64,000 nucleotides of DNA from assembly GCF_024655565.1 (NCBI RefSeq), contig NZ_JANKOF010000001.1, positions 124,001 through 188,000 on the forward strand, given 5' to 3'. The stretch's first letter is position 1. Each line of letters opens with the position of its first letter. The notes under the pieces were generated by a model, which worked only from the letters and a program-made list of their open reading frames with translations, had not been told where the DNA came from and did not search any database. A program made the position numbers and the translations under genes. This document shows positions 1-64,000 of this stretch, piece by piece. This DNA is from Nitratireductor sp. ZSWI3. GTDB taxonomy: Bacteria > Pseudomonadota > Alphaproteobacteria > Rhizobiales > Rhizobiaceae.

Positions 1-852
1 CGCCTGGCGCAGCCGCTTGTCCTTGCCGAGCGGGTTGTCGGCCCTGGCGCCGTTGGCGATGTTGACCTCGATCGCCTGGTAGCCGAGGCCGGTCACCGAG
101 GCGAGTTTTATCGAGGCATCGCTTTTGACCGTCTCGAGGTCGGAAGGCGCGACACGCTCGATGATGTCGACGTCGCCGGCCCGCAGGTTCGCAAGGCGCA
201 CCGTGGCGTCGGGCATCGGCACGAAGGTGATCGTGTCGAAATGATACTGGTCGGCGTTCCAGTAATCCTGGAACTTCTCCAGCACGATGCGATCGTTCTG
301 AACACGCTCGACGAATTTATAGGGACCGGAGCAGACCGGTGTCTGGCCCGGATCCTTGTCGAAAGAGGCCGGCGACATCAGCATGCCGGCGCGGTCGGTG
401 AGCTGTGCGAGCAGGCCGGCATCCGGGCCCGACAGCGTGATGGCGAGCGTCGCAGGATCCACCACCGCAATGTCGGAGATCGACTTCAACTCGCTCTTGC
501 GCAGGCTTTCGGGATCGGTGCGGGCACGGTCCAGATTGGCTTTCACCGCCGCCGCGTCGATTGCCGTTCCGTCGTGGAACTTGGCGCCGTCGCGCAGCCG
601 CATCGTCAAGATGGTGCCGTCGTCGTTCCAGCTCCACTCGGTGGCGATGCTCGGGATGATTTCCAGCTTCTCGTTGATGTCGACCAGCTTATCGCAGAGC
701 GAGGTGAAGACGATGCGGCCGACAAAGGTGCGGGCGCGATGCGGATCCAGCACGTCGGGGTCGTCCTGCAGGCCGATCCGCAGATCCGCCGCCATGGCGG
801 CGGTGCTTGCCAGAAGCGCCGCCCCGAGCACAAGCGTCTTGAGTGATTTCAT
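1..852 (-). CDS. Peptide ABC transporter substrate-binding protein (SBP family 5), C-terminus beyond the left edge
   Basis: This is the periplasmic solute receptor of a dipeptide/oligopeptide/nickel-type ABC importer (SBP_bac_5 family). The 284 visible codons begin with a typical signal peptide (MKSLKTLVLGAALLASTAAMA) ending at an AMA-A cleavage site. Family signatures follow, such as DDPDVLDPHRARTF near the mature N-terminus and LRDGAKFHDGTAIDA. There is no stop before position 1; full proteins are about 500-530 residues, so about half is visible. It is the fourth gene of an operon transcribed leftwards (GntR regulator, two ATPases, this gene), and the permease genes are expected just outside the window. 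The substrate cannot be told from sequence. Confidence 0.9.
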   Translation of the reverse strand, partial: MKSLKTLVLGAALLASTAAMAADLRIGLQDDPDVLDPHRARTFVGRIVFTSLCDKLVDINEKLEIIPSIATEWSWNDDGTILTMRLRDGAKFHDGTAIDAAAVKANLDRARTDPESLRKSELKSISDIAVVDPATLAITLSGPDAGLLAQLTDRAGMLMSPASFDKDPGQTPVCSGPYKFVERVQNDRIVLEKFQDYWNADQYHFDTITFVPMPDATVRLANLRAGDVDIIERVAPSDLETVKSDASIKLASVTGLGYQAIEVNIANGARADNPLGKDKRLRQA

Positions 853-868
853 CGATACGCCTCCTTCG

Positions 869-1984
869 TCATTCGACCGTGGCCGTGGTGATGGCTTCCT
901 CTTCCCGGCGCGCCTGGTGGGCGCGATAAAGCTCGAGCCGCTGGGCGAGCTTGGCACTGCCGTGGGGAGCCGGCGCGGGCGGATTGCCGCCGGCCTGGAT
1001 CTCGCGCCAGAAATGGCAGGCGACGCTGCGACCGTCGCCGACCGCTTCGAGCGGCGGATGCTGCTCGCCGCAGCGTGCCTGCGCATGCGGGCAGCGCGTG
1101 TGGAAACGGCAGCCCGGCGGCGGCGCTGTCGGGCTCGGAATGTCGCCCCGGGGCAGGTCATGCTCCTCCCGGGACTGCGGCACCGGCACCGGGATCGCCT
1201 GCAGCAGCGCCTGCGTGTAGGGGTGCAGCGGCGTCTCGAAGAGCGGGTCGACGGGCGAGAGCTCCACCACCTCGCCCAGATACATCACCGCCACCCGATC
1301 GCTCATGTGGCGGATGACGGCGAGATCGTGCGCGACGATGACCAGTGTCAGGCCGAAGCGGTCCTTCAGATCCTCGAGCAGGTTGATCACCTGGGCCTGC
1401 ACCGACACGTCGAGGGCGGAGACGGGCTCGTCGCCGATGATCAGCTTGGGCTCGCCGGCAAGCGCCCGCGCGATACCGATGCGCTGGCGCTGGCCGCCGG
1501 AAAACTCGTGCGGGTAGCGATCGGCATATTCCGGCCGCAGGCCCACGACGCGCAGCAGGTCGGCCACGCGTTCGTCCACGGCACGGCCGCGCGCCAGCCC
1601 GTGCAGCCTGATCGGCTCGGCGATGATTGCACCGATCGTCATGCGTGGATTGAGCGAGGCGAAAGGATCCTGGAAGACGATCTGCATCTCGCGCCGCAAC
1701 GCGCGCATCTCGCCGGCGGAGAGGCTGGTGATCTCGCGTCCCCGATAGAAGACCTGTCCCTCGGTCGGCTCGATCAGGCGCAGGAGCAGACGGGCAAGCG
1801 TGGACTTGCCGCAGCCCGATTCTCCGACGATGGCGAAGGTTTCGCCGGCGGCGACGGCAAGGGAAACGTCGCTCACCGCGTGAACGGTCGGCTCGGTCTG
1901 CAGCAGACCCCGGCGGCCGCCGAAGCGCTTGACGAGGTGGCTGCCCTCGAGGATCGGACCGGCATCGCCGCAAGAGCCGCTCAT
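869..1984 (-). CDS. Oligopeptide/dipeptide ABC transporter ATP-binding protein, DppF/OppF type
   Basis: This 371-residue protein is the second ATPase of a peptide-type importer and drives substrate passage through the inner-membrane permeases. It has Walker [10 protein letters not shown] (about residue 55), the ABC signature [15 protein letters not shown], Walker [13 protein letters not shown] and a switch His in [10 protein letters not shown]. The C-terminal oligo_HPY extension includes [12 protein letters not shown] with the clustered cysteines of the family. The start ATG at 1984 overlaps the stop of the upstream ATPase by four bases, indicating translational coupling. A tail of about 40 residues rich in A, E and R follows the HPY domain. 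Confidence 0.93.
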
Positions 1985-3024
1985 CGCCGCGTCTCCACTT
2001 TCGCCTCGATCGGCGCATACCAGCAGGCGACTTCATGGCCGTCCGCAAGCTCGGCCTTTGGCGGCACCACCTCCATGCAGCGCTGATCCGCAAAAGGACA
2101 GCGCGGCGCAAAGCGGCATCCCTTGGGCATCAGATCGAGTGGCGGGACCGCGCCCTTGATGGTGGCCAGGCGCCCCTGGCGGCGGCCGAGCGAGGGGATC
2201 GAGCCAAAAAGCCCGATCGTGTAAGGGTGCTGCGGATCGTCGAAGATCGCCCCGACCGGCCCTTGCTCGACGATGTGGCCGGCATACATCACCGCAACGC
2301 GGTCGGCGACCTCCGCGACCACGCCGAGGTCATGGGTGATCAGGATCACGGCGGTGCCGGTTTCCGCCTGGATGCGGCGGATGAGCGCCAGGATCTGGGC
2401 CTGGATGGTCACGTCCAGCGCCGTCGTCGGCTCGTCTGCGATCAGCAGGCGCGGCCGGTTGGCGAGCGCCATGGCGATCATGACGCGCTGCCGCATCCCG
2501 CCTGAAAGCTGGTGCGGATAAGCATCGAGGCGCTTTGCGGCCGCCGGGATGCGCACCCATTCGAGCATCTTGAGCGCTTCGCCGCGCGCCGCCGCCTTGG
2601 GCAGCCCGCGATGGCGCATGATGCCCTCGGCGATCTGGTGCCCGATGGTGAAGGCCGGGTTGAGCGAGGTCATCGGCTCCTGGAAGATCATCGCCATGCC
2701 ATTGCCGCGCAGATTGGCCATCGCGCGCTCCGGCAAGGTGAAGAGGTCGCGTCCCTCGAAGCGGGCCGAGCCGCTGACGATGCGTGCCGGAGGGGATGGC
2801 AGAAGCCCCATCAGGGCGAGCGAGGTGACGCTCTTCCCGCAGCCCGACTCGCCGACGATGCAGAGCGTCTCGCCGCGCCCGACACGAAAGGAGATGCCGT
2901 CGATCAGGTTGGTCGGGGCACTGTGGGAAAAGCTCAATGCGAAATTCTCGACCGCGAGCACCGTATCGGCGCTGGCCGGGTCCGGATCGGAGGCGATGGC
3001 TTTTGCGGCGGCGGTCGGGCTCAT
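1981..3024 (-). CDS. Oligopeptide/dipeptide ABC transporter ATP-binding protein, DppD/OppD type
   Basis: This 347-residue protein is the first ATPase of the peptide-type importer. It shows Walker [10 protein letters not shown], a Q-loop in [17 protein letters not shown], the signature [15 protein letters not shown], Walker [15 protein letters not shown] and the H-loop [10 protein letters not shown]. The C-terminal oligo_HPY region has [13 protein letters not shown] with paired cysteines. The N-terminal 20 residues (alanine-rich) precede the ABC domain. Stop and start codons overlap by four bases with both neighbours, so regulator, DppD-like and DppF-like proteins are probably made from one transcript. 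Confidence 0.93.
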
Positions 3025-3788
3025 GCGGTGCCCGCTTCTGATCTGAGTGCCTGGCCTGTCGGAGAGGCGGCTTCCTCCTCGCCGAGCATGATCGACTGAA
3101 GATCCGCATTGAGCACCGAAAGGTGCTGACGCATTGCCCGCTCGGCGGCGGCGCCGTCGCGGCTGGCCAGCGCCCGGACGATCTCCTCATGGTAGCGGTG
3201 AGCCCGTTCGCGCCGCTCCGGCGTCCGCGCCTGCGCCCGGGGGCGCCGCCAGTCGGGATCCTGGCGGATGCGCTGTGTGATGTCGAAAAGCGTCAGCATC
3301 AGATTGTTGCCGGCGCATTCGGCGATGCGGCGATGGAAGGCGCTGTCCCACAGCTCCCAGGCGTCGTCGTCGCTGCTGGTCACCGTCTTCCTCGACAGCC
3401 GTTCCAGCGCGGCGATGTCGTCGCCGGTGCAGCGAAGGGCCGCCATCCGCGCCAGGGCCGGCTCGATCTGCAGGCGCGCTTCCATGACTTCGAGCGGGTT
3501 GGTGCGGTCCGCCAGATTGCCGAAAAACTGCCGCTCCGGAACGGGACGACTTCCTATAAAGGTTCCCTTGCCTTGCTGCCGCCAGATGAGGCCTTCGGCT
3601 TCCAGAACCTCCATGGCGCGCCGCACGGCGCGCCGCCCGAGCCCCATGGACAGGGCCAATTCCCGCTCAGGGGGGAATTGCCATTCATGGTCATGCCGAT
3701 GCTCATGGATAAGCTGACGCAGCTTCTCCAGCGCGATGGAAGAGTTGGAGCGGACGCTTTCGAGATTCAAGCAAGGTTCCCCAGGCAC
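3021..3788 (-). CDS. GntR family transcriptional regulator, FadR subfamily (FCD domain)
   Basis: This 255-residue DNA-binding regulator has an N-terminal winged helix (FPPERELALSMGLGRRAVRR, about residues 39-58, followed by QQGKGTFIGSRPV). The C-terminal all-helical FCD ligand domain has the metal/ligand pattern with Asp and several His (WDSAFHRRIAECAGN, then HEEIVRALASRD). It is the first gene of the peptide transporter operon and overlaps the next gene by four bases, so it probably controls this operon in response to its substrate or a breakdown product. The reading frame starts with GTG at 3788; a TTG a few codons downstream is an alternative. A good sigma-70-type promoter lies directly upstream. 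Confidence 0.88.
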   Translation of the reverse strand: MPGEPCLNLESVRSNSSIALEKLRQLIHEHRHDHEWQFPPERELALSMGLGRRAVRRAMEVLEAEGLIWRQQGKGTFIGSRPVPERQFFGNLADRTNPLEVMEARLQIEPALARMAALRCTGDDIAALERLSRKTVTSSDDDAWELWDSAFHRRIAECAGNNLMLTLFDITQRIRQDPDWRRPRAQARTPERRERAHRYHEEIVRALASRDGAAAERAMRQHLSVLNADLQSIMLGEEEAASPTGQALRSEAGTA

Positions 3789-3813
3789 GAGACCTTTTTC
3801 TTCATTGGTCCCC

Positions 3814-3842
3814 TATAATTTCGTCTTGTGAACGCTTGTCAA
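3814..3842 (-). promoter_or_regulatory. Sigma-70-like promoter of the GntR/peptide transporter operon
   Basis: Read on the minus strand, TTGACA (3842-3837) is followed after exactly 17 bases by ATTATA (3819-3814), 25 bases before the GTG start of the regulator. The region between and around the boxes holds an imperfect inverted repeat of TTGACAA/TTCACAA that could be the regulator's own operator; that part is inference. Confidence 0.6.
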
Positions 3843-3928
3843 GGAGTGCGTGCGCCGCAGATGGACGGGGTGGCCGAAGGGCCCTGTTCGCCGGGCGATG
3901 CCGGTGCCCGGCCGGTGCCCGAACGAAA

Positions 3929-3967
3929 GGCCGGCGGCATGGAGGTACGTAGAGGAGGCCGCCGGCC
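3929..3967. repeat. 10-bp inverted repeat in the 3.8-4.0 kb gap
   Basis: GGCCGGCGGC (3929-3938) is the exact reverse complement of GCCGCCGGCC (3958-3967), with a 19-base loop. It lies in the gene-free stretch between the divergent peptide-transporter operon and the PEBP gene. No T-tract follows on the plus strand, so its role (weak terminator, structure in the PEBP 3' end, or chance in GC-rich DNA) is open. I see nothing else in 3843-4030. Confidence 0.35.
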
Positions 3968-4030
3968 CTTGGATCCGCATAGCGAATCGGAGGGCTAACG
4001 GTGCAGGGTGCGGATTGTTCCGGGCCCGCT

Positions 4031-4498
4031 TCAGGCCGCTTCGAACGTGCCGACCGTCTCGGTTTCCGTGATGAGGTGCGAGGACGCCTCTCTCATGATC
4101 TCTCTGATCGAAGCGCCGTCAGGAACGTTCAGCCTCTCGACGTCGAGTGCCAAAAGGCGGAAATGATAGTGATGCGGGCCGTCGCCGCGCGGCGGTTGCG
4201 GGCCGTCATACTGGCGGTTGCCGAAATCGTTCACCGCTTGCCGCAGGCTGCCGTTCGCGACGCCTGCCGTGGCGTCCTCGGCCAGCCGGTCGCTCCTTGC
4301 GTCCATGTCGTAGACCAGCCAGTGATGAAACACGCCGGAGGGCGCGTCGGGATCGTCGACCACCAGAAGAAAGCTCTTCGTCTCCTCCGGCGCGTCTTGC
4401 CAGACCAGCGGCGGCGAAACGTTGCCGCCGTCGCGCGCATAGCGGCGCGGGATGGAGCGGCCGTCCGGAAAGGCGGGGCTTTGAAGGGCAAAAGACAT
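4031..4498 (-). CDS. YbhB/YbcL family Raf kinase inhibitor-like protein (PEBP fold)
   Basis: This 155-residue cytoplasmic protein is of the phosphatidylethanolamine-binding protein superfamily. The N-terminus reads MSFALQSPAFPDGRSIPRRY; conserved pocket motifs are NVSPPLVWQDAPEETKSF, VDDPDAP and FHHWLVYDMDA, and PPRGDGPHHYHFRLLALD is near the C-terminus. The start at 4498 is preferred over upstream in-frame codons because family members start here and a GGAA-containing ribosome site precedes it. Biochemical function of bacterial homologues is unsettled. A general-stress-type promoter sits 35 bases upstream, which suggests stress induction. Confidence 0.88.
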   Translation of the reverse strand: MSFALQSPAFPDGRSIPRRYARDGGNVSPPLVWQDAPEETKSFLLVVDDPDAPSGVFHHWLVYDMDARSDRLAEDATAGVANGSLRQAVNDFGNRQYDGPQPPRGDGPHHYHFRLLALDVERLNVPDGASIREIMREASSHLITETETVGTFEAA

Positions 4499-4532
4499 TT
4501 CGTGCTTCCGTTCCTTGCTTCGTCCCCCACCC

Positions 4533-4557
4533 AACCAGCCGTTCGGAACAGTGTTCC
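4533..4557 (-). promoter_or_regulatory. EcfG-type (general stress) promoter candidate for the PEBP gene
   Basis: On the minus strand GGAAC (4557-4553), 16 bases, then GGTT (4536-4533), 35 bases before the ATG at 4498. It matches the GGAAC-N16/17-cGTT signature of alphaproteobacterial EcfG sigma factors except for the first base of the -10 box. Confidence 0.6.
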
Positions 4558-4567
4558 GCGCCGGGCA

Positions 4568-4592
4568 CGAACAAATTCGGTGCTGCACGGTT
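4568..4592 (+). promoter_or_regulatory. Weak EcfG-type promoter candidate for the 66-aa hydrophilic protein
   Basis: CGAAC (4568-4572), 16 bases, GGTT (4589-4592), 56 bases before the ATG at 4648. One mismatch in the -35 box; it overlaps the opposing PEBP promoter region back to back. Confidence 0.35.
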
Positions 4593-4647
4593 TGAGCAGA
4601 GAAGTCGACTGACGGTCGGAAACCGTCGAGGCGCGGAGGAAGCGAAG

Positions 4648-4848
4648 ATGGCGAGCACGAAGCATTCCAAGTTCAAGACACCCACCGACAAGGACCTGAA
4701 GCGGAATCCGGGCATCGGGACGTCGCCGGGCACGAGTAAGGGCGGCGATCTGCTCGATGGCGAAAACACCTTCGAGGGCGATGTCCGCAATGACACGACA
4801 TCGGCCGGCGGTGTCCGGCGCGGCGAGACCGGGCGCACCAACAAGTAA
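4648..4848 (+). CDS. Small hydrophilic protein of 66 residues, function unknown
   Basis: The ATG at 4648 is preceded by a strong ribosome site (GGAGGAAGCGAAG). The product is very polar, rich in Gly, Thr, Lys and Asp, with no predicted membrane segment and almost no bulky hydrophobics, so probably unstructured and hydrophilin-like. Its gene lies 56 bases upstream of the Pcm-esterase fusion in the same direction and could share its transcript. I do not recognise a named family. A weak stress-type promoter lies upstream. Reality of the gene rests on the ribosome site, codon pattern and spacing. Confidence 0.7.
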   Translation: MASTKHSKFKTPTDKDLKRNPGIGTSPGTSKGGDLLDGENTFEGDVRNDTTSAGGVRRGETGRTNK

Positions 4849-4904
4849 GCGCACGAGCCCGTGCCGCCTCCACAGGTCCAGCCATGGCAGCGAGGGAGTT
4901 TGAG

Positions 4905-6884
4905 ATGCTCGACTACGCACACGCCAGGAAAATGATGGTCCTGAACCACATCACCAAGCGCGGCGTCGAGGATGTTTCCGTGCTGGCGGCGATGGAAGAA
5001 GTGCCTCGCGAGCGCTTCGTGGAACCCGGCATGGAGGAGTTCGCCTACGACGACACGCCGCTGCCGATCGGCTCCGGACAGACGATCTCGCAGCCCTTCG
5101 TCGTCGCCATGATGATCGAGGCGGCGGGCGTCAAGCCGGGTGACAAGGTGCTCGAGGTCGGCGCCGGCTCCGGTTATGCCGCTGCCGTGCTGAGCCGCAT
5201 CGCCGGAAGCGTCTACGCGATCGAGCGGCATGCGCGGCTCGCCGAGCGGGCGCGGGCGCGTCTGGCCGGCCTGGGCTACGACAATGTGCGCGTCCGCACC
5301 GGCGACGGCACTGCGGGATGGGCCGAAGAGGCGCCGTTCGATGCGATCATCGTCTCGGCGGCGGGCACGACGGTGCCCCAGGCGCTCAGGGATCAGCTCG
5401 ACATCGGCGGCTGCATGGTCATCCCGGTGGAGGATGCCGCGCAGCATCAGCAGCTCATGCGGATCACCCGCACGAGCGCGACGGCCTTCGAGGACGTCTA
5501 TCTGGGCTCGGTCGCCTTCGTCCCGCTGGTCGGCGGGCAGGAGCCGGCCGGCAACGATACGGCGGCAGCGTTCCACCATCATGCGCCGTCGGCGACGCTG
5601 CCGCAGATGATCGCCCGCGCGGCGGAGAAACTGCCGGAACTGGGCGATGAAGCTTTCGGCCGCCTGTTCGACCGGTTCGCCGACCGCCGCATCGTTCTGC
5701 TGGGCGAAGCAAGCCACGGAACGTCTGAATTCTACAGGGCGCGCGCCGCGATCACCCGGCGGCTCGTCGAGGAGCATGGCTTCGACTTCGTCGCCGTCGA
5801 GGCGGACTGGCCCGATGCCGCGGCCATCGGCCGCCATGTGAAAGGGTTGCCCCCTCGGCCGGATGCGCCGCCGTTTCAGCGGTTCCCGGCCTGGATGTGG
5901 CGCAACACGCAGGTGAGCGCCTTTGTCCGCTGGCTCCATGGCCACAACGCCAAACGCGAGGGCCCGGCCCACCGCGCCGGCTTCTACGGGCTCGACATCT
6001 ACAATATGAGCGCCTCGATAGAGGCGGTGCTGACCTATCTCGACCGCATCGACCGGGAGGCCGCCGCCGCCGCGCGCGAGCGCTATGGCTGCCTGACGCC
6101 GTGGCAGCGCGAGCCCTCCACCTATGGCCGCGCCATGCTGACCAGCGGCTACCGCAAATGCGAGGAAGCGGTGATCGCCCAGTGCCGGGACCTGTTGGCG
6201 AAAGAGCTGGAATATGCTGCGCATGACGGCGAAGGCTATCTCGACGCGGTACAGAACGCCCGGCTGGTGAAGGCGGCCGAAGAGTATTACCGCATCATGT
6301 ATTACGGCGGCGCGGAAGCCTGGAATCTGCGGGACCGGCACATGTTCGAGACGCTGGAACATGTGCTCGAGGCGCATGGCCCGCAAGCGCGGGCGGTGGT
6401 CTGGGCGCACAATTCGCATATAGGCGATGCACGGCATACGGAGATGGGGCAGATTCGCTCCGAACTCAATGTGGGGCAGCTCTGTCGGGAGCGCTTTGGC
6501 GACGATGTGGCGCTGATCGGCTTCGGTACCCATGAGGGAACCGTCGCCGCCGCTGACGATTGGGGCGGCCCGATGCGGGTGAAGACGGTGCGTCCCTCTC
6601 ACGAGGAAAGCTACGAGACGCTGTTTCACGCGGCGGGCGGCGGCCGGTTCCTGGTCGATTTCGCGCGGCAGGGGCAGCTTGCCGACGCGTTGGCGCCGAT
6701 GCGGCTCGAACGCTTCATCGGTGTCATCTATCGGCCGGAGACGGAGGTCGAGAGCCACTACGCGCTCGCCTCGCTGTCGCGGCAGTTCGACGCCTTCGTC
6801 TGGTTCGACCGGACGAGCGCCGTCACGCCATTCGGCACCAGTCAGGCGGGTGGGGTTCCCGATACCTTTCCCTTCGGCGTGTGA
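4905..6884 (+). CDS. Protein-L-isoaspartate O-methyltransferase fused to an erythromycin-esterase-like domain
   Basis: This is a 659-residue two-domain protein. Residues about 1-200 form a Pcm-type methyltransferase that would repair isoaspartyl damage with S-adenosylmethionine (early motif PLPIGSGQTISQPFVVAMM, SAM loop VLEVGAGSGYAAAV). Residues about 225-650 form an erythromycin-esterase-like hydrolase (Ere/YbfO type) with LLGEASHGTSEF, FVAVEADWPD and WAHNSHIGDAR, giving the conserved Glu and His residues. The ATG at 4905 is chosen because GAGGGAG sits six bases before it; an in-frame ATG at 4884 would add seven residues. True macrolide esterase activity is not implied; most relatives are uncharacterised. 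The linker is about 25 residues and contains a His pair. Confidence 0.88.
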   Translation: MLDYAHARKMMVLNHITKRGVEDVSVLAAMEEVPRERFVEPGMEEFAYDDTPLPIGSGQTISQPFVVAMMIEAAGVKPGDKVLEVGAGSGYAAAVLSRIAGSVYAIERHARLAERARARLAGLGYDNVRVRTGDGTAGWAEEAPFDAIIVSAAGTTVPQALRDQLDIGGCMVIPVEDAAQHQQLMRITRTSATAFEDVYLGSVAFVPLVGGQEPAGNDTAAAFHHHAPSATLPQMIARAAEKLPELGDEAFGRLFDRFADRRIVLLGEASHGTSEFYRARAAITRRLVEEHGFDFVAVEADWPDAAAIGRHVKGLPPRPDAPPFQRFPAWMWRNTQVSAFVRWLHGHNAKREGPAHRAGFYGLDIYNMSASIEAVLTYLDRIDREAAAAARERYGCLTPWQREPSTYGRAMLTSGYRKCEEAVIAQCRDLLAKELEYAAHDGEGYLDAVQNARLVKAAEEYYRIMYYGGAEAWNLRDRHMFETLEHVLEAHGPQARAVVWAHNSHIGDARHTEMGQIRSELNVGQLCRERFGDDVALIGFGTHEGTVAAADDWGGPMRVKTVRPSHEESYETLFHAAGGGRFLVDFARQGQLADALAPMRLERFIGVIYRPETEVESHYALASLSRQFDAFVWFDRTSAVTPFGTSQAGGVPDTFPFGV

Positions 6885-6905
6885 ACGGCCGGCAGCGCCG
6901 GCCGT
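6885..6905 (+). terminator. Hairpin just after the Pcm-esterase stop codon
   Basis: A perfect 9-bp stem (ACGGCCGGC / GCCGGCCGT) with a 3-base loop begins at the base after the stop codon. There is no T-run afterwards, so it may be a weak or factor-assisted terminator or an mRNA 3' stabiliser between convergent genes. Confidence 0.45.
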
Positions 6906-6937
6906 CTCAGCGTCTTCGGTGCGTGTGTCGCAGGATG

Positions 6938-7369
6938 CTATTGCGTGGTGTGCCTGCCGCCGTGCCGCGAGATGTTTTCCAGCGCGTCGCCCGCCGGGCT
7001 GGCGCCCTGCTCGATCGCGAGGTCGCCCAGCGACAGGATGCCGACAAGCCGCTTGTCGCGGTTCACCACGGGAATGCGCCGGATCTGCTGATCGCCCAGA
7101 TTGCGGGCGACATGCTCGGTGTCTTCGTCCTCGAAGCAGTATTTGACGTCGGCGGTCATGACTTCGCGGACGGGTGTGTCCGGTCCCTTGCCCTTGCCGA
7201 TCGCGCGGATGGCGAGGTCGCGATCGGTGACCATTCCGACCAGACGGTCGTTCTCGCCGACGGGGAGCACGCCTGCATCGATGTCGGCCATGATGGAAGC
7301 CGCCTCCCTGATCGGTTGGTCGGGACTGGCGACGCGCACGCTACGGGTCATCACTTCACTCACTCGCAT
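6938..7369 (-). CDS. CBS-domain protein (paired CBS, stand-alone)
   Basis: This 143-residue protein consists almost entirely of two CBS motifs (about residues 8-62 and 76-130), with the typical GVLPVGENDRLVGMVTDRDL and RIPVVNRDKRLVGILSLGDL blocks. Stand-alone CBS pairs bind adenine nucleotides and modulate partner proteins; the partner here is unknown. The N-terminus MRVSEVMTRSVRVASPDQPI is typical of this family. Transcribed leftwards, convergent with the fusion gene. Confidence 0.9.
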   Translation of the reverse strand: MRVSEVMTRSVRVASPDQPIREAASIMADIDAGVLPVGENDRLVGMVTDRDLAIRAIGKGKGPDTPVREVMTADVKYCFEDEDTEHVARNLGDQQIRRIPVVNRDKRLVGILSLGDLAIEQGASPAGDALENISRHGGRHTTQ

Positions 7370-7413
7370 GTCTGTCTCCTTCCTGGTTCCGCCATTGCAA
7401 CAAGCGCTGCCGG

Positions 7414-7638
7414 CTACTGCTTCGCCGGTTTGTCGATTCCGTGCGGCTCGCGCTTCCGCAAGGTCTGCCTGGCCACGGCATCTTCCTGAACCTCGACTTC
7501 GTAGGGCTGAGCCGAACCGCCTCCGACGTCGCCGGCGTCGGCGATGGGTTTCGGCGGTGCGGCGCTCTCATTCGTGGGCGTGGTCGCCACCGCGTGGCGC
7601 TTGTGCTTGCGGTTCTGGTGTCTGCGTCGGTCCTGCAT
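7414..7638 (-). CDS. Small hypothetical protein, 74 residues
   Basis: The ATG at 7638 is preceded by GAGGAA at suitable spacing. The product is polar, starting with a His/Arg/Lys-rich stretch (QDRRRHQNRKHKRH) followed by a low-complexity Ala/Pro/Gly middle and a basic C-terminus ending KPAKQ. No domain recognised; probably disordered. It lies between the CBS gene and other small genes in the same direction. Confidence 0.5.
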   Translation of the reverse strand: MQDRRRHQNRKHKRHAVATTPTNESAAPPKPIADAGDVGGGSAQPYEVEVQEDAVARQTLRKREPHGIDKPAKQ

Positions 7639-7692
7639 GGGTTCTTCCTCTGCATCGCTCGCCGGACGGAATGTTCCCCGTTTTGCGAGCGT

Positions 7693-7962
7693 TCAGCGTC
7701 CGTGTCCGTCGATAAATTTGTTGAACCGGCTCACGCCGCCGCCCTCCGTCTTCTCCTGGTAGAGAAACTTGAGGCCATTCTCATCGAAGATATCGAAGAA
7801 TTCGTCCCACGAGATCGGCTCTAGGCCTTCTTCCGGCTCTCCGAAGTCGATGCGCAGGATTCCTCCCGGCTGCGATGTTCTGACGCGCGCCGGATGTCCG
7901 TCGCGCTGCTCGGCCCAGTTTCTGATCGTCTCGTGGTTTGTGGTGGTGATCGCTTCGCTCAT
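7693..7962 (-). CDS. Conserved small rhizobial protein, 89 residues (often mislabelled as glucan-branching-enzyme-like)
   Basis: The acidic protein has a central segment GGILRIDFGEPEEGLEPISW and a C-terminus FLYQEKTEGGGVSRFNKFID. From memory, this pattern is common in small Hyphomicrobiales proteins sometimes annotated as 1,4-alpha-glucan-branching-like because of short similarity; a branching activity is not credible at this length. It shares a four-base ATGA overlap with the upstream gene (stop at 7959), so the two are co-translated. Confidence 0.78.
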   Translation of the reverse strand: MSEAITTTNHETIRNWAEQRDGHPARVRTSQPGGILRIDFGEPEEGLEPISWDEFFDIFDENGLKFLYQEKTEGGGVSRFNKFIDGHGR

Positions 7963-8300
7963 TTCGGGCCTCCGGGCTGGCGGCGCACGGCCTGCTTCAA
8001 TGGATTGCAGATCGTTCCCTCGACCACCTCGCGCGGCCCTTCCTCGGGAAAGGTGCCGGTGTCGAGTTCGATGACGGTGTAGAGCTTGTCGTCGCGGAAC
8101 GCGCTGGCGAAGCGGGTCGAAACGCCGTCGCCCGGCTTGGCGTCGGTCTCCAGAAAATCCGCTTCCGCCTCCGCCGCGACGATCCGGGCATCGGCCGGCG
8201 AACGGGCCCGCACCAGGATCACCCCCTGGTTCGTGGCCCGATCCCAGTTCGGATCGCCGTCTGCGGCCGCCGGCACGAGTTTGAAGATGCGTGTGCTCAT
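7959..8300 (-). CDS. Hypothetical protein, 113 residues, upstream partner of the 89-residue protein
   Basis: Starting at the ATG at 8300, the protein reads MSTRIFKLVPAAADGDPNWD and contains a region (TNQGVILVRARSPADARIVA) followed by FLETDAKPGDGVSTRFASAF. It appears globular and soluble with no signal peptide. In-frame upstream codons exist but cross the promoter palindrome, so this start is favoured. It overlaps the next gene by four bases. No named family recognised. Confidence 0.7.
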   Translation of the reverse strand: MSTRIFKLVPAAADGDPNWDRATNQGVILVRARSPADARIVAAEAEADFLETDAKPGDGVSTRFASAFRDDKLYTVIELDTGTFPEEGPREVVEGTICNPLKQAVRRQPGGPK

Positions 8301-8307
8301 GCCGCTA

Positions 8308-8334
8308 GGAACAAACTTCGCGGGTCGTTGTTCC
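8308..8334. promoter_or_regulatory. Palindromic EcfG-type promoter element between divergent small genes
   Basis: On the plus strand GGAAC (8308-8312), 16 bases, TGTT (8329-8332). Because the element begins GGAACA and ends TGTTCC, the minus strand reads GGAAC (8334-8330), 16 bases, TGTT (8313-8310). Plus-strand use would serve the gene at 8401, 68 bases away; minus-strand use would give a nearly leaderless message for the gene starting at 8300. Confidence 0.6.
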
Positions 8335-8400
8335 GGCCAAGGAAGGATTGCCCCATGCGCCGGCTGGAGCGTCGTGCGTCGCGTCTGGAAGGAGACAGGC

Positions 8401-8787
8401 ATGAAAGTGACAGACATCGTCATTTCGCATGACGAAGCGCCCTACACGATGCTGAGATATGTGACCGACGGTGGCGAGGAGGTTGTCGTCAAGCTCGACA
8501 CGTCGAGCGTCGGCGATGCCGACGGGCATACGCTGCTTGATCGCGCCCGCACGCTGCTGACCAGGGCCGCGGCCTTCGATGTCGCCAGCGCCGACTTCAG
8601 CGGCGCGACCACCGAGCCGGCGCTCGTCGAGCAGCCCGACCGAAACCAGCCTTCGCAAACGCAATCGCTGGAAGAGGATGACGACAATCCAGATCAACGT
8701 CCGGACGAGGCGTTGCCGAGCCGGAAGCAGGAAAAAGCCATTCGGGAGAACCCCGCACGTCAGCGCGGACGGTTTGGAGATTACTGA
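8401..8787 (+). CDS. Hypothetical protein, 128 residues
   Basis: The ATG at 8401 follows GGAAGGAGACAGGC, a strong ribosome site. Residues 1-75 look folded (MKVTDIVISHDEAPYTMLRY, then an Asp/Gly stretch and a Leu-rich helix HTLLDRARTLLTRAAA). The second half is polar and rich in Gln, Asp, Glu and Pro and probably disordered, ending RQRGRFGDY. No family recognised. The palindromic stress-type promoter upstream suggests EcfG control. Confidence 0.75.
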   Translation: MKVTDIVISHDEAPYTMLRYVTDGGEEVVVKLDTSSVGDADGHTLLDRARTLLTRAAAFDVASADFSGATTEPALVEQPDRNQPSQTQSLEEDDDNPDQRPDEALPSRKQEKAIRENPARQRGRFGDY

Positions 8788-8844
8788 GAGGAGATCGAAA
8801 CGCTGCCGTCCGCACCCGCTTGTCCTGCAGGTGAAGAGCCAACG

Positions 8845-9033
8845 TCAGTGCCTGGCCGCTCTCCTGTCGCCCATGAAAATCCCTCCCTCTTTGCAAGCCG
8901 TCAATGCGCGCTGGAGTTCTCGTGCCAGTTCGAGAAGCCGTTCTGGAACCGGCTCTTTCTCGATTTCGCCCAGCAGCACACGAAGATCCTCAGGGAGTTC
9001 GGGCAGGCGCGCTTGCTTGTCGCTCTTCGCCAT
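8845..9033 (-). CDS. Small NepR-like protein (possible anti-sigma factor), 62 residues
   Basis: The ATG at 9033 follows a GGAA ribosome site. The core LPEDLRVLLGEIEKEPVPER followed by LLELARELQRAL resembles the NepR anti-sigma motif (a helix, then E-P-V/I-P-x-R/K, then a Leu-rich helix). NepR proteins are 55-70 residues and sequester EcfG until the response regulator PhyR takes them away. No phyR is nearby and the EcfG-like sigma gene is 20 kb off, so this would be an unlinked paralogue. The match is by eye on one short motif; it could be an unrelated helical protein. Confidence 0.6.
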   Translation of the reverse strand: MAKSDKQARLPELPEDLRVLLGEIEKEPVPERLLELARELQRALTACKEGGIFMGDRRAARH

Positions 9034-9171
9034 GAAAATTCCTCATCACTGCTCCCTTCACGCACAGCATCCTAGAGATTGGCCTGTGCTTCAAGGGAAA
9101 ATGGCAATCATAGCGCGAAACACCCAAGGGAATTAACGGCTTCGCCGCCGTTGCCGCGGCTGGCGACGGCA

Positions 9172-9771
9172 TCAGGCAGAGGCCAGCCGGTTGCACTCCT
9201 TCAGATCTCGAACGAATCGCCCATATTCGCGCTCTCGATCGCCTCGGTCGCGGATTCTCAGCAGGAAGGAAGGATGGACCGTCACATAGACGGGCACTTC
9301 GCAGACGTCTTTCAGAAGACGGCCGCGCAGCTCGGAGACCTTCCCGGGACGCGAGGCCATGCCGCGAAAGGCGGTCGCTCCCATGGCAACGGCCAGTTGG
9401 GGCGCGACCAGTTCGAACTCCTTCGTCAGCCACCATCGGCAGCGGTCGATCTCGTAAGCATTCGGCCGCTTGTGAAGACGCCGCTTGCCGCGCTGGTCAT
9501 GCTTGAAGTGCTTCACGCTGTTGGTCAGGAACACCTCCTCCCGGCGAAGTCCGGCTTCCGCCATCGCCGTGTCCAGGAGCCGGCCCGCCGGCCCGACAAA
9601 GGGTATCCCTTCCAGATCCTCCTTGTCGCCCGGCTGCTCGCCGACCAGCATCAGCCTGGCTTTCGGGTCTCCTGCACCGGAAACGGCCTGTGTCGCGTCA
9701 CGCCACAGGGGACAGCGCCGGCAATTCGCTTCCTCCCTTTCCAGTTCGTCAAGTTCTCGGCTGATGCTCAC
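9172..9771 (-). CDS. UdgX-type uracil-DNA glycosylase (family 4-like, covalent uracil-site binder)
   Basis: This 199-residue DNA repair enzyme shows the family-4 cysteines of the 4Fe-4S cluster (NCRRCPLW near residue 17, later conserved Cys), the active-site GEQPGDKED and FVGPAGRLLD. It also has the UdgX-specific loop GKRRLHKRP, where the His of KRRIH in characterised UdgX forms a covalent link to the abasic site after uracil removal. Here Leu replaces Ile, a conservative change. The C-terminal VHPSFLLR motif is present. The start is GTG at 9771. Family membership is firm; covalent trapping is inferred from the KRR-x-H loop. Confidence 0.9.
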   Translation of the reverse strand: MSISRELDELEREEANCRRCPLWRDATQAVSGAGDPKARLMLVGEQPGDKEDLEGIPFVGPAGRLLDTAMAEAGLRREEVFLTNSVKHFKHDQRGKRRLHKRPNAYEIDRCRWWLTKEFELVAPQLAVAMGATAFRGMASRPGKVSELRGRLLKDVCEVPVYVTVHPSFLLRIRDRGDREREYGRFVRDLKECNRLASA

Positions 9772-9856
9772 TGTGAACTCACAACCTGGATCGCGATGAT
9801 CTTGGATTGCTTCAATCCAAAATCATGAACGCGATCGCTTTCAAAAAGTTAGAGCG

Positions 9857-10018
9857 TCAATCGTCGTTTCGGTAGAGTTTGCGGACGGCGCGGTCCTGAC
9901 GCCTGCGCTCGTCCGGTGACAATCGCCGCTTCTTCACAAGGGCATAGATCAGCGCCAACCCCAAGATCAGAGGTCCGACGGAGACCGCCAGGACCCAGAG
10001 ATAGTCGGAAAGCACCAT
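9857..10018 (-). CDS. Small single-pass membrane protein, 53 residues
   Basis: ATG at 10018 preceded by GAGGCG at good spacing. Residues 4-28 are a hydrophobic helix (LWVLAVSVGPLILGLALIYA), followed by a basic, arginine-rich cytoplasmic tail (SPDERRRQDRAVRKLYRNDD). The topology looks like Nout-Cin. The gene is too short for default gene callers. A GGAAC-N16-GGTT promoter 25 bases upstream strongly supports it being real and stress-regulated. No family name can be given. Confidence 0.75.
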   Translation of the reverse strand: MVLSDYLWVLAVSVGPLILGLALIYALVKKRRLSPDERRRQDRAVRKLYRNDD

Positions 10019-10042
10019 GATCGCCTCTTCGATTGAATGCGG

Positions 10043-10067
10043 AACCAGACAGGTCGCCGAATGTTCC
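10043..10067 (-). promoter_or_regulatory. EcfG-type promoter of the 53-aa membrane protein gene
   Basis: On the minus strand GGAAC (10067-10063), 16 bases, GGTT (10046-10043), 24 bases before the ATG at 10018 with the ribosome site in between. The plus strand also reads GGAAC (10041)-N16-TGTT (10062), which would run antisense into the end of otsB; no gene is assigned to that direction. Confidence 0.65.
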
Positions 10068-10110
10068 TGTCAGCGACCGGCTCCGGATTCTTTCCACCGG
10101 TCGAAGCCGT

Positions 10111-10890
10111 TCATGCGGGATCCCGCGCGGCTCTCACCAGTTGCGCGAGCCAGCGGTGGAACGCGGTGGTGTCCGGCAGCCGGTAGCGCGCGCATGTGTC
10201 GCCGGGGCCGATCTTGATCGTTATTCCGTTCTGATGGTCGAGACTGGCGAAACCGTCTTCATCGGTGGCATCGTCTCCGGCAAAAAGGGGGCGGCGTCCG
10301 GCAAACGGCTCCACCGCCATGAAGGCCGCCAGGGCATCGCCCTTGGTGCGGCTGGCGGCCTTGAACTCGATCACCATCTTCCCGTGCACGATCGAAATGT
10401 CCTTGCATCGGCGGGCGATCTCCCCGGCCATCGCCTCGCACTCGGCGGCAAGATCGGGACGCTGGCGATAATGAAGCGAGAGCGACGCCCATTTCGTTTC
10501 AACGAGCAGCCCATCGTGGCGGGCGGCGAACGCCATGACGATGTCCCGTGCGGCTTCGAGGCTTTTGCCTGCGATCCGCACTCTTTGCGTTGTGCCGTCG
10601 GGACGGCGCCACTCGAGGCCGTGCACGCCGGCAAGGGCCGGCCGAAGAGGCGCGAGGCGGCGGTCGAGATCTGAGACTTCGCGTCCCGACACGATGGCCA
10701 GCGCGCCTCCCGAGAGCGCCAGCAACGCCTCAAGATCCGCCAGGACGTCACGTGTGATGCATGCCTTCGCGGGATCCTCGACGATCTCCGCCAGCGTGCC
10801 GTCGAAATCGAAAAAAAAGGCGGTCCGGGAAACATCCGGCATGCCCGGTGGAACGAGATGGGGGGAAGGCCGTTCGATATGTGATGTCAT
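10111..10890 (-). CDS. otsB: Trehalose-6-phosphate phosphatase
   Basis: This HAD-superfamily phosphatase of 259 residues dephosphorylates trehalose-6-phosphate to trehalose. Motif I FFFDFDGTLAEI (nucleophile Asp), motif II AIVSGREVSDL, a Lys in motif III and motif IV FAGDDATDEDGF are all present, and GVHGLEWRRPDG is the OtsB substrate region. The start at 10890 is preferred to the in-frame ATG at 10914, because the promoter -10 box covers 10918-10915 and the latter codon would precede the transcript start. The synthase otsA lies 16 kb away and has the same promoter type, so the pathway is split but probably co-regulated. Confidence 0.93.
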   Translation of the reverse strand: MTSHIERPSPHLVPPGMPDVSRTAFFFDFDGTLAEIVEDPAKACITRDVLADLEALLALSGGALAIVSGREVSDLDRRLAPLRPALAGVHGLEWRRPDGTTQRVRIAGKSLEAARDIVMAFAARHDGLLVETKWASLSLHYRQRPDLAAECEAMAGEIARRCKDISIVHGKMVIEFKAASRTKGDALAAFMAVEPFAGRRPLFAGDDATDEDGFASLDHQNGITIKIGPGDTCARYRLPDTTAFHRWLAQLVRAARDPA

Positions 10891-10914
10891 TGTTACCAAC
10901 CAGCATGACAGCAA

Positions 10915-10939
10915 AACAGGTCATGTGCCGGAAGGTTCC
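10915..10939 (-). promoter_or_regulatory. EcfG-type promoter of otsB
   Basis: On the minus strand GGAAC (10939-10935), 16 bases, TGTT (10918-10915), 24 bases before the chosen ATG at 10890. Confidence 0.65.
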
Positions 10940-11000
10940 GGTGGAGGAGGCGAATCCGTCGTCGCTTGCAGGCACAGCGGAACGGCGTGATCGAAACCCC

Positions 11001-11870
11001 ATGCAAAGAAGAATCAGGACCGACCGCTCCGCATCCTCCGCTCGCAACGGCAAAACGAGCATCGGCGTCTATAAGCTGTTGAAGGACACGGCGCGCGCCG
11101 TCGGCGGCGCATTGGTCTTTTCACTGCCGATGTTGATGACGATGGAGATGTGGAGCCTCGGTTTCACGATCGACCGGCTTCGCCTGGCCCTTCTGATGGT
11201 GCTGGCCGTTCCGCTGCTGACGGAACTGTCGCACCAGATCGGCTACGAACACACCGTGCGCCGGACCGACGACCTGATGGACGCGATGTTCGCCATCGGC
11301 GTGGGCGGGGCGACGGCGCTCATCCTGCTGATCTGCTTCGGCGTGGTTCACCACGCGATGCCGCCGGAGGAGGCGATCGGGAAGGTCGCCATCCAGACGG
11401 TTCCGGCCGCCATGGGCGCTTTGCTGGCCCGCTCCCAGTTCGGCAGCCGCTCCGAAGACAAGATCGTCGAGAAGAAGGAGACCTATCCCGGCGAGATGTT
11501 CCTGATGGGCATCGGGGCATTGTTCCTCGGCTTCAATGTGGCGCCGACCGAGGAGATCGTGCTGATCGCCTATCGCATGACCCCGTGGCATGCGCTGGCG
11601 GTCGTCGCACTGTCGCTGTTCGTCATGCACGGCTTCGTCTTCGCCCTCGGCTTTCGCGGCGGCGCCGAGCTCGGACCCGACACGCCCTGGTGGAGCGCGC
11701 TCGTGCGCTTCACCCTGCCGGGCTATGTGCTGGCGCTTCTCATCAGCCTGTATGTGCTGTGGACGTTCGAGCGCACCGAGGGTGCCGCCTTCTCGCAAAT
11801 CCTGCTGACCGCGATCGTTCTCGGGCTGCCGTCCTCGGTCGGGGCGGCGGCCGCACGTCTGATCCTTTGA
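11001..11870 (+). CDS. Integral membrane protein, TIGR02587 family
   Basis: This is an inner-membrane protein of about 289 residues with some seven hydrophobic segments, beginning after a polar N-terminus (ALVFSLPMLMTMEMWSLGFT first). The pattern MEMWSLG and FNVAPTEEIVLIAYRMTPWH are hallmarks I associate with the TIGR02587 family. Members pair with TIGR02588 proteins, and the next gene here is one. Function unknown. Start choice is uncertain: the frame stays open upstream and ATG codons at 10903 or earlier are possible, but they overlap the divergent otsB promoter. Confidence 0.8.
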   Translation: MQRRIRTDRSASSARNGKTSIGVYKLLKDTARAVGGALVFSLPMLMTMEMWSLGFTIDRLRLALLMVLAVPLLTELSHQIGYEHTVRRTDDLMDAMFAIGVGGATALILLICFGVVHHAMPPEEAIGKVAIQTVPAAMGALLARSQFGSRSEDKIVEKKETYPGEMFLMGIGALFLGFNVAPTEEIVLIAYRMTPWHALAVVALSLFVMHGFVFALGFRGGAELGPDTPWWSALVRFTLPGYVLALLISLYVLWTFERTEGAAFSQILLTAIVLGLPSSVGAAAARLIL

Positions 11871-11881
11871 CGGCTGAAGCA

Positions 11882-12298
11882 ATGACGGCATCGAAACCAT
11901 CCAAAGGAAAACCGGTCAGGGGCTACGGGACAAATGCCCCGATGGTCGAGTGGCTGACGGGCATTGCCTCGGGCTGTCTGCTCCTTGCGCTGGTCGGCTA
12001 CCTCCTGTTTCTCGCCGTATTTGAGAATGGGGAGGCTCCGACACTGGTTCTTGCTCCGGAAAGCGTAACGCAGACCGCAGGCCGTTTTCACATGAGGTTC
12101 ACGTTGACCAACCAAGGGGATTCGGCCGCCGCGGAAGTCCGCGTGAAGGCGCGTTCGCCCGAAGAGCCCTCTCCGGCGGGCGAGGTGGTGTTCGACTACG
12201 TGCCGGCAGGCTCCACCCGGCGCGGCACACTCGTCTTTGCCGGGGATCCCGCGGTACTGCGGATCGCTCTCGAAGTCGTCAGCTACCGTGAGCCCTGA
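11882..12298 (+). CDS. TIGR02588 family membrane-anchored protein
   Basis: The 138-residue protein has a polar N-terminus, one membrane helix (about residues 28-48, ending LVGYLLFLAVFE) and an extracytoplasmic beta-rich domain (FHMRFTLTNQGDSAAAEVRV) that resembles an immunoglobulin-like fold. It starts 11 bases after the TIGR02587 gene. The two families co-occur and probably form a complex; no function is known. Confidence 0.82.
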   Translation: MTASKPSKGKPVRGYGTNAPMVEWLTGIASGCLLLALVGYLLFLAVFENGEAPTLVLAPESVTQTAGRFHMRFTLTNQGDSAAAEVRVKARSPEEPSPAGEVVFDYVPAGSTRRGTLVFAGDPAVLRIALEVVSYREP

Positions 12299-12299
12299 C

Positions 12300-12635
12300 C
12301 TGAGGGGACCGTTGAAGGGCACGCTTGGCAGCCGCAGCGACATGTTGATGCGAACCGAACCGGCGGAAAAGGCGGTGATCTCGGTCTACGGTATCCGCGG
12401 GATCGGGTCGTTCTACTATCTCGCCTACGCGCTGGGGCAGGCCCGGTTCGAGGAGGCGGACACGCTCTGGCTCGTCGTCTGCCTGGTGGTCCTCTTCTCC
12501 ATCGTCCTGCATGGAACCACCGTCACCGCCGTGATGGTGGCCATCGACCACCGCAACGGCCGCGCCTCATCGGCCGAGAACACACGCGTCAAGCAGCCCG
12601 ACCGTCGCTCCTCCCCAGAACACCGCCACGAGTGA
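12300..12635 (+). pseudogene. C-terminal fragment of a CPA1-type cation/proton antiporter
   Basis: Immediately after the TIGR02588 stop, another frame reads EKAVISVYGIRGIGSFYYLA, then a long hydrophobic helix and FSIVLHGTTVTAVMV. This matches, from memory, the last two membrane helices of NhaP-like Na+/H+ antiporters (pattern GxRGxGSxYYLxYAL ... VHGxTVTPxM). A full antiporter has about 400 residues and 12-13 helices; only the last 90-100 residues remain, without a plausible start, and the frame overlaps the 3' end of the opposite gene by 69 bases. It is best read as a deletion remnant joined to the TIGR pair. Confidence 0.65.
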
Positions 12636-12950
12636 CAGGAATGCGAGAATGCGTGCGATGCCGTCCGTCGGCCGGTCCCGCCGGGGCGGCGCCGGCTGGC
12701 CGAACGCGCCGGCGCAGCGTTCCTGCCAGACGAGGAAACAGACAAGCAGAACCGCCGTAAGAGCCGTGGCGGCGAGGACAACCACGTCGGATATCCACGG
12801 CGCGCCGCCGCGCGCGCAGACCAGCGTGTGGCCGCCATAGGCGAGGGTGAACTGCACGGCCCAGACGAGTGGGCCGAACAGCATGTAGACGAGGGTGCCG
12901 GTGGTCGACGGCTTCGGCGCCGGGGGAAAGAAGGTGTTGCGCTTCGGCAT
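12567..12950 (-). CDS. Small membrane protein at the end of the cytochrome oxidase operon
   Basis: The 127-residue protein has three probable membrane helices (LVYMLFGPLVWAVQFTLAY, a VVVLAATALTAVLLVCFLVW segment and ILAFLSLVAVFWGGATVGLL). The ATG at 12950 lies one base after the CoxI-CoxIII stop, so it is the last gene of the operon. Small membrane proteins with this layout are common next to caa3-type oxidase genes, but I cannot name its family or role; assembly or accessory function is inferred from position only. Confidence 0.7.
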   Translation of the reverse strand: MPKRNTFFPPAPKPSTTGTLVYMLFGPLVWAVQFTLAYGGHTLVCARGGAPWISDVVVLAATALTAVLLVCFLVWQERCAGAFGQPAPPRRDRPTDGIARILAFLSLVAVFWGGATVGLLDACVLGR

Positions 12951-12951
12951 G

Positions 12952-15489
12952 TCAGCCCGCCACCCGCGGAAAACCATGCACCAGCACAAGCCCGAACAGG
13001 ATCTGCGCCGCCGCATATGTGTAGAGGACCGCAGCGTTGTCGAAGCTCACCCGCCGCACGCGATCGAGTTTGCCGGCGACCATGCGGGCGATCGCGAAGC
13101 CGATCATGACGATGAGGGCGAAGGCGAGCTGCCCGTTGAGCGCGCTTTGCATGTAGACCATGGCGCCGTAGGCATTGTCCGTCGGCCGCAATCCGCTTTG
13201 CCAGTGGGAAAGGATTTCCACCGCCACCGCGCCGGCGAGACAGAAGGCTGCAATTGCGTTGAGGAGAGGCTGCGCGACGCTGCGCCGGCCAGGGCCCGGC
13301 AGCCGGTTTCCGGCCGCACGTATCGCCAGCAGGCCGAGAATTGTCAGAAGGGCGCCGCCCACCGGCCAAACCGGCGCCGGCAGCGCCGGCGACCCGTGCG
13401 GCGCCCAGACGTCGGGGGAAACCACCCATAGATAAAGATAGGAGAAGACATAGGCGATGTAGAGCGAGGCGGTGACGAAGATCAGCACGATCATCGCCCA
13501 CCAGGAATGCGAGGAAGGGCCGCTCGCATAGGTGGGGAGCCTTATGCCCGCGCCGATGTCCACCTCACCTTTCGACGGCCCCGGATCGAGGCTCCAGGTC
13601 CAGGTGAGACAGGCGATGATGGCGATGACGCCGCAGGTCAGCGCCGGGATCACCAGCTTGACGGTCAGGAGCAGGAAGAAGGCCGCCGTGAAGATGGCGG
13701 CGAGAAGGTGCGCCCAGCCCGGCCCCGGCATGCGGATGATATATTGCGGCCTCGCCTCGATGGCCGAGGTGACGATCGTCTCGCGTTCGCCGGTCGGAGC
13801 ATTGGGCAGGAAATGATGCCCCTCGCTCACCTCCCGCGGCAGCGCGGGGCGGTCCCACAGGGGCTCGCGGCTGGTCACGAACGGGATGCTGCGTGTCGAG
13901 TAGACGTCGTTCGGCAGCCACTCCAGCGTGCCGGCCTTCCATGGGTTCTCCACCGTCGTGGGCGGGCGGCGGAGGCTGCGCACCAGGTCGACGACGAAGA
14001 TCAGGACGCCGAGCGCGAAGACATAGGCGCCGATGGTGGAGACGAGGTTCAACATGTCCCAGCCGACGCCTTCGGGGTAGGTCCACACCCGCCGCGGCAT
14101 GCCGCGCAGTCCGGTGAAGTGCATCGGAAAGAAAGCGATATTGAAGCCTGCGAACATGAGCCAGAAGACCCAGCGTCCGGCCCGTTCGGAGAGCATCCTC
14201 CGGGTCGCCATCGGCATCCAGTAGTAAAAGGTGGCGAACAGCGGGAAGACCATGCCGCCGACCAGCACATAGTGGAAATGGGCGACGACGAAATAGGTGT
14301 CGTGCACCTGGAAGTCGACCGGGACGAGCGCCACCATGACGCCGGTCAGCCCGCCGATGGTGAAGATGACGAGGAAACCGAGGACGAACAGGGATGGTGT
14401 CGTGATGCGGAAGCGGCCGCGGCTTGCGGCGATGGTGGCGATCCAGGAGAAGACCTGGATGCCGGAGGGCACGGCAACCGCCATGCTCGCCGCCGAGAAG
14501 AAGGCGAGGCTCAGCGAGGGGATGCCGGTGGTGAACATGTGGTGCACCCACAGTCCGAAGGAGAAGAAGCCGGTGCCGATCAGCGCCACCACGATCAGCC
14601 GGTAGCCGACCAACGGTCGCTGGGCCATGGCCGGCACGATCATCGACACGAGGCCGGCCGCCGGCAGGAAGATGATGTAGACCTCCGGATGGCCGAAGAA
14701 CCAGAAGAGGTGCTGCCAGAGCAGCGGATCGCCCCCCTTGGCCGCGGTGAAGAACGGCCATCCGAAGGAACGCTCGATCTCGAGCAGCATCGTGCCGAGG
14801 ATCACCGCCGGAAACGCGAACATGATCATGCTGGCGAAGACCAGCATCGACCAGGCGAAGATCGGCATCTTGGTGAGCGACATGCCCGGCGGGCGGGTGC
14901 GCAGCGTCCCGACGACGATCTCGATCGCCCCCGCAATGGCCGAAATCTCGATGAAGCCGATGCCGAGCAACCAGAAATCGGCATTGTCGCCCGGCGAAAA
15001 TTCCTTCAGCGTCAGCGGCGTGTACATGAACCAGCCGCCCTGAGGCGCAAGGTCGTAGAAGATGGTCGAGAAGAACACCAGGCCGCCGACCACATAGGCC
15101 CATATGGCGAAGGCGCTGAGGCGGGGGAAGGGCAGGTCGCGGGCGGCGAGCATCTGCGGCAGAAGCATCACGCCCAGCGCTTCCACGGCAGGCACGGCGA
15201 ACAGGAACATCATCGTCGTTCCGTGCACGGTGAAGATCTGGTTGTAGAGCCCCTGGCTCAGGAAGTCGTTCTCCGGCACGGCGAGCTGCGTCCGCATGAC
15301 GAGCGCCAGCACGCCCGCCAGCAGGAAGAACAGGAAGGCCGCGCCGATGTAGAACAGGCCGATCACCGTGTTGTTGACGGCCGTGACGATCTTGTAGCCG
15401 CGCGGCGTCGCCCAGACACGCAGGAGCTCGTCCACCTCTCCCTTCGGGCGCGGTTCGGGATTGGGAAGCTGCGGCCGGCGATCGGTCAT
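12952..15489 (-). CDS. Cytochrome c oxidase subunit I-subunit III fusion
   Basis: This 845-residue proton-pumping terminal oxidase core belongs to the aa3/caa3 heme-copper family. The subunit I part (about 1-560) has the haem a ligand in FTVHGTTMMFLF, the CuB/Tyr motif WFFGHPEVYIIFLP (His, cross-linked Tyr and the D-channel Glu of A-type oxidases), HH in LWVHHMFTTG and both haem ligands in DTYFVVAHFHYVL. The subunit III part (about 600-845) supplies further helices, including SSHSWWAMIVLIFVTASLYI. Such fusions are a known arrangement in caa3-type operons. The start at 15489 overlaps the upstream antiporter stop by four bases. Confidence 0.94.
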   Translation of the reverse strand: MTDRRPQLPNPEPRPKGEVDELLRVWATPRGYKIVTAVNNTVIGLFYIGAAFLFFLLAGVLALVMRTQLAVPENDFLSQGLYNQIFTVHGTTMMFLFAVPAVEALGVMLLPQMLAARDLPFPRLSAFAIWAYVVGGLVFFSTIFYDLAPQGGWFMYTPLTLKEFSPGDNADFWLLGIGFIEISAIAGAIEIVVGTLRTRPPGMSLTKMPIFAWSMLVFASMIMFAFPAVILGTMLLEIERSFGWPFFTAAKGGDPLLWQHLFWFFGHPEVYIIFLPAAGLVSMIVPAMAQRPLVGYRLIVVALIGTGFFSFGLWVHHMFTTGIPSLSLAFFSAASMAVAVPSGIQVFSWIATIAASRGRFRITTPSLFVLGFLVIFTIGGLTGVMVALVPVDFQVHDTYFVVAHFHYVLVGGMVFPLFATFYYWMPMATRRMLSERAGRWVFWLMFAGFNIAFFPMHFTGLRGMPRRVWTYPEGVGWDMLNLVSTIGAYVFALGVLIFVVDLVRSLRRPPTTVENPWKAGTLEWLPNDVYSTRSIPFVTSREPLWDRPALPREVSEGHHFLPNAPTGERETIVTSAIEARPQYIIRMPGPGWAHLLAAIFTAAFFLLLTVKLVIPALTCGVIAIIACLTWTWSLDPGPSKGEVDIGAGIRLPTYASGPSSHSWWAMIVLIFVTASLYIAYVFSYLYLWVVSPDVWAPHGSPALPAPVWPVGGALLTILGLLAIRAAGNRLPGPGRRSVAQPLLNAIAAFCLAGAVAVEILSHWQSGLRPTDNAYGAMVYMQSALNGQLAFALIVMIGFAIARMVAGKLDRVRRVSFDNAAVLYTYAAAQILFGLVLVHGFPRVAG

Positions 15490-16556
15490 GAGCCGCCGTC
15501 CCGCAGCGTGTAGAGGAGCACAACGCCGCCCGTATAGACGATGAGCACGAGCAGCGAATCGTAACCCATGCGCAGGATGGACTTGTCCTTTCGTTCCGCC
15601 AGGCCCGCCTGGAACAGTGCCGTCAGCACCACCGCGAGCAGCGCCCCGAAAACGGGAAACGATCCGAGGCGGCCGATGACGGGCTCTCCCTGATCGAGCA
15701 GATCGACCAGGAAGATCAGGGCGACGTTGATGAGATTCGTGCCGAGGATGTCGGAGATCGCCATGGTGAAGAGACCGCGCCTGGCGGCCGAGACAGCCGT
15801 GCTCAGCTCCGGCAGCGAGGTGGCCAGCGCCACGAGCACGAAGCCGACAAAACTCGATCCCAATCCGCTCTGCTGGGCGATCGCCTCGCCGGTTTCGGCC
15901 AGGACATAGCCTGCGACGAGAATCGCCGCCGCTGCAGCTGCGGTTCTCCAGAGCAGGCTGCGAAGGTCCGGCGCGGACTTGCGCCCCGCCGCGGTCTTTT
16001 CTTCCTGCACCTCGATCAGGCCATGTGCCACGTGTCCGTCTTCGGCGGCCAGCCACGGCTTCCGTCCCTCGGCGCGCGAAAGGATGCGCACGCAGGCGAG
16101 ATAAGCCAGGAGCGCGCCCCAGCTCCACAGGCCGACCCCGAGAACATTGACGTCGCCCACCACCATCGCTGCTGCGGCCGCCGAGATCAGAATCACGTTG
16201 AGGCTGCCCTGCAGGAGCACGGTCGGCTCGGGAACGACCGCCGTCAGAGCGTCCTTGCCGATGAAGACGTCGACGATTGCGAGCAGGGCGACCTGCAGGG
16301 CGATGCTGCCGAACAGATTGTTGACCGCCAGTGCCGCGTTGCCGTCGAGGGAGGCGGTCGCGGTCACTCCGATTTCGGGCAGCGAAGTGACACCCGCCAG
16401 CAGCACGATGCCGATGGTCGCCTGGCCGATGCCGGTCGCGCGGCTGATCGCGTCGGCATAGTAGGCCAGACGGCTGCCGACCGACCAGACGACCACGGCG
16501 GCCACGGCGAACAGCAAAAAATTGACCGGCAATCCGAACTGGGTGAAATCGATCAA
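15486..16556 (-). CDS. CaCA-superfamily sodium/calcium-type cation exchanger
   Basis: This 356-residue membrane antiporter has the two inverted alpha-repeats that define the family: LLAGVTSLPEIGVTA with NNLFGS, and LVALATSLPELSTAV with SDILGTNLINV. There are about ten helices and a central polar loop. It starts with TTG at 16556, overlapping the CoxII stop, and its own stop overlaps the CoxI-III start, so it is translated as an integral part of the oxidase operon. Its placement between subunits II and I is unusual and suggests a link between electron transport and cation or proton balance; the ion is not determinable. Confidence 0.88.
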   Translation of the reverse strand: MIDFTQFGLPVNFLLFAVAAVVVWSVGSRLAYYADAISRATGIGQATIGIVLLAGVTSLPEIGVTATASLDGNAALAVNNLFGSIALQVALLAIVDVFIGKDALTAVVPEPTVLLQGSLNVILISAAAAAMVVGDVNVLGVGLWSWGALLAYLACVRILSRAEGRKPWLAAEDGHVAHGLIEVQEEKTAAGRKSAPDLRSLLWRTAAAAAAILVAGYVLAETGEAIAQQSGLGSSFVGFVLVALATSLPELSTAVSAARRGLFTMAISDILGTNLINVALIFLVDLLDQGEPVIGRLGSFPVFGALLAVVLTALFQAGLAERKDKSILRMGYDSLLVLIVYTGGVVLLYTLRDGGS

Positions 16557-17491
16557 TCGAGCCCCTCCAGATAGGTGGCGATCGCCGCGAGCTCGTCTGG
16601 CTCCAGGTTGCGATAGGCCGGCATCAGATTGTCGGGCTTGATGTGCTGGTTCTCGCGGATCCAGCGCGCGAAAGCCTCGGCATCATTGGCCATCGTGCCC
16701 GCGGCGAGCGAATGGCGCCCGCCGACATGGGTGAGATCGGGGCCGATCGTACCTGCGGCCTCGGTTCCTCGAACCGTATGGCACCCGCCGCAGCCGTTCT
16801 CCAGAAACAGGGTTTCGCCGCGCCGTGCCGTCGCGCTCGACGGGCTCTTCGCCGGCTCGGCCTCCGAACGCAGCCAGGCGTCGTATTCCTCCGCCGGCAT
16901 CGCGACGACGAAAAAGGACATCAACGCATGGGCACCGCCGCAATATTCGGCGCACTGGCCGCGGCTGATGCCGGGTTCGGTGGCCTCGACCGTGAGGGTG
17001 TTGGTGCGGCCAGGAATCATGTCGAGCTTGCCGGCAAGCTTGGGGGCCCAGAAGCTGTGGATCACATCGTCCGTCGTCAGCTGCAGCGCGACCGGCCGCC
17101 CGACCGGCAGCCGCAGTTCGTTGGCGCTCGCAACGTGCGTGCCGCTGGGCGTCGTGTAGTCGACCTTCCACCACCAGCGCTTGCCGATGATGGCGATCGG
17201 CGGGCCCTCGACGCGGGAAGCCCGCGAAGCCCCCGCCTCCATGACCACGAGCCCATAGCCGAGCAGCCCGGAAAGGAGGATGATCGGCAGGACGATGCCG
17301 CCGCCGTAGACGAGCCATTCGCGACCGAGCCGCTCGCGCCAGGCGGCAGGCCCCCACATGGCGGCGGCGATCAGGATCAGCACCAGAAGCATAATCGCGG
17401 CGCTTAGGCCGGTAACGGCGAGCAGAAGGTCATACACCGCGCCGGCCTCGCGCCCGGCCGGCCGCAGAGCCGATTGAAGGTCGCCATTCAT
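16553..17491 (-). CDS. Cytochrome c oxidase subunit II with fused C-terminal cytochrome c domain
   Basis: The 312-residue protein has two N-terminal membrane helices (from LLAVTGLSAAIMLLVLILIA and WLVYGGGIVLPIILLSGLLG). The periplasmic CuA cupredoxin domain has VIHSFWAPKLAGK and CAEYCGGAHALM (both Cys, Glu, His and Met ligands present). A cytochrome c module follows with GCGGCHTV and the distal Met in NLMPAYRNL. The fused haem makes it caa3-like, accepting electrons from a soluble or membrane cytochrome c. The start ATG at 17491 overlaps the upstream cytochrome stop by four bases. Confidence 0.94.
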   Translation of the reverse strand: MNGDLQSALRPAGREAGAVYDLLLAVTGLSAAIMLLVLILIAAAMWGPAAWRERLGREWLVYGGGIVLPIILLSGLLGYGLVVMEAGASRASRVEGPPIAIIGKRWWWKVDYTTPSGTHVASANELRLPVGRPVALQLTTDDVIHSFWAPKLAGKLDMIPGRTNTLTVEATEPGISRGQCAEYCGGAHALMSFFVVAMPAEEYDAWLRSEAEPAKSPSSATARRGETLFLENGCGGCHTVRGTEAAGTIGPDLTHVGGRHSLAAGTMANDAEAFARWIRENQHIKPDNLMPAYRNLEPDELAAIATYLEGLD

Positions 17492-18597
17492 CGACCGCCT
17501 CCCGGCGCTTCGCCCTCGTTGCCCGCCCTTCCCGGACGGTCGGAGGCGGCGAAATAGGCGGCAACGTCGTCCATGTCGTCGGGTGTCAGGCGCCGCGCGA
17601 CGGTCGCCATCACCGCGCCGAAGGCGGTTTTGTCGCGAACGCCGGATTGGAAAAGCCGCAACTGCGTGAGGATGTAATCGGCGGACAGGCCGTGAAGCCG
17701 TGGGAATTGCGTCGAGGCGCCCTTTCCATGGCACGCCAGGCAGGGCGGCACCTGCGCATCGGGCCGCCCCGACGTTGCAATGACCCGTCCCCGCCCGACT
17801 TCGCCACCAGTGGGCCGACCGCGGTCGCTCGCAACGGGTTCGCTCGCAAAATGGGCTGCAAGCCGCTCGATCGCGGCGTCGTCGAGCGCCGCGGCGAGTG
17901 GCTCCATCATTCCGCTTTGGCGTTCACCCGAGCGGTATTCCAGCAGGGCCCGCCTCAGATAGGCGCGGGGCTGCCCGGCAAGCGCCGGTGCCGTGTCCGC
18001 GACGGGTTCGCGCTCGCCATCCCCATGACACGCCGAGCACAGCTTCGGATCGCCGTTCCGGATTGCGCCGATGGCGCCGGCATGGCGGGCGTAGTCCTGC
18101 GGCTTCATCCCCGGAAGCCGGCGCAGAAACGCGACGAGCGGCCACACCTCGTCTTTCCTGCCATGTCCCGCCCAGGCCGGCATCCCCGTGAATTTGAGCC
18201 CATTCTCGACGATCCATGCAAGCTCTCCTGGCTTCCATTTGGAGACCGCGCCGGCAAGATCCGGCGGCGCCGGATACATCTGCTGCATGATCGGTTTTCT
18301 CGGATCGCCGGGCGCCCCGTGGCACGGCGCACAGCCGAGTTCGAAATGCCGTGCACCGAGCTTCACGAAATCCTCCCGGTCCAGATCTGCCGGAGGATCG
18401 TTCCGGCTGTGTGCGGCGATGGAGCGGTTGAGCGCCAATTTGATGAGACGCTCCGTGACGGCGAAATGCTTCACGGTGGCCGAGACGTTGTAGAGGCCCG
18501 AGACGATAACGAAGGCGGCAACCAGGATCCCCGCGGCTGCGAAGATCACCAACCAGAAGAGCCCTCCTCGCCAGCTCAGATCCTGCGGAAGACGCAT
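17488..18597 (-). CDS. Membrane-anchored triheme cytochrome c
   Basis: This 369-residue protein has one N-terminal anchor (FWLVIFAAAGILVAAFVIVS) and three haem-binding motifs in the periplasmic part: GCAPCHG, LCSACHG and PCLACHG. Each is followed by cytochrome c-like helices with Met ligands (for example GMPAWAGHGRKDE). It probably passes electrons to the CuA/haem c subunit encoded next; the reading frames overlap by four bases. The frame is open far upstream through the CtaG-like gene, but the ATG at 18597 gives a proper signal anchor. No close named family beyond cytochrome c class I. Confidence 0.88.
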   Translation of the reverse strand: MRLPQDLSWRGGLFWLVIFAAAGILVAAFVIVSGLYNVSATVKHFAVTERLIKLALNRSIAAHSRNDPPADLDREDFVKLGARHFELGCAPCHGAPGDPRKPIMQQMYPAPPDLAGAVSKWKPGELAWIVENGLKFTGMPAWAGHGRKDEVWPLVAFLRRLPGMKPQDYARHAGAIGAIRNGDPKLCSACHGDGEREPVADTAPALAGQPRAYLRRALLEYRSGERQSGMMEPLAAALDDAAIERLAAHFASEPVASDRGRPTGGEVGRGRVIATSGRPDAQVPPCLACHGKGASTQFPRLHGLSADYILTQLRLFQSGVRDKTAFGAVMATVARRLTPDDMDDVAAYFAASDRPGRAGNEGEAPGGGR

Positions 18598-18599
18598 GC

Positions 18600-19172
18600 T
18601 CACGGCTCCGGCCGGCCAAGACGCCACCCGTTGGCGCGTTCTTCCGCCATGAACCACCGGCGGACGATGACGATGCTGCCGAGCACGTAGGTGAGCGGAC
18701 AGGCGATGACCATGATCATGCCCGCCGTCTGCTGATCGGCGAGTCCCGAACCCGCCGGCATGCCGGTGTGCAGCATGACCGGTCCGTACAGGGTGCGCGG
18801 AGCGAAAACGAGCAGGATGCCGAGCAGGCAGAACAGCTTGCCGGTCACCAGCATTGCCGCGACCGCATGCCAGGGGGGTCGCTCTACGTTGCCGATGATC
18901 GCCTGCCAGAAGAGAAGCGCCGAAAGGAACAGGGAAACATGCATCGCCATGCCGATGAGCGGCGCGGAGGCGGCGGCTTCCATCGCCGCCGGAACGTGCC
19001 AGCCCCAGAGGAATGCGATCTGCAGACCGGCGGCAGCAAACGGGCCGACCGGCGGTGGACCATTTTGATCCCTTGCCCGAAACCAGCCGTATGCGAGCGC
19101 CGGCGCCAGCAGATTCATCGCCAGGATGTGCAAGGCCATGTGTCTTGCGAGCTCGCCGCTGAGGTCCACCAT
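18600..19172 (-). CDS. CtaG-like caa3 oxidase assembly protein
   Basis: The 190-residue protein has about five membrane helices and the family pattern HMALHILAMNLLAPALAYGW near the N-terminus, FLWGWHVPAAMEAA, and QQTAGMIMVIACPLTYVLGS near the end, with conserved His residues that could handle copper. It fits the Caa3_CtaG family (PF09678 type), here shorter than Bacillus CtaG (about 300). It is the first gene of the oxidase operon and ends two bases before the triheme cytochrome start. A copper-delivery role is inferred from family and location. Confidence 0.82.
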   Translation of the reverse strand: MVDLSGELARHMALHILAMNLLAPALAYGWFRARDQNGPPPVGPFAAAGLQIAFLWGWHVPAAMEAAASAPLIGMAMHVSLFLSALLFWQAIIGNVERPPWHAVAAMLVTGKLFCLLGILLVFAPRTLYGPVMLHTGMPAGSGLADQQTAGMIMVIACPLTYVLGSIVIVRRWFMAEERANGWRLGRPEP

Positions 19173-19248
19173 GACGGGTCAACGACGAGGCCGGCCTATT
19201 GTTCCTCCGCGCCTGCCGGTGTCTCCGGCGCGGGCGATGCATGGCGTT

Positions 19249-19869
19249 TCAGGGCGACTTGCGCCCGAGCATCGAGCGCTCGATGGCCCGGCGGGCGGCG
19301 CGCGATCGGATCTGCGTCGCCGTGAAAGTGCGCGGCGCCAGGATCGGGCAATCGCCATGGTTTCCGAGTTCGAAGGTGCGAAAGGCCGCGACGGGAGAAT
19401 CCTGCGCGGTGTATGTGGCGACGACGGTGACGGTGACCTCGCAGACCGGGTCCGTCACGCCGGTGGTCTTCCTGGCCCGGTCGATGAGGCGCTCGTAGGT
19501 GCCGATGTCGATCCATTCGCCGCTTTTCAACGGCCCCTGGAACCACTGCGGTCGCGGGTCGCCGCCACTGCTCACCTCCAGGTCGAGCTCGCTCAGCGAG
19601 CAGCGGTGGCGTGTCACCCTATCGCCGTCGGTCCGGCAGCCGAGGTCGGTGACGACGGCTTCGATATAGACCGGTTCCGCGCTCATGTTGGCGATCAGGC
19701 AATGGGCCTTCAGGGTGTGGCCCGCACCGCGATTGATGAGAATTTTCGGGCGCAGGCGATAACGATAGCTGCTCAAAAGAAGCTGGAAATAGAGCGTCCA
19801 GATGACCAGCGTAAGAACGCTGGCGAGTGCGCTCACCTGACCGTGGTTCTGTTGCAGCCATGCCCACAT
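19249..19869 (-). CDS. Membrane-anchored hypothetical protein, 206 residues
   Basis: One N-terminal membrane helix (SALASVLTLVIWTLYFQLLL) precedes a probably cytoplasmic beta-rich domain with KAHCLIANMSAEPVYIEAVV, three further cysteines and a basic C-terminal helix (SRAARRAIERSMLGRKSP). I recall similar proteins in rhizobia but no assigned function. It ends 76 bases upstream of the oxidase operon in the same direction, so partial co-transcription is possible. No stress-type promoter seen. Confidence 0.72.
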   Translation of the reverse strand: MWAWLQQNHGQVSALASVLTLVIWTLYFQLLLSSYRYRLRPKILINRGAGHTLKAHCLIANMSAEPVYIEAVVTDLGCRTDGDRVTRHRCSLSELDLEVSSGGDPRPQWFQGPLKSGEWIDIGTYERLIDRARKTTGVTDPVCEVTVTVVATYTAQDSPVAAFRTFELGNHGDCPILAPRTFTATQIRSRAARRAIERSMLGRKSP

Positions 19870-19942
19870 GGATCAGTCTCGCTGGTGTTGGATCGGACCT
19901 AACCGCGCTGCCCACCATCAGTTCCGATACGGGCGATCCCTG

Positions 19943-20503
19943 TCAGGCGGGCCGGCTGAGATAGGCGGAACCGGCGAGGCAGAACCGCCATTTCCTGTCG
20001 ACCGCCTTCGTGATGCCGATCCTCGGCGAGGCGACCACCGGGGCCTTCGGCCGTCCTGCCGCGATCGCCATCGGCGTTCCGTCGATGGGCATCCCGTCGC
20101 AGTCGCGATCGATGCCCAGCGCCTGGCACAGCCGTCCCGGTCCTGCGCACAGAAGCCGCACATTCGTGCCGTCCCGTCGCCGCGCCATCGTCTCGATGCC
20201 GAGCAATGGCTCGATGGCGCGGACGAGGACCGCCGAGCCGGCTTCGCAGACCACGTTGAAGCACCAGTGAATGCCGTAGGAGCGATAGACATAGGCGTGC
20301 CCGGACGGTCCGAACATTGCTGCGTTTCGCGCGGTCGGGCCGCGAAAACTGTGCGAGGCGGGGTCGTCCCGGGTATAGGCCTCCGTCTCGACGATCGCGC
20401 CGCCGATGCCCTGCATGGTCAGCCTGGCGCCGATGAGCTCGCGCGCCACAACGGGCGCGGGGCGTTGAAAGAAGTCCTGCGGCAGGGTTTCAGGTGAAAG
20501 CAA
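19943..20503 (-). CDS. DNA-3-methyladenine glycosylase (AAG/Mpg family)
   Basis: This 186-residue base-excision enzyme removes alkylated and deaminated purines. Family motifs are ARELIGARLT, the catalytic Glu in GAIVETEAYTRDDPASHSF, GPSGHAYVYRSYGIHWCFNV and LCAGPGRLCQALGI. The start is TTG at 20503, as no ATG precedes the conserved LPQDFFQRP segment. The next plus-strand gene encodes topoisomerase IB, making a small DNA-maintenance pair transcribed apart. Confidence 0.92.
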   Translation of the reverse strand: MLSPETLPQDFFQRPAPVVARELIGARLTMQGIGGAIVETEAYTRDDPASHSFRGPTARNAAMFGPSGHAYVYRSYGIHWCFNVVCEAGSAVLVRAIEPLLGIETMARRRDGTNVRLLCAGPGRLCQALGIDRDCDGMPIDGTPMAIAAGRPKAPVVASPRIGITKAVDRKWRFCLAGSAYLSRPA

Positions 20504-20606
20504 GTCGAGGCCCCGATGAATTGCAACTGGAGCGCCGGAACAAATCCGCCCGCTGCGGCTTTGTAGCGGCAGCCCCGCTTTGCGTCAGCCCAACCGAAAA
20601 CCGCGC

Positions 20607-21677
20607 ATGAAACCCATGGATCCAAACATCGCCTCGGCCCCGTCGATCCCGGCCGTCGGCGATGCCGAGCGGCGCGTGGGACTCGTTCACATGAGCGACG
20701 ACGAGGACGGCATTCGCCGGCGTCGGTGCGGCCGAGGATTTTCCTACATACTGCCGGGCGGGGGGCGGGTAAAGGATGAGCCGACACTCTCCCGCATCCG
20801 TGCGCTCGCCATCCCGCCCGCCTGGACGGACGTCTGGATATCGCCGGTGGCGGAGGGGCACATCCAGGCAACCGGGCGCGATCAGCGCGGGCGCAAGCAG
20901 TATCGCTACCATCCGGGCTGGATCGCTATGCGCGACGAGGCGAAGTTCGCCAGCCTTGTCCGCTTCGCGGAAGCGTTGCCGGCGATCCGGGCCCGCGTCG
21001 ATGCCGACCTTGGCCGGCGCGGCATGCCGCGGGAGAAGGTGCTGGCTTCGATCGTCAGGCTGCTCGACAGGACGCTGATCCGCATCGGCAACGACAGCTA
21101 TCGCCGCGACAACCACAGCTTCGGTCTTACCACCCTGTCGGCGCGCCACGTGGAGGTGGACGGCGCCTCCATCCGGTTCGCATTCCGCGGCAAATCCGGA
21201 CGCGAATGGAAGCTGAAGCTCGTCGATCGCCGCATCGCGCGCGTCGTCGCCGCGATCGAGGACCTGCCCGGCCAGAAGCTTTTCCAGTATGTCGACAATG
21301 GCGACCGGCTTCCGGTTCATTCTCACGACGTCAACGACTATATACGAGACGCCGGGGGAGAGGATTTCACCTCCAAGCATTTCCGCACATGGGCGGCCAC
21401 CAGCCTTGCCGCCGTTCTCCTGGCGCAGACCGAATGCCCGCCGGGCGAGCGCGAGCAGGCGCGCTGCATCAACGGCGTCCTCGATCATGTCGCGCGCGAG
21501 TTGCGCAACACCCGCGCGGTCTGCCGCAAGGGCTACGTCCACCCGGCCGTGCTGGAAGCCTGGACGGCGGGCACGCTGACGCCGGCGATGGCGCGCCTGA
21601 GGAAGCGTTTCCGAAAGCCGCTGAAGGGGCTCGACCTGCAGGAGTCCCTGGTCTTGCGCTGGCTGAAGGCGCAATAG
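20607..21677 (+). CDS. DNA topoisomerase IB (poxvirus/bacterial type)
   Basis: This 356-residue enzyme relaxes supercoils by transient 3'-phosphotyrosyl cleavage. N-terminal part: GIRRRRCGRGFSYILPGG and IPPAWTDVWISP. Core: GRDQRGRKQYRYHPGW with the catalytic Arg and Lys, FRGKSGREW, TSKHFRTWAATSLAA with His/Arg, and the nucleophile Tyr in AVCRKGYVHPAV. ATG at 20607 or 20616 are both possible. Bacterial IB enzymes are often found in stress-tolerant soil bacteria. Confidence 0.93.
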   Translation: MKPMDPNIASAPSIPAVGDAERRVGLVHMSDDEDGIRRRRCGRGFSYILPGGGRVKDEPTLSRIRALAIPPAWTDVWISPVAEGHIQATGRDQRGRKQYRYHPGWIAMRDEAKFASLVRFAEALPAIRARVDADLGRRGMPREKVLASIVRLLDRTLIRIGNDSYRRDNHSFGLTTLSARHVEVDGASIRFAFRGKSGREWKLKLVDRRIARVVAAIEDLPGQKLFQYVDNGDRLPVHSHDVNDYIRDAGGEDFTSKHFRTWAATSLAAVLLAQTECPPGEREQARCINGVLDHVARELRNTRAVCRKGYVHPAVLEAWTAGTLTPAMARLRKRFRKPLKGLDLQESLVLRWLKAQ

Positions 21678-21694
21678 CCAGAACGGGCACGACA

Positions 21695-21719
21695 GGAACA
21701 TTTCAACATTCCGGCCGTT
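21695..21719 (+). promoter_or_regulatory. Consensus EcfG-type promoter upstream of the secreted Cys protein
   Basis: GGAAC (21695-21699), exactly 16 bases, CGTT (21716-21719): a full match to the general-stress signature, 27 bases before the ATG at 21747 with GAGGA in between. Confidence 0.75.
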
Positions 21720-21746
21720 TGTCCAAAGGGGATAGAGGACGCCACG

Positions 21747-22064
21747 ATGATCAGCTTCCTGCGTTTGCAAAATCTTCTCCCGCTCACCGCGCTGGTTCTG
21801 GCGGTTCCGGTCAGTGCACATGAAGCGCCGTCCGGCTGGAATTATCCCATGGAGTGCTGCTCGAACCGCGATTGCCAGCAGATACCGGCAAACGACGTGA
21901 TCGAGCGCTCCGAGGGCTACCTCGTGAAACCCACCGGAGAAACCCTTTCCTACACGGATTCCCGGCTGCGCAAGTCGCCCGATGGCGTCTATCACCTGTG
22001 CGCCGTCAAGCGCGTGAGCAACCTCCACACCATCTGCCTGTTCGTTCCACCGCAATCGTTCTGA
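21747..22064 (+). CDS. Small secreted cysteine-containing protein, 105 residues
   Basis: It has a signal peptide (hydrophobic core LLPLTALVLAVPVSAHEAP, cleavage probably after VSA) followed by an 80-residue mature domain with five Cys, three clustered in the block PMECCSNRDCQQIPANDVIE, and others in HLCAVKR and HTICLFV. This pattern, from memory, is widespread as a hypothetical periplasmic protein in Hyphomicrobiales. The cysteines likely form disulfides in the periplasm. A perfect EcfG-type promoter sits upstream. Function unknown. Confidence 0.82.
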   Translation: MISFLRLQNLLPLTALVLAVPVSAHEAPSGWNYPMECCSNRDCQQIPANDVIERSEGYLVKPTGETLSYTDSRLRKSPDGVYHLCAVKRVSNLHTICLFVPPQSF

Positions 22065-22065
22065 C

Positions 22066-22098
22066 GAAAAAGAGAACCGGTCGTTTGACCGGTTCTCT
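22066..22098 (-). terminator. Rho-independent terminator between convergent genes
   Basis: A perfect 12-bp stem (AGAGAACCGGTC / GACCGGTTCTCT, 22071-22098) with a GTTT loop. Read on the minus strand it ends in a T-run (complement of the AAAAA at 22066-22070), so it best terminates the leftward DUF3008 transcript; the plus strand lacks a T-run but would share the hairpin. Confidence 0.75.
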
Positions 22099-22179
22099 GC
22101 GGCTTGCGCCGCGTCCGGCGGCAGACGGCGGGGTTTGGGGGGAAGAAACGCCTGCCGGCCGGGATTCCTCGCTCCGGCT

Positions 22180-22368
22180 CTAATCGTCGGAGGCGTGCTG
22201 TGGCTTTCCTTTGCGCTTGCCGGAGGCGAGCTCTTCCAGCTCGCTCTCGGTCATGGATTTTTCCATGCTCTTCGACGCGCCCTTCAGCTCGCTCTTCTTC
22301 TTCTCGCCGCGCTTGGCGGCGAGCGCTGCGCCGGCCGCCATCTGTTGAGCCTTCGATTTTGCAGGCAT
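22180..22368 (-). CDS. DUF3008 family small basic protein
   Basis: This 62-residue protein is almost canonical for DUF3008: MPAKSKAQQMAAGAALAAKR at the start, followed by GEKKKSELKGASKSMEKSMT and a basic end (KRKGKPQHASDD). It is highly charged and probably disordered or helical on binding. The start at 22368 matches the family; longer in-frame versions would add unconserved residues. Function unknown; homologues are common in alpha- and gammaproteobacteria. Leftward terminator lies 80 bases downstream. Confidence 0.88.
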   Translation of the reverse strand: MPAKSKAQQMAAGAALAAKRGEKKKSELKGASKSMEKSMTESELEELASGKRKGKPQHASDD

Positions 22369-22465
22369 GACCGTTTCCTTTCCTGTCGCGGTTGCCGTCA
22401 CGATTGCGCATCACGGCGTCTTCGCCGGTGCCGATGCTTACCATCTCCGCCGTGTTCGGTGCGGG

Positions 22466-23134
22466 TCACATGTCCGGGCGATCCATGCTCGATGCCTGGA
22501 TCCGCAGGTTGTTCTGGGTGTGCCGCACGCCGCTGACGGAATCCGCGCAATCCTCGGCGCGCCTTTTCTCGAAGCGGTCGGCGACGGTGCCCGACAAGGT
22601 CACCTCGCCTTGGTCGACGGTGACCTCGATGTCGCTGGCATCCAGCATGCCGTCTTCCGCCAGCCGGTCGTTCACATCCTCGTGCACGCGCTCGTCGGAG
22701 CGGACATAACCTTTCGGGCCCTTGCCGCGATGCCGGTCCCGCCAGCGCCGCTGCTCAGCCTCCTCGTCGCCGAACCAGGACGAGACCTCGTCCGACGCCC
22801 GGTCCCAGAAATCACGCTCGCCATAGTCGCTCCGGTAGGGGCGCCCACCATATCTTCCGCCGTATCCCCCACCATATCCAAGAGAGGGGCGGGCCGGATA
22901 CAGCCCGCGCGCCGGCCAGCCGTAATAGGAGTAGGGGGCGCCGTATCCCTGGCCATAACGCCGACGCCCATAGACGTCGCCCGGATAATGCTCGCGATGG
23001 GCAGGCGGTGGCGGTGCGGCGGTCTCTTCGCTCCACCATGCGCCCCCCGTCGGCTCTGCATATTGATCGCGCCCACCGGGCCCATCCGGCTGCTGCCGCG
23101 GTGGATCCTGTTCCCATTGTCTTTCATAAGCCAT
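22466..23134 (-). CDS. BON-domain protein with Tyr/Gly/Arg-rich N-terminal half
   Basis: The 222-residue protein has no signal peptide. Residues 1-130 are low-complexity, rich in Gly, Tyr, Arg and Pro (many GYG/RYG repeats), likely disordered. After a segment SSWFGDEEAEQRRWRDRHRG, the C-terminal 75 residues form a BON domain (HEDVNDRLAEDGMLDASDIE, GEVTLSGTVADRFEKR, DCADSVSGVRHTQNNLRI). BON domains bind phospholipids or envelope proteins (as in OsmY), fitting osmotic stress. Cytoplasmic rather than periplasmic versions of this SWFGDEEA-BON type are frequent in rhizobia. Confidence 0.85.
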   Translation of the reverse strand: MAYERQWEQDPPRQQPDGPGGRDQYAEPTGGAWWSEETAAPPPPAHREHYPGDVYGRRRYGQGYGAPYSYYGWPARGLYPARPSLGYGGGYGGRYGGRPYRSDYGERDFWDRASDEVSSWFGDEEAEQRRWRDRHRGKGPKGYVRSDERVHEDVNDRLAEDGMLDASDIEVTVDQGEVTLSGTVADRFEKRRAEDCADSVSGVRHTQNNLRIQASSMDRPDM

Positions 23135-23172
23135 TTGCCGCTCCTGTCGTGCTGATTTCGTCTACCGCCCCT

Positions 23173-23197
23173 AACTTGGCGGTATCGGATTTGTTCA
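23173..23197 (-). promoter_or_regulatory. Weak EcfG-type promoter candidate for the BON gene
   Basis: On the minus strand TGAAC (23197-23193), 16 bases, AGTT (23176-23173), 38 bases before the ATG at 23134. One mismatch in each box. Confidence 0.35.
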
Positions 23198-23239
23198 GCC
23201 GGACAGCGCAATTTGTCGTCGCGGATCTGGAGGGTCGCC

Positions 23240-23419
23240 TCAGTCCAGATCGCGGATGAATCGCGCCTCTTGCTCGAGGACCCGCGCGACCTCTTCTGCC
23301 GCGAGATGCGTCAGCATCAGACTGATGCAGCACTCGAGATAAGTGATCGACGAGCGGCGCAGATAGTCTTCCGTGACCTTCTTCGACATATGGTCCAGTT
23401 GCTTTCGGGGAACCGTCAT
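23240..23419 (-). CDS. Small helical protein, 59 residues
   Basis: The ATG at 23419 overlaps the stop of the 57-residue gene upstream by four bases, so translation is probably coupled. The product is mostly helical with a Leu/Ala-rich centre (YLECCISLMLTHLAAEEVAR) and a charged end (LEQEARFIRDLD), with a vicinal Cys pair. Soluble or peripheral. No family known to me; below the usual gene-calling length. Confidence 0.6.
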   Translation of the reverse strand: MTVPRKQLDHMSKKVTEDYLRRSSITYLECCISLMLTHLAAEEVARVLEQEARFIRDLD

Positions 23420-23589
23420 CGTCTTGCCTTGACATGCCGCACTGGTTGGTCGACTTCGTCCGGGTTGGGCACCGGCACCTCGTCCGGCAGCCGTTCCGGT
23501 TCGGGCTCCGTGACGGGCCGCGGTGTTGGCCCGGGCGCCGGCGTCGGCTTGGGTGGTGTCTGCGGCACGGGCTCGGGAGTTCCTGCCAT
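23416..23589 (-). CDS. Small proline-rich protein, 57 residues
   Basis: The ATG at 23589 follows AGAAAGGA at a suitable distance; another in-frame ATG two codons earlier is too close to it. The protein is about one-third proline with PEP/PTP/PVPNP repeats (TPPKPTPAPGPTPRPV), acidic in its second half and ending RHVKARR. Extended and disordered. It lies just downstream of sodC in the same direction, 46 bases after its stop, and overlaps the following gene. Confidence 0.6.
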   Translation of the reverse strand: MAGTPEPVPQTPPKPTPAPGPTPRPVTEPEPERLPDEVPVPNPDEVDQPVRHVKARR

Positions 23590-23635
23590 GGCCATATCCT
23601 TTCTGGCGCCTGTCGAGCGACCTCGACCTCCGCGC

Positions 23636-24154
23636 TCAGGGCTTCGGTTCGAGAACCCCGCACGCCAGGCGGTCACCGGCTTCGCCCGATGGTTGCGATG
23701 TATAATCGTCGGCCTTCGCGTGCAGCACGACTGCCGCCCCGTCCTGGTCGAGGAGGCGTTCCTCGCCATCCTGACCGAGATTGAAGCCGCGGGTGAAGAA
23801 CTCCGCTTCGACCACGCCGTCGGACCCGGCATGCACATTGGGAAAGTCGCCGGGATGCGGCCCGCCCTCAGCCTTGATGCCGTGCTGCTCACCACGAGCA
23901 AGGTGGCCGCCGGCGGACTCGAAGCCTGAGCCCGGATCGCAGGCGCCGGTTTCGTGCACGTGAAAGCCGTGCGGTCCCTCCGGCACGCCCTTCGCCGAGA
24001 CGATCACATGGACCACGCCGGATGCGGCCTCCCTCATTTCGACATTGCCGACGATGCCTTCGCCTTTCAGCTCCGCCGTTGCGGTGTCTCCCTCGGCCGC
24101 TTGTGCGGCGGCCAACGGGATGACGAGGACGCAAGAAAGGACGATTCGCTTCAT
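23636..24154 (-). CDS. sodC: Periplasmic Cu,Zn superoxide dismutase
   Basis: This 172-residue enzyme converts superoxide to peroxide and oxygen in the periplasm. It has a signal peptide (IVLSCVLVIPLAAAQAAEG), metal ligands in GPHGFHVHETGACDP, GEQHGIKAEGGPHPGDFPNV and a C-terminal LDQDGAAVVLHAKADDY, and the disulfide Cys pair (GACDP and RLACGVLEP). Length and motifs are complete for bacterial SodC. A weak stress-type promoter lies upstream. Confidence 0.95.
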   Translation of the reverse strand: MKRIVLSCVLVIPLAAAQAAEGDTATAELKGEGIVGNVEMREAASGVVHVIVSAKGVPEGPHGFHVHETGACDPGSGFESAGGHLARGEQHGIKAEGGPHPGDFPNVHAGSDGVVEAEFFTRGFNLGQDGEERLLDQDGAAVVLHAKADDYTSQPSGEAGDRLACGVLEPKP

Positions 24155-24201
24155 GTCTGCTCTCCATGCCGGTTCGTGGCGCTGTCGCCGATTGCTTGCC
24201 G

Positions 24202-24226
24202 AACAAATGGTCCGCGTAAATGTTCT
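24202..24226 (-). promoter_or_regulatory. Weak EcfG-type promoter candidate for sodC
   Basis: On the minus strand AGAAC (24226-24222), 16 bases, TGTT (24205-24202), 47 bases before the sodC ATG at 24154. One mismatch in the -35 box. Confidence 0.4.
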
Positions 24227-24231
24227 GCTGG

Positions 24232-24372
24232 TCACGCAAGCTCCGGTTGCGCAGCGGCGGGAACGGGCAGAGGCACGTCGACAACCTCCATCCTCTGCGG
24301 CGCTGCGACCACTGCAGCTTTCATCGTTTCCGCCGAGACGGCGGCGGGTTTCTGGAGCAGGGTCAGTCCCAT
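24232..24372 (-). CDS. Very small protein, 46 residues, under a consensus stress promoter
   Basis: The ATG at 24372 is preceded by GAGAGGAGA eight bases upstream and by a perfect GGAAC-N16-CGTT promoter 32 bases upstream, strong support for a real gene. The product starts MGLTLLQKPAAV, then SAETMKAAVVAAPQRMEVVD, then a Pro/Val/Ala end. The middle resembles the N-terminal strand of zinc-type alcohol dehydrogenases (MKAxVxxAPxxxEVxDVPxP), so it may be a new small gene formed from, or a remnant of, such an enzyme; the similarity may also be chance. Confidence 0.6.
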   Translation of the reverse strand: MGLTLLQKPAAVSAETMKAAVVAAPQRMEVVDVPLPVPAAAQPELA

Positions 24373-24404
24373 CTGGCGTCTCCTCTCGGGCATCTCCGCA
24401 ACCG

Positions 24405-24429
24405 AACGATGCCGCAGCATGGATGTTCC
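24405..24429 (-). promoter_or_regulatory. Consensus EcfG-type promoter of the 46-aa gene
   Basis: On the minus strand GGAAC (24429-24425), exactly 16 bases, CGTT (24408-24405), followed by the AGGAG ribosome site and the ATG at 24372. Confidence 0.72.
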
Positions 24430-24444
24430 GCTGAAAACGGGCGT

Positions 24445-24470
24445 GGAACAATCGAGGCTCTGTCCGGGTT
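24445..24470 (+). promoter_or_regulatory. EcfG-type promoter of the DUF3182-hydrolase operon
   Basis: GGAAC (24445-24449), 17 bases, GGTT (24467-24470), 28 bases before the ATG at 24499. It is divergent from the consensus site at 24405-24429, 15 bases away. Confidence 0.6.
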
Positions 24471-24498
24471 GCTTGCGCTGGTCGGGATGGAGTTTCGA

Positions 24499-25614
24499 AT
24501 GCGCAAACGGAAAGCGAGCATCGGCGGCACGAAGCGACAGCTCGTCACCTGGGGATGCCAGGGCGATGCCTCGCATGATGAGGCCACCCATGTGGAGCTG
24601 GCGCGGCGTGCCGCACGGTTCCTGCGCCTCGAATATGCCGGGCGTCTGGAGGATTTCACCGGATCGGAGCAACCGTACTGCGTGCCGCGCGATACCATCT
24701 GCGGCAATGAATGCGGTCGCCATCTCGATGTCGCGAAGCTGGACGAGAACTGCTTCCTCGGCGGCTGGGTGCCGCAGCCGCTCCTAGCGACGAAAGCGAT
24801 CGTCCATCGGCTGGCGCCGGGCGAGGCCCCACCCGCGCATTGGCCAGACGGCTTTACCCGGCAGGCGAGGAACCTGGTCCTGCTCGGCTTCACCGCCTTC
24901 ACGCGGGAAGGTGCGGTCCGCAGCGGAAGACGGCTGCTGGAAGACGGGCCGGTGCGCATCAAGGCCGTCGGGGCGAGCGGGGGCACGCAGCAGCGGGTGG
25001 TCCGCAACCTGCAGGAGCTTTCCGAGGCGATCGACGGCTTCGACCGCGACGGTTCCTTGCAGGCCGGCCTCGTGCTGGAGGAGAATCTTTCCAAGGTCTG
25101 CACCTACAGCGTCGGCCGGATCAGGCTGGGCGACACCAGCGCCGTCTATATCGGTACGCAGGACCTGACGCAGAACAACGAAGGCAAAACCGTCTATGGC
25201 GGATCGACGCTGCAGATCATGCGAGGCGATTTCACCGATCTTGGGGAGGTGCTGCCGCCGGCGATCGACGCCGTATGCCGCCAGGCGATCACGTTCGACC
25301 GCCTAGCGGAGGAACATCTGAAACTCGTGGCCTCCCGTCGCAACTACGACGTGGCGACCGGATATGATGCGGCCGGCAGGCCGCGTGTGGCCGTGCTCGA
25401 ACAGTCATGGCGTATCGGCGGGGCGACGAGCGCCGAGCTTGTCGCGCTCGAAGCCTTCGAGCGGGATCCGACGCTTCGCCAGGTGCGGGCTTCCTCGGTG
25501 GAACGATACGGCGAGGGAGCAGTTCCCCCAACAAGTGCAACGATCTACTTCCAGGGGAACGACAGCACCGTCGGCCCCTTGCTGAAATACGCGATATTGC
25601 AGGACGAGCGTTGA
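24499..25614 (+). CDS. DUF3182 family protein (ATP-grasp-like)
   Basis: The 371-residue cytoplasmic protein fits the DUF3182 family: DEATHVELARRAARFLRLEY, YCVPRDTICG, GGWVPQPLLATKAIVHRL, GPVRIKAVGASGGTQQRVV (a Lys and Gly-rich loop as in ATP-grasp folds) and LVLEENLSKVCTYSVGRIRL. The C-terminus carries NYDVATGYDAAGRPRVAVLEQS. Function is unknown. The ATG at 24499 is preferred (GGAG six bases before) over 24487. Its stop overlaps the TTG start of the following hydrolase gene. Confidence 0.82.
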   Translation: MRKRKASIGGTKRQLVTWGCQGDASHDEATHVELARRAARFLRLEYAGRLEDFTGSEQPYCVPRDTICGNECGRHLDVAKLDENCFLGGWVPQPLLATKAIVHRLAPGEAPPAHWPDGFTRQARNLVLLGFTAFTREGAVRSGRRLLEDGPVRIKAVGASGGTQQRVVRNLQELSEAIDGFDRDGSLQAGLVLEENLSKVCTYSVGRIRLGDTSAVYIGTQDLTQNNEGKTVYGGSTLQIMRGDFTDLGEVLPPAIDAVCRQAITFDRLAEEHLKLVASRRNYDVATGYDAAGRPRVAVLEQSWRIGGATSAELVALEAFERDPTLRQVRASSVERYGEGAVPPTSATIYFQGNDSTVGPLLKYAILQDER

Positions 25615-26339
25615 GAAAGGCAGACATAAAGATCGAGGTTGGCGAGCGTCGGCTTGCCGGGCGGTTCCTCGAACCGGGCACCGGGTGGCCGGGCGTCCTC
25701 TTCGTTCACGGGTGGGCGGGCAGCCAGAAGCGCGACGAGAAGCGCTCGCGCTACATTGCGCGGCTCGGCTGCATCTGCCTGACCTTCGACATGCGCGGCC
25801 ACGGCCTGACGCAGGAAGATCAGACGAGGGTCACGCGGGCCGACAATCTCGCCGATATCCGTGCCGCATACGACAAGCTCGCCTCCCACCCGGCGATCGA
25901 TGCTTCGTCCATTGCCGTGGTCGGCAGCAGCTACGGCGCGTATCTTTCGGCCTATCTGACGGCGGAGCGGGATGTCCGATGGCTGGCCATGCGGGTGCCG
26001 GCGCTTTATCGCGACGATGACTGGGACGTGCCGAAACACGCCCTCGACCGGCACGACCTGCAGCTCTATCGCAGCAGGCAGGTGCCGCTGAAGACCAATC
26101 GGGCGCTACGCCAATGCCAGAAATTCCGGGGTGACGTGCTGATCGTTGAGTCGGAGAACGACGAACTCGTCCCGCATCCGACGATCGCCAGCTATCTCGC
26201 CTCCTTCGGCAACGCGCGCTCGATCACCCACCGCATCATCGACGGCGCCGACCATGCCCTGAGCGAGCCGGAGAGCCGGCGCTCATACGACGATCTGCTG
26301 ACGCGCTGGCTGCGCGAGATGATCCTCAACGCGCGCTGA
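25611..26339 (+). CDS. Alpha/beta hydrolase (dienelactone-hydrolase/peptidase S9-like)
   Basis: A 242-residue serine hydrolase with GVLFVHGWAGSQ (oxyanion loop), FDMRGHGLT, nucleophile elbow VVGSSYGAYLSAYL, Asp in IVESENDELVPHP and His in IDGADHALSEPE. No signal peptide. The start is TTG at 25611, overlapping the DUF3182 stop codon, with GGACGAG just upstream; no ATG exists before the first strand. Coupled translation with DUF3182 implies a joint function, presumably cleavage of an ester or peptide made or bound by its partner. Confidence 0.87.
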   Translation: MRKADIKIEVGERRLAGRFLEPGTGWPGVLFVHGWAGSQKRDEKRSRYIARLGCICLTFDMRGHGLTQEDQTRVTRADNLADIRAAYDKLASHPAIDASSIAVVGSSYGAYLSAYLTAERDVRWLAMRVPALYRDDDWDVPKHALDRHDLQLYRSRQVPLKTNRALRQCQKFRGDVLIVESENDELVPHPTIASYLASFGNARSITHRIIDGADHALSEPESRRSYDDLLTRWLREMILNAR

Positions 26340-26363
26340 TCTCCTCGCGGACGGATGGTTCGG

Positions 26364-26789
26364 TTATGTCTCGGTATCCTCATCGACGATCGGAGAAGGG
26401 TTGTGGGGCTGGGAGACGACCACCCCTTCCTCTTCTTCCGAGAGCGTCATCATATAGCCGAGCCCGCCGGGGGCTTGCGGCGCAAGATGCGTGGCGGCCG
26501 GATGCTCGTGCTCGTCGGCCTCGCCTGGCGCCAGGTTCTCGCTGACGATCTCGGCACACAGATCGACCAGCCTCGCGACTTCGGGAGGCAGCTCATGCTC
26601 GACATCGGCTTCCAGAGAGCGGGCGATGGCTCTTATCTCCCGGCAGATATCCTGGGTGTGCTGCAGGTTTTCGGGGGTCGATCGCTGTTCGAGGTGATCG
26701 GCCGCTTCCTTGATGAGCCTCGTCATCTCTGGCAACGTCCGGGGCGGCGGCTGTGGCGTTGTCGACGGTTTTGATTGACGGTCGGCCAT
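26364..26789 (-). CDS. Hypothetical acidic helical protein, 141 residues
   Basis: The protein is acidic. Residues 20-100 are helical (PEMTRLIKEAADHLEQRS, CREIRAIARSLEADVEHELP, VARLVDLCAEIVSENLAPGE), and the tail is a His/Pro/Glu-rich linker with LSEEEEGVVV. No membrane segment. A start four codons earlier (26801) is also possible. It lies 50 bases after otsA in the same direction but has its own GGAAC promoter inside the otsA end. Unknown family. Confidence 0.7.
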   Translation of the reverse strand: MADRQSKPSTTPQPPPRTLPEMTRLIKEAADHLEQRSTPENLQHTQDICREIRAIARSLEADVEHELPPEVARLVDLCAEIVSENLAPGEADEHEHPAATHLAPQAPGGLGYMMTLSEEEEGVVVSQPHNPSPIVDEDTET

Positions 26790-26839
26790 CCTGAACCTCA
26801 TGCGACATTCCCTGGTCGCGGGCACACGACCACGAAACG

Positions 26840-28306
26840 TCAAAAACCCAAAACTTGCTGCAGCCCGTTTTGTTCCGGATTGGCACCGAGCGGCCGGTTT
26901 GAAACGGGAGGCCCCGTCTGCGGCCCCCGTGGCTTCTCGGCGTCGGTGCGGCATTGTTCGAGGACCTGCAGGAAACTGTCGGCCCACATGTCGACATCCG
27001 CCGCGACGAGGCGGTTGTAAAGGGCCCGGTGACGTTTCTTCCGCTCCTTGAGGGGCATGGTCAGCGCCTGGAAGAGACGGCGCGCCATCTCGTCCATGTC
27101 GTACGGATTGACGATCAGCGCCTCGACAAGGTCTTCCGATGCGCCGGCGAATTGGGAAAGGACCAGGACGCCGGGATCGTCCGGATCCTGGGCGGCCACA
27201 TATTCCTTGGCGACGAGGTTCATCCCGTCCCTGAGCGGCGTGACGAGGCCAACTTCGCTGCTGCGCAGGATCTTGGCCAGCCTGTCGCGCGGGATGCTGC
27301 GGTGGATGTAGCGGATCGGCGTCCAGTTGAGGTCGGCGAAGCGACCGTTGATGGCGCCGGAAAGCTCTTCGGTGACGCTGCGGATTTCCTCATAGGCCTT
27401 GATCCCCTCGCGGGTGGGCGGCGATATCTGCAGCAGCGAGACCGTCCGCTCCATCTCCGGATGGGTGGCAAGAAGCCGTTCAAAGGCCTCGAAACGGGCC
27501 GGGATGCCCTTCGAATAATCGAGCCGGTCGATGCCGACGATCTGCTTTTGCTTCAGGATGTTCCGCCGCACCTCGTCGATCCGGAAGTCGTCGTCGGCGC
27601 TCTCGGCCATGCGGCGAAAATCCTCGACATCGATGGAGATCGGGAAGCGGCCGCACCGGGTGGTCCCGGTTCGCGTGCAAACGGCGTTGTCGATCGTGAT
27701 CATGCCGAGCGCGTGCTCCTCGATGTAGCGGTGGAAGTTCATCAGATCGGTCGACGTCTGAAATCCGATCAGGTCGTAGTCGAGCATCGCCTCGATGAGC
27801 GCGGCATGATTTGGCGAGGCCGTCAGCAATTCGGGGGGCGGGAACGGTATGTGGAGAAAAAAGCCGATCCTGTGTTTGGCGCCCGCCCGGCGCAGGCAGC
27901 GCGCGAAGGGCAGGAGGTGGTAATCGTGAACCCAGACGATGTCGTCCGGATACAATTGCGGCAGAAGTTGTCTGGCGAGGCGGCGATTGACCCTCGCATA
28001 TCCGCGGAAAAAGCTCTCCTGATAATCTATGAGATCGGCGCGGTAATGGAACAGCGGCCACAGCACGCTGTTTGAGTAGCCGATATAGTAGTCCTGATAC
28101 TCGTTTTCCGAGAGTGACGCTGTGATGGTCTTCACATTGCCGTCTTCGGTGGTTCTCGTACCGTCCGTGTCACCTTCGCCGGTGCAGCCGAACCAGACGC
28201 CGCCGCGCCTTCGCAACGCGTCTGCAATGGCGACGGCCAGTCCACCGGTCTGTGTCGGATTGTGAACGTCTCCCACGCGGTTCGAGACAATAACCAATCT
28301 GTTCAT
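26840..28306 (-). CDS. otsA: Trehalose-6-phosphate synthase (GT20)
   Basis: This 488-residue glycosyltransferase makes trehalose-6-phosphate from a nucleotide-activated glucose and glucose-6-phosphate. Motifs: MNRLVIVSNRVGD start, GGLAVAIADALRRRGGVWFG, VWVHDYHLLPFARCLR, GFFLHIPFPPPELL, the nucleotide site GIDRLDYSKGIPARFEAFER, and LVTPLRDGMNLVAKEYVAAQ. The C-terminal 30 residues are Pro/Gly-rich and unconserved. The start at 28306 fits the family; a longer frame has no homology. Product goes to OtsB (10.1-10.9 kb). Own stress-type promoter. Confidence 0.96.
   Translation of the reverse strand: MNRLVIVSNRVGDVHNPTQTGGLAVAIADALRRRGGVWFGCTGEGDTDGTRTTEDGNVKTITASLSENEYQDYYIGYSNSVLWPLFHYRADLIDYQESFFRGYARVNRRLARQLLPQLYPDDIVWVHDYHLLPFARCLRRAGAKHRIGFFLHIPFPPPELLTASPNHAALIEAMLDYDLIGFQTSTDLMNFHRYIEEHALGMITIDNAVCTRTGTTRCGRFPISIDVEDFRRMAESADDDFRIDEVRRNILKQKQIVGIDRLDYSKGIPARFEAFERLLATHPEMERTVSLLQISPPTREGIKAYEEIRSVTEELSGAINGRFADLNWTPIRYIHRSIPRDRLAKILRSSEVGLVTPLRDGMNLVAKEYVAAQDPDDPGVLVLSQFAGASEDLVEALIVNPYDMDEMARRLFQALTMPLKERKKRHRALYNRLVAADVDMWADSFLQVLEQCRTDAEKPRGPQTGPPVSNRPLGANPEQNGLQQVLGF
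26852..26876 (-). promoter_or_regulatory. EcfG-type promoter for the 141-aa acidic protein
   Basis: On the minus strand GGAAC (26876-26872), 16 bases, AGTT (26855-26852). It lies inside the last codons of otsA, 62 bases before the ATG at 26789. Confidence 0.5.
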
Positions 28307-28352
28307 CGCGTGGCGGCTCCGGACATGCATTTTACGGCTTAGGCAGCGCTGA

Positions 28353-28377
28353 AACTGCGCTGGCCGGCGAATGTTCC
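28353..28377 (-). promoter_or_regulatory. EcfG-type promoter of otsA
   Basis: On the minus strand GGAAC (28377-28373), 16 bases, AGTT (28356-28353), 46 bases before the otsA ATG. The rest of the 28307-28513 gap shows no gene. Confidence 0.6.
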
Positions 28378-28513
28378 ACCACCACTGCCGCAACCTCTTT
28401 CGGGGAAGTTGGTCAACGCCTGCGGCCTCGACCATTATGGCCTGGGCTGCACTGCACGCCGCGCAAAGTCCGACACGCTGCGTCGGCAATGTAGAATAGG
28501 TGGGGGGATGGGG

Positions 28514-29104
28514 TCAGCGGCTTTGAAATGAATTCACGGTGAAGGTGTCGACGCGCTCGACGGTCGCTGCGACACTTTCCTCGCCCAATTCCTGCAGCAG
28601 CTTCAAGCGGGCTCGGTTCATGCGGCTCTTGATGGTGCCCATGGCGCAGCCCAGTATGTTCGACGCATCGTCATAGCTGACGCCGAGCACCCCGATCAGC
28701 ATCAGGATCTCGCGCTGCGACGGTGGAAGACGGTGGAGTGCCTGAGACAGTTCGTGGCCCTTGATCGTCCACTCCTGCGTCGCATCCACGGCGACCTTGG
28801 TCGATGCGCAATCGGCGCTTCCCGGCGCCTCCCGCTTGCGGACGGTGATGGCCGTGTAGAAGGTGTTCCTCATGATCGTGAAGAGCCACGATTTCATGCT
28901 GGTTCCGGGGGTGAACTGGTGGATTCTCGCCAGCGCCTTCGTGAGCGTTTCCTGCACCAGATCGTCGGCGTCGCTGGGATCGTAATAGAAGGAACGGGCA
29001 AATGCCCGAAGTGCGGGAATGAGGTCGACGATTTCTTCGTTTGGTGTCCGCTCTCGATCAGCACGTTTGTGGAATTTGCGTACGTCGGCGGATAAGGGTG
29101 GCAT
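28514..29104 (-). CDS. ECF sigma factor, EcfG (general stress response)-like
   Basis: This 196-residue sigma-70 family factor has only regions 2 and 4. Region 2: PALRAFARSFYYDPSDADDL, VQETLTKALARI, SWLFTIMRNTFYT. Region 4: LHRLPPSQREILMLIGVLGV, SYDDASNILGCAMGTIKSRM. The wording closely follows EcfG/ECF15 proteins (PHLRAFARSL, TILRNTFY, GCAVGTIKSR). The ATG at 29104 has an AGGAGG ribosome site. EcfG factors read GGAAC-N16/17-cGTT promoters, abundant around this gene. The N-terminal 30 residues are a charged extension. No nepR or phyR is adjacent, so it is an orphan or a second copy. Confidence 0.88.
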   Translation of the reverse strand: MPPLSADVRKFHKRADRERTPNEEIVDLIPALRAFARSFYYDPSDADDLVQETLTKALARIHQFTPGTSMKSWLFTIMRNTFYTAITVRKREAPGSADCASTKVAVDATQEWTIKGHELSQALHRLPPSQREILMLIGVLGVSYDDASNILGCAMGTIKSRMNRARLKLLQELGEESVAATVERVDTFTVNSFQSR

Positions 29105-29160
29105 TGAAGCCTCCTGGGACTGCATGGTTCGATAATGCGTCTGACCCCACCCCACCCTTC

Positions 29161-29185
29161 AATGCGTGAGAGTACGCAGAGTTCC
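29161..29185 (-). promoter_or_regulatory. Possible autoregulatory EcfG-type promoter of the ECF sigma gene
   Basis: On the minus strand GGAAC (29185-29181), 16 bases, CATT (29164-29161), 56 bases before the ATG at 29104. The -10 box differs from CGTT at one conserved base. The remaining 29186-29430 stretch has no convincing gene. Confidence 0.4.
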
Positions 29186-29430
29186 GAACTTTTTCGCTGA
29201 TTCATCGTGAAGGATCGGCCGTCGATCAGTCCTCGATCGAACCGTTTCCTTCGCCGGGAATTGCGCCGCCGGTCGAGGATTGCGGATGGGGGGATTTGTC
29301 GGTCTCGATACGGTCCCTGGAACCGTCCCGGGGTCACCTTTTCGGGTGGACGTCCGCCCGCCCTTTGTCGAGCCGCCGCCCTGCTGAAGACGGAACGGGC
29401 TTCTGCCGATGTCCGCCACCACAACGTGAT

Positions 29431-29456
29431 GGAACGCTTTGCCGCCTTCCGCTGTT
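29431..29456 (+). promoter_or_regulatory. EcfG-type promoter of the 81-aa protein / Ku / LigD operon
   Basis: GGAAC (29431-29435), 17 bases, TGTT (29453-29456), 22 bases before the ATG at 29479. Confidence 0.55.
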
Positions 29457-29478
29457 CGGTTGGCAAAGGAGATTTGTC

Positions 29479-29724
29479 ATGATCGCCAAGCATCAGAAGC
29501 AGACCGCAAGAGAAGTCCGCGAAAGCGACATTGCCCAGGAGCGAATGGGCAACAACCGGCTGCAGGGCGACGATCAGCTCTCGGTGCGCAACGAGCGCCA
29601 TGCGGTGCCGGACGTCAAGGAAGAGGCTGACGGTGTGATGGAGAGCTTCGAGAAGCTCGACAAGGACAAGCGCGCCCGCACCGATCTCGGCAAGGGCGCC
29701 CGCAAGCGCGACGGCCGCGAGTAG
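29479..29724 (+). CDS. Small charged protein, 81 residues, first gene of the Ku operon
   Basis: The ATG at 29479 follows AAGGAGA. The product is extremely hydrophilic (MIAKHQKQTAREVRESDIAQ, then Asp/Glu/Lys/Arg-rich to GKGARKRDGRE), with no hydrophobic core, so likely disordered or helical on nucleic acid or protein binding. It ends 12 bases before the Ku start and is probably co-transcribed. No family name known; a link to end joining or stress is inferred from position only. Confidence 0.75.
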   Translation: MIAKHQKQTAREVRESDIAQERMGNNRLQGDDQLSVRNERHAVPDVKEEADGVMESFEKLDKDKRARTDLGKGARKRDGRE

Positions 29725-29736
29725 TAGGTGCCGGCG

Positions 29737-30579
29737 ATGGCTCCCCGACCCGTCTGGAAAGGGCAGTTGCGTCTGTCGCTGGTGGCCATTCCGGTCGAGA
29801 TGTATTCGGCGACCGACCGCAAGGCGCGCATATCGTTCCGGCAGATCCACAAGCCCTCCGGCAAGCGTGTCCACTATCAGAAGATCGTCCCGGGCATCGG
29901 GCCGGTGAAGAACGAGGACATCTGGAAGGGATACGAGGTCGACAAGGACGAGTATGTTCTGATCGATCCTGCGGCGATCGACGACATCAAGCTGGAATCG
30001 AAGAAGACGCTGGAGCTGGTGCAGTTCGCGGACGTCGCCGACATCCCGCCGATCTATTTCGACAAGCCCTATTTTCTGAGCCCGAGCGACGAGTTGGCCG
30101 AGGATGCCTTCCGGGTTGTGCGCGACGCGTTGCGGGACACCGGCAAGGCCGGTCTCGGGCAGCTTGCGATGCGCGGCCAGGAGTATCTGGTTGTCGTCCG
30201 CCCATGCGGCACGGGCCTGCTGCTCGAGACGCTGCATTACGAGGACGAAATCCGCAAGACCGACTCCTTCTTCTCCGGCATCTCCGGCAAGAAGGCGGAA
30301 AAGGACCTTCTGTCGGTGGCCAAGGAACTGATCGAGCGCAAGAGCGCGCCCTTCGACGCGGCCGCGTTCAAGGACCGGTACGCCGAGGCGATCCGCGCCC
30401 TGGTCGAGGAGAAGGTCGGCAAGCGGAAGAAGGGCACGGTTCGCGTCAAGACGGACGGGGAACAACCGGCTGCGGACAACGTCGTCGACCTGATGGCGGC
30501 CCTGCGCAAGAGCGTCGAGCGCTCGACCGGCAAGAAGCGAACGAAGGCGTCCGCCTCGAAAGCGAAGAAAAGCGCGTGA
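29737..30579 (+). CDS. ku: DNA end-binding protein Ku
   Basis: This 280-residue homodimeric Ku binds DNA double-strand ends and recruits LigD for non-homologous end joining. It carries RPVWKGQLRLSLVAIPVEMY at the start, SFRQIHKPSGKRVHYQKIVP, the bridge region, and a C-terminal half with RKTDSFFSGISGKKAEKDLL; the end is a basic tail (KKRTKASASKAKKSA) as in Ku proteins that bind DNA more tightly. ATG at 29737; a GTG nine bases earlier is possible. The ligase gene follows nine bases after the stop. Confidence 0.96.
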   Translation: MAPRPVWKGQLRLSLVAIPVEMYSATDRKARISFRQIHKPSGKRVHYQKIVPGIGPVKNEDIWKGYEVDKDEYVLIDPAAIDDIKLESKKTLELVQFADVADIPPIYFDKPYFLSPSDELAEDAFRVVRDALRDTGKAGLGQLAMRGQEYLVVVRPCGTGLLLETLHYEDEIRKTDSFFSGISGKKAEKDLLSVAKELIERKSAPFDAAAFKDRYAEAIRALVEEKVGKRKKGTVRVKTDGEQPAADNVVDLMAALRKSVERSTGKKRTKASASKAKKSA

Positions 30580-30588
30580 GGCACTGCC

Positions 30589-32130
30589 ATGGCGCGAAGG
30601 AAGGCCGAGACCCTGCTTCAGAAATACCGTGCCAAACGCGACTTTTCGAAGACGCGCGAGCCCGACCATCGCGCGGCGCGGGGCCGCAGGGGCGGCACAC
30701 TTTCTTATGTGGTCCAGAAGCATGACGCGACCCGCCTCCATTATGATTTCCGCCTGGAGTGGGACGGTGTTCTCAAGAGCTGGGCGGTGACGCGGGGGCC
30801 GAGCCTCGACCCTTCGGAAAAGCGGCTGGCCGTGCGCACGGAAGACCACCCGCTGTCCTATGGCGGTTTTGAAGGCACCATACCCGAGGGTCAGTACGGC
30901 GCCGGAACGGTGATGCTGTGGGACAGGGGCAACTGGCAGCCGGAGAACGACCCCGAGAAGGGGCTCAAGGAGGGCAAGCTCTCCTTCACCCTTGATGGAG
31001 AGCGCCTCAAGGGCCGCTGGTCGCTCGTGCGGATGTCGGGCGAGCCGGGCGAGAAGCGGGAGAACTGGCTGCTGATCAAGAGCAAGGACAAGGAAGCCTC
31101 GCAGCATGGCGACGTGCTCAGGAAGCACACGAAAAGCGTCGAGAGCGGCAGCACGATGCACGGCATCGCCGCTGCGGCGAGCCCGGCGCCGAAGTGGCGC
31201 GAGCCGCAGCTCGCCACGCTGGTGAGCGAAGCGCCGCAGGGCGATGATTGGCTGACCGAGATGAAATACGACGGCTATCGCACGCTGATCGCCATCGGGA
31301 CGGGAACGGCGCACGTCTACACGCGGCGGGGCCAGGACTGGACCGATCGCTTCGCGCCGATCGCCAAGGCCGCAGCGGCGCTGCCGACCGCCGGCACGCT
31401 CCTCGACGGCGAGATCGTCGCCTTCGATGCCAAAGGCAAGACCGATTTCTCGGCATTGCAGAAGGCCCTGTCGGGGGGAGGCGCCATCTCCTGCTTCGTC
31501 TTCGACCTTCTCGTCGAGGGCGAGGTGGATCTGACGGACCGGCCGCTCGAGGAGCGCAAGCGGCGGCTCCAGAAGCTGCTGGGGCCGAAAAGCGGGCCGT
31601 TGATCTTCTCCGATCATGTGCGCGGGCATGCGGCCGAGGTGCTGCGGAAACTTTGCGGGGCAGGGCACGAGGGTGTCGTCGCCAAACGCGCCTCCAGCCC
31701 CTACCGGTCGGGCAGAGGCACCGCCTGGCTGAAGGTGAAATGCACCAGAAGGCAGGAATTCGTCATCGTCGGCTATTCGCCCTCCGACAAACCCGGTCGC
31801 CCCTTCGCCTCGCTGCTGCTCGGCGCCTATGAGGGCGAGCGCCTCGCCTACAGGGGGCGGGTGGGAACCGGCTTCGACGGCGAGACGTCTGCCGAGCTCG
31901 CGCGCGCCTTCGGGAGCCGCCGGCGAAAGACGCCGTCTCTCAGCGGCGTTCCCCGGGAGATCGCCCGCACCGCCCGCTGGACGAGACCGGATCTGGTGGC
32001 CGAGATCGAGTTCACGGAGCTTACGGCCGACGGGTTTCTTCGTCACGGTGTCTTCAAGGGATTGCGCCGGGACAAGGACCCGAAGCATGTGGTGCTCGAA
32101 AAGCCGCGCAACCTGCGCGCCCTGTCCTGA
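30589..32130 (+). CDS. ligD: LigD-type ATP-dependent DNA ligase with phosphoesterase domain, no polymerase domain
   Basis: This 513-residue end-joining ligase has an N-terminal 3'-phosphoesterase domain (about 1-170: VVQKHDATRLHYDFRLEWDG, GPSLDPSEKRLAV, FEGTIPEGQYGAGTV). The ATP-dependent ligase domain (about 205-510) has the adenylated Lys in LTEMKYDGYRTLI, DGEIVAFD, FVFDLL, EGVVAKR, AWLKVKC and the OB-fold end VAEIEFTELTADGFLRHGVF. The primase/polymerase domain of full LigD (about 850 residues) is absent; other genes may supply it elsewhere. Operon with ku, spacing nine bases. Confidence 0.94.
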   Translation: MARRKAETLLQKYRAKRDFSKTREPDHRAARGRRGGTLSYVVQKHDATRLHYDFRLEWDGVLKSWAVTRGPSLDPSEKRLAVRTEDHPLSYGGFEGTIPEGQYGAGTVMLWDRGNWQPENDPEKGLKEGKLSFTLDGERLKGRWSLVRMSGEPGEKRENWLLIKSKDKEASQHGDVLRKHTKSVESGSTMHGIAAAASPAPKWREPQLATLVSEAPQGDDWLTEMKYDGYRTLIAIGTGTAHVYTRRGQDWTDRFAPIAKAAAALPTAGTLLDGEIVAFDAKGKTDFSALQKALSGGGAISCFVFDLLVEGEVDLTDRPLEERKRRLQKLLGPKSGPLIFSDHVRGHAAEVLRKLCGAGHEGVVAKRASSPYRSGRGTAWLKVKCTRRQEFVIVGYSPSDKPGRPFASLLLGAYEGERLAYRGRVGTGFDGETSAELARAFGSRRRKTPSLSGVPREIARTARWTRPDLVAEIEFTELTADGFLRHGVFKGLRRDKDPKHVVLEKPRNLRALS

Positions 32131-32176
32131 AGGCGAAAACGCCTCTGCACGGCCCATCCCGGGATTGCCCGCGAAG

Positions 32177-32201
32177 GGAACTTCCTGGCTGTGACGGGGT
32201 T
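32177..32201 (+). promoter_or_regulatory. EcfG-type promoter of the DUF427 operon
   Basis: GGAAC (32177-32181), 16 bases, GGTT (32198-32201), 108 bases before the ATG at 32310. It would start a transcript for DUF427, the 96-aa protein and the AI-2E family permease. Confidence 0.5.
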
Positions 32202-32309
32202 CGGACCCTGAGGAGCGCCGATCCCTGGAGTTGGAATGCGGATGCAGGCCCGCGGCCCATGCCGGCGGTTGAGGAGGTGTCGTTGCGATTTTGAGACAAG
32301 GATTCGGAT

Positions 32310-32711
32310 ATGACGAAAACTGCCAGAGAACGCATTTCGGTCGAACCCTATCGCGGCACGGTCGATGTCAGGTTCTCCGATGCGATCATCGCTTCCACCC
32401 GCGACGCGCTCATCCTGCGTGAAAAGGGATATGAGCCGGTCTTCTACATCCCCTTCGAGCACATCTATTTCGAGTTTCTGCGGCCGTCCAGGACCCGGAC
32501 GCATTGCCCGTTCAAGGGCGAGGCGCGTTACTGGAGCGTGGAGGCGGTCGGCGAGGCCGAGGACGATGTGTTGTGGGCCTATGAGACGCCCTATGAGGAT
32601 ATGCTGGCGATCGCCGGCCGGGGCGCGTTCGATCGAAGCAAGGTCTCCATCGAAGCGACACCGAAGGACAGCCCGCGTGAAATCCGCGAAACGCCCGGAA
32701 TGGGAACGTGA
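32310..32711 (+). CDS. DUF427 family protein
   Basis: The 133-residue cytoplasmic protein has typical DUF427 features: RGTVDVRFSDAIIASTRDAL near the start, FYIPFEHIYFEFLRPSRTRT with conserved Tyr/His, CPFKGEARYWSVEAVG and DVLWAYETPYEDMLAIAG, a small beta-barrel-like fold. Function unknown. Its stop overlaps the GTG start of the next gene; operon with the permease. Confidence 0.88.
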   Translation: MTKTARERISVEPYRGTVDVRFSDAIIASTRDALILREKGYEPVFYIPFEHIYFEFLRPSRTRTHCPFKGEARYWSVEAVGEAEDDVLWAYETPYEDMLAIAGRGAFDRSKVSIEATPKDSPREIRETPGMGT

Positions 32712-32998
32712 GGAAACTGGCGGACGAAGAGGTGGAGGGCAGGCTCAACGCCCAGCGCGAGGCGATTGCGCTGCTCTTCGCGTTGCTGGCGCGCCAGGGC
32801 GCATCCGGCGACGTGGTCGGGCTGCTCGAGGAGCGTGCCGCCTTCTCCGATCATCAGGAGGATCCGGGCGCCGTGCCTGCCGACGGCTTCGCCGCCCAGG
32901 AGGCGAGGGCCCGCGAGTTCGAATGCATGGCAAAGGAGGTGTCCGCCTTGGTCCGCGCAGGAGCTGTGCAACGTGCTGCAGAAACGCACGAGAGTTGA
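32708..32998 (+). CDS. Small hypothetical protein, 96 residues
   Basis: The GTG start at 32708 overlaps the DUF427 stop (GTGA). The protein is helical and acidic (LADEEVEGRLNAQREAIALL, ALLARQGASGDVVGLLEERA, ARAREFECMAKEVSALVRAG) without membrane segments. Its last 26 bases overlap the GTG start of the permease in another frame, implying translational coupling of all three genes. Not recognised. Confidence 0.65.
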   Translation: MRKLADEEVEGRLNAQREAIALLFALLARQGASGDVVGLLEERAAFSDHQEDPGAVPADGFAAQEARAREFECMAKEVSALVRAGAVQRAAETHES

Positions 32999-34064
32999 AT
33001 GGACGCTGGGACTGCGTCTGATCGGCTGGCTGGTCGGAATTCTGGCAACCCTGCTGGTGGTGGCGGCTTTGCGGTCCACCGGCTGGATGTCCTCCACGCT
33101 CGCACTCGCCTTCTTCACGGCCCTGGCCGTGTGGCCCGTGGACATGTTCATCCGCCACCGCCTGCCGCGCGGGCTGCGCTGGCTCGGCCATGTCGCGGCT
33201 CTCCTGCTGATGCTGGTGGTGTTCGCCCTGTTCCTCGGTGGCGTTGTTCTTGCCGCACGCCAGATCACCGCCAATCTGCCGGCCTATGAGGATGCGGCCC
33301 GGGCCTGGGCCGAGAGGCTTTCCCTATGGATCGCGGCCCCTAACATCATCAACGATGGTGGCGAGGCCTTGACCGGTCGCCTGCTCGATCCGGTGGTCGG
33401 CTTCGCGTCTGCCATCGTCCAGTCGACCTCCAACCTCGCCGGCGTGCTGTCGCTGATCTTCTTCCTCGTCCTGATGATGCTGATCGAGGCTCCGGTCCTG
33501 TCGGCCAAGCTGCGCTCGGCGACCAGCCGGCGCGATGGCGAGGCATACCGGCGGGTGTTGCTCGCCATCGCCATTCGCGTCCGCTGGTATCTCGCCGTGC
33601 GCACCTTCCTCGGGCTGGTGACCGGTCTGCTCTATCTGCTGTGGAGCTGGTGGTGGGGCCTCGATTTCGTCTTCGTCTGGGGCCTGCTGGCCTTTCTCCT
33701 GAACTACATCCCGACCATCGGGTCGCTCGTCGCGGGCGTGCTGCCGATAGCCTTCGCCTTCCTGCAGTTCGGGCCCTGGTGGGCGGTCCTTTATGGCCTC
33801 GGATTGCTGGTGATCGAGCAGGTCATGGGAAACTATGTCGATCCCAAGCTGCAGGGCAGGGAGCTGACGCTGTCGCCTCTGATGGTGCTCGTCGCCCTCA
33901 TGTTCTGGACCTGGGTCTGGGGCATCGCCGGCGCCCTCGTCGCCGTGCCGATGACGCTCGTTCTGATGATCGTCTGCGCAAAAATCCCGGCCTTGCTCCC
34001 CGTCGCACTGTTCCTGTCCAATTGCCGCAATGCCGAAGAACTCGAGGCTGCGACGACCGCTTGA
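32973..34064 (+). CDS. AI-2E family transporter (PerM/YdiK-like permease)
   Basis: This 363-residue membrane protein has about eight helices. N-terminal pair: WLVGILATLLVVAALRST and LALAFFTALAVWPVD. A soluble segment follows, and then the C-terminal block typical of the family: FVFVWGLLAFLLNYIPTIGS, GPWWAVLYGLGLLVIEQVMG, NYVDPKLQGRELTLSPLMVL. The GTG start at 32973 has AGGAG nine bases before it; no ATG fits. Despite the family name, most members export small molecules or exchange ions, so substrate is open. Confidence 0.87.
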   Translation: MLQKRTRVEWTLGLRLIGWLVGILATLLVVAALRSTGWMSSTLALAFFTALAVWPVDMFIRHRLPRGLRWLGHVAALLLMLVVFALFLGGVVLAARQITANLPAYEDAARAWAERLSLWIAAPNIINDGGEALTGRLLDPVVGFASAIVQSTSNLAGVLSLIFFLVLMMLIEAPVLSAKLRSATSRRDGEAYRRVLLAIAIRVRWYLAVRTFLGLVTGLLYLLWSWWWGLDFVFVWGLLAFLLNYIPTIGSLVAGVLPIAFAFLQFGPWWAVLYGLGLLVIEQVMGNYVDPKLQGRELTLSPLMVLVALMFWTWVWGIAGALVAVPMTLVLMIVCAKIPALLPVALFLSNCRNAEELEAATTA

Positions 34065-34089
34065 ACGGGCGGCGGCGATGTCTCTGCAG

Positions 34090-34713
34090 TCAGGACGGAA
34101 GGCCGGGATATCGCGATGCCTTGAGGAGCCGGGCGAGATGGACGGCATTCGCGGCCGCCATGTCGAGCGTCGACCGGACCTTTTCCGGCATCTCGGGAAG
34201 ATCCTTGTAATCGGTCGCCTGCATGGCCTCGCCGACCCAGTAGCAGCCGGCATTGGCCGGAACCGTGAAGCCGACGTCGTTGAGCGCCTGAAAGCATTCC
34301 GCATGGCAATGATGGGCACCGTCCTCGTTGCCGACGATCGCAACGAGCGCCACCTTGCCGGCAGCGGGCATGCGGCTGCGCTCGTCGGTTTCTCCGAGAA
34401 AGGCGTCGAGCCGCTCCAGGACGCGCTGAGCGACACTTGATGGATGACCAAGCCAGATCGGTGCCCCGAGGATGAAGATGTCGGCCTCGATGATCTTCTG
34501 GCGCAGCCGGGGCCAGTCGTCGCCGCTTCCCGCATCGGAGACGACCCCGGGCTTGATGTTCTGATCCACCGCCCGGATCGTCTCCCCGTCGACGCCGAAT
34601 TCGGCCAGTGCCGCAAGAAGGTCGCCGAGCATCTTGTCGGTGGAAGAGGTTTCCTCGTCCGCCGCGGATTTCAGCGAACAGTTCAACGCGAAGGCGGTGA
34701 GAGCTTGCGCCAT
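34090..34713 (-). CDS. Flavodoxin-like NAD(P)H-dependent oxidoreductase / FMN reductase family
   Basis: The 207-residue protein has a flavodoxin fold: ALNCSLKSA then STDKMLGDLLA (phosphate-binding loop), FILGAPIWLGHPSSVAQRVL (flavin-binding strand with the GAPIWLG turn), LVAIVGNEDGAHHCHAECFQ and an aromatic cluster (ANAGCYWVGEAM). Likely reduces quinones or disulfide targets with FMN. The start at 34713 has AAAGGAAA upstream. A stress-type promoter lies about 90 bases upstream. Confidence 0.84.
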   Translation of the reverse strand: MAQALTAFALNCSLKSAADEETSSTDKMLGDLLAALAEFGVDGETIRAVDQNIKPGVVSDAGSGDDWPRLRQKIIEADIFILGAPIWLGHPSSVAQRVLERLDAFLGETDERSRMPAAGKVALVAIVGNEDGAHHCHAECFQALNDVGFTVPANAGCYWVGEAMQATDYKDLPEMPEKVRSTLDMAAANAVHLARLLKASRYPGLPS

Positions 34714-34800
34714 CCCATTTCCTTTCCTGTCGGCGCCGCATCAGCGCCAGTTGGCGAGGGTGGTTTGGACCCGACGAGACCTCTCCTTTCCACACAGCTG

Positions 34801-34825
34801 AACCAGCGGGTGCGGGAAATGTTCC
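34801..34825 (-). promoter_or_regulatory. EcfG-type promoter of the flavodoxin-like gene
   Basis: On the minus strand GGAAC (34825-34821), 16 bases, GGTT (34804-34801), 87 bases before the ATG at 34713. Confidence 0.55.
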
Positions 34826-34860
34826 GGCCCACGAACGGCCCAGGGACGGGGTATCTCCGC

Positions 34861-34885
34861 GGAACATTCCCGATGCCGCTCGGTT
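34861..34885 (+). promoter_or_regulatory. EcfG-type promoter of the 66-aa membrane protein
   Basis: GGAAC (34861-34865), 16 bases, GGTT (34882-34885), 69 bases before the ATG at 34955; back to back with the minus-strand site 36 bases to the left. Confidence 0.55.
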
Positions 34886-34954
34886 CTGCTCAAGACGCGT
34901 TTGCAAGATGTCGAAAGCCGAGACGATGCGCCCCGCTGATATCAGGAGAACGAC

Positions 34955-35155
34955 ATGAGAAACCGCCGGGAGGTCGCGGCGTTGATCTTCACAGCGCTCA
35001 TCGCGGTCCTGGTCTTGCTGGGCTTCTATTACTTCGAGCTTCCGGAGCAGAGGCTTGGCGACGTCGCTCCTGAACAGCACAACGTCAAGGAGGACACGCC
35101 GGAGGAGGTGCAGGACCCGCCGCCGAGCGCCGTCGGAGATATCGATGAACCGTAG
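34955..35155 (+). CDS. Small single-pass membrane protein with acidic tail, 66 residues
   Basis: Short basic N-terminus (MRNRREV), one membrane helix (AALIFTALIAVLVLLGFYYF), then an acidic Pro-rich tail (PEQRLGDVAPEQHNVKEDTP ... DIDEP) expected outside the membrane. The ATG at 34955 follows AGGAGAACGAC. No family recognised. Divergent from the flavodoxin-like gene, each with a general-stress-type promoter. Confidence 0.72.
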   Translation: MRNRREVAALIFTALIAVLVLLGFYYFELPEQRLGDVAPEQHNVKEDTPEEVQDPPPSAVGDIDEP

Positions 35156-35230
35156 GTTCGAGCATTACAGCGCCCTTGAATCTGCGCATCGTGCCTTCTG
35201 AAAGTCGATTCCGATGTTCGGGCAGATGCC

Positions 35231-35986
35231 CTAGATCGCAGGCAGTGCCAGCTCCACCAGCACGGGCAGATGATCCGATGCAACCCGGGACAACGGGGTG
35301 TCGATCACCTCGGCGCGGCGGGAGGTGAGCCCATTGCGCATGAAGACGTGGTCGATCCTGATCAGCGGCAGGCGGGCGGGGAAGGTCGCCGCGCCCCTCA
35401 GCGTGGGGCCGGTGTGCGTTTCCTCAAAGGAGCGCGTCAGGTGGCGATAGGAAAGGGACCAGGGCACGGCGTTGAAATCGCCAAGAAAGACGGTGGGAAG
35501 GTCCCGTATGTTCGGATGGTCCAGCCATTCCGATCCCAGAAGCTCCGCAACCTGCCGTCTGCGTTCCCTGCGCCGCAGCCCGAGATGGGTGTTCGCGACG
35601 ACCAGCTCGACGCCGTGTGTCTTCACCATCCCCAGGATCGCACCGCGCGGTTCGCCGATCGAGGGCAAGGCGCCGGCCTTCAGCACGGTCAGCGGCAGCC
35701 CGGTCATGATGGCGTCGCCGTATCGCTCCTCGCCGAGATGCAGCGCGGGATGAAAATGCGAGCGGATATTGAGCGTGCGGGCGATCGCCTCGGCCTGGTC
35801 GACGGCGCCGCTCCTCGATCGCCCCACATCCACTTCCTGCAGCGCGATGATGTCGGCCTGGCAGGCGGCGATGACGGCGGCGATGCGGGCCGGATCGATG
35901 CGCCGGTCGTTGCCTTTGCAGCCGTGCACATTGTAGGTCAGGACGCGGATCTGCGCGCCGGCGGCGGTGCTTGGATCAGATGTCAT
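35231..35986 (-). CDS. Endonuclease/exonuclease/phosphatase family protein (YbhP-like)
   Basis: This 251-residue metal-dependent phosphodiesterase-like enzyme has IRVLTYNVHGCKGNDRRIDP, DIIALQEVDVGR (metal Glu), VVANTHLGLRRRERR, VFLGDFNAVPWS (Asp/Asn active site), IRIDHVFMRN and the catalytic SDHLPVLVEL. It lacks a signal peptide. With the UPF0104 protein and the PLD enzyme that follow it forms the same trio as E. coli ybhP-ybhN-clsB, so it probably acts on phospholipid or nucleotide substrates in membrane remodelling. Confidence 0.86.
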   Translation of the reverse strand: MTSDPSTAAGAQIRVLTYNVHGCKGNDRRIDPARIAAVIAACQADIIALQEVDVGRSRSGAVDQAEAIARTLNIRSHFHPALHLGEERYGDAIMTGLPLTVLKAGALPSIGEPRGAILGMVKTHGVELVVANTHLGLRRRERRRQVAELLGSEWLDHPNIRDLPTVFLGDFNAVPWSLSYRHLTRSFEETHTGPTLRGAATFPARLPLIRIDHVFMRNGLTSRRAEVIDTPLSRVASDHLPVLVELALPAI

Positions 35987-35992
35987 AAGATG

Positions 35993-36019
35993 GGAACATC
36001 CACACGGCCTCCTCGTTCC
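35993..36019. promoter_or_regulatory. Consensus EcfG-type promoter, palindromic, between ybhP-like and ybhN-like genes
   Basis: Plus strand GGAAC (35993-35997), 16 bases, CGTT (36014-36017), 30 bases before the ATG at 36048. The element ends CGTTCC, so the minus strand also reads GGAAC (36019-36015)-N16-TGTT (35998-35995), which would give a nearly leaderless message for the gene starting at 35986. Confidence 0.65.
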
Positions 36020-36047
36020 ACCGCAATGATGCTCAACAGACAATGCA

Positions 36048-36986
36048 ATGTCGTATCGCCGGTCGCTCCTTAGCTTTCTGATGGCGGCGGCGATTTGCGG
36101 TGCGCTCTATTTCCTCTACCACGCAGTCGACCGCTATGGAGCAGGACGCATCGCAGGCCTCATCGGAACCTTGCCGGTCGCGCGGCTTGCGGCAGCAGCG
36201 GCATTCGCGGCGGCATCGTATCTGTGCCTTGCTGGGTTCGATTATTTCGGCGTTCGCTATGCCGGCAAGCCGCTGCCTTATCGCAAGACCCTGCTCGCCT
36301 CTTTCGTCGGCCTGTCGATCGGCCACAATGTCGGTGTGGCGGGGCTCAGCAGCGGTGCCGTGCGCTATCATTTCTACGCCCGGTCGGGCCTGACCCTTGC
36401 CGATGTGGCGAAGGTCATCGTGTTCTCCGGCGTGTGTGTCGCTTGCGGCCTGTCGACCATCGCCGGCGTCGGCATTCTTCTCCAACCGGCGCAGGCGCGG
36501 GCGCTCGTCGAGGTGGATCGCAGCGTCATGTTTTTCGTGGGGTGGCTTTGCGTGGCCTTGCCCTGGGCCTACGTCCTGATGACGGTTCTCCTACGCCATC
36601 GGATACTGATCTGGCGGTGGCATTTCGCCCTGCCGGAGCCGCGCCTGGCGATCTGGCAGGTGGTGCTCGGAAGCGTCAATTTCGCGCTCGTGGCCGCCTG
36701 CCTGCACCAACTCGTCAGCAGTCTGGCCCAGGTGCCCTATGTGAAGGTGTTGGCGGTTTATGCGATCGGCCAGATCGCCGGGGTGTTGAGCCATGTGCCC
36801 GGCGCCCTGGGGGTGCTCGAGGCGTCGGTTCTCTACCTGCTCCCCGGCGCGCCATCGCTGGCTGCCTTGGTCGCCTTCCGGGTGGTGTATTTCTTCGTGC
36901 CGTTGCTGGTCGGGATCCTCGTGTTTCTCTTGAGCGAGGGGCTTCGGGCCGTGGGCCTGTCCCATCATTCCGGCACGGCGGACTAG
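36048..36986 (+). CDS. Lysylphosphatidylglycerol-synthase-like membrane protein (UPF0104, YbhN type)
   Basis: The 312-residue protein has about eight membrane helices, lacking the cytoplasmic synthetase domain of MprF. Family marks: YLCLAGFDYFGVRYAGKPLP, LLASFVGLSIGHNVGVAGLS, GAVRYHFYARSGL and the C-terminal GQIAGVLSHVPGALGVLEAS. Such proteins are thought to move or flip phospholipids or to help cardiolipin synthases. Here it is divergent from the YbhP-like gene and convergent with the PLD gene. A perfect stress-type promoter precedes it. Confidence 0.87.
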   Translation: MSYRRSLLSFLMAAAICGALYFLYHAVDRYGAGRIAGLIGTLPVARLAAAAAFAAASYLCLAGFDYFGVRYAGKPLPYRKTLLASFVGLSIGHNVGVAGLSSGAVRYHFYARSGLTLADVAKVIVFSGVCVACGLSTIAGVGILLQPAQARALVEVDRSVMFFVGWLCVALPWAYVLMTVLLRHRILIWRWHFALPEPRLAIWQVVLGSVNFALVAACLHQLVSSLAQVPYVKVLAVYAIGQIAGVLSHVPGALGVLEASVLYLLPGAPSLAALVAFRVVYFFVPLLVGILVFLLSEGLRAVGLSHHSGTAD

Positions 36987-37001
36987 CAACAAGACCGTGC
37001 G

Positions 37002-38495
37002 CTAGGATTTGTGCCCGAACAGCATCCCCTTCAGAGCCCGCAACCATCGCCGCAGGCGCAGCAACGGTTGCCATGGCCGGCGCGGATCGAGCAGGGCCGT
37101 TGCCGGCAACGGATCGAGCTCGCCGCCCATCGAGCCTATGGGAACTGGCTCCAGCCTTCGCTTTTGGGTGTTGAGCCGGTCCAGGGCGGCCAGCATGGAG
37201 CCTGTCTGGGCAATTTCCGATGCCACGCTGCCGGCATCGCTTCCCAGATGCTCGGCGAGCAGCCGGTTTCTCAGCCCGGCGATGGCCCGGCGCTGCCGTG
37301 GCGTTTGCGCCTCGAAGGCAATGTCGCACTCCGAATCGAAGCCCTCCGAGCGATTGTTGAGGTTCGACGAGCCGACGCGAGCCAGCACGTCGTCAACGAC
37401 GATGACCTTGGAGTGGATGAGGATTTCCGCTCTTTTGCCGTCGCCGGCCTCGGTCGTCGCGTAGAGCACACGGAGCCGATGGTGGCGATCGGCGCGCTTG
37501 AGCCGGCGGATCACGCGGTTGCGATTGTGCGCCATCACGAACTGCTCGAGAAGGCCACGCGAGCTTTTGGTGAGAATGATCAGGATCTCGGGACCGTCCG
37601 GCCGCTGCAGAGAGGCGCGCAACTGCCGGGCGACACGGAACGAAGCGAAATACTGGGTCTCGATGTACAGGCTGTGCTTTGCGGCCGCCAGCGCGGCATC
37701 CGTGAGTTTGGCCGCCTCCCGACGCATCCTTATCCCCAGGCGCGGCGGCTGCGTTCTGGCTATGGCGACCGGGCAATCGAGGAGATCGGGCGCAAGGTTC
37801 GTCGGCCATGGTGGACGACTTGGGCTGTCGAGCGGTGCCAGGCTTTCCCCCGTCGCGCGCCGCCACCGCGCTGCGGCGATTTCCGAAAGCGCTCTCGCCG
37901 CCGCCCCGCAGACCATGGCCTGCACATCGTGCACCGGCGAATATGCCTCGCCGGACGGCTTCCTGCGCCATCGCCAGGGCACCGGATGGTCCGAGCTGTC
38001 CCAGCGCCCGGCGGTCAGGTCGATCCCGCCGACAAACGCCGTTCGGTCATCGACGCAGACAAGCTTCTGGTGATGCGATGCGCGCAGCGGGTGCCGATGG
38101 TCGAAGACCAGGGAGATGCGGGGGTGGTCCGCCCATTCACGCTCGCGAAAGACCTTGAGCGATCTGCCGGAGTAAAGCGGGCCGTAGGCCCAGATCAGCA
38201 CCCGGATTTCCAGGGCCGGGCGCTGTTCGACGAGCTGGCGCAGGAAGCAGCCCAGCGTCGGCGCGTCCGCCTGGCGCGGCGAAAGCTTGATCCACGGATT
38301 GAAGTCCCAGCCGAGGATCCAGATTCGCCGTTCGGCGAGAGGCAGCGTCTGCACAAGCGCGTCGAAATAGGCCTCCCCGTCGATCAGGAAGGCCGACCGG
38401 CTGCTTTTCTCGATCCTCCAGCAGTTCTCGCCCTGGCGGGCGATCCGGCCACGCTTGTGAAAAGCCGGCGCTGCCTGTTCACTGCGCAACAGCAT
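37002..38495 (-). CDS. Phospholipase D / cardiolipin synthase family protein (ClsB-like)
   Basis: This 497-residue enzyme has two HKD catalytic motifs: SHHQKLVCVDDRTAFVGG (about residue 145) and LIHSKVIVVDDVLARVGSSN (about residue 375), each followed by the expected GG/SSN turn. The region IWILGWDFNPWIKL resembles other bacterial PLD/Cls proteins. No signal peptide; one hydrophobic segment near the C-terminal end is weak, so it is probably peripheral. The likely reaction is phosphatidyl transfer forming cardiolipin or phospholipid hydrolysis. The ATG at 38495 overlaps the stop of the 42-aa gene by 17 bases. Confidence 0.86.
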   Translation of the reverse strand: MLLRSEQAAPAFHKRGRIARQGENCWRIEKSSRSAFLIDGEAYFDALVQTLPLAERRIWILGWDFNPWIKLSPRQADAPTLGCFLRQLVEQRPALEIRVLIWAYGPLYSGRSLKVFREREWADHPRISLVFDHRHPLRASHHQKLVCVDDRTAFVGGIDLTAGRWDSSDHPVPWRWRRKPSGEAYSPVHDVQAMVCGAAARALSEIAAARWRRATGESLAPLDSPSRPPWPTNLAPDLLDCPVAIARTQPPRLGIRMRREAAKLTDAALAAAKHSLYIETQYFASFRVARQLRASLQRPDGPEILIILTKSSRGLLEQFVMAHNRNRVIRRLKRADRHHRLRVLYATTEAGDGKRAEILIHSKVIVVDDVLARVGSSNLNNRSEGFDSECDIAFEAQTPRQRRAIAGLRNRLLAEHLGSDAGSVASEIAQTGSMLAALDRLNTQKRRLEPVPIGSMGGELDPLPATALLDPRRPWQPLLRLRRWLRALKGMLFGHKS

Positions 38496-38607
38496 AGACG
38501 ATCAGCAGGATGGCAACGGCAAGCAGAGCCCATATCTGCCAGGCCTTCATCCTGCGGAACGTGAAGGATTCGCGGGTGAATCCCGACTTGTCGTTCTCGT
38601 CTTTCAT
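38479..38607 (-). CDS. Very small single-pass membrane protein, 42 residues
   Basis: The ATG at 38607 begins MKDENDKSGFTRESFTFRRM, followed by the helix KAWQIWALLAVAILLIVYAV and the end AQ. The 17-base overlap with the PLD start implies co-translation, so it may be an accessory subunit or regulator of the phospholipase. Too short for standard gene calling. I find no stress-type promoter for it. Not in any family known to me. Confidence 0.6.
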   Translation of the reverse strand: MKDENDKSGFTRESFTFRRMKAWQIWALLAVAILLIVYAVAQ

Positions 38608-38704
38608 GGCGGACCTGCGTTTGTCGTGGACTGCAATTTGCAGAACCGTCAACCGCCCGAAATGTTTCCCGCCTGTCCGGATCCCACTCCTTCCGCGGCA
38701 ATGC

Positions 38705-41053
38705 TCAAGGCAGCGTATACGCCAGCACGTAGTCGCCGGCCTTGGTTCCCACCGAGCCGTGGCCGCCGGCGACGATCACCACATATTGCTTGCCGTCGCT
38801 GGTCGTATAGGTCATCGGCGTGGCCTGGCCGCCGGCCGGCAGGCGGCCCCGCCACAATTGCTCGCCGGTGGAAAGATCGTAGGCGCGCAGATAGTCGTCG
38901 ACCGCGGCGGCCAGGAAGGCGACGCCGCCCTTGGTGATCATCGGTCCGCCGATGCCGGGAACGCCGACCTCGAACGGCAGCGGCAGCGGCGTCATGTCGT
39001 AGACCGTGCCGTTGCGGTGACGGTAGGCGATCTCGCCCGTGCGCAGGTCGGCTCCCACCACATAGCCCCAGGGCGGCGCCTGGCAGGGGATGCCGAGTGG
39101 CCCGAGGAAAGGTCCCATATAGACCCCATAGGGCGCGCCTTCGTTGCGGTTCAGGCCTTGCTCGCTGCCTTTCTCTCCAGCCCCCTTGGGCGGGATTTCC
39201 GACCGCGGCACCAGGCGTGAGGTGAAGGCGAGATAGGTGGGCATGCCGAACATCACCTGCCGCTCCGGATCGACCGCGACGCTGCCCCAGTTGAAGACCC
39301 CGAAATTTCCGGGATAGACGAGCGTGCCTTCGAGCGAGGGGGGTGTGTAGCGGCCCTCGTATTTCAGCTGTCGAAACGCAATGCGGCAGGCGAGCTGGTC
39401 GAACAGCGTGATTCCCCACATGTCCCGGCCGCGCAGAGGGGGCGGCATGAAAGTCAGGGCGGAGACCGGCTGGGTCGGTGCCGTATGGTCTTCGGGAATG
39501 GCCCCTCCGGGAGCCGGCACCTCGCGCACCGGCAGAAGCGGCTCGCCGCTGCGCCGGTCGAGCACGTAGACGTCGCCTTGCTTCGTCGGGCCGACCAGGG
39601 CCGGCACCTCTTCGCCGTCCATAGTGAGATCGAGCAGCACCGGCTGCGCCGGCACATCCATGTCCCACAGGTCGTGATGGACGGTCTGGAAGACCCAGCG
39701 GACCCTGCCGGTCTCGATGTCGAGAGCGACGATGGAAGAGGAGAAGCGTTCGACGCTCGCGCTGCGCCCCATGCCGAGCTGGTCGGGCACCTGGTTGCCG
39801 AGCGGGATGTAGACCATGCCGAGATCCTCGTCGACGCTGAAGACGGACCAGCTGTTGGGCGAATTGGCCGTATAGGTCTCGTCCGGGCCGATCGGCGCCG
39901 TTTCGTCGGGATTGCCCGCGTCCCAGTTCCAGACCAACTGGCCCGTTTCGGCGTCGAAGGCCCGGATGACGCCCGAGGGCTCTTCGATGGAATAGTTGTC
40001 ATTGACGGCACCGCCCACGATCAGCTTTCCGTCGACCGCGACCGGAGGCGACGTCGAATAGTAGTAGCCGGCGGGATTGTAGGGCATGCCCGTTTCGAGA
40101 TGCAGGGCGCCGTTTTCGGCAAAGCTCTCGCAAACCGTCCCGCTCACCGCGTCGAGCGCGATGAGGCGCGCGTCTGAGGTCGGCAGATAGACCCGTTCGG
40201 AGCAGCGCTCTCCGGCGGCCACCGTGTCGCTCACATAATAGGTCACGCCACGGCATGTCTGGTGCTGCCGGTCCGGGTTGAGGCCGACATTCGGGTCGTA
40301 TTTCCACTTTTCTGCACCGGTTTTCGCATCGATTGCGATCGCCCAGTTGTGAGGCGTGCACAGATACAGCGTGTCGCCGATCTTGAGCGGCGTCACCTGG
40401 TAGGTCGTCTCGCCGACGTCATCGGGCAGTTTCACGTCGCCGGTCTGGTATTGCCAGGCCAGTTGCAGCGTGTTGACGTTGCCCGTGTCGATCTGCGTCA
40501 GCGGTGAATAGCGTTGGCCGAACGGGGTGCGGCCGTATTGATGCCATTCACCCTCGGCAACGTCGCCGCCGAGATCGGCACTGCCGGCAACCGCTTCCGA
40601 AGCCAAGGTACCTCTGATCTCGTGCGGGTCCGTCGTCATCGAATAGACCGCGACGATGGCCGAAAGCACCAGCATGGTGGCGAGCACCGAGCCTCCGGTG
40701 ACAAGGCCCTCCTCCGGCAATCTCCGGTTCAGTGGGCGCCGCACCCAGGGAGATAGCAGCCACAGGCCCAACAGGACGATGACGCCGCCGCGCGGACCAA
40801 GCTGCCACCAGTCGAATCCGACCTCCCAGACGGCCCATGACAGCGACAATGCCACCAGGATGGCATAGGCCCAGAGTGCGGCCGGCCGGCGCATATAGAG
40901 AAGGATCGCGACAAGGCCGAAGAGCACGCCGGCCAGGAGGTAGAACGGGCTGCCGCCGAGGGCGATCAACCAGATCCCCCCTCCCGCGAGATACAAGCCG
41001 ACGATGAGCAACAGGATGGAGGTTATTGTGACTGCCATTGCGTGAACTCGCAT
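38705..41053 (-). CDS. Membrane-bound PQQ-dependent dehydrogenase (glucose/quinate/shikimate family)
   Basis: The 782-residue quinoprotein has five N-terminal membrane helices (first ITSILLLIVGLYLAGGGIWL) and a periplasmic eight-bladed propeller that oxidises a sugar or cyclic acid and passes electrons to ubiquinone. Motifs: GEWHQYGRTPFGQRYSPLTQ (start of the propeller), WKYDPNVGLNPDRQHQTCRG, the DLWDMDVPAQPVLLDL blade, KQGDVYVLDRRSGEPLLPV and GGHGSVGTKAGDYVLAY at the end. Length and layout match Gcd (796 residues). ATG at 41053 (GGAA before) is preferred over 41038. PQQ must be supplied; substrate undetermined. Confidence 0.92.
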   Translation of the reverse strand: MRVHAMAVTITSILLLIVGLYLAGGGIWLIALGGSPFYLLAGVLFGLVAILLYMRRPAALWAYAILVALSLSWAVWEVGFDWWQLGPRGGVIVLLGLWLLSPWVRRPLNRRLPEEGLVTGGSVLATMLVLSAIVAVYSMTTDPHEIRGTLASEAVAGSADLGGDVAEGEWHQYGRTPFGQRYSPLTQIDTGNVNTLQLAWQYQTGDVKLPDDVGETTYQVTPLKIGDTLYLCTPHNWAIAIDAKTGAEKWKYDPNVGLNPDRQHQTCRGVTYYVSDTVAAGERCSERVYLPTSDARLIALDAVSGTVCESFAENGALHLETGMPYNPAGYYYSTSPPVAVDGKLIVGGAVNDNYSIEEPSGVIRAFDAETGQLVWNWDAGNPDETAPIGPDETYTANSPNSWSVFSVDEDLGMVYIPLGNQVPDQLGMGRSASVERFSSSIVALDIETGRVRWVFQTVHHDLWDMDVPAQPVLLDLTMDGEEVPALVGPTKQGDVYVLDRRSGEPLLPVREVPAPGGAIPEDHTAPTQPVSALTFMPPPLRGRDMWGITLFDQLACRIAFRQLKYEGRYTPPSLEGTLVYPGNFGVFNWGSVAVDPERQVMFGMPTYLAFTSRLVPRSEIPPKGAGEKGSEQGLNRNEGAPYGVYMGPFLGPLGIPCQAPPWGYVVGADLRTGEIAYRHRNGTVYDMTPLPLPFEVGVPGIGGPMITKGGVAFLAAAVDDYLRAYDLSTGEQLWRGRLPAGGQATPMTYTTSDGKQYVVIVAGGHGSVGTKAGDYVLAYTLP

Positions 41054-41090
41054 TGTTCCTACGGTCGAAACCAAGGCGCAGGGTTGGGGT

Positions 41091-41228
41091 CTATCTGGAT
41101 TGGTCGATCGCGTGAGGCGGGACCTGACCCTGCTCGGCATTCCGATGTCCAAGCGGATCCACAAACCGCCATGCCAGCATCGCCACGACGATAACGAGCA
41201 CCAACAGGACTATCTGAGATCGAGTCAT
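41091..41228 (-). CDS. Very small membrane protein, 45 residues, under a stress promoter
   Basis: The ATG at 41228 gives MTRSQIVLLVLVIVVAMLAW (membrane helix from residue 5) and a short polar tail (RFVDPLGHRNAEQGQVPPHA). A GGAAC-N16-GGTT promoter ends 27 bases upstream, with GGGAG in between. It lies 37 bases upstream of the PQQ dehydrogenase in the same direction. Below normal gene-calling length; supported by promoter, ribosome site and clear helix. Confidence 0.65.
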   Translation of the reverse strand: MTRSQIVLLVLVIVVAMLAWRFVDPLGHRNAEQGQVPPHAIDQSR

Positions 41229-41255
41229 AGCATGGTTGCTCCCGGTTGCGTAGGC

Positions 41256-41280
41256 AACCAGCAGGCGAGCCAACTGTTCC
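41256..41280 (-). promoter_or_regulatory. EcfG-type promoter of the 45-aa membrane protein
   Basis: On the minus strand GGAAC (41280-41276), 16 bases, GGTT (41259-41256), 27 bases before the ATG at 41228. Confidence 0.6.
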
Positions 41281-41306
41281 AGGCGAGCCGGCCAGGACCG
41301 GTCGTC

Positions 41307-41331
41307 GGAACAAAATATTCGCGCGGCGGTT
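41307..41331 (+). promoter_or_regulatory. EcfG-type promoter of the SDR gene
   Basis: GGAAC (41307-41311), 16 bases, GGTT (41328-41331), 28 bases before the ATG at 41360; divergent from the 41256-41280 site. Confidence 0.62.
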
Positions 41332-41359
41332 GGGCGGGCTGACCATGAAGGGAGCTTCC

Positions 41360-42232
41360 ATGGAAGAGCATCCGCAACAGGACTATCCGGCTCCGCCGTT
41401 CGCACGACAGCAGCAGGAGCGGCCGGGCGAGACCGCGAAGATGGATCCGCTGCCCGATCACGGAGAGCACAGCTACAGGGGAAGCGGCCGTCTGAGGGAC
41501 CGGGTGGCGTTGATCACCGGCGGCGATTCGGGCATCGGCCGCGCGGTGGCGATTGCCTTTGCACGCGAGGGAGCCGATGTCGCGATCTCGTATCTGAGCG
41601 AAAACAGCGATGCGAAGGAAACCGCGCGGTGGGTGGAGGATGCAGGGCGCAAAGCCCTGCTCCTGCGGGGAGACATCGCCGAGGAGAAGCACTGCAAGCA
41701 GCTGGTGCAGCGAACCGTCCAGGAACTCGGCCGATTGGACATACTGGTCAACAACGCGGCCTACCAGGCCAGCTATGAGACCCTGGAGGAGATAACGGCG
41801 GTGGGCTGGGAGCTCACCTTCCGCACCAATGTCCATGCCATGTTCTATCTCTGCAAGGAGGCGCTCCGGCACATGAAGCCGGGTTCGGCGATCATCAACA
41901 CGTCGTCGATCAATGCCAGCGACCCTTCGCCCTCCCTGCTGGCCTATGCGACGACCAAAGGGGCGATCTCCAACTTCACTGCGGGCCTGGCCGGGCTCGT
42001 GGCGGAGCGGGGCGTGCGCGTCAATGCCGTCGCACCGGGACCCATATGGACGCCCCTGATACCATCCACCATGCCCGCCGAGCGGGTCGAGAACTTTGGC
42101 GCCAACACGCCGATGAAACGGCCGGGCCAACCGGCTGAGCTCGCGGCCACCTTCGTGCTTCTGGCCTCGCCGGAGTCCAGCTACACGACCGGTGCGGTGA
42201 TCGAGGTCACCGGCGGCCGTCCCATGTTGTAG
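41360..42232 (+). CDS. Short-chain dehydrogenase/reductase (YghA/YhxC-like)
   Basis: The 290-residue NAD(P)-dependent oxidoreductase has a 45-residue N-terminal extension typical of this SDR branch (QQDYPAPPFARQQQE, MDPLPDHGEHSYRGSGRL), the cofactor site ALITGGDSGIGRAVAIAFAR, DILVNNAAYQ, catalytic Ser/Tyr/Lys (INTSSINA ... LAYATTKGAI) and VNAVAPGPIWTPLIP. Such SDRs are often general-stress genes in soil bacteria. The ATG at 41360 has AGGGAG before it; 41345 is a weaker alternative. Substrate unknown. Confidence 0.93.
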   Translation: MEEHPQQDYPAPPFARQQQERPGETAKMDPLPDHGEHSYRGSGRLRDRVALITGGDSGIGRAVAIAFAREGADVAISYLSENSDAKETARWVEDAGRKALLLRGDIAEEKHCKQLVQRTVQELGRLDILVNNAAYQASYETLEEITAVGWELTFRTNVHAMFYLCKEALRHMKPGSAIINTSSINASDPSPSLLAYATTKGAISNFTAGLAGLVAERGVRVNAVAPGPIWTPLIPSTMPAERVENFGANTPMKRPGQPAELAATFVLLASPESSYTTGAVIEVTGGRPML

Positions 42233-42297
42233 ATCGAATGACGGACAGCAGCCATGGCACCCCGCAAACCAGATGCCAATCCCGCACCGGGATATTT

Positions 42298-43962
42298 TCA
42301 TGGATGGGGCGGCTCAGCCGGCCGGCCGGCGACGGTGGCGGTCTCGCGGATATTCTCCGTCACGTCGTGGAATTCATAGAGCTTGCCGTCGTTCGGGAAG
42401 GCGATGACGCGGTCCGGCAGCAACGGGAAATTCGCGCCGAAATAGGCGTTGAAGATGAGCCGGTAGCTGTTGACCGGTGTGATGTCGTCGCGCAGCAGGT
42501 CATAGTCCCTGTTAGGGAAGTAATAGGCATTCAGAATGCCGGTCTTGACGCGCAGCTCCTCTGCCTGTGCCTCCTGCCAGGGAACCCGGCCGTCACGCTC
42601 GGGGAACGGGCCTTCGTCGGCCTGGATGAGGATGATGGGCGGCGGCCGGCCCTTGCTCAAAAGCGTGTTGACGATCTCCTTGATGATCAGGTTCGCGTAG
42701 CTGATCTGCTCGATATAGCCTTGGCGCTCGCCGCGCCGCGCCGATTCTGCCTGGCTCAGGCAGCGCCCGTCGGGGGCGAAATTGTAGGGGCCGTGCGGCA
42801 CGAGGAAGTGGCCGAAGACGTAGAGAGGCCCCTCGTGCTCGGCGAGCGCCTTGATCTCCTCCACCTGCGGGCCGACGCGCTGGCACTGCGCATTGTCCCA
42901 GTCGAGGCGCATGGTGAGCGGCGTCCTCGGCAGTATATGGAACAACGGCTTCAAGGCGGTGCGGCGCAGATACAGCATCTCGAATTCGCTGAATCCGTGC
43001 GGGCGGTTGGCGTCGGCGTAGGGATTGTTGTAGGTGCCGACCCACCAGGAGCCGAACTGGACAAGTTCGTAGCCGGACGATTTCAGAACACGGGCGACCC
43101 GGTGTTCGTCCAGCATGGCGTATATCGGATGCCAGTTGCGGTCTGAAATGCGCGCGTCCCCTTCCAGCAGGCCGAGATAATCCATGTAGAAGGTCGTGGC
43201 CAGGGAGTGTCCGGTCTTCTGGTAGTTCGAGTTGCTGGCACGGGCGACGTAAAAGCCCTGCCCCTCGAGAAAGCGCCCGATGGCAGTGTTGTCGAGATCG
43301 TAGTGGCGCTGGAGCACGTCTTCGTTTGCATAGCGGTCGAACACGAAATGAAAGATGTCGGGCGGGCGCGCCGCGGGGCCTTTCGCTCCCCGAGGGGGAA
43401 GATATTGCGCGATCTCCGCCATCGCCCGGTCGGCGTCGTAGACGTCGCGTGCAGCTCCGTTGCGCCATTCATAGGTGGCTGCCTGCCAGGCCGGATTGGC
43501 GAGCAGGACGACGGCGATACCGGTGAGCACGCTGTGAACGCCGAGCGCCGCCCTGCGCAGAAGCACTGCCAGGAGTGTGGCCAGAACCAGCGCGGCCAGG
43601 GCGAACGGCAGCGACCGCACCATGGAAAAGCCACCGTCCACTAGGCCGTTCGCACGCTCGAACAGACCCGCATAGAAGAGGCAGCCGACCACCCAGATGC
43701 TCGTGATCACCGCCGTAAGGCGGTCGAAGCGGCGGCGCATCAGCGCCGTGGCAAGATAGATGGCAAGCGTGAAGAGGAAGGTGCCGGCGAGCGCGGGCAG
43801 CACGTCGATGAAGGTCGTGTAGTCGAGGTTCCGCGCCATCATCGCCATGACCGAGGCGGCGGCGAAGAGAAACGGATGGAGCGGCCACGAGCCGTCCCAT
43901 CTGCGCCGGGGTTGCAGTGCGGAAACGGGCTCGGCGCGCGCCCTCTGGGAAGCTTTGGCCAT
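42298..43962 (-). CDS. Membrane-bound sulfatase-like (alkaline phosphatase superfamily) hydrolase/transferase
   Basis: The 554-residue protein has about five membrane helices in the first 170 residues (from HPFLFAAASVMAMMAR to ALGVHSVLTGIAVVLLANPA) and a periplasmic enzyme domain with DIFHFVFDRYANEDVLQRHY, SNYQKTGHSLATTFYMDYL (likely Thr nucleophile), FGHFLVPHGPYNFAPDGRC and ILIQADEGPFPER (metal-binding residues). Relatives modify lipids or polysaccharides with phosphoryl or sulfuryl groups. It is divergent from a small membrane protein and a NoeA-like methyltransferase, a common envelope-modification arrangement. The start at 43962 has AAGGGG before it. Confidence 0.83.
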   Translation of the reverse strand: MAKASQRARAEPVSALQPRRRWDGSWPLHPFLFAAASVMAMMARNLDYTTFIDVLPALAGTFLFTLAIYLATALMRRRFDRLTAVITSIWVVGCLFYAGLFERANGLVDGGFSMVRSLPFALAALVLATLLAVLLRRAALGVHSVLTGIAVVLLANPAWQAATYEWRNGAARDVYDADRAMAEIAQYLPPRGAKGPAARPPDIFHFVFDRYANEDVLQRHYDLDNTAIGRFLEGQGFYVARASNSNYQKTGHSLATTFYMDYLGLLEGDARISDRNWHPIYAMLDEHRVARVLKSSGYELVQFGSWWVGTYNNPYADANRPHGFSEFEMLYLRRTALKPLFHILPRTPLTMRLDWDNAQCQRVGPQVEEIKALAEHEGPLYVFGHFLVPHGPYNFAPDGRCLSQAESARRGERQGYIEQISYANLIIKEIVNTLLSKGRPPPIILIQADEGPFPERDGRVPWQEAQAEELRVKTGILNAYYFPNRDYDLLRDDITPVNSYRLIFNAYFGANFPLLPDRVIAFPNDGKLYEFHDVTENIRETATVAGRPAEPPHP

Positions 43963-44086
43963 CAAGGCACCCCTTCCGCCTCCGCCCCCGCAGGACGCGG
44001 TCCTACACAAATCTCAAAACGCTAGGATGGTTCCGAGGCGATCACATCTTTTGCGACAGATTTATGACAATTTTATAACGCGCAGG

Positions 44087-44111
44087 GGAACGTCTCGGTT
44101 ACGATGACGTT
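44087..44111 (+). promoter_or_regulatory. Consensus EcfG-type promoter of the NoeA-like operon
   Basis: GGAAC (44087-44091), exactly 16 bases, CGTT (44108-44111), 48 bases before the ATG at 44160. It is the rightmost stress-type site in the window. A short AT-rich stretch (about 44040-44080) precedes it. Confidence 0.72.
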
Positions 44112-44159
44112 GAGGATCGGGCGGGAATAGCGAATGCGCTACGAAAGGCAGGTTCTTCG

Positions 44160-44426
44160 ATGCGTCTGAAACATGCGTCCCATATGTTCCCCGTCGCCCT
44201 TTCCCTGCTGTTTGTCGGGATATCCACTTCCGGTGCATATGCCTATCTCGATGGCGGGACAGGCAGTATGATCCTCCAGGTGCTTCTGGGCGGCGTGGCT
44301 GGCCTTGCGGTCGTCGGAAAGCTCTACTGGCACAAGCTTCTGGTGCTCCTGAGGATCAGACGCAACCCATCGCCCGCGGAGACCAAGGAGAAGACTCTCC
44401 TTGATGGAATCCGAATCGACAAGTGA
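44160..44426 (+). CDS. Small membrane protein (LDxGTGSMxLQ type), 88 residues
   Basis: It has a signal-like N-terminal helix (FPVALSLLFVGISTSGAYA), the motif YLDGGTGSMILQVLLGG leading into a second helix, then a basic cytoplasmic end (RIRRNPSPAETKEKTLL). The YLDxGTGSMxLQ motif is frequent in small proteins next to sulfatase-like and methyltransferase genes of envelope loci, here with Gly where Pro is usual. Its stop overlaps the GTG of the next gene. Function unknown. Confidence 0.8.
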   Translation: MRLKHASHMFPVALSLLFVGISTSGAYAYLDGGTGSMILQVLLGGVAGLAVVGKLYWHKLLVLLRIRRNPSPAETKEKTLLDGIRIDK

Positions 44427-45871
44427 GCGGGCCTTGCGCGATGAGGGCAGAGCCCGAGCGGATCGGCGAGCCGCAGACCGGCACTGAACACGAACCCGGT
44501 TCCTATCGCGATCGAAACGGCGCGGTTTTCTATCGCGACGGTCGCGTCTTTCGCCATGTCAGCCGGCGTGCGCTCGAAAACTGGCAGGTGCTGGAGAAGG
44601 CGCCGTTCTTCCACGCCCTCAGCCGCGAGGGCAAGGTGGTCGCGACGCGCACCGTCGACCCGCTGAGCGAGGACATCGACCTCGGCACATGGGCGGGCGT
44701 TATCGAGCACGCGCGCATTCCCTTCATCTCCTACCCCTATGAATGGTCTTTCAGCATGCTGAAGGATGCGGCGCTGCTGCATCTGGAACTGGTAAGAAAG
44801 GCGCTCGGCGCCGACATGATCCTGAAGGATTCGTCCGCCTACAACATCCAGTGGGACGGCGTGCGGCCGGTTTTCATCGACATCCCCTCCTTTGAGCCGC
44901 TCCGCGAGGGAGAGCCCTGGGTGGGCTATCGCCAGTTCTGCGAGCTCTTCCTCTATCCGCTGATGCTGAGGGCCTACAAAGGCATCGACTTCCGTCCCTG
45001 GCTGCGCGGGCGGATCGACGGCATTCCGGCCGAAGAGATGCGCCGCCTGATGTCGGCTCGGGACCTTCTGCGGCCCGGCGTCCTGATGCATGTCGTGGCG
45101 CAGGATACGCTCCAGAGGCGCTATGGCTCAGCCGGAGGCGACATGCGCGGCACGCTCGCGGATGCCGGCTTCAACAAGACGCTGATCGAGCGCAACATCG
45201 AAAAGCTCACGGCCCTGGTGGAAAGACTGGTGCCGGCGGGCGGCAAGACCGTCTGGTCCGATTACGAATGCACCCATTCCTACGACGCTGCGGAACGGGA
45301 AAGGAAAATCGCCTTCGTGCGCAAGGCTGCGGCCACGCGACGCTGGCGGCGCGCCTGGGATCTCGGCTGCAACACCGGCGTGTTCTCGCGCATCGCCGCC
45401 GAGCAGGCGGATCACGTGATCGCCATGGATGGCGACTGGATGGCGATCGAGCAGCTGTACCGGCGCGAGAAGATACAGGACGGTGCCGGAAACATCCTGC
45501 CGCTGGTGATGAATCTTGCCGACGCCTCACCCAACCAGGGATGGGATGGAGCGGAGCGCAAGGATCTTGCCGAGCGTGGTCGACCGGAGCTGGTTCTGTG
45601 CCTTGCGCTCGTCCATCACATCGCCATTTCGGCCAATATCCCGCTGGCCGCCTTCGTCGACTGGCTCACCGGATTGGGGGCGGCCGTCGTCATCGAGTTC
45701 GTTGGCCGGGAGGACGAGATGGTGCAGGCCCTGCTTGCCAATCGCGACGATCAGTATGACGACTATCATCCCGACACGTTCCGAGACTTGCTGGCGGCCC
45801 GTTTCGACATCAAGGCCGAGGAGCCGCTGAAAGGCGGCAAGCGGCGGATCTATTTCGCCACCCCAAGATGA
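44423..45871 (+). CDS. NoeA-like SAM-dependent methyltransferase
   Basis: The 482-residue soluble protein resembles the NoeA nodulation-related methyltransferase family, with an N-terminal half (SYRDRNGAVFYRDGRVFRHV, YPYEWSFSMLKDAALLHLEL, LKDSSAYNIQWDGVRPVFID) and a C-terminal class I methyltransferase fold (RAWDLGCNTGVFSRIAAEQA, VIAMDGDWMAIEQLY, LVLCLALVHHIAIS). The GTG at 44423 overlaps the previous stop; an ATG at 44441 is equally likely. The target is probably a surface glycan or lipid. No nod genes are nearby, so a nodulation role is not implied. Confidence 0.83.
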   Translation: MSGPCAMRAEPERIGEPQTGTEHEPGSYRDRNGAVFYRDGRVFRHVSRRALENWQVLEKAPFFHALSREGKVVATRTVDPLSEDIDLGTWAGVIEHARIPFISYPYEWSFSMLKDAALLHLELVRKALGADMILKDSSAYNIQWDGVRPVFIDIPSFEPLREGEPWVGYRQFCELFLYPLMLRAYKGIDFRPWLRGRIDGIPAEEMRRLMSARDLLRPGVLMHVVAQDTLQRRYGSAGGDMRGTLADAGFNKTLIERNIEKLTALVERLVPAGGKTVWSDYECTHSYDAAERERKIAFVRKAAATRRWRRAWDLGCNTGVFSRIAAEQADHVIAMDGDWMAIEQLYRREKIQDGAGNILPLVMNLADASPNQGWDGAERKDLAERGRPELVLCLALVHHIAISANIPLAAFVDWLTGLGAAVVIEFVGREDEMVQALLANRDDQYDDYHPDTFRDLLAARFDIKAEEPLKGGKRRIYFATPR

Positions 45872-45948
45872 AGCCCTCTGGTCAAACCGGTCCGTGAGAC
45901 CGAGCAGGCCCGCCAGTGCCCCAGCGCCTCGTTGAGGGGGGCTTTCGC

Positions 45949-46650
45949 TCAGTCGGATGACTCCAGCATCCGATAGCCGACGCCCGGCTCGTTCATGATG
46001 TAGCGGGGGCTCGCCGGATCGTCGCCGAGTTTCTGGCGGAGCTGGCGGATGAACACGCGCAGATATTGCGTATCGTGCTCGTGGGCCTTGCCCCACACCT
46101 CGTGCAGGAGCGTCCGGTGCGTGACGATACGGCCGGCGTTGCGGGCGAGCGCCCACAGAACGTCGAACTCCTTGCGGGTCAGCTTCAGCGGCTCTCCATC
46201 CTTGCGAACCTCGTGCGCGGCGACGTCGATATGCAGGTTGCCGATCTCCACGACGGCATGGTTCAGCGCATCGCCCGATGTCGACCGATCGCGCAGGAGC
46301 GTGCGGATGCGCGCCAAAAGCTCCTTGATGCCGAAGGGCTTGACCACGTAATCCTGGGCGCCCGCGTCGAGCGCCTGCACCTTCTCGGCCTCCTCCTGCC
46401 GCACGGACAGAACCAGGATCGGCGTCTGCGACCATTCGCGAACCCGCACAATGACATCCTTGCCGTCCATATCGGGAAGCCCGAGATCGAGCACGATGAG
46501 ATCCGGCTCCTCGGTCGCCGCCTTCTGCACGGCCTCGAGACCGGTGGCGGCTTCGACGACCTCATAGGCATGCGCTTCCAGGGCGACCTGCAGAAAGCGC
46601 CTGATCTGGCTTTCGTCGTCGATGACGAGAATGCGGGCAAGCGCGCTCAT
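45949..46650 (-). CDS. kdpE: Two-component response regulator KdpE
   Basis: This 233-residue OmpR-type regulator activates kdp when potassium is scarce. Its receiver domain has ILVIDDESQIRRFL, the phospho-Asp in LIVLDLGLPDMDGKD and the Lys in AQDYVVKPFGIKELLAR. The winged-helix output domain has LTRKEFDVLWALARNAGRIV and HDTQYLRVFIRQLRQKLG. It overlaps kdpD by four bases and is the last gene of the kdp operon, convergent with the methyltransferase gene. Confidence 0.95.
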   Translation of the reverse strand: MSALARILVIDDESQIRRFLQVALEAHAYEVVEAATGLEAVQKAATEEPDLIVLDLGLPDMDGKDVIVRVREWSQTPILVLSVRQEEAEKVQALDAGAQDYVVKPFGIKELLARIRTLLRDRSTSGDALNHAVVEIGNLHIDVAAHEVRKDGEPLKLTRKEFDVLWALARNAGRIVTHRTLLHEVWGKAHEHDTQYLRVFIRQLRQKLGDDPASPRYIMNEPGVGYRMLESSD

Positions 46651-49346
46651 GCGGCGCCTCTCGTGTCGATTGAAAGCGGCAGCAGGATCTCGATCCGCGT
46701 GCCGCTTCCGTCCGCCCTGGCCGGCTCGGCGCGGATGCTGCCGCCATGCGCGTCGACGATGCCCTTGCAGATGGCAAGGCCAAGCCCGGTGCCGGCCCTT
46801 TGTCCGTCTGCCGCGCGCACGCGATAGAACATGTCGAAGATCCGCTTGCGGTCCTCGCGCGGGATGCCGGGTCCTTCGTCGCTCACCGCCACGGTCAGCT
46901 CGTCGCGGCCAGCCGAGCCGGTGACGGTGATGGTGGAGCCGGGCGGGGCATATTTGGACGCGTTGTCGAGCACGTTGGCAAACACCTGCTGCATCAGGAT
47001 CGGGTCGACATCCACTGCCGGCAGATCGCCTGCTACGTCAAGGACCAGCGTGTGGTCGCGCAGGGCCGAGCCGAGCTGGTGTGCCGCCGCACCAACGAGC
47101 TCACGGGCATCGCTCGGCTGCCGGTTGAGCTTCAGCGCGCCGTATCCCAGCCGTGTCATGTCGAGAAGATTCTGCACATAGCGGTTGAGCCGGTCGCCCT
47201 CTTCCTTGATGGTCTCGGCAAGCTGGCGGCGGCCCTTCGCGCCCAGCGCCGTGTCGGCCTCGATCAGCGAGCTGGCGGCGCCGATGATCGACACCAGCGG
47301 CGTGCGCAGGTCGTGGCTGACGGAAGAGAGCAATGCCGAGCGCAGCCGCTCCGTCTCCGAGAGGATGCGCGAATCCTGCAGGTCCGAAACGAGCAGCGTG
47401 CGCTCCACGGCGATCGCCGCCTGATCCGTCAGCGCGTCGAGAACGCGCAGGTCGTTCGGCGTGATCGATCGCCGGGCCTCGAATGTGATGCCGAGCACGC
47501 CATGGGTTCCCTGCGCTGTCTTGAGCGGCAGGAAGAGCCAGTCCGCCGATGGAAGCGTCGGCGTGGTCCAGCCGGCCGGCTCCCCATGCTCCCAGGTCCA
47601 CAGAGCCGCGCTGTGGTTGCGCACGTCGAGTTCGTCGAGCGGCGGGAAGGCGCCGCAGATCTCCAGGCGGCCGCCGGCAGCCGGCGTCAGGACGACGGCC
47701 TGGCACTGCAGGATCGCGCCGACATTGCTGACGGCGGTCCAGATCACGTCGTCCAGGGAGGCGGCGCTCGCCAGCTTGCGGCTGAACTCGTAGAGGCTGG
47801 CCGTGCGCTTGGCGATGGCCCGTTGCCCGTTCACCTGGTTGCGCAGCCGTGCCGCGAGGTTCCCCGCCAGGACTGACGATGCATAGAAGAGCACCAGCGT
47901 CAGGACGTCGTCCCGCCGGTGCATGAGGAAGGTGTGATAAGGCTCGGTGAAGAAGAAATTGTAGGTGAAGAAGCTGACGGTCGCGGCATAGAGCGACGGC
48001 CAGAGGCCGAAGCGGGTTGCGGTGATGAGAACGCCGACCAGAAAGACGAGCGACAGGCTGGCGACAGGCAGGAGACGCTCGATCACGAAGGCGGTGGCGG
48101 TGGCGAGGGCGACGACGCCGGTTGCTGCAAGATAGGCCTTGGGGTCGCGCTCGATCTGAATGCGGCCGGCACGAATCGCCGCCCGACGCGCCTCCTCCTG
48201 ATCGGGAGCGACGAGCGTGATCTCGAAATCCTGTCCCTTGCGGATCAGGGAATCGGCCACCGTCTCCCGCGTGAAGGAGGCAAGGATGCGCCGCGGGCGC
48301 GGGCGGCCGACGACGATGCGGTTGACGTTGCGCGAGCGGGCGAATTCCAGGATTTCGCCGGCGATGTTCGCTTCGGCGTTGATGCTCGCGATTTCCGCGC
48401 CGAGCGCTTCGGCAAGCCGCAGGGCCTCGGCGATCCGGTTCTTGGCCTCCTCTTCGAGCGTTTCACTGGAGGAGGACACGATGTTGACCGCAAGCCACGG
48501 CGCGCGGGCGCGGTCGGCCATGCGCTTGGCGGCCCGCACCAGCGACTTGGCCACCGGGGATTCGTTGACGCAGACCATGATCCGGTCCTGTGTCGGCCAG
48601 GGACCGCTGATCGCATGGGTCTTCATATGGGCGATCATCTGCGCGTCGACGCGGTCGGCGGCCACACGCATCGCAAGTTCCCGCAGCGCCGTCAGATTGC
48701 CCTTGGAGAAGAAATTCTCGATGGCCCGGGCGATCTGATCGTGCAGGTAGACCTTGCCCTGGCGCAGCCTGTCGATCAGTTCTTCCGGCGGCAGGTCGAT
48801 CAGCTCGATTTCATCGGCGAGTTCCAGCACCTTGTCCGGCAGGGTCTCGCGCACCCGCACCCCGGACACGCGAGCGACGATGTCGTTGAGGCTTTCCAGA
48901 TGCTGGATGTTGAGCGTGGTGTAGACGTCGATCCTCGCCGCCAGCACATCCTCGACGTCCTGCCAGCGCTTTTCGTGCCGATTGCCTGGCACGTTGGTGT
49001 GGGCGAGTTCGTCGATGAGCGCCAGTTGCGGGCGCCGCTCGATGAGGGCGGCGACATCCATCTCGTGAAGAATGCGGTCGCGATAATAGTGTGGGCGGCG
49101 CGCCAGCACGGCCAACCCCCTGAGCAGCGCTTCGGTCTCAGAGCGGCCGTGCGTCTCGACGATGCCGACCACCACATCGACGCCTTCGGCCGCGCGTTGT
49201 CGCGCGGCCTGGAGCATTGCATAGGTCTTGCCGACACCGGGCGCCGCGCCGAGGAAGATCTTCAGTCTTCCTCGGCCCTCCTTCTCGGCCTCGGCAAGGA
49301 GGGCTTCCGGCTCGGGGCGGTTGTCACCGTTCGGCGTTGGCGCCAT
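46647..49346 (-). CDS. kdpD: Potassium sensor histidine kinase KdpD
   Basis: The 899-residue sensor has an N-terminal KdpD domain with Walker A FLGAAPGVGKTYAMLQAA and ETHGRSETEALL; a universal-stress-like domain (about 245-370); a four-helix DUF4118 membrane block (around LVFLVGVLITATRFGLWPSL); a GAF-like segment; and the kinase core with SSVSHDLRTPLVSIIGAASS and ATPase boxes (NVLDNASKYAPPGST, DEGPGIPRED, GTGLGLAICKGIV). All catalytic parts are intact. It overlaps kdpC by 23 bases and kdpE by four. Confidence 0.96.
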   Translation of the reverse strand: MAPTPNGDNRPEPEALLAEAEKEGRGRLKIFLGAAPGVGKTYAMLQAARQRAAEGVDVVVGIVETHGRSETEALLRGLAVLARRPHYYRDRILHEMDVAALIERRPQLALIDELAHTNVPGNRHEKRWQDVEDVLAARIDVYTTLNIQHLESLNDIVARVSGVRVRETLPDKVLELADEIELIDLPPEELIDRLRQGKVYLHDQIARAIENFFSKGNLTALRELAMRVAADRVDAQMIAHMKTHAISGPWPTQDRIMVCVNESPVAKSLVRAAKRMADRARAPWLAVNIVSSSSETLEEEAKNRIAEALRLAEALGAEIASINAEANIAGEILEFARSRNVNRIVVGRPRPRRILASFTRETVADSLIRKGQDFEITLVAPDQEEARRAAIRAGRIQIERDPKAYLAATGVVALATATAFVIERLLPVASLSLVFLVGVLITATRFGLWPSLYAATVSFFTYNFFFTEPYHTFLMHRRDDVLTLVLFYASSVLAGNLAARLRNQVNGQRAIAKRTASLYEFSRKLASAASLDDVIWTAVSNVGAILQCQAVVLTPAAGGRLEICGAFPPLDELDVRNHSAALWTWEHGEPAGWTTPTLPSADWLFLPLKTAQGTHGVLGITFEARRSITPNDLRVLDALTDQAAIAVERTLLVSDLQDSRILSETERLRSALLSSVSHDLRTPLVSIIGAASSLIEADTALGAKGRRQLAETIKEEGDRLNRYVQNLLDMTRLGYGALKLNRQPSDARELVGAAAHQLGSALRDHTLVLDVAGDLPAVDVDPILMQQVFANVLDNASKYAPPGSTITVTGSAGRDELTVAVSDEGPGIPREDRKRIFDMFYRVRAADGQRAGTGLGLAICKGIVDAHGGSIRAEPARADGSGTRIEILLPLSIDTRGAA

Positions 49347-49932
49347 GCATCGATCCTGTTATGCCCGCTTTTACCGGCGCCCGTTCGTCGAGCGCAAGAT
49401 TCAGCTTCAATACATTGACGGCCGGTGCGCCGAAAATGCCGAACAGCGGCATATCGGTCTGCGCATCGACCATCTGGCGCAGCTCGGCGGCGGGAAGGCC
49501 TCTCGCCTCGGCGACGCGCCGTATCTGAAGATAGGCGCTTTCGGGCGAAATGTGCGGGTCGAGGCCACTGCCTGACGACGTGACGAGATCGACCGGCACG
49601 CGCCCGGCGCCGGTTTCCGCCGCGATCTGCCGGGCCCGCTCGCCGACCGTGTCGATCAGCTCGCGGCTCGTGGGGGCAAGGTTGGTGCCTCCGGAAGAGG
49701 CTGCATTATAGTCGACGGCGGAGGGGCGGCCGTGGAAATATTCCGGCCGCGTGAACGCCTGTCCGACGAATGCGGAGCCGACCACGGTGCCGTCGCGGGT
49801 GATCAGGCTGGCCTCGGCCTGGCGCGGGAACAGCGCCTGGCCGATCCCGGTGGTCGCCAGCGGATAGGCGAGGCCGGTGAGAAGGCTCATGATCGCCAGC
49901 AGGGCGATTGCCGGTCTTAACTGCGAAAGCAT
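49324..49932 (-). CDS. kdpC: Potassium-transporting ATPase subunit KdpC
   Basis: The 202-residue single-pass subunit stabilises the KdpFABC complex. The N-terminal helix RPAIALLAIMSLLTGLAYPL is followed by the family motifs TRPEYFHGRPSAVDYNAASS, SGGTNLAPTS, VTSSGSGLDPHISPESAYLQ and the C-terminal VNVLKLNLAL. Length is usual. It starts 14 bases after the kdpB stop. Confidence 0.95.
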   Translation of the reverse strand: MLSQLRPAIALLAIMSLLTGLAYPLATTGIGQALFPRQAEASLITRDGTVVGSAFVGQAFTRPEYFHGRPSAVDYNAASSGGTNLAPTSRELIDTVGERARQIAAETGAGRVPVDLVTSSGSGLDPHISPESAYLQIRRVAEARGLPAAELRQMVDAQTDMPLFGIFGAPAVNVLKLNLALDERAPVKAGITGSMHGANAER

Positions 49933-49946
49933 TTGTTCTTCCTTCC

Positions 49947-51998
49947 TTACGCGAGACCGAGTGCGGAGACCGCCACGTCGATCGCCTTGATGCCGACGAA
50001 CGGCACGATCAGGCCGCCGAGGCCATAGATCAGCAGATTGCGCCGCAGCAATTCGCCGGCCGTCGCCGGCTGGTAGCGCACGCCGCGCAAGGCGAGCGGG
50101 ATCAGCGCGAAGATGACCAGCGCGTTGAAGATCACCGCCGACAGGATGGCGCTCGCCGGGCTCGCCAGGTTCATGATGTTGAGCGCCTGCAGGCCGGGAT
50201 AAGCGGCGATGAACAGGGCCGGCAGGATGGCGAAGTATTTCGCCACGTCATTGGCGATGGAAAACGTCGTCAACGCGCCGCGGCTGATCAGAAGCTGCTT
50301 GCCGACCAGCACCACCTCGATGAGCTTGGTCGGGTCGCTGTCGAGATCGATTAGGTTGCCGGCCTCCTTGGCGGCCGGCGTGCCGGTGTTCATGGCCACC
50401 CCGACATCGGCCTGGGCGAGCGCCGGCGCATCGTTGGAGCCGTCGCCGCACATGGCAACCAGTTTGCCGTCGGCCTGCTCCTTGCGGATCAGGTCCAGCT
50501 TCCTTTCCGGCGTCGCCTCCGCCAGGAAATCGTCGACGCCGGCCTCGGCGGCGATGGCCGCTGCGGTCAGCGGGTTGTCGCCGGTGATCATCACGGTGCG
50601 GATGCCGAGACGCCTCAACTCGGCGAAGCGCTCGCGAATGCCAGGCTTGATGATGTCCTTGAGATGGATGACGCCGAGGATCTGCTTGTCGCGCGCGACG
50701 ACCAGCGGTGTGCCGCCCGATTTGGCGATGCTCTCCACGATGCGTGTCAGCTCGAGGCCCGCCGCCGCCTCCGCATGGCGGAGGATGGCATCGCTCGCGC
50801 CTTTGCGCACCTGGCTTCCATTCGTCAGATCCGCCCCCGAAAGGCGCGTCTGCGCGCTGAAGGGCACGAAACCGCCGACCTGCTCCTGAAGTGCATCCAC
50901 CTCTCTGCCCACTGTCTTGCGGGCAAGGTCGACGATCGACTTGCCTTCCGGCGTCTCGTCGGCGAACGAGGCCAGCAATGCGGCCTCGATCAGCGCCCGC
51001 TCGCTGACGCCGGGCAGCGGCATGAAGGCGTCCGCCATGCGGTTGCCGAAGGTTATGGTGCCGGTCTTGTCCAACAGCAGCGTGTCGACGTCGCCGGCGG
51101 CTTCGACCGCACGGCCCGATTTGGCGATGACATTGGCCTTGACCAGCCGGTCCATGCCGGCGATGCCGATCGCCGACAGGAGGCCGCCGATCGTCGTCGG
51201 GATCAGCGTGACGAGCAGCGCGACAAGAAAGGCGATCGGGATCGACGTGCCGGAAAACAGCGCGAAGGGTTCGAGCGTCACCACCACCAGGAGGAAGATG
51301 ATGGTCATGCCGACCAGCAGGATGTTGAGCGCGATCTCGTTCGGCGTCTTCTGGCGTTCGGCGCCTTCGACCATGGCGATCATGCGGTCGAGGAAGCTCT
51401 TGCCGGGCTCCGCCGTGACGCGGATCACCAGCCAGTCGGAAACGAGCCGCGTGCCGCCGGTGACCGCCGAGCGGTCGCCGCCGGATTCGCGAATCACGGG
51501 CGCTGATTCACCCGTGATCGCCGCCTCGTCGACGGAGGCCACGCCTTCGATCACCTCGCCGTCGGCGGGGATCAGGTCGCCCGCCTCGACCAGAACGACG
51601 TCGTCCTTGCGCAGCGTCTGGCTCGACACGAGATCGAAGGTTTCGTGCGCGGCCGGCCCGCCGGTGAGGCGCTTGCACTGGGTCTCCGCCTGCGTCGCGC
51701 GCAGGCTGCCGGCACGTGCCTTGCCCCGGCTCTCGGCGATTGCCTCGGCGAAATTGGCGAAAAGCACCGTCACCCACAGCCACAGGGCGATCTGGCCGAC
51801 GGTGTTGCGGGTTTCGGCGCCGATCGCGAGGTCGTGGAGGAAAATGAACGTCGTGAGCAGGGCGACCACGCCCGTGACGAACATGACCGGGTTGCGATAC
51901 AGCACGCGCGGGTCGAGCTTGGCGACCGCGCCGCGCGCGGCATGGACGGCGAGTGCCCGATCGAACAGCGAAAAATTCCTGCGCCTATGCTTGGTCAT
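49947..51998 (-). CDS. kdpB: Potassium-transporting P-type ATPase subunit KdpB
   Basis: The 683-residue catalytic P-type ATPase of the KdpFABC pump has the phosphorylation motif [14 protein letters not shown], the actuator loop [18 protein letters not shown], the nucleotide-domain KGASDAI, and the hinge [20 protein letters not shown]. Membrane helices are in the usual positions, such as [20 protein letters not shown] at the end. Starts nine bases after kdpA. Confidence 0.97.
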
Positions 51999-52007
51999 TG
52001 AAGCACC

Positions 52008-53714
52008 TCAGAAGGTTTGGCCGGCGAGCATTGCCACCTGCTCGGCGATCGGGCCGAGGGCAAGCGCCGGGAAGAAGGTAAGCCCGCCCAGGATCAGGAC
52101 GACGATGATGAGCAGGACGACGAAGAGCGGCCCATGGGTCGGGAAGGTTCCCGCCGAGGCGGGCGCCGGCGTCTTGGCCGCAAGCGCTCCGGCGATCGCC
52201 AGCATCGGCACGATGAAGGCGTATCGGCCAAGGAGCATGGCGATGCCCTGCAGTGTCGTGTGGAAAGGCAGGCCCGCGCCATAGCCGGCGAAGGCCGAGC
52301 CGTTGTTGCCAGTGGCGGAGGAATAGGCATAGAGGATCTCGGAAAGCCCGTGCGGACCGGGATCCTGAACCGCGGCAAGGGCCGAGGGCACAACGGCTGC
52401 CAGTGCGCCGAAGACCAGGATGCCGACCGGCATCGAGAGGAAGGCCAGAACGGCGAGCTTGACCTCCCGGGCTTCGATCTTCTTGCCGAGATATTCCGGC
52501 GTGCGGCCGACCATGAGCCCGGCCAGGAACACCGTCAGCACCACGAAGAGCAGCATGCCGTAGAAGCCCGCGCCGACGCCGCCGAAGACGACCTCGCCCA
52601 CCTGCATGTTGAGCAGCAACGCCAGGCCGGCAAGCGGCGTGTAGCTGTCGTGCATGGAGTTGACCGAACCGTTGGAAGCGGCGGTCGTCGCCTCGGCCCA
52701 GAGAGCGGACAGGCCGGTCCCGAAGCGGGTTTCCTTGCCCTCCAGATTGCCTGCTGCCTGGTCGACCGGCAGCGTGTCATAGAGCGCGTTGCCGTGGATC
52801 TCCGACCCGTAGACGACGGCCAGGCCGACGGCGAACAGCAGGCCCATGGCGGCGAAGATCGCCACCCCTTGCCGCCGGTCTTTCATCATGCGTCCGAACA
52901 GGAAGCAGAAGGCGACCGGGATCAGCAGAATATAGACCACCTGCAGCAGATTGGAGAGCACCGTCGGGTTCTCGAGCGGATGCGAGGAATTGACGTTGAA
53001 GAAGCCGCCGCCATTGGTGCCGAGCTGCTTGATGGCGATCTGCGAGGCGGCAGGGCCCCGCGCGATGAGTTGCTGCGCGCCCTCCAGCGTGGTGGCCGGT
53101 ACATAAGCGCCCAGCGTCTGCGGCACGCCCTGCCAGATGAGGACGAGGGCGCAGATGATCGATAGCGGCAGCAGCACGTAGAGCACCGAGCGGGTCATAT
53201 CGACCCAGAAATTGCCGATCGTCTTGGCGCTGCGTGCCGCAAAGCCGCGGATGACGGCGACGGCGACGGCCATGCCGGTGGCGGCCGAGACGAAGTTCTG
53301 CGTCGTCAGGCCCACCATCTGGCTGAAATAGGACAGCGCCGTTTCGCCGCCATAGGCCTGCCAGTTGGTGTTGGTGACGAAGCTCACCGCCGTGTTGAAG
53401 GCAAGGTCCGGCGACATCGGCGCCAGGCCTTGCGGGTTCCACGGAAGCAGATGCTGCAGCCGCAGAATGGCATAAAGGAACAGCCATCCGGCAAGATTGA
53501 AGGCGAGTGCCGAGAGGGCATAGCGCGTCCAGTGCTGGTCTTGCGTCGCACATCTGCCGGCCAGCGCATAGATGCCGCGCTCGAGCGGTGCGAGCACCGG
53601 TGTAAGCAGCGTGCGCTCACCCTGGAACACCCGCGCCATATAGCCGCCGAGCGGCCAGGCGAGCGCGACGAGGGCGGCGGCGTAGAGCAGGAACTGAAGA
53701 AGGTCGATAGCCAC
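52008..53714 (-). CDS. kdpA: Potassium-transporting ATPase subunit KdpA
   Basis: The 568-residue channel-like subunit selects and binds potassium. There are about ten helices with the selectivity-filter loops typical of the superfamily, for example [33 protein letters not shown] and [14 protein letters not shown]. It starts with GTG at 53714, preceded by AAGGAGG, 13 bases after kdpF. Complete. Confidence 0.96.
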
Positions 53715-53727
53715 TTGTCCGCCTCCT

Positions 53728-53814
53728 TCAGAACCGTTCCGGCCGCAGGAGAGCGACGGTGAGATAGGCGAGAAGCGACAGGGCGACGGCGCCGCCGATG
53801 AGATATCCGATCAT
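53728..53814 (-). CDS. kdpF: Potassium-transporting ATPase subunit KdpF
   Basis: The 28-residue single-helix peptide [20 protein letters not shown] followed by ALLRPERF has the size, the LxYLxxALLRPExF ending and the position (directly before kdpA) of KdpF, which stabilises the pump. Too short for usual gene calling. Likely translated together with kdpA. Confidence 0.85.
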
Positions 53815-53824
53815 CGCCGCCCCC

Positions 53825-53908
53825 TCACAGATGGTCGCAGGCACGCACGGCGCCCGCGAAAGCCAGATAAGCACCGACGGCGAGTGCTATGTAGATCAGG
53901 TCGAACAT
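53825..53908 (-). CDS. Additional 27-residue membrane peptide upstream of kdpF
   Basis: The ATG at 53908 gives MFDLIYIALAVGAYLAFAGA followed by VRACDHL, one membrane helix ending in a short charged tail with Cys. Its stop is 10 bases before the kdpF ATG. From memory, small ORFs with a start like M-D-x-x-Y-x-A-x-A and an end near A/R-C-E/D-x-L occur before kdpF in several proteobacteria but are rarely annotated. A second KdpF-like subunit or leader peptide is possible. No strong ribosome site is visible. Confidence 0.5.
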   Translation of the reverse strand: MFDLIYIALAVGAYLAFAGAVRACDHL

Positions 53909-54315
53909 GGACCGACTCCGTTTTTGGATTCCGGTCCATTAGGTGGCGCCCAGGGGCGTAAGGGAGCTATTCGGAAGTGGCGGCTCTTGCGTAAAGAACG
54001 TGTAAGGGAAATCTCCGCGCCGCGGCGCATGTTCTGCACGCTGGGTGGACGCGACGTTTCCGGGCTTTCAGCACCGATCCCCGCCATGATGTTGTCCAGT
54101 TGAAGGCGGAATCAGCCAGTGCATGTAAAGCTAATATGAATAAAATTATCATAATTATACATGGAATCTGGTGAGAACGGCCAAAGCTTTTTTCGAAGTC
54201 AGGTCATGTGATCGGACAATCTTGTTTGCGTGTTTCATGAAAACGTTATACTATACTGAGGCATCAATTTTGATCAGAAGATGCATTCGGGCAACGTGTA
54301 TTTGGGGAGATTTAA
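53909..54315. other. Gene-free stretch with an AT-rich pocket
   Basis: About 400 bases between the kdp operon and the Gly/Leu-rich gene. The left part (to about 54115) has ordinary composition and should hold the kdp promoter and KdpE site, which I cannot pinpoint. From about 54120 to 54315 the DNA is clearly AT-rich (for example AATAAAATTATCATAATTAT at 54137-54156) in contrast to everything around it. No repeat, integrase or tRNA end is seen. Confidence 0.6.
54247..54257 (+). promoter_or_regulatory. Overlapping sigma-70-like -10 boxes before the Gly/Leu-rich gene
   Basis: Two TATACT hexamers overlap by one base (54247-54252 and 54252-54257), 58-68 bases before the ATG at 54316. TTGTTT at 54222-54227 is the nearest -35 candidate (19-base spacer to the first box). 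Confidence 0.45.
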
Positions 54316-54696
54316 ATGCTTGGTACAATCTTTGGTCTTCTGAAGCCGACGGTCGATACCGGTTCTGCTGTCTACGGAGAAGTGCAGGATGTCTCTGAGA
54401 TTCTTGCGCCAGGTTCCATGGAAGGACAGTCTCTGACGGGCAATCTGCTCAACGACCACGGTCTTGTGGGTGACGTTCTGGAGAATTTGGGAGAGGGCAA
54501 CCTGACCGGCGCGGTCGTGGATGCCTATGCCGACGTCATCGGCCCCGGCGGGGCCATCAACAATCTGGGCCAGGGTGGCGGCTTGGGCATCGAAGGTCTG
54601 CTCGGAAACGTGCTGGGCACCGCCGACGGGCTGCTCGGCACCGCCGATGGTCTGCTTGGGTCGGAAGGCGGGTTGCTGGGCGGCCTGCTCGGTTAG
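54316..54696 (+). CDS. Glycine/leucine-rich repeat protein, 126 residues, function unknown
   Basis: No signal peptide. Residues 1-75 contain several acidic and Val-rich turns (PTVDTGSAVYGEVQDVSEIL, TGNLLNDHGLVGDVLENLGE). From residue about 80 the protein is built of short Gly/Leu/Asp repeats (LLGNVLGTADGLLGTADGLL, then GSEGGLLGGLLG at the very end). The Gly/Leu/Asp-rich end without Cys recalls type I-secreted or surface-associated proteins, but no nonapeptide RTX motif is present. The gene sits alone in an AT-rich pocket with its own promoter and terminator. Confidence 0.72.
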   Translation: MLGTIFGLLKPTVDTGSAVYGEVQDVSEILAPGSMEGQSLTGNLLNDHGLVGDVLENLGEGNLTGAVVDAYADVIGPGGAINNLGQGGGLGIEGLLGNVLGTADGLLGTADGLLGSEGGLLGGLLG

Positions 54697-54723
54697 GATA
54701 CTGCGCCACCCGAACGTCTTGAA

Positions 54724-54760
54724 AGCCCTGCAGCCTTCCCGGCTGCGGGGCTTTTGCTTT
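54724..54760 (+). terminator. Rho-independent terminator of the Gly/Leu-rich gene
   Basis: Stem AGCCCTGCAGCC (54724-54735) / GGCTGCGGGGCT (54741-54752) with one G-T pair and a 5-base loop, followed by TTTTGCTTTGG. It begins 27 bases after the stop codon. Confidence 0.8.
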
Positions 54761-54833
54761 GGCGGCATATGTCCACCTTAAACCGCAGTGCATTTATTGG
54801 ATCGGGTTGCGGTCGGGGTCGGCGGTCTTGAGC

Positions 54834-55736
54834 TCAGAGAGCGGCTTCTTCGGCCTCGTTCACCAGCCAGTCCATCAGGGCCGCGGTCGCGCTGCCGGCC
54901 GAAGGACTGGGCACGAGCCAATAGCCGCAGTCGGCGCGCGTCACCGTCGGGCCCACGGCGACCAGGCTGCCGCGGGCGAGATCCTGGTCCACCAGGCCCA
55001 TCCAGCCCAGCGCGATGCCCTGCTCCGCGAGGGCCGCCTGGATCACGAAGCCATAGGTGTTTAGGCCGAGGTCGCCCTGCGTGGGTTGGCGGCTGATGCC
55101 ATGCTCGGCAAGCCAGGTCGACCAGGTGAGCCAGCGCGGCTTTCCCGACGTCTCCAGGTGGAGCAGCGGCGCCTCGGCGAGGTCTGCAGGCTCTTCGAAC
55201 GGCCCCGACCGGGCGAGAAACCCGGGAGCGCAGACCGGCACGACGCGCTCCGGCATCAGGAGGCGTGCGCCCTCGGGAAAATCGTCCCGCGCGCCGAAAA
55301 GGATCGCTGCATCGGCATCCCGTTCCAACTCGTCCTCCAGGCTTTGCGAAGCGACGATGTGCACTTCCACCTGCGGATGCAGCCTGCGGAAATCGGCAAC
55401 GCGCGGCATCAGCCAGAAGGCGGCGAAACCGTAGTCGGTGAAAATTCGGATCGCCGGTCCCCGCGCTTTGCGGCGGATATCGTGGGCGGCCCCGTCTATG
55501 CTCTTGACGCTTGCATGGACTGCACGAAAAAGAACCTCTCCTGTTTCCGAAAGCCGGCTGCCGCCCTGCGAGCGATGGAACAGGCAGACGTCGAGTTGCT
55601 CCTCGATGCGCCTGATCTGGTAGCTTACGGCAGGCTGCGACAGCCCCAGTTCCTGCGCGGCGCGGGTGAGGCTGCCCAGCCTTCCGACCGCATCGAAGAT
55701 GCGCAGCCAGCCGATGTCCAAGGGCCGATGGATCAT
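54834..55736 (-). CDS. LysR-type regulator of choline-O-sulfate utilisation
   Basis: The 300-residue protein has an N-terminal helix-turn-helix (LTRAAQELGLSQPAVSYQIR) and a C-terminal periplasmic-binding-protein fold (FWLMPRVADFRRLHPQVEVH, LNTYGFVIQAALAEQGIALG). It belongs to the GcvA-like LysR branch, and its position divergent from choX-betC matches the TIGR03418 choline-sulfate regulator family. It probably activates betC/choX in response to choline-O-sulfate or choline. The start overlaps an inverted repeat that may be its own operator. Confidence 0.85.
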   Translation of the reverse strand: MIHRPLDIGWLRIFDAVGRLGSLTRAAQELGLSQPAVSYQIRRIEEQLDVCLFHRSQGGSRLSETGEVLFRAVHASVKSIDGAAHDIRRKARGPAIRIFTDYGFAAFWLMPRVADFRRLHPQVEVHIVASQSLEDELERDADAAILFGARDDFPEGARLLMPERVVPVCAPGFLARSGPFEEPADLAEAPLLHLETSGKPRWLTWSTWLAEHGISRQPTQGDLGLNTYGFVIQAALAEQGIALGWMGLVDQDLARGSLVAVGPTVTRADCGYWLVPSPSAGSATAALMDWLVNEAEEAAL

Positions 55737-55750
55737 AAAGAACCTTTATG
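55734..55750. promoter_or_regulatory. Inverted repeat, candidate LysR operator
   Basis: CATAAAG-AAC-CTTTATG: a perfect 7-bp inverted repeat with a 3-base spacer covering the start codon and ribosome site of the LysR gene, between it and choX. Such a position suits autorepression and divergent activation. Not tested. Confidence 0.5.
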
Positions 55751-55841
55751 GTCATGATCGAAAAACAGCGGCTTTAAGGGTAGCCCTATTTGCGAGCCTA
55801 ATGGAAGCGGCCACGTTTAAACAACAATGGGGAACCGCGCC

Positions 55842-56786
55842 ATGACAACGCATCGTTGCTTCGGCATTGCCGCCGCCGCTTTCCTTTTCCTCAGCACGCC
55901 CGGTCTTGCCGCCGACCCGGAGAGCTGCAAGACCATTCGTCTGTCCGACCCCGGCTGGACCGACATCAACTCGACCAACGCCATCGCCTCGGTCATTCTC
56001 GAGGGCCTCGGCTATCAGCCCGAAGTCCAGACGCTGTCGGTGCTGGTGGGATATCAGTCCCTGAAGAACCAGGACATCGACGTCTTCCTCGGCAACTGGA
56101 TGCCGGCGCAACAGAAGTTCATAGACGAGCTCAATGAAGCCGAGGCGGCCGAAGTGCTCGTCAAGAACCTGACCGGGGCGAAGTTCACCCTCGCCGTGCC
56201 GGACTCCGTGGCCGAGATGGGCGTGCGCGACTTCAAGGATCTCGACACGCACGCTGACGCCTTCGACAAGAAGATCTACGGCATCGAGCCAGGCGCGCCC
56301 GCAAACGAGAACATCCAGCGGATGATCGAGGCCGATCATTTCGGCCTCGGCGACTGGAGCCTCGTCGAATCCAGCGAATCGGGGATGCTGTCGCAGGTCG
56401 CGCGCTCCGAGCGGGCAAAGGAGGCGATCGTCTTCCTGGCCTGGGCGCCGCACCCGATGAACAACAATTTCAAGATCACCTATCTTTCCGGGGGCGACGA
56501 GTTCTTCGGGCCGAATTACGGCGGCGCCGAGGTGTTCACCCTGGCGCGCACCGGCTGGTCCGCTGAATGCCCCAACGCCGCTCAGCTCTTCCGCAATCTC
56601 GTCTTCACGATCGACATGGAGAACGAGATGATGGGCAAGATTCTGGAAGAGGGGAAGGATCCCGAGGATGCCGCCGCGGAGTTCCTGAAGGCGCATCCGC
56701 AGGTGCTCGAGCCGTGGCTCGCAGAGGTCACGACGCTTGACGGCGAGCCCGGGCTCGCGGCCGTCCGGGCATCGCTCGGCCTCTGA
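55842..56786 (+). CDS. choX: Choline ABC transporter substrate-binding protein
   Basis: This 314-residue periplasmic receptor has a signal peptide (FGIAAAAFLFLSTPGLAADP) and choline/betaine-binding features: IRLSDPGWTDINSTNAIASV, DVFLGNWMPAQQKFIDEL, LVESSESGMLSQVARSERAK and an aromatic-rich segment VFLAWAPHPMNNNFKITYLS. It fits the TIGR03414 choline-binding family of rhizobia. The ATG at 55842 has GGGGAA before it; an ATG five codons earlier lacks a site. The permease and ATPase genes (choW, choV) are not adjacent; betC follows instead. Confidence 0.9.
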   Translation: MTTHRCFGIAAAAFLFLSTPGLAADPESCKTIRLSDPGWTDINSTNAIASVILEGLGYQPEVQTLSVLVGYQSLKNQDIDVFLGNWMPAQQKFIDELNEAEAAEVLVKNLTGAKFTLAVPDSVAEMGVRDFKDLDTHADAFDKKIYGIEPGAPANENIQRMIEADHFGLGDWSLVESSESGMLSQVARSERAKEAIVFLAWAPHPMNNNFKITYLSGGDEFFGPNYGGAEVFTLARTGWSAECPNAAQLFRNLVFTIDMENEMMGKILEEGKDPEDAAAEFLKAHPQVLEPWLAEVTTLDGEPGLAAVRASLGL

Positions 56787-56841
56787 CCACTCGGCTCGGA
56801 GCCCATCCGCCTGCCGGGAAGCTCGCCGCTGCAACGACGCC

Positions 56842-56869
56842 GATGCCACGACCTTGCTGCCGTGGCATC
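56842..56869 (+). repeat. 9-bp inverted repeat between choX and betC
   Basis: GATGCCACG (56842-56850) and CGTGGCATC (56861-56869) with a 10-base loop, 45 bases before the betC start. It could lower transcription or stabilise the choX message end, as often seen after binding-protein genes; no T-tract. Confidence 0.5.
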
Positions 56870-56914
56870 GCACCCTCAGGCAATTCAAATCCACCGCAAA
56901 GAGCGCTGCGCGTC

Positions 56915-58438
56915 ATGAAGCGTCCGAACATTCTCATCCTGATGGTCGATCAACTGAACGGGACGCTTTTTCCCGACGGGCCGGCCGGCTTTCTCCACAC
57001 GCCGAATCTGAGGGCGCTGGCGGCCCGCTCGGCCCGCTTCGTCAACAATTACACCGCATCGCCGCTCTGTGCGCCAGGTCGCGCGGCTTTCGTCAGTGGC
57101 CAGCTGCCCTCGCGCACTGGCGTTTACGACAATGCGGCCGAGTTCAAGTCCGACATTCCCTGCTATCCGCACCATCTGCGCTCTGCCGGCTATCATGTCT
57201 GCCTGTCGGGCAAGATGCACTTTGTGGGTCCCGACCAGCTTCATGGTTTCGAGGAACGCCTGACGACGGACGTCTATCCGGCCGACTTCGGCTGGACGCC
57301 GGACTACCGCAAGCCCGGCGAGCGTATCGACTGGTGGTACCACAACCTCGGTTCCGTCACCGGCGCCGGCGTCGCCGAGATCACCAACCAGATGGAGTTC
57401 GACGATGAAGTCTGCTTCCACGGCGTCCAGAAGCTCTACCAGTTCTCGCGCCTTTCCGAAGAGGCCGAGCGCCGGCCGTGGAGCCTCACCGTCTCCTTCA
57501 CCCACCCGCACGACCCCTATGTGGCGCGACGCAGGTATTGGGATCTTTACGAGGACTGCGCGCAGCTCGAGCCGAAGACCGGGTTCATCCCTTATGAAAA
57601 TCAGGATGCGCACTCGCAGCGCCTCTACAAGGCGAGCGACTACGAGGCCTTCGACATCAAGCCGCAGGATGTGCGGCGCGCCCGGCGCGGCTACTTTGCC
57701 AACATCTCCTATCTCGATGACAAGATCGGCGAGTTGATCGACACGCTTCGCCGCACGCGGATGCTCGACGACACGATCATCGTCTTCTGCTCCGATCACG
57801 GCGACATGCTCGGCGAGCGCGGCCTGTGGTTCAAGATGAGCTTCTTCGAAGGATCATCCCGCGTTCCCTTGATGATCGCGGGGCCGGGCGTTGCGCCGGG
57901 GCTCTACCGCACGCCGGTTTCCAATCTGGATGTTCTGCCCACGCTCTGCGATCTCGCCGGCATCGACATGAGCGCGATCACGCCGTGGACCGACGGCACC
58001 TCGCTGATGCCGCTGATGCGCGGTGAGGAACGCTCCGAGCCGGTCCTGATGGAATACGCGGCAGAGGGCTCCTATGCGCCGATGGTCGCCATCCGGGAAG
58101 GGCGGTGGAAGTTCGTGCATTGCGAGCTCGACCCACCGCAGCTTTTCGACCTGCAATCGGACCCGTCGGAAACGACCAACCTTGCCACCGATCCGGCTCA
58201 CCGCGGGATCGTGGCCGATTTCATCGCCAAGGTCCGGTCACGATGGAACATGGCGCGCTTCGACGAACAGGTGCGGGAGAGCCAGGCGCGCCGTTGGGTC
58301 GTCTATCCGGCCCTCCGCAACGGGGCCTACTACCCCTGGGACTTCCAGCCGCTTCAGAAAGCCTCGGAGCGCTATATGCGCAACCACATGGACCTCAATC
58401 TACTCGAAGAGCGCCAGCGCTTCCCACGCGGGGAGTAA
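56915..58438 (+). CDS. betC: Choline-sulfatase
   Basis: This 507-residue cytoplasmic sulfatase splits choline-O-sulfate to choline and sulfate. MKRPNILILMVDQLNGTLFP at the start carries the metal-binding Asp; TASPLCAPGRAAFVSG includes the C-x-P-x-R sequence whose Cys becomes formylglycine; VSFTHPHDPYVARR, the metal DH in VFCSDHGDMLGERGLWFK and a C-terminal choline-sulfatase block (RRWVVYPALRNGAYYPWDFQ) are present. Full length. Choline feeds glycine betaine synthesis (osmoprotection) or carbon/sulfur supply. A formylglycine-generating enzyme gene is not seen in the window. Confidence 0.95.
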   Translation: MKRPNILILMVDQLNGTLFPDGPAGFLHTPNLRALAARSARFVNNYTASPLCAPGRAAFVSGQLPSRTGVYDNAAEFKSDIPCYPHHLRSAGYHVCLSGKMHFVGPDQLHGFEERLTTDVYPADFGWTPDYRKPGERIDWWYHNLGSVTGAGVAEITNQMEFDDEVCFHGVQKLYQFSRLSEEAERRPWSLTVSFTHPHDPYVARRRYWDLYEDCAQLEPKTGFIPYENQDAHSQRLYKASDYEAFDIKPQDVRRARRGYFANISYLDDKIGELIDTLRRTRMLDDTIIVFCSDHGDMLGERGLWFKMSFFEGSSRVPLMIAGPGVAPGLYRTPVSNLDVLPTLCDLAGIDMSAITPWTDGTSLMPLMRGEERSEPVLMEYAAEGSYAPMVAIREGRWKFVHCELDPPQLFDLQSDPSETTNLATDPAHRGIVADFIAKVRSRWNMARFDEQVRESQARRWVVYPALRNGAYYPWDFQPLQKASERYMRNHMDLNLLEERQRFPRGE

Positions 58439-58602
58439 TCGGCACCGCCAGCTGCCCGGAGTTCATTTCTTCGAGTTCATTTCTTCTCAACCGCCTTCTT
58501 GTGCGACGGTCTAGGCCATCCGGCCGAATAGCCAAGGAGAGTCAACGAGATCATATCAGCTCGCGAAACTCCCTTGACTGTTTCCGTTGTGAGCGATGTG
58601 GC

Positions 58603-60792
58603 ATGACAAGCAAAGACCTTACCTCGCAGATCCGGGTAACCCTCGGCGTGCTCGCAGGCGTCGCCGCAGCGGGCGCGATCGCCATATCGATCGTTGCTTC
58701 GATCCGGATAGACCAGAATGTGGTCCTGAAGCAGCGAGAATTGGTCGAACATGCGCTCGAGGAGCAGATCGAGGCCGTTCAGCAACAGCAGAAAAGCATC
58801 ACCGTCTGGGATGATCACGTCATTCACGCCCGCAATCGAGACCAGCTCTGGCTTGCGGAGAATGTGGGCGAATGGATGTACGATTATTTCGGACATGACC
58901 GCGCCTATGTGCAGGATGAGCACGGAAACGTCGTCCACGCCATGCGCGACGGAAAGACGATCCAGCCGCCGGCCTTCGGCGGCGATGAAGAGACGTTCGC
59001 GGACATCACGTCCGACCTCCGCCGTCGGCTGGTCCATCGCAAGGAAGCCGGCGATGGGGCTGAGCCTCTGTCCGATATCGCCGAGACGCGGGTCATCGAC
59101 ATCGACGGCACGCCGGCGATTGTGAGCGTGCAGCCGATTGTTCCGTCGACCAACCGGGTCTCGGTCACCGCCGGTAGCGAATATCTCTACATATCCATGA
59201 ACCTGATAGACGAGGCGTTCGCGGGCATGATCGGCTCGCATATCCTGATAAAGGACATGCGCTATTCGGAGGAATCGCCGGAGGAATACGCGGATGCCAC
59301 CGCTCCCGTCGTCGCCTCATCCGGCGAAACGCTCGGTTATCTCGTCTGGGACGCCGACCGTCCCGGCATCACCCTGCTCAAGCAGGTGCTGCCTGCCGGC
59401 ATCGTGGCCCTTCTCGCGCTAGGCGGCATCGCCCTGTTTCTGGGTCGGAAGCTGCGTCACGCATCGCTCGAACTTCACGCCAGCGAGCGCCGGGCCCGTC
59501 ACCTGGCTTCCCATGACGTCCTTACGCGGCTTCCCAATCGCGCCTTCTTTGAGGAAAGCCTCGACGGCGCGCTGGACAAGGTGAGCGCCGGCGAAGGCGA
59601 ACTTGCCCTGCTTTTCCTCGATCTCGACCGCTTCAAATATGTGAACGACACGCTCGGCCACCGGGCGGGCGACGAACTCGTGCGTCAGACCGCGGTGCGG
59701 CTGAGGGCCTTGGCCGGCGATCGTGACACGGTGGCCCGTATCGGCGGCGACGAGTTCAGCCTCCTGCTTCCGGTGAAGAACGACGCGAATGAGGCGGCGA
59801 TCGAACTGTCGGACAAATTGCTGGAGGCGCTTGCTGCGCCCTTCGAAGTCGACGGCGAACTTCTCCACGTCAGTGTCAGCATCGGCATTGCCGTTGCGCC
59901 GGCCGGCAGCCATGAGCGCCAGGAGGAACTTCTGCGCAAGGCGGATATCGCGCTGTACGACGCCAAGAAGCGCGGTCGCGGCTGCTACAAGGTGTTCTCG
60001 GACGCCATGGGGGACGTCCTGAAACAGCGGCGGCGGGTGGAAGCTGATCTGCGCAACGCGCTGAGCGAGGGGAAGGAACTCCGGCTCGCCTACCAGCCGC
60101 TCTATTCGGACGCGGGCATTGCCATCGGGGCCGAGGCGCTGCTGCGCTGGAACCATCCGGTCCACAATGCCATGTCGCCGATGCTCGTGGTCTCGGTCGC
60201 CGAGGAGGCGGGACTTATCATGCAACTGGGCGATTGGATATTGAGGGAGGCCTGCAAGATGCTTGCAAGGACCGACCTCCCTTTGATGTCGGTGAACGTG
60301 TCTCCTGTGCAGCTCCGTGACGAGCACTTTGCCGAGCGCTGCCTTGCCATCCTCCGCGAAGAAGGGATCGCGCCGCAGCGTATCCAGATCGAAGTCACGG
60401 AATCAGTGCTGATCGAAACCCCCGATCTCGCGGTGAAGACTTTCGAGCAGCTGCGCAAGGCTGGCCTCTCGATCGCTATCGACGACTTCGGCACCGGATA
60501 CTCCTCGATGAGCTACCTGCGGAACTATCCCGTGGACTGCCTCAAGATCGACCGCTCCTTCGTGCAAGCGCTTTCGGGCAGCGATCAGGGCCGCGCTATC
60601 GTCGGTGCCATGATCGAGATGGCGCGTGCGCTGAAGCTGGGAGTGGTCGCCGAGGGCGTGGAGACCACGGATCAGCGGAACGTCCTGCGTTCGCTCGGCT
60701 GCAACGGGATGCAGGGTTACCTCTTCTCGCGCCCTCTCACCGGCGAGCAGTTTCTGAACAACCTGGCGGGGAAGCTGAAGATTTCGGCTTGA
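58603..60792 (+). CDS. Membrane GGDEF-EAL protein with CHASE4-like sensor domain
   Basis: The 729-residue cyclic-di-GMP enzyme has one N-terminal helix (VTLGVLAGVAAAGAIAISIV), a periplasmic domain of about 220 residues (QKSITVWDDHVIHARNRDQL matches CHASE4-type sensors), and a second helix (VLPAGIVALLALGGIALFLG). The GGDEF domain has an intact RIGGDEFSLL and the EAL domain an intact GAEALLRWNHPV plus DDFGTGYSSMSYL and AEGVETTDQ. Both activities look possible; which dominates is unknown. Proximity to CheR/CheW genes suggests a sensory output circuit. Confidence 0.92.
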   Translation: MTSKDLTSQIRVTLGVLAGVAAAGAIAISIVASIRIDQNVVLKQRELVEHALEEQIEAVQQQQKSITVWDDHVIHARNRDQLWLAENVGEWMYDYFGHDRAYVQDEHGNVVHAMRDGKTIQPPAFGGDEETFADITSDLRRRLVHRKEAGDGAEPLSDIAETRVIDIDGTPAIVSVQPIVPSTNRVSVTAGSEYLYISMNLIDEAFAGMIGSHILIKDMRYSEESPEEYADATAPVVASSGETLGYLVWDADRPGITLLKQVLPAGIVALLALGGIALFLGRKLRHASLELHASERRARHLASHDVLTRLPNRAFFEESLDGALDKVSAGEGELALLFLDLDRFKYVNDTLGHRAGDELVRQTAVRLRALAGDRDTVARIGGDEFSLLLPVKNDANEAAIELSDKLLEALAAPFEVDGELLHVSVSIGIAVAPAGSHERQEELLRKADIALYDAKKRGRGCYKVFSDAMGDVLKQRRRVEADLRNALSEGKELRLAYQPLYSDAGIAIGAEALLRWNHPVHNAMSPMLVVSVAEEAGLIMQLGDWILREACKMLARTDLPLMSVNVSPVQLRDEHFAERCLAILREEGIAPQRIQIEVTESVLIETPDLAVKTFEQLRKAGLSIAIDDFGTGYSSMSYLRNYPVDCLKIDRSFVQALSGSDQGRAIVGAMIEMARALKLGVVAEGVETTDQRNVLRSLGCNGMQGYLFSRPLTGEQFLNNLAGKLKISA

Positions 60793-60812
60793 GCTGGGAG
60801 CGCCGTTAAGAA

Positions 60813-60836
60813 GGAGAAGCGGCCTGACGCTTCTCC
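60813..60836 (+). terminator. Hairpin after the GGDEF-EAL gene
   Basis: Perfect 9-bp stem GGAGAAGCG / CGCTTCTCC with a 6-base loop, 20 bases after the stop. No T-run on the plus strand, so termination strength is uncertain. The rest of 60837-61068 shows no gene. Confidence 0.45.
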
Positions 60837-61068
60837 CTGATGACCTGTATCGACCTTCGGCAGCTTGGGGACAGCCGCCCACGCGACTGTCTTGATTAAC
60901 CTTGAGAGAACCGCAACTGCTTAGCTGGCTTCTCCTTTTGTTGCACAGAGGGAACCTTGTTGGTTACATTGAATTAATCCGGAAGGAGGAGGGCCGGATT
61001 AAAATGATGACAGTTCTTCGTTTTTCTTTTGCCGGAAGCCGGGAGTTATTCTTCCGGACGGCGACGCG

Positions 61069-61755
61069 ATGACCGTGCCCGGTTCTCGGACCGCACTGGT
61101 TGCGGATGATGACGAGTTTTTCCGAATTGCCTTGCGCACGATCCTGAAGAGCGAGTTGGGATTCGCTGACGTGATCGAGACGGGGTCGCTCGACGAAGCG
61201 GTCGAGCAGCTCGCGGAGCACGACGAGATTTCCCTTGCGCTCTTCGATCTGGCGATGCCGGGCATGAAGGATGCAGGAAGTCTCGAGGCGGTTCGCGATT
61301 TTCGTGGCGACATGCGCGTTGCCGTCGTTTCGGCGTCGACCAGGAAATCCGACATGCTGACCGCGCTTTCCGCGGGCGTGCACGGTTACGTGCCCAAGGG
61401 GCTCGGCGCCACCGAGCTGGCTGCCGCTCTTGGGCGCGTGATGGACGGAGCGATCTATGTTCCCTCGGAAATCGCCGCCCGTGACAAGAGCGATGAGCCG
61501 AAGGACGTGCCGGAACCTTCACGGGAGCCGGGCAGCCACGCCATCGAGTCTCTGACGCGGCGCCAGCGCGAGGTGCTGATCCTTGTGGTCGAGGGCTTGT
61601 CCAACAAGGAAATCGCCCGAAAGCTGAGCCTGGGCGAGGGAACGGTGAAGATACATCTGGCGGCGCTTTTCCGCAGCCTGGGTGTCAGGAACCGGCAAGC
61701 GGCGGCCGCCGCCGGGGCGAGGCTCCTGTCGGATCGGGACGGGGAAGCCGACTGA
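61069..61755 (+). CDS. LuxR/NarL-type response regulator
   Basis: The 228-residue two-component regulator has a receiver domain with TALVADDDEFFRIALRTIL, the phospho-acceptor Asp in LALFDLAMPGMKDAG, VAVVSASTR and a Lys in GYVPKGLGATELAAALG. After a polar linker (KDVPEPSREPGSH) a LuxR helix-turn-helix follows: LTRRQREVLILVVEGLSNKE, IARKLSLGEGTVKIHLAALF. Start ATG at 61069 (MTVPGSRTA). No partner kinase is adjacent; the chemotaxis-type histidine kinase expected downstream outside the window could be it. Confidence 0.9.
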   Translation: MTVPGSRTALVADDDEFFRIALRTILKSELGFADVIETGSLDEAVEQLAEHDEISLALFDLAMPGMKDAGSLEAVRDFRGDMRVAVVSASTRKSDMLTALSAGVHGYVPKGLGATELAAALGRVMDGAIYVPSEIAARDKSDEPKDVPEPSREPGSHAIESLTRRQREVLILVVEGLSNKEIARKLSLGEGTVKIHLAALFRSLGVRNRQAAAAAGARLLSDRDGEAD

Positions 61756-61915
61756 AAAACCCTGCCGCCGGATGAAACATACGGCGTCCCCATGATCGGA
61801 GTCCGGCTCGCCATCTCCGTGAAACGATGGGCCGATCGCGCCACTAGGCCATCTGGCTGAATAGGCGACGTCGAAAAAGAGAGGCAGATATCGGACACAT
61901 TAAAACGGTCGAAAG

Positions 61916-63385
61916 ATGCGCTCAGTCACGACATCCCGGCAAAGTGCAGGACAGCATGGGCCAGCAGCGGAGCGGCTTCGGCAATGCATCGCTCCGCAGA
62001 AATGCTGCTGCGATCTCCTGGTCTCGCCCGTCGCCGCAGGGATGCAGCTCAACATCGCTCCGTTTCGCAGGCGCGTTCTGGCTCACCGCATGACGGAGCT
62101 CATGGAGCGGCACGGAATAGACCATCCGGCTTTCCTGCGTGAGCGCCTAAAGGTCGACCCGGCTCTGGCCGATGAAGTCATTGCAGAAGTGACCATCGGC
62201 GAGACCTACTTCTTTCGCGATCCCGCCCAGTTCGATCTCATTCGCGATGAGGTGCTGCCGCACCTGTTGCGGGCACGCCCGGAAGGCTCGCCGTTGAAGA
62301 TATGGAGTGCAGGATGCTCGACGGGTGAGGAGGTCTATTCGCTCGCGATCCTCGCCGAACAGATGGGCCTCGGCGAAAAAGTGCAGATCATCGGCACGGA
62401 TGTCTCGGGCAGGGCGCTGCACCAGGCGGCCGCGGCACGCTATCGCTGCAGCTCGCTGAGAGGGGAGGCCTCGAAGCGCGCAATGCCCTATCTCGCCCCG
62501 CATGGCGATCGCCTGCATCTGCGCGAGCATCTGAAAGGCAGAGCCAGGTTCTTCAAGTTCTGCCTGGGCAGGGATGAGCTTCCCGCACCAACCAGGGGGC
62601 TCGCGGAAATGGACCTGATCTTATGCCGCAACGTGCTCATCTATATGGAGCCGGACGCGATAAGACGCATCGCGCGCCAATTCTATCAATGCCTCGGAGA
62701 CGGCGGATGGCTTCTGCTCGGGCCATCCGATCCGCCGTTGTGGGAGCATGCCCCGTTTGCCACATACGTCACACGCGCGGGCGTTTTGTACAGGCGTGGT
62801 GCACTGAGGCAATCCGACGATCTCGCCTGCGGCGAGGCACCAGCCCGTTCGAAAGCATCCGGTTCCGTCCCCGGCGATGCCCCCCCGGCGTTGGAGCGCA
62901 TCGGCGAGGCGGCAACCATCAGCGCCCGCCTCAAGGAGGCAAGCCTCGGCTCAGCCGGCGAAGGCGCGATCGCGCGCCGCATCCGCTCTCTCCTGCACAA
63001 GGAGGCAACCGGCGAGGCCGCCGCACTTGCCGCGAAAGCGGTGAGAAAGCACCCGCTTTCTGTCAGGCTGCATTACCTTCATGGCAGCGCCCTGCTGGCG
63101 GCGAGGCAGTATGAGGATGCGGCAGCCGCGTTCCGGCGGCTGCTGTATCTCGACAGAAGCCTTGCGGCCGCGCATTTTTTCCTTGGGCGCTGTCATCTGC
63201 CCGGCAATCGCCAAGCCGCTCTGCACGCCTTTGAAGAGGCCCACGCGCTGTGCGTGAGGCGACCGCACGATGAACGCGTGGAGTTGATGGAGGATGTTAC
63301 TGCCGGGCAGCTGGTCCTCCGCATTGGCAGCGAAATAGCCGATGTGCGGCGCTCGATCCAGGAGGGTTCTCATGTCGCCCGATAG
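61916..63385 (+). CDS. CheR-type methyltransferase with C-terminal TPR region (WspC-like)
   Basis: The 489-residue protein has an N-terminal helical subdomain (RMTELMERHGIDHPAFLRER), a CheR catalytic domain that methylates chemoreceptor glutamates using SAM (IGETYFFRDPAQFDLIRDEV, LKIWSAGCSTGEEVYSLAIL, ADMDLILCRNVLIYM-type block), and a C-terminal tetratricopeptide-like half (RLHYLHGSALLAARQYEDAA, AFRRLLYLDRSLAAAHFFLG). CheR plus TPR followed by CheW is the arrangement of wspC-wspD. The first 40 residues are unconserved, so an internal start is possible. It overlaps the CheW start by 14 bases. Confidence 0.88.
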   Translation: MRSVTTSRQSAGQHGPAAERLRQCIAPQKCCCDLLVSPVAAGMQLNIAPFRRRVLAHRMTELMERHGIDHPAFLRERLKVDPALADEVIAEVTIGETYFFRDPAQFDLIRDEVLPHLLRARPEGSPLKIWSAGCSTGEEVYSLAILAEQMGLGEKVQIIGTDVSGRALHQAAAARYRCSSLRGEASKRAMPYLAPHGDRLHLREHLKGRARFFKFCLGRDELPAPTRGLAEMDLILCRNVLIYMEPDAIRRIARQFYQCLGDGGWLLLGPSDPPLWEHAPFATYVTRAGVLYRRGALRQSDDLACGEAPARSKASGSVPGDAPPALERIGEAATISARLKEASLGSAGEGAIARRIRSLLHKEATGEAAALAAKAVRKHPLSVRLHYLHGSALLAARQYEDAAAAFRRLLYLDRSLAAAHFFLGRCHLPGNRQAALHAFEEAHALCVRRPHDERVELMEDVTAGQLVLRIGSEIADVRRSIQEGSHVAR

Positions 63386-64000
63386 GAACAAGGGGCGCTC
63401 CGTCGATTGGAGCGTTGTGCGCCAGCGGCTCACCCTGGCCATGGATGCGGTCACCAGCCTCCAGGATCCGGCCAACGAGATGCGGCGGCGCAAGCTCGAG
63501 GCCCGTGCCAAGGCTTTCGAGCGGTCCCGCGCCGCCGACCGGAGCGAGGTTGCGGCGGTGGGATCGGTTCATTTCGATCTGGCAGGCCGGCGGTTTGCGC
63601 TGGAAGCGGATTACGTTCACGAATTGGTGCCGATACGTTGGATAACGCCCCTTCCGAGAGCGCCGCGCTTCGTGATGGGGCTTTATGACCTGCGCGGACA
63701 AGTGTTTCCGGTCTTCGATCTTCAGATCCTTCTTGATCCTGGCACGGGTGGATCGTCCGCCTCGAATTGGGGGGTCGTTTGCGGGCAGCATCGGCCCGAG
63801 TTCCTGATCGCGACATCGGGCATAGCGACGATCACGGCAGGCGTTCCGCAGCCGGTCGCACCGGCTGAGGGAGTTGCGAGCGTCGCATGGATTCGCGGGA
63901 CGGCCGCCGACAGCACGATCGTTCTGGACGGCGCCACGCTGGTCACGGACCCGCAACTGTTCCTCGAAGAGGTCAGGAGCACCGCTCAGGGCGAAGGAAA
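63372..64000 (+). CDS. CheW-like coupling protein, C-terminus beyond the right edge
   Basis: ATG at 63372, preceded by GGAGG. The 209 visible codons have an N-terminal helical extension (VRQRLTLAMDAVTSLQDPAN, RAKAFERSR) and a CheW fold: VGSVHFDLAGRRFALEADYV, VPIRWITPLPRAPRFVMGLY, DLRGQVFPVFDLQILLDPG. CheW couples receptors to the CheA kinase. An N-terminally extended CheW downstream of CheR-TPR resembles WspD. The frame is open at position 64000. Confidence 0.88.
   Translation, partial: MSPDRNKGRSVDWSVVRQRLTLAMDAVTSLQDPANEMRRRKLEARAKAFERSRAADRSEVAAVGSVHFDLAGRRFALEADYVHELVPIRWITPLPRAPRFVMGLYDLRGQVFPVFDLQILLDPGTGGSSASNWGVVCGQHRPEFLIATSGIATITAGVPQPVAPAEGVASVAWIRGTAADSTIVLDGATLVTDPQLFLEEVRSTAQGEG

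Follow-up and report, generated by a model that had tools for sequence, protein, structure and literature searches.

In surveys by others, roughly half of the alphaproteobacterial genomes encode more than one EcfG sigma factor. The authors of the R. etli study noted that a satisfactory explanation for such additional copies was lacking (PMC3892343), and a 2021 review calls the non-canonical promoter pattern "yet to be determined" (PMC8103513). According to two reports (PMC3892343, PMC3188799), R. etli EcfG2 (PF00052) is a non-canonical, plasmid-borne ECF15 sigma factor with a demonstrated stress function; they report no adjacent phyR or anti-sigma gene on this accessory replicon and no target motif, GGAAC-N16-CGTT occurring at 1/19 EcfG2-dependent units. 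PMC3892343 also states that the ecfG2 promoter was not activated by EcfG1 in E. coli and that katG was EcfG2-dependent in strain CFN42. In S. meliloti, the promoter of rpoE5 (SMb21484, pSymB) has been mapped and is activated by the core sigma factor RpoE2 (PMC6180224, PMC3616915), and overexpression of RpoE5 yielded a single putative target (PMC6180224). In Caulobacter (SigU), Sphingomonas, Sphingopyxis and Methylobacterium, a second EcfG acts under, above or beside the first, but the excerpts available describe no promoter island for these paralogues. Furthermore, a published tree places both copies of Caulobacter and Sphingomonas in the group of R. etli EcfG1 and outside the EcfG2 subgroup (PMC3892343). 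Our search of the literature on EcfG gene islands returned nothing pertinent.

Here, we analyzed 64,000 nucleotides of the genome of Nitratireductor sp. ZSWI3 (the window), for which an initial annotation had proposed a cluster of general-stress promoters. The cluster is real: GGAAC-N16/17-NGTT occurs 27 times on both strands, compared to 2.04 expected from 100 dinucleotide shuffles (largest value 7), and 27/27 sites fall between 3,997 and 44,111 (Table 1). All 18 site coordinates given in the initial annotation were found in the sequence, but nine sites had been omitted (3997−, 10041+, 10850+, 19181−, 19901−, 25500+, 25502−, 28048+ and 35995−). Four site pairs are one 27-bp palindrome each, read on both strands, so that 23 distinct places remain. 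The best control for the cluster is the spacing, since GGAAC-Nk-NGTT with k from 8 to 25 gave 25 matches at k = 16, two at k = 17 and 0–5 at all others; as a class, the two N17 sites are not above this background. The suspected local excess was also borne out genome-wide, with 222 sites in total (backward-read control: 180). Outside the window, 5.146 Mb of sequence contain 195 of them, a density of roughly 2.4 per 64 kb, and the rest of the contig (190.5 kb) has only five (backward control: eight). Nearly all sites had been placed between genes; this holds for 23/27, and four lie in coding DNA, which makes up 87.5% of the region from 3.8 to 44.2 kb (own gene calls). The cox block, thought to be free of sites, has two (19901 and 19181), located before u19249 and ctaG, with which the apparent operon begins, and CGTT boxes number 8 among the 25 N16 sites instead of four. 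Chance or composition as the source of the sites deserves virtually no credence: while 28048 and 25502 lie in coding DNA without a nearby start and both N17 sites are at background for their class, this explanation is contradicted by the shuffles, the wrong spacings, the backward motif, the 190.5 kb of neighbouring DNA and the orthologues from other genera (see below).

Table 1. Promoter-like sites and genes of the island (window positions; distances in nt from site to gene)
Feature	Position	Strand	Remark
Site, CGTT	3997..4021	-	227 nt from GntR gene
Site for PEBP gene	4533..4557	-	35 nt
Palindromic pair (8308 + / 8310 -)	8308..8334	both	between divergent u8401 and u7959
Palindromic pair (10041 + / 10043 -)	10041..10067	both	- strand faces u9857
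Site, CGTT, for DUF2391 gene	10850..10874	+	127 nt
Site for otsB	10915..10939	-	73 nt
Site, CGTT, for ctaG in cox operon	19181..19205	-	9 nt
Site for u19249, head of apparent cox operon	19901..19925	-	32 nt
Site, CGTT, for u21747	21695..21719	+	28 nt
Site, CGTT, for sodC	24405..24429	-	251 nt
N17 site for DUF3182 gene	24445..24470	+	29 nt
Palindromic pair inside DUF3182 gene	25500..25526	both	+ strand faces hydrolase, 87 nt
Site in last codons of otsA	26852..26876	-	faces u26364, 126 nt
Site inside otsA, probably chance	28048..28072	+	next start 1,407 nt off
Site for otsA	28353..28377	-	23 nt
Putative ecfG2 promoter, GGAAC-N16-CATT, G before C	29161..29185	-	window's only N16-CATT site
N17 site for u29479, then Ku-LigD genes	29431..29456	+	23 nt
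Site for DUF427 gene	32177..32201	+	109 nt
Site for FMN reductase gene	34801..34825	-	88 nt
Site for u34955	34861..34885	+	70 nt
Palindromic pair	35993..36019	both	between divergent EEP and LPG-synthase-like genes
Site towards PQQ-GDH gene	41256..41280	-	218 nt
Site for SDR gene	41307..41331	+	29 nt
Site, CGTT, for u44160	44087..44111	+	49 nt
PEBP-family protein	4031..4498	-	Pfam
NepR-like ORF, 62 aa, putative anti-sigma partner	8845..9033	-	profile likeness and locus distribution
Uracil-DNA glycosylase superfamily	9172..9771	-	Pfam
otsB, trehalose-phosphatase	10111..10842	-	Pfam
Apparent cytochrome oxidase operon	12567..19869	-	genes by Pfam; operon from strand and spacing only
Methylpurine-DNA glycosylase	19943..20503	-	Pfam
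Topoisomerase IB	20616..21677	+	Pfam
DUF3008 protein	22180..22341	-	Pfam
BON-domain protein	22466..23134	-	Pfam
Cu/Zn superoxide dismutase	23636..24154	-	Pfam
otsA, trehalose-phosphate synthase	26840..28330	-	Pfam GT20
EcfG2-type ECF sigma factor, 196 aa	28514..29104	-	open frame to 29158
Ku + LigD (end joining)	29737..32130	+	Pfam
EEP nuclease/phosphatase, LPG-synthase-like and PLD genes	35231..38495	both	Pfam; LPG-synthase match below cut-off

The likely cause of the cluster is a second EcfG sigma factor gene within the island, overlooked in the initial annotation. Its product matches Pfam Sigma70_r2, Sigma70_r4_2 and PhyR_sigma2 above cut-off, placing it in ECF15 (EcfG), and belongs to the non-canonical EcfG2 clade apart from EcfG1 (support 98/93; tree of 117 rows), next to a sister sequence (L041, 100/98). 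R. etli EcfG2, represented by the IE4771 copy, is in the same clade, and so is RpoE5 (54% identity) when 34 chosen rows are used for the tree (EcfG2 clade support 100/98); canonical EcfG1 is related at 45% identity. The core phyR-nepR-ecfG locus of this genome lies on a separate contig. A PhyR_sigma2 search gave five matches in the genome but no phyR in the island, the sole match on its contig being the sigma factor itself.

We consider it about 70% probable that this region represents an accessory island of general-stress genes around this EcfG2 sigma, switched on via core EcfG1. Upon stress, EcfG1 would be released through PhyR and NepR and would start ecfG2 from a conserved GGAAC-N16-CATT promoter. 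EcfG2, held back by a NepR-like small protein, would then read the GGAACA-N15-NGTT promoters of the surrounding genes, a largely private regulon comprising trehalose synthesis, end joining, base-excision repair, superoxide dismutase, the oxidase operon (cox1, COX2-cytochrome c, cytochrome c, CtaG and a Na/Ca exchanger-like gene by Pfam) as well as membrane and small unknown genes. For Nitratireductor, both the direction of this cascade and the assignment of sigma factors to promoter classes are predictions from sequence. The co-regulated genes of the stress island suggested earlier are strongly supported by the sequence; the proposed regulator differs from the ecfG/phyR system that had been assumed.

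The same arrangement recurs elsewhere. In the best 80 of 103 EcfG2 loci, chosen by protein alone, the motif was clustered again (510 sites vs 96 in the control), its density declining with distance from the sigma gene, from 0.565/kb in the first 2 kb to 0.170/kb at 8–10 kb, with 0.264/kb in a small 10–12 kb bin. Orthologues of island genes were found in other genera in shuffled order, with a site upstream in 74/163 gene-by-genus pairs, compared to 3.1 for wrong spacings; it was rare or absent at orthologues of LigD (0/11), DUF3182 (1/12) and the NepR-like ORF (0/8). An N16/17-CATT promoter lies upstream of ecfG2 in 69/85 loci, including that of the window. The mapped rpoE5 promoter of S. meliloti is likewise GGAAC-N16-CATT; a NepR-like ORF adjoins rpoE5, and homologues of DUF3008, CBS and cox1 are nearby, although this locus has fewer island genes than the window.

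Based on these comparisons, we propose three promoter classes: gCGTT at core EcfG1 loci, GGAACA...nGTT at island genes and CATT at ecfG2 itself. The −35 GGAAC and the 16-bp spacing are common to the canonical response and the island. However, taken as sets, core loci show gCGTT plus some CATT, whereas most island sites have [AGT]GTT and an A following GGAAC. The first −10 base is unconstrained in the window (C in 8/25), compared to CGTT in 4/4 sites of the genome's own core locus. These observations bear on whether the island is an ordinary EcfG1 regulon, with PhyR-NepR-EcfG1 reading all sites and EcfG2 being redundant or an amplifier, which we regard as unlikely. At N16, [AGT]GTT was enriched in the 80 EcfG2 loci (279; other eight spacings 15–86, the 86 being N17), where site density peaks beside the sigma gene, but not in 25 EcfG1 loci (14; elsewhere 3–22) or in an 800-kb sample from congeners that have no EcfG2 (10; other spacings 10–18); this sample is of low power, as CGTT at N16 also reached only 10 vs 2–12. 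This explanation draws support from the CGTT boxes in the window and from 5/13 genomes without a clear class difference, in which more than half of the island sites are CGTT too (G023 3/4, G027 5/7, G029 6/11, G032 6/9, G034 1/1). It would also fit S. meliloti, where RpoE2 apparently has more than 100 direct genes and RpoE5 overexpression is near-silent (PMC6180224), and Sphingopyxis granuli, whose EcfG1 and EcfG2 seemingly have targets in common (PMC8103513). The EcfG1 regulon as a whole may be poorly represented by core-locus promoters: in Sphingopyxis, up to 14 different −10 boxes occur in GSR promoters (PMC7083833). A genome-wide CGTT scan gave 46 sites vs 53 in the backward control, so the core regulon is not visible by this pattern alone. 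Since most island promoters are without the C of CGTT, a test would need more than a mutant in ecfG1 or phyR.

In the window, the NepR-like ORF and the sigma gene are 19.5 kb apart. The ORF misses the Pfam NepR cut-off (14.5 bits vs 25.7, E 0.227). Profile alignment to the canonical NepR core using hhalign gave 94.4% (E 9.4e-8, 29 columns) vs 12.0% for the reversed control, and the family is present in 45/85 EcfG2 loci vs 0/25 EcfG1 loci. The protein may bind EcfG2. A frame in the sigma-gene leader (29159–29458), read by eye as a NepR candidate, was rejected because it has no visible likeness.

R. etli, the best studied EcfG2 system, is a poor fit to the cascade model. On the IE4771 plasmid, CATT upstream of ecfG2 is absent, as is a NepR-like family member within 20 kb. 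The katG-type gene has no GGAAC site near its start on this plasmid or in Rhizobium BK196; katG was therefore dropped as outside validation of the motif and counts against a simple motif rule.

Within its genus, the sigma factor was found in 1/10 genomes (E ≤ 1e-45), and across the order in at least 34/297 genomes and at least 19/123 genera (E ≤ 1e-42; lower bounds, as up to ten candidates per genome were scored). Large plasmids of Chelatococcus and Paracoccus (the latter from another order) carry related sigmas and common island genes. This patchy distribution and the plasmid copies are features of a mobile island; no tRNA was found in the window and no integrase among the Pfam-scanned proteins between 872 and 45,868. 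Window DNA from 44441 to 54000 matches 3/9 congeners. In one of the congeners, the neighbouring genes labelled kdp in the initial annotation are 43–68% identical and without the window's other neighbours; as they are not syntenic, an empty site is not demonstrable. The absent tRNA and empty site, the even GC content (0.628–0.670 in 4-kb steps) and the gene order shuffled among genera would suit gradual accretion within the lineage through selected clustering rather than transfer, co-location of sigma and targets being a by-product. Given the scatter of the sigma over the genus and order and the plasmid copies, we find accretion somewhat unlikely. At close to even odds, such loci are portable stress islands with EcfG2 sigmas as hubs, a NepR-like inhibitor, a private promoter code and a logic resembling that of defence islands. 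If so, sigma, inhibitor and code would maintain a shuffled pool of stress genes as one linked set, and a single EcfG1-readable GCATT promoter at ecfG2 would couple the island to any host's core response. The missing EcfG2 motif would then be A after GGAAC plus N-G-TT, with C-R-TT for EcfG1. The comparison supplies a concrete motif, a conserved ecfG2 promoter and a candidate inhibitor, together with a set of unknown genes under common regulation, making the question of the extra EcfG copies testable by a handful of promoter fusions.

Two of the four GGAAC-N17-GTTCC palindromes in the window lie between divergent genes. We nevertheless make no case for bidirectional promoters as a selected feature, CC following GTT in only 26/397 N16 sites of the 80 loci, about one in 15. 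As a point against the cascade model, GGAAC-Nk-CATT in EcfG2 loci shows a second, smaller peak at N18 (30).

The window (C1:124001-188000) holds 27 matches to the EcfG-type promoter pattern GGAAC-N16/17-NGTT (hereafter sites; Nk denotes k bases between the boxes, and NGTT is the −10 box), compared to 2.04 in shuffled sequences. All site coordinates listed in the initial annotation are present in the sequence, while nine further matches had been overlooked. Its claim of a local cluster held in a genome-wide motif comparison: the whole 5.21-Mb draft genome contains 222 sites (180 for the backward control, i.e. the motif read backwards on the same DNA), and the 190.5 kb of the same contig outside the window contain only five (backward control: eight). 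In the window, 25 sites have N16 and two N17 spacing, with 0–5 matches at every other spacing from 8 to 25. Based on our own gene calls, 23 of the 27 sites are intergenic, although 87.5% of the surrounding stretch is coding. The cox block, initially described as free of sites, does carry them, with one site ahead of the first gene of the apparent cox operon (19901) and another ahead of the second (19181). A Na/Ca-exchanger-like gene (15486–16556) lies within this apparent cytochrome oxidase operon, and a single gene (4884–6884) fuses a PCMT-type methyltransferase and an erythromycin-esterase-like domain (Pfam). Two GGAAC-N17-GTTCC palindromes between divergent genes (8308–8334 and 35993–36019) could serve as single two-way promoters; such palindromes were not enriched in the other loci compared.

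The cluster encloses an ECF sigma gene with a PhyR_sigma2 domain (Pfam), separate from the core phyR-nepR-ecfG locus on contig C36, whose EcfG (EcfG1) shares 45% identity with the window sigma. In a tree of 117 rows, the window sigma groups with the R. etli plasmid EcfG2 (pRetIE4771d, L156) in one separate clade (98/93), and the core EcfG1 of the genome falls into a different one (99/84). Two more PhyR_sigma2 proteins of this genome (L002 and L003; G000:C61:28114 and C71:20459) belong to other clades. The EcfG2 sigma is present in one of ten genomes of the genus (E ≤ 1e-45), and a match at E ≤ 1e-42 occurs in at least 34/297 genomes and 19/123 genera of the order including its own, with up to ten candidates scored per genome and the weakest matches (44–48% identity) counted by E-value rather than by tree position. 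Twenty-seven alignment columns distinguish 14 EcfG1 from 85 EcfG2 rows, including three in which most EcfG1 sequences have a gap, and some of the 27 may set promoter choice.

A search with the protein alone yielded 103 sigma relatives. Within about 10 kb around the sigma gene, the best 80 of these 103 loci (1.56 Mb) contain 510 sites versus 96 backward controls, with at least three sites in 68/80. Sites are densest next to the sigma gene (0.565 per kb) and thin out to 0.170 per kb by 10 kb away (0.264 in a small last bin), and the spacing is again predominantly N16 (397; N17: 113; other spacings: 23–51). Clusters including the sigma gene were also found in larger regions of four genomes (see table); eight of the 38 Stappia indica sites lie on its EcfG1 side. 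In this species, the EcfG2 and EcfG1 genes are less than 49 kb apart (G022:C9:548340-596757). Nine sites in a 10.4-kb stretch also occur in Prosthecomicrobium (G023:C1:633835-644243), away from EcfG2 and the best EcfG1 match.

Window features and site clusters in 100-kb regions of four other genomes
Feature	Location	Sites	Backward control	Sites in block including sigma gene
Window, span enclosing all sites	3,997-44,111	27		
Window, EcfG2 sigma gene	28,514-29,104, minus strand			
Window, NepR-like ORF (62 aa)	8,845-9,033			
MAG SP17	100-kb region	14	6	13 in ~25 kb
Stappia indica	100-kb region	38	3	30 in ~41 kb
Aquibium	100-kb region	36	5	33 in ~56 kb
Paramesorhizobium deserti	100-kb region	27	8	24 in ~32 kb

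The loci share a common gene pool in shuffled order, comprising otsA, otsB, Ku, LigD, DUF427, topoisomerase IB, glycosylases, BON, DUF3008, SodC, PLD/EEP/LPG-synthase-like and cox genes as well as several small unknown genes, and the island may have been transferred. Of 58 window proteins, 20 were matched in MAG SP17, 27 in Stappia indica and 24 each in Aquibium and Paramesorhizobium deserti, counts that include the sigma and generic ABC ATPases. Thirteen EcfG1 loci of relatives contained only homologues of AI-2E (8), ABC ATPase (9), response regulator (10) and sigma (13). Among orthologues counted at ≥40% length, 98/247 upstream regions carry a site (backward motif: 5; other strand: 49, divergent genes included). 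Collapsed to genera, assigned from record titles with Mesorhizobium, Phyllobacterium and MAGs split, sites precede 74/163 gene-by-genus pairs versus 3.1 for wrong spacings. Retention is high for the uncharacterised gene u7959 (6/6), Ku (6/7), otsA (5/6) and SodC (3/3), and low for LigD (0/4), AI-2E (0/3), DUF3182 (1/5), SDR (2/11), the NepR-like ORF (0/5) and the uncharacterised u11942 (0/4) and u9857 (1/7).

The sites of the two locus types differ in sequence. Of the unique N16 sites in core EcfG1 loci, 0.88–0.89 begin the −10 box with C, preceded by G in 0.68–0.69, whereas the first −10 base is free in EcfG2 loci (C: 0.30), where A directly follows GGAAC in 0.57 versus 0.20 of sites. When each genus is represented by roughly one locus (22 EcfG2, 17 EcfG1), the −10 C occurs in 42/141 versus 65/76 and the A in 71/141 versus 11/76 sites. 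In the 13 genomes with both loci, the C occurs in 38/109 (EcfG2) versus 49/57 (EcfG1), although in five the EcfG2 locus is also more than half CGTT. Compared across spacings, [AGT]GTT is most frequent at N16 in EcfG2 loci (279), with no such peak in EcfG1 loci (14) or in 800 kb from three congeners without EcfG2 (10), the latter a sample of low power because CGTT is hardly raised there either (10 versus 2–12). The classes may be read by different sigmas. At the R. etli locus L156, 13 N16 sites lie within 20 kb of ecfG2, a single CGTT among them; the R. etli paper found no motif for EcfG2-dependent genes.

A third class precedes ecfG2 itself. GGAAC-N16/17-CATT was found less than 200 nt upstream of the sigma gene in 69/85 loci (80 loci, four plasmids and the window), 64 with N16 spacing. 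The other 16 upstream regions have CGTT (8), [AGT]GTT (2), another pattern (2) or no match (L048, L065, L109 and L156). This promoter context is EcfG1-like: of 47 unique cores, 0.79 have G directly before the C and 0.02 have A after GGAAC. CATT is raised at N16 in EcfG1 loci as well (21 versus 0–7, eight of the 21 being one orthologous site of the genus). Across the 80 EcfG2 loci, GGAAC-Nk-CATT shows a smaller second peak at N18 (30) besides N16 (81).

EcfG1 may drive ecfG2 transcription in this organism, a step proposed mainly because of S. meliloti rpoE5, which is located on pSymB and encodes a member of the EcfG2 clade. According to PMC6180224, its mapped promoter reads GGAAC-N16-CATT and is raised by RpoE2, and rpoE5 is a direct RpoE2 target; passages of PMC3616915 agree. 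The R. etli IE4771 locus counts against this step, as it lacks CATT before ecfG2, unlike most EcfG2 loci. Also against it, passages of PMC3892343 state for R. etli that the ecfG2 promoter was not activated by EcfG1 in E. coli, although ecfG1 loss halved its expression.

The NepR-like ORF of the window falls below the Pfam NepR cut-off and belongs to a family of 49 ORFs present in the window and 45/85 other EcfG2 loci (80 loci, four plasmids and S. meliloti), frequently just past the sigma gene and convergent to it, and absent from all 25 EcfG1 loci searched. In a profile comparison (hhalign) it matches NepR at 94.4% (reversed control: 12.0%), and the ORF could act as an anti-sigma factor. The S. 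meliloti member adjoins rpoE5 at the position where, according to excerpts of PMC6180224, an unannotated NepR-like ORF was noted, and is probably that same ORF.
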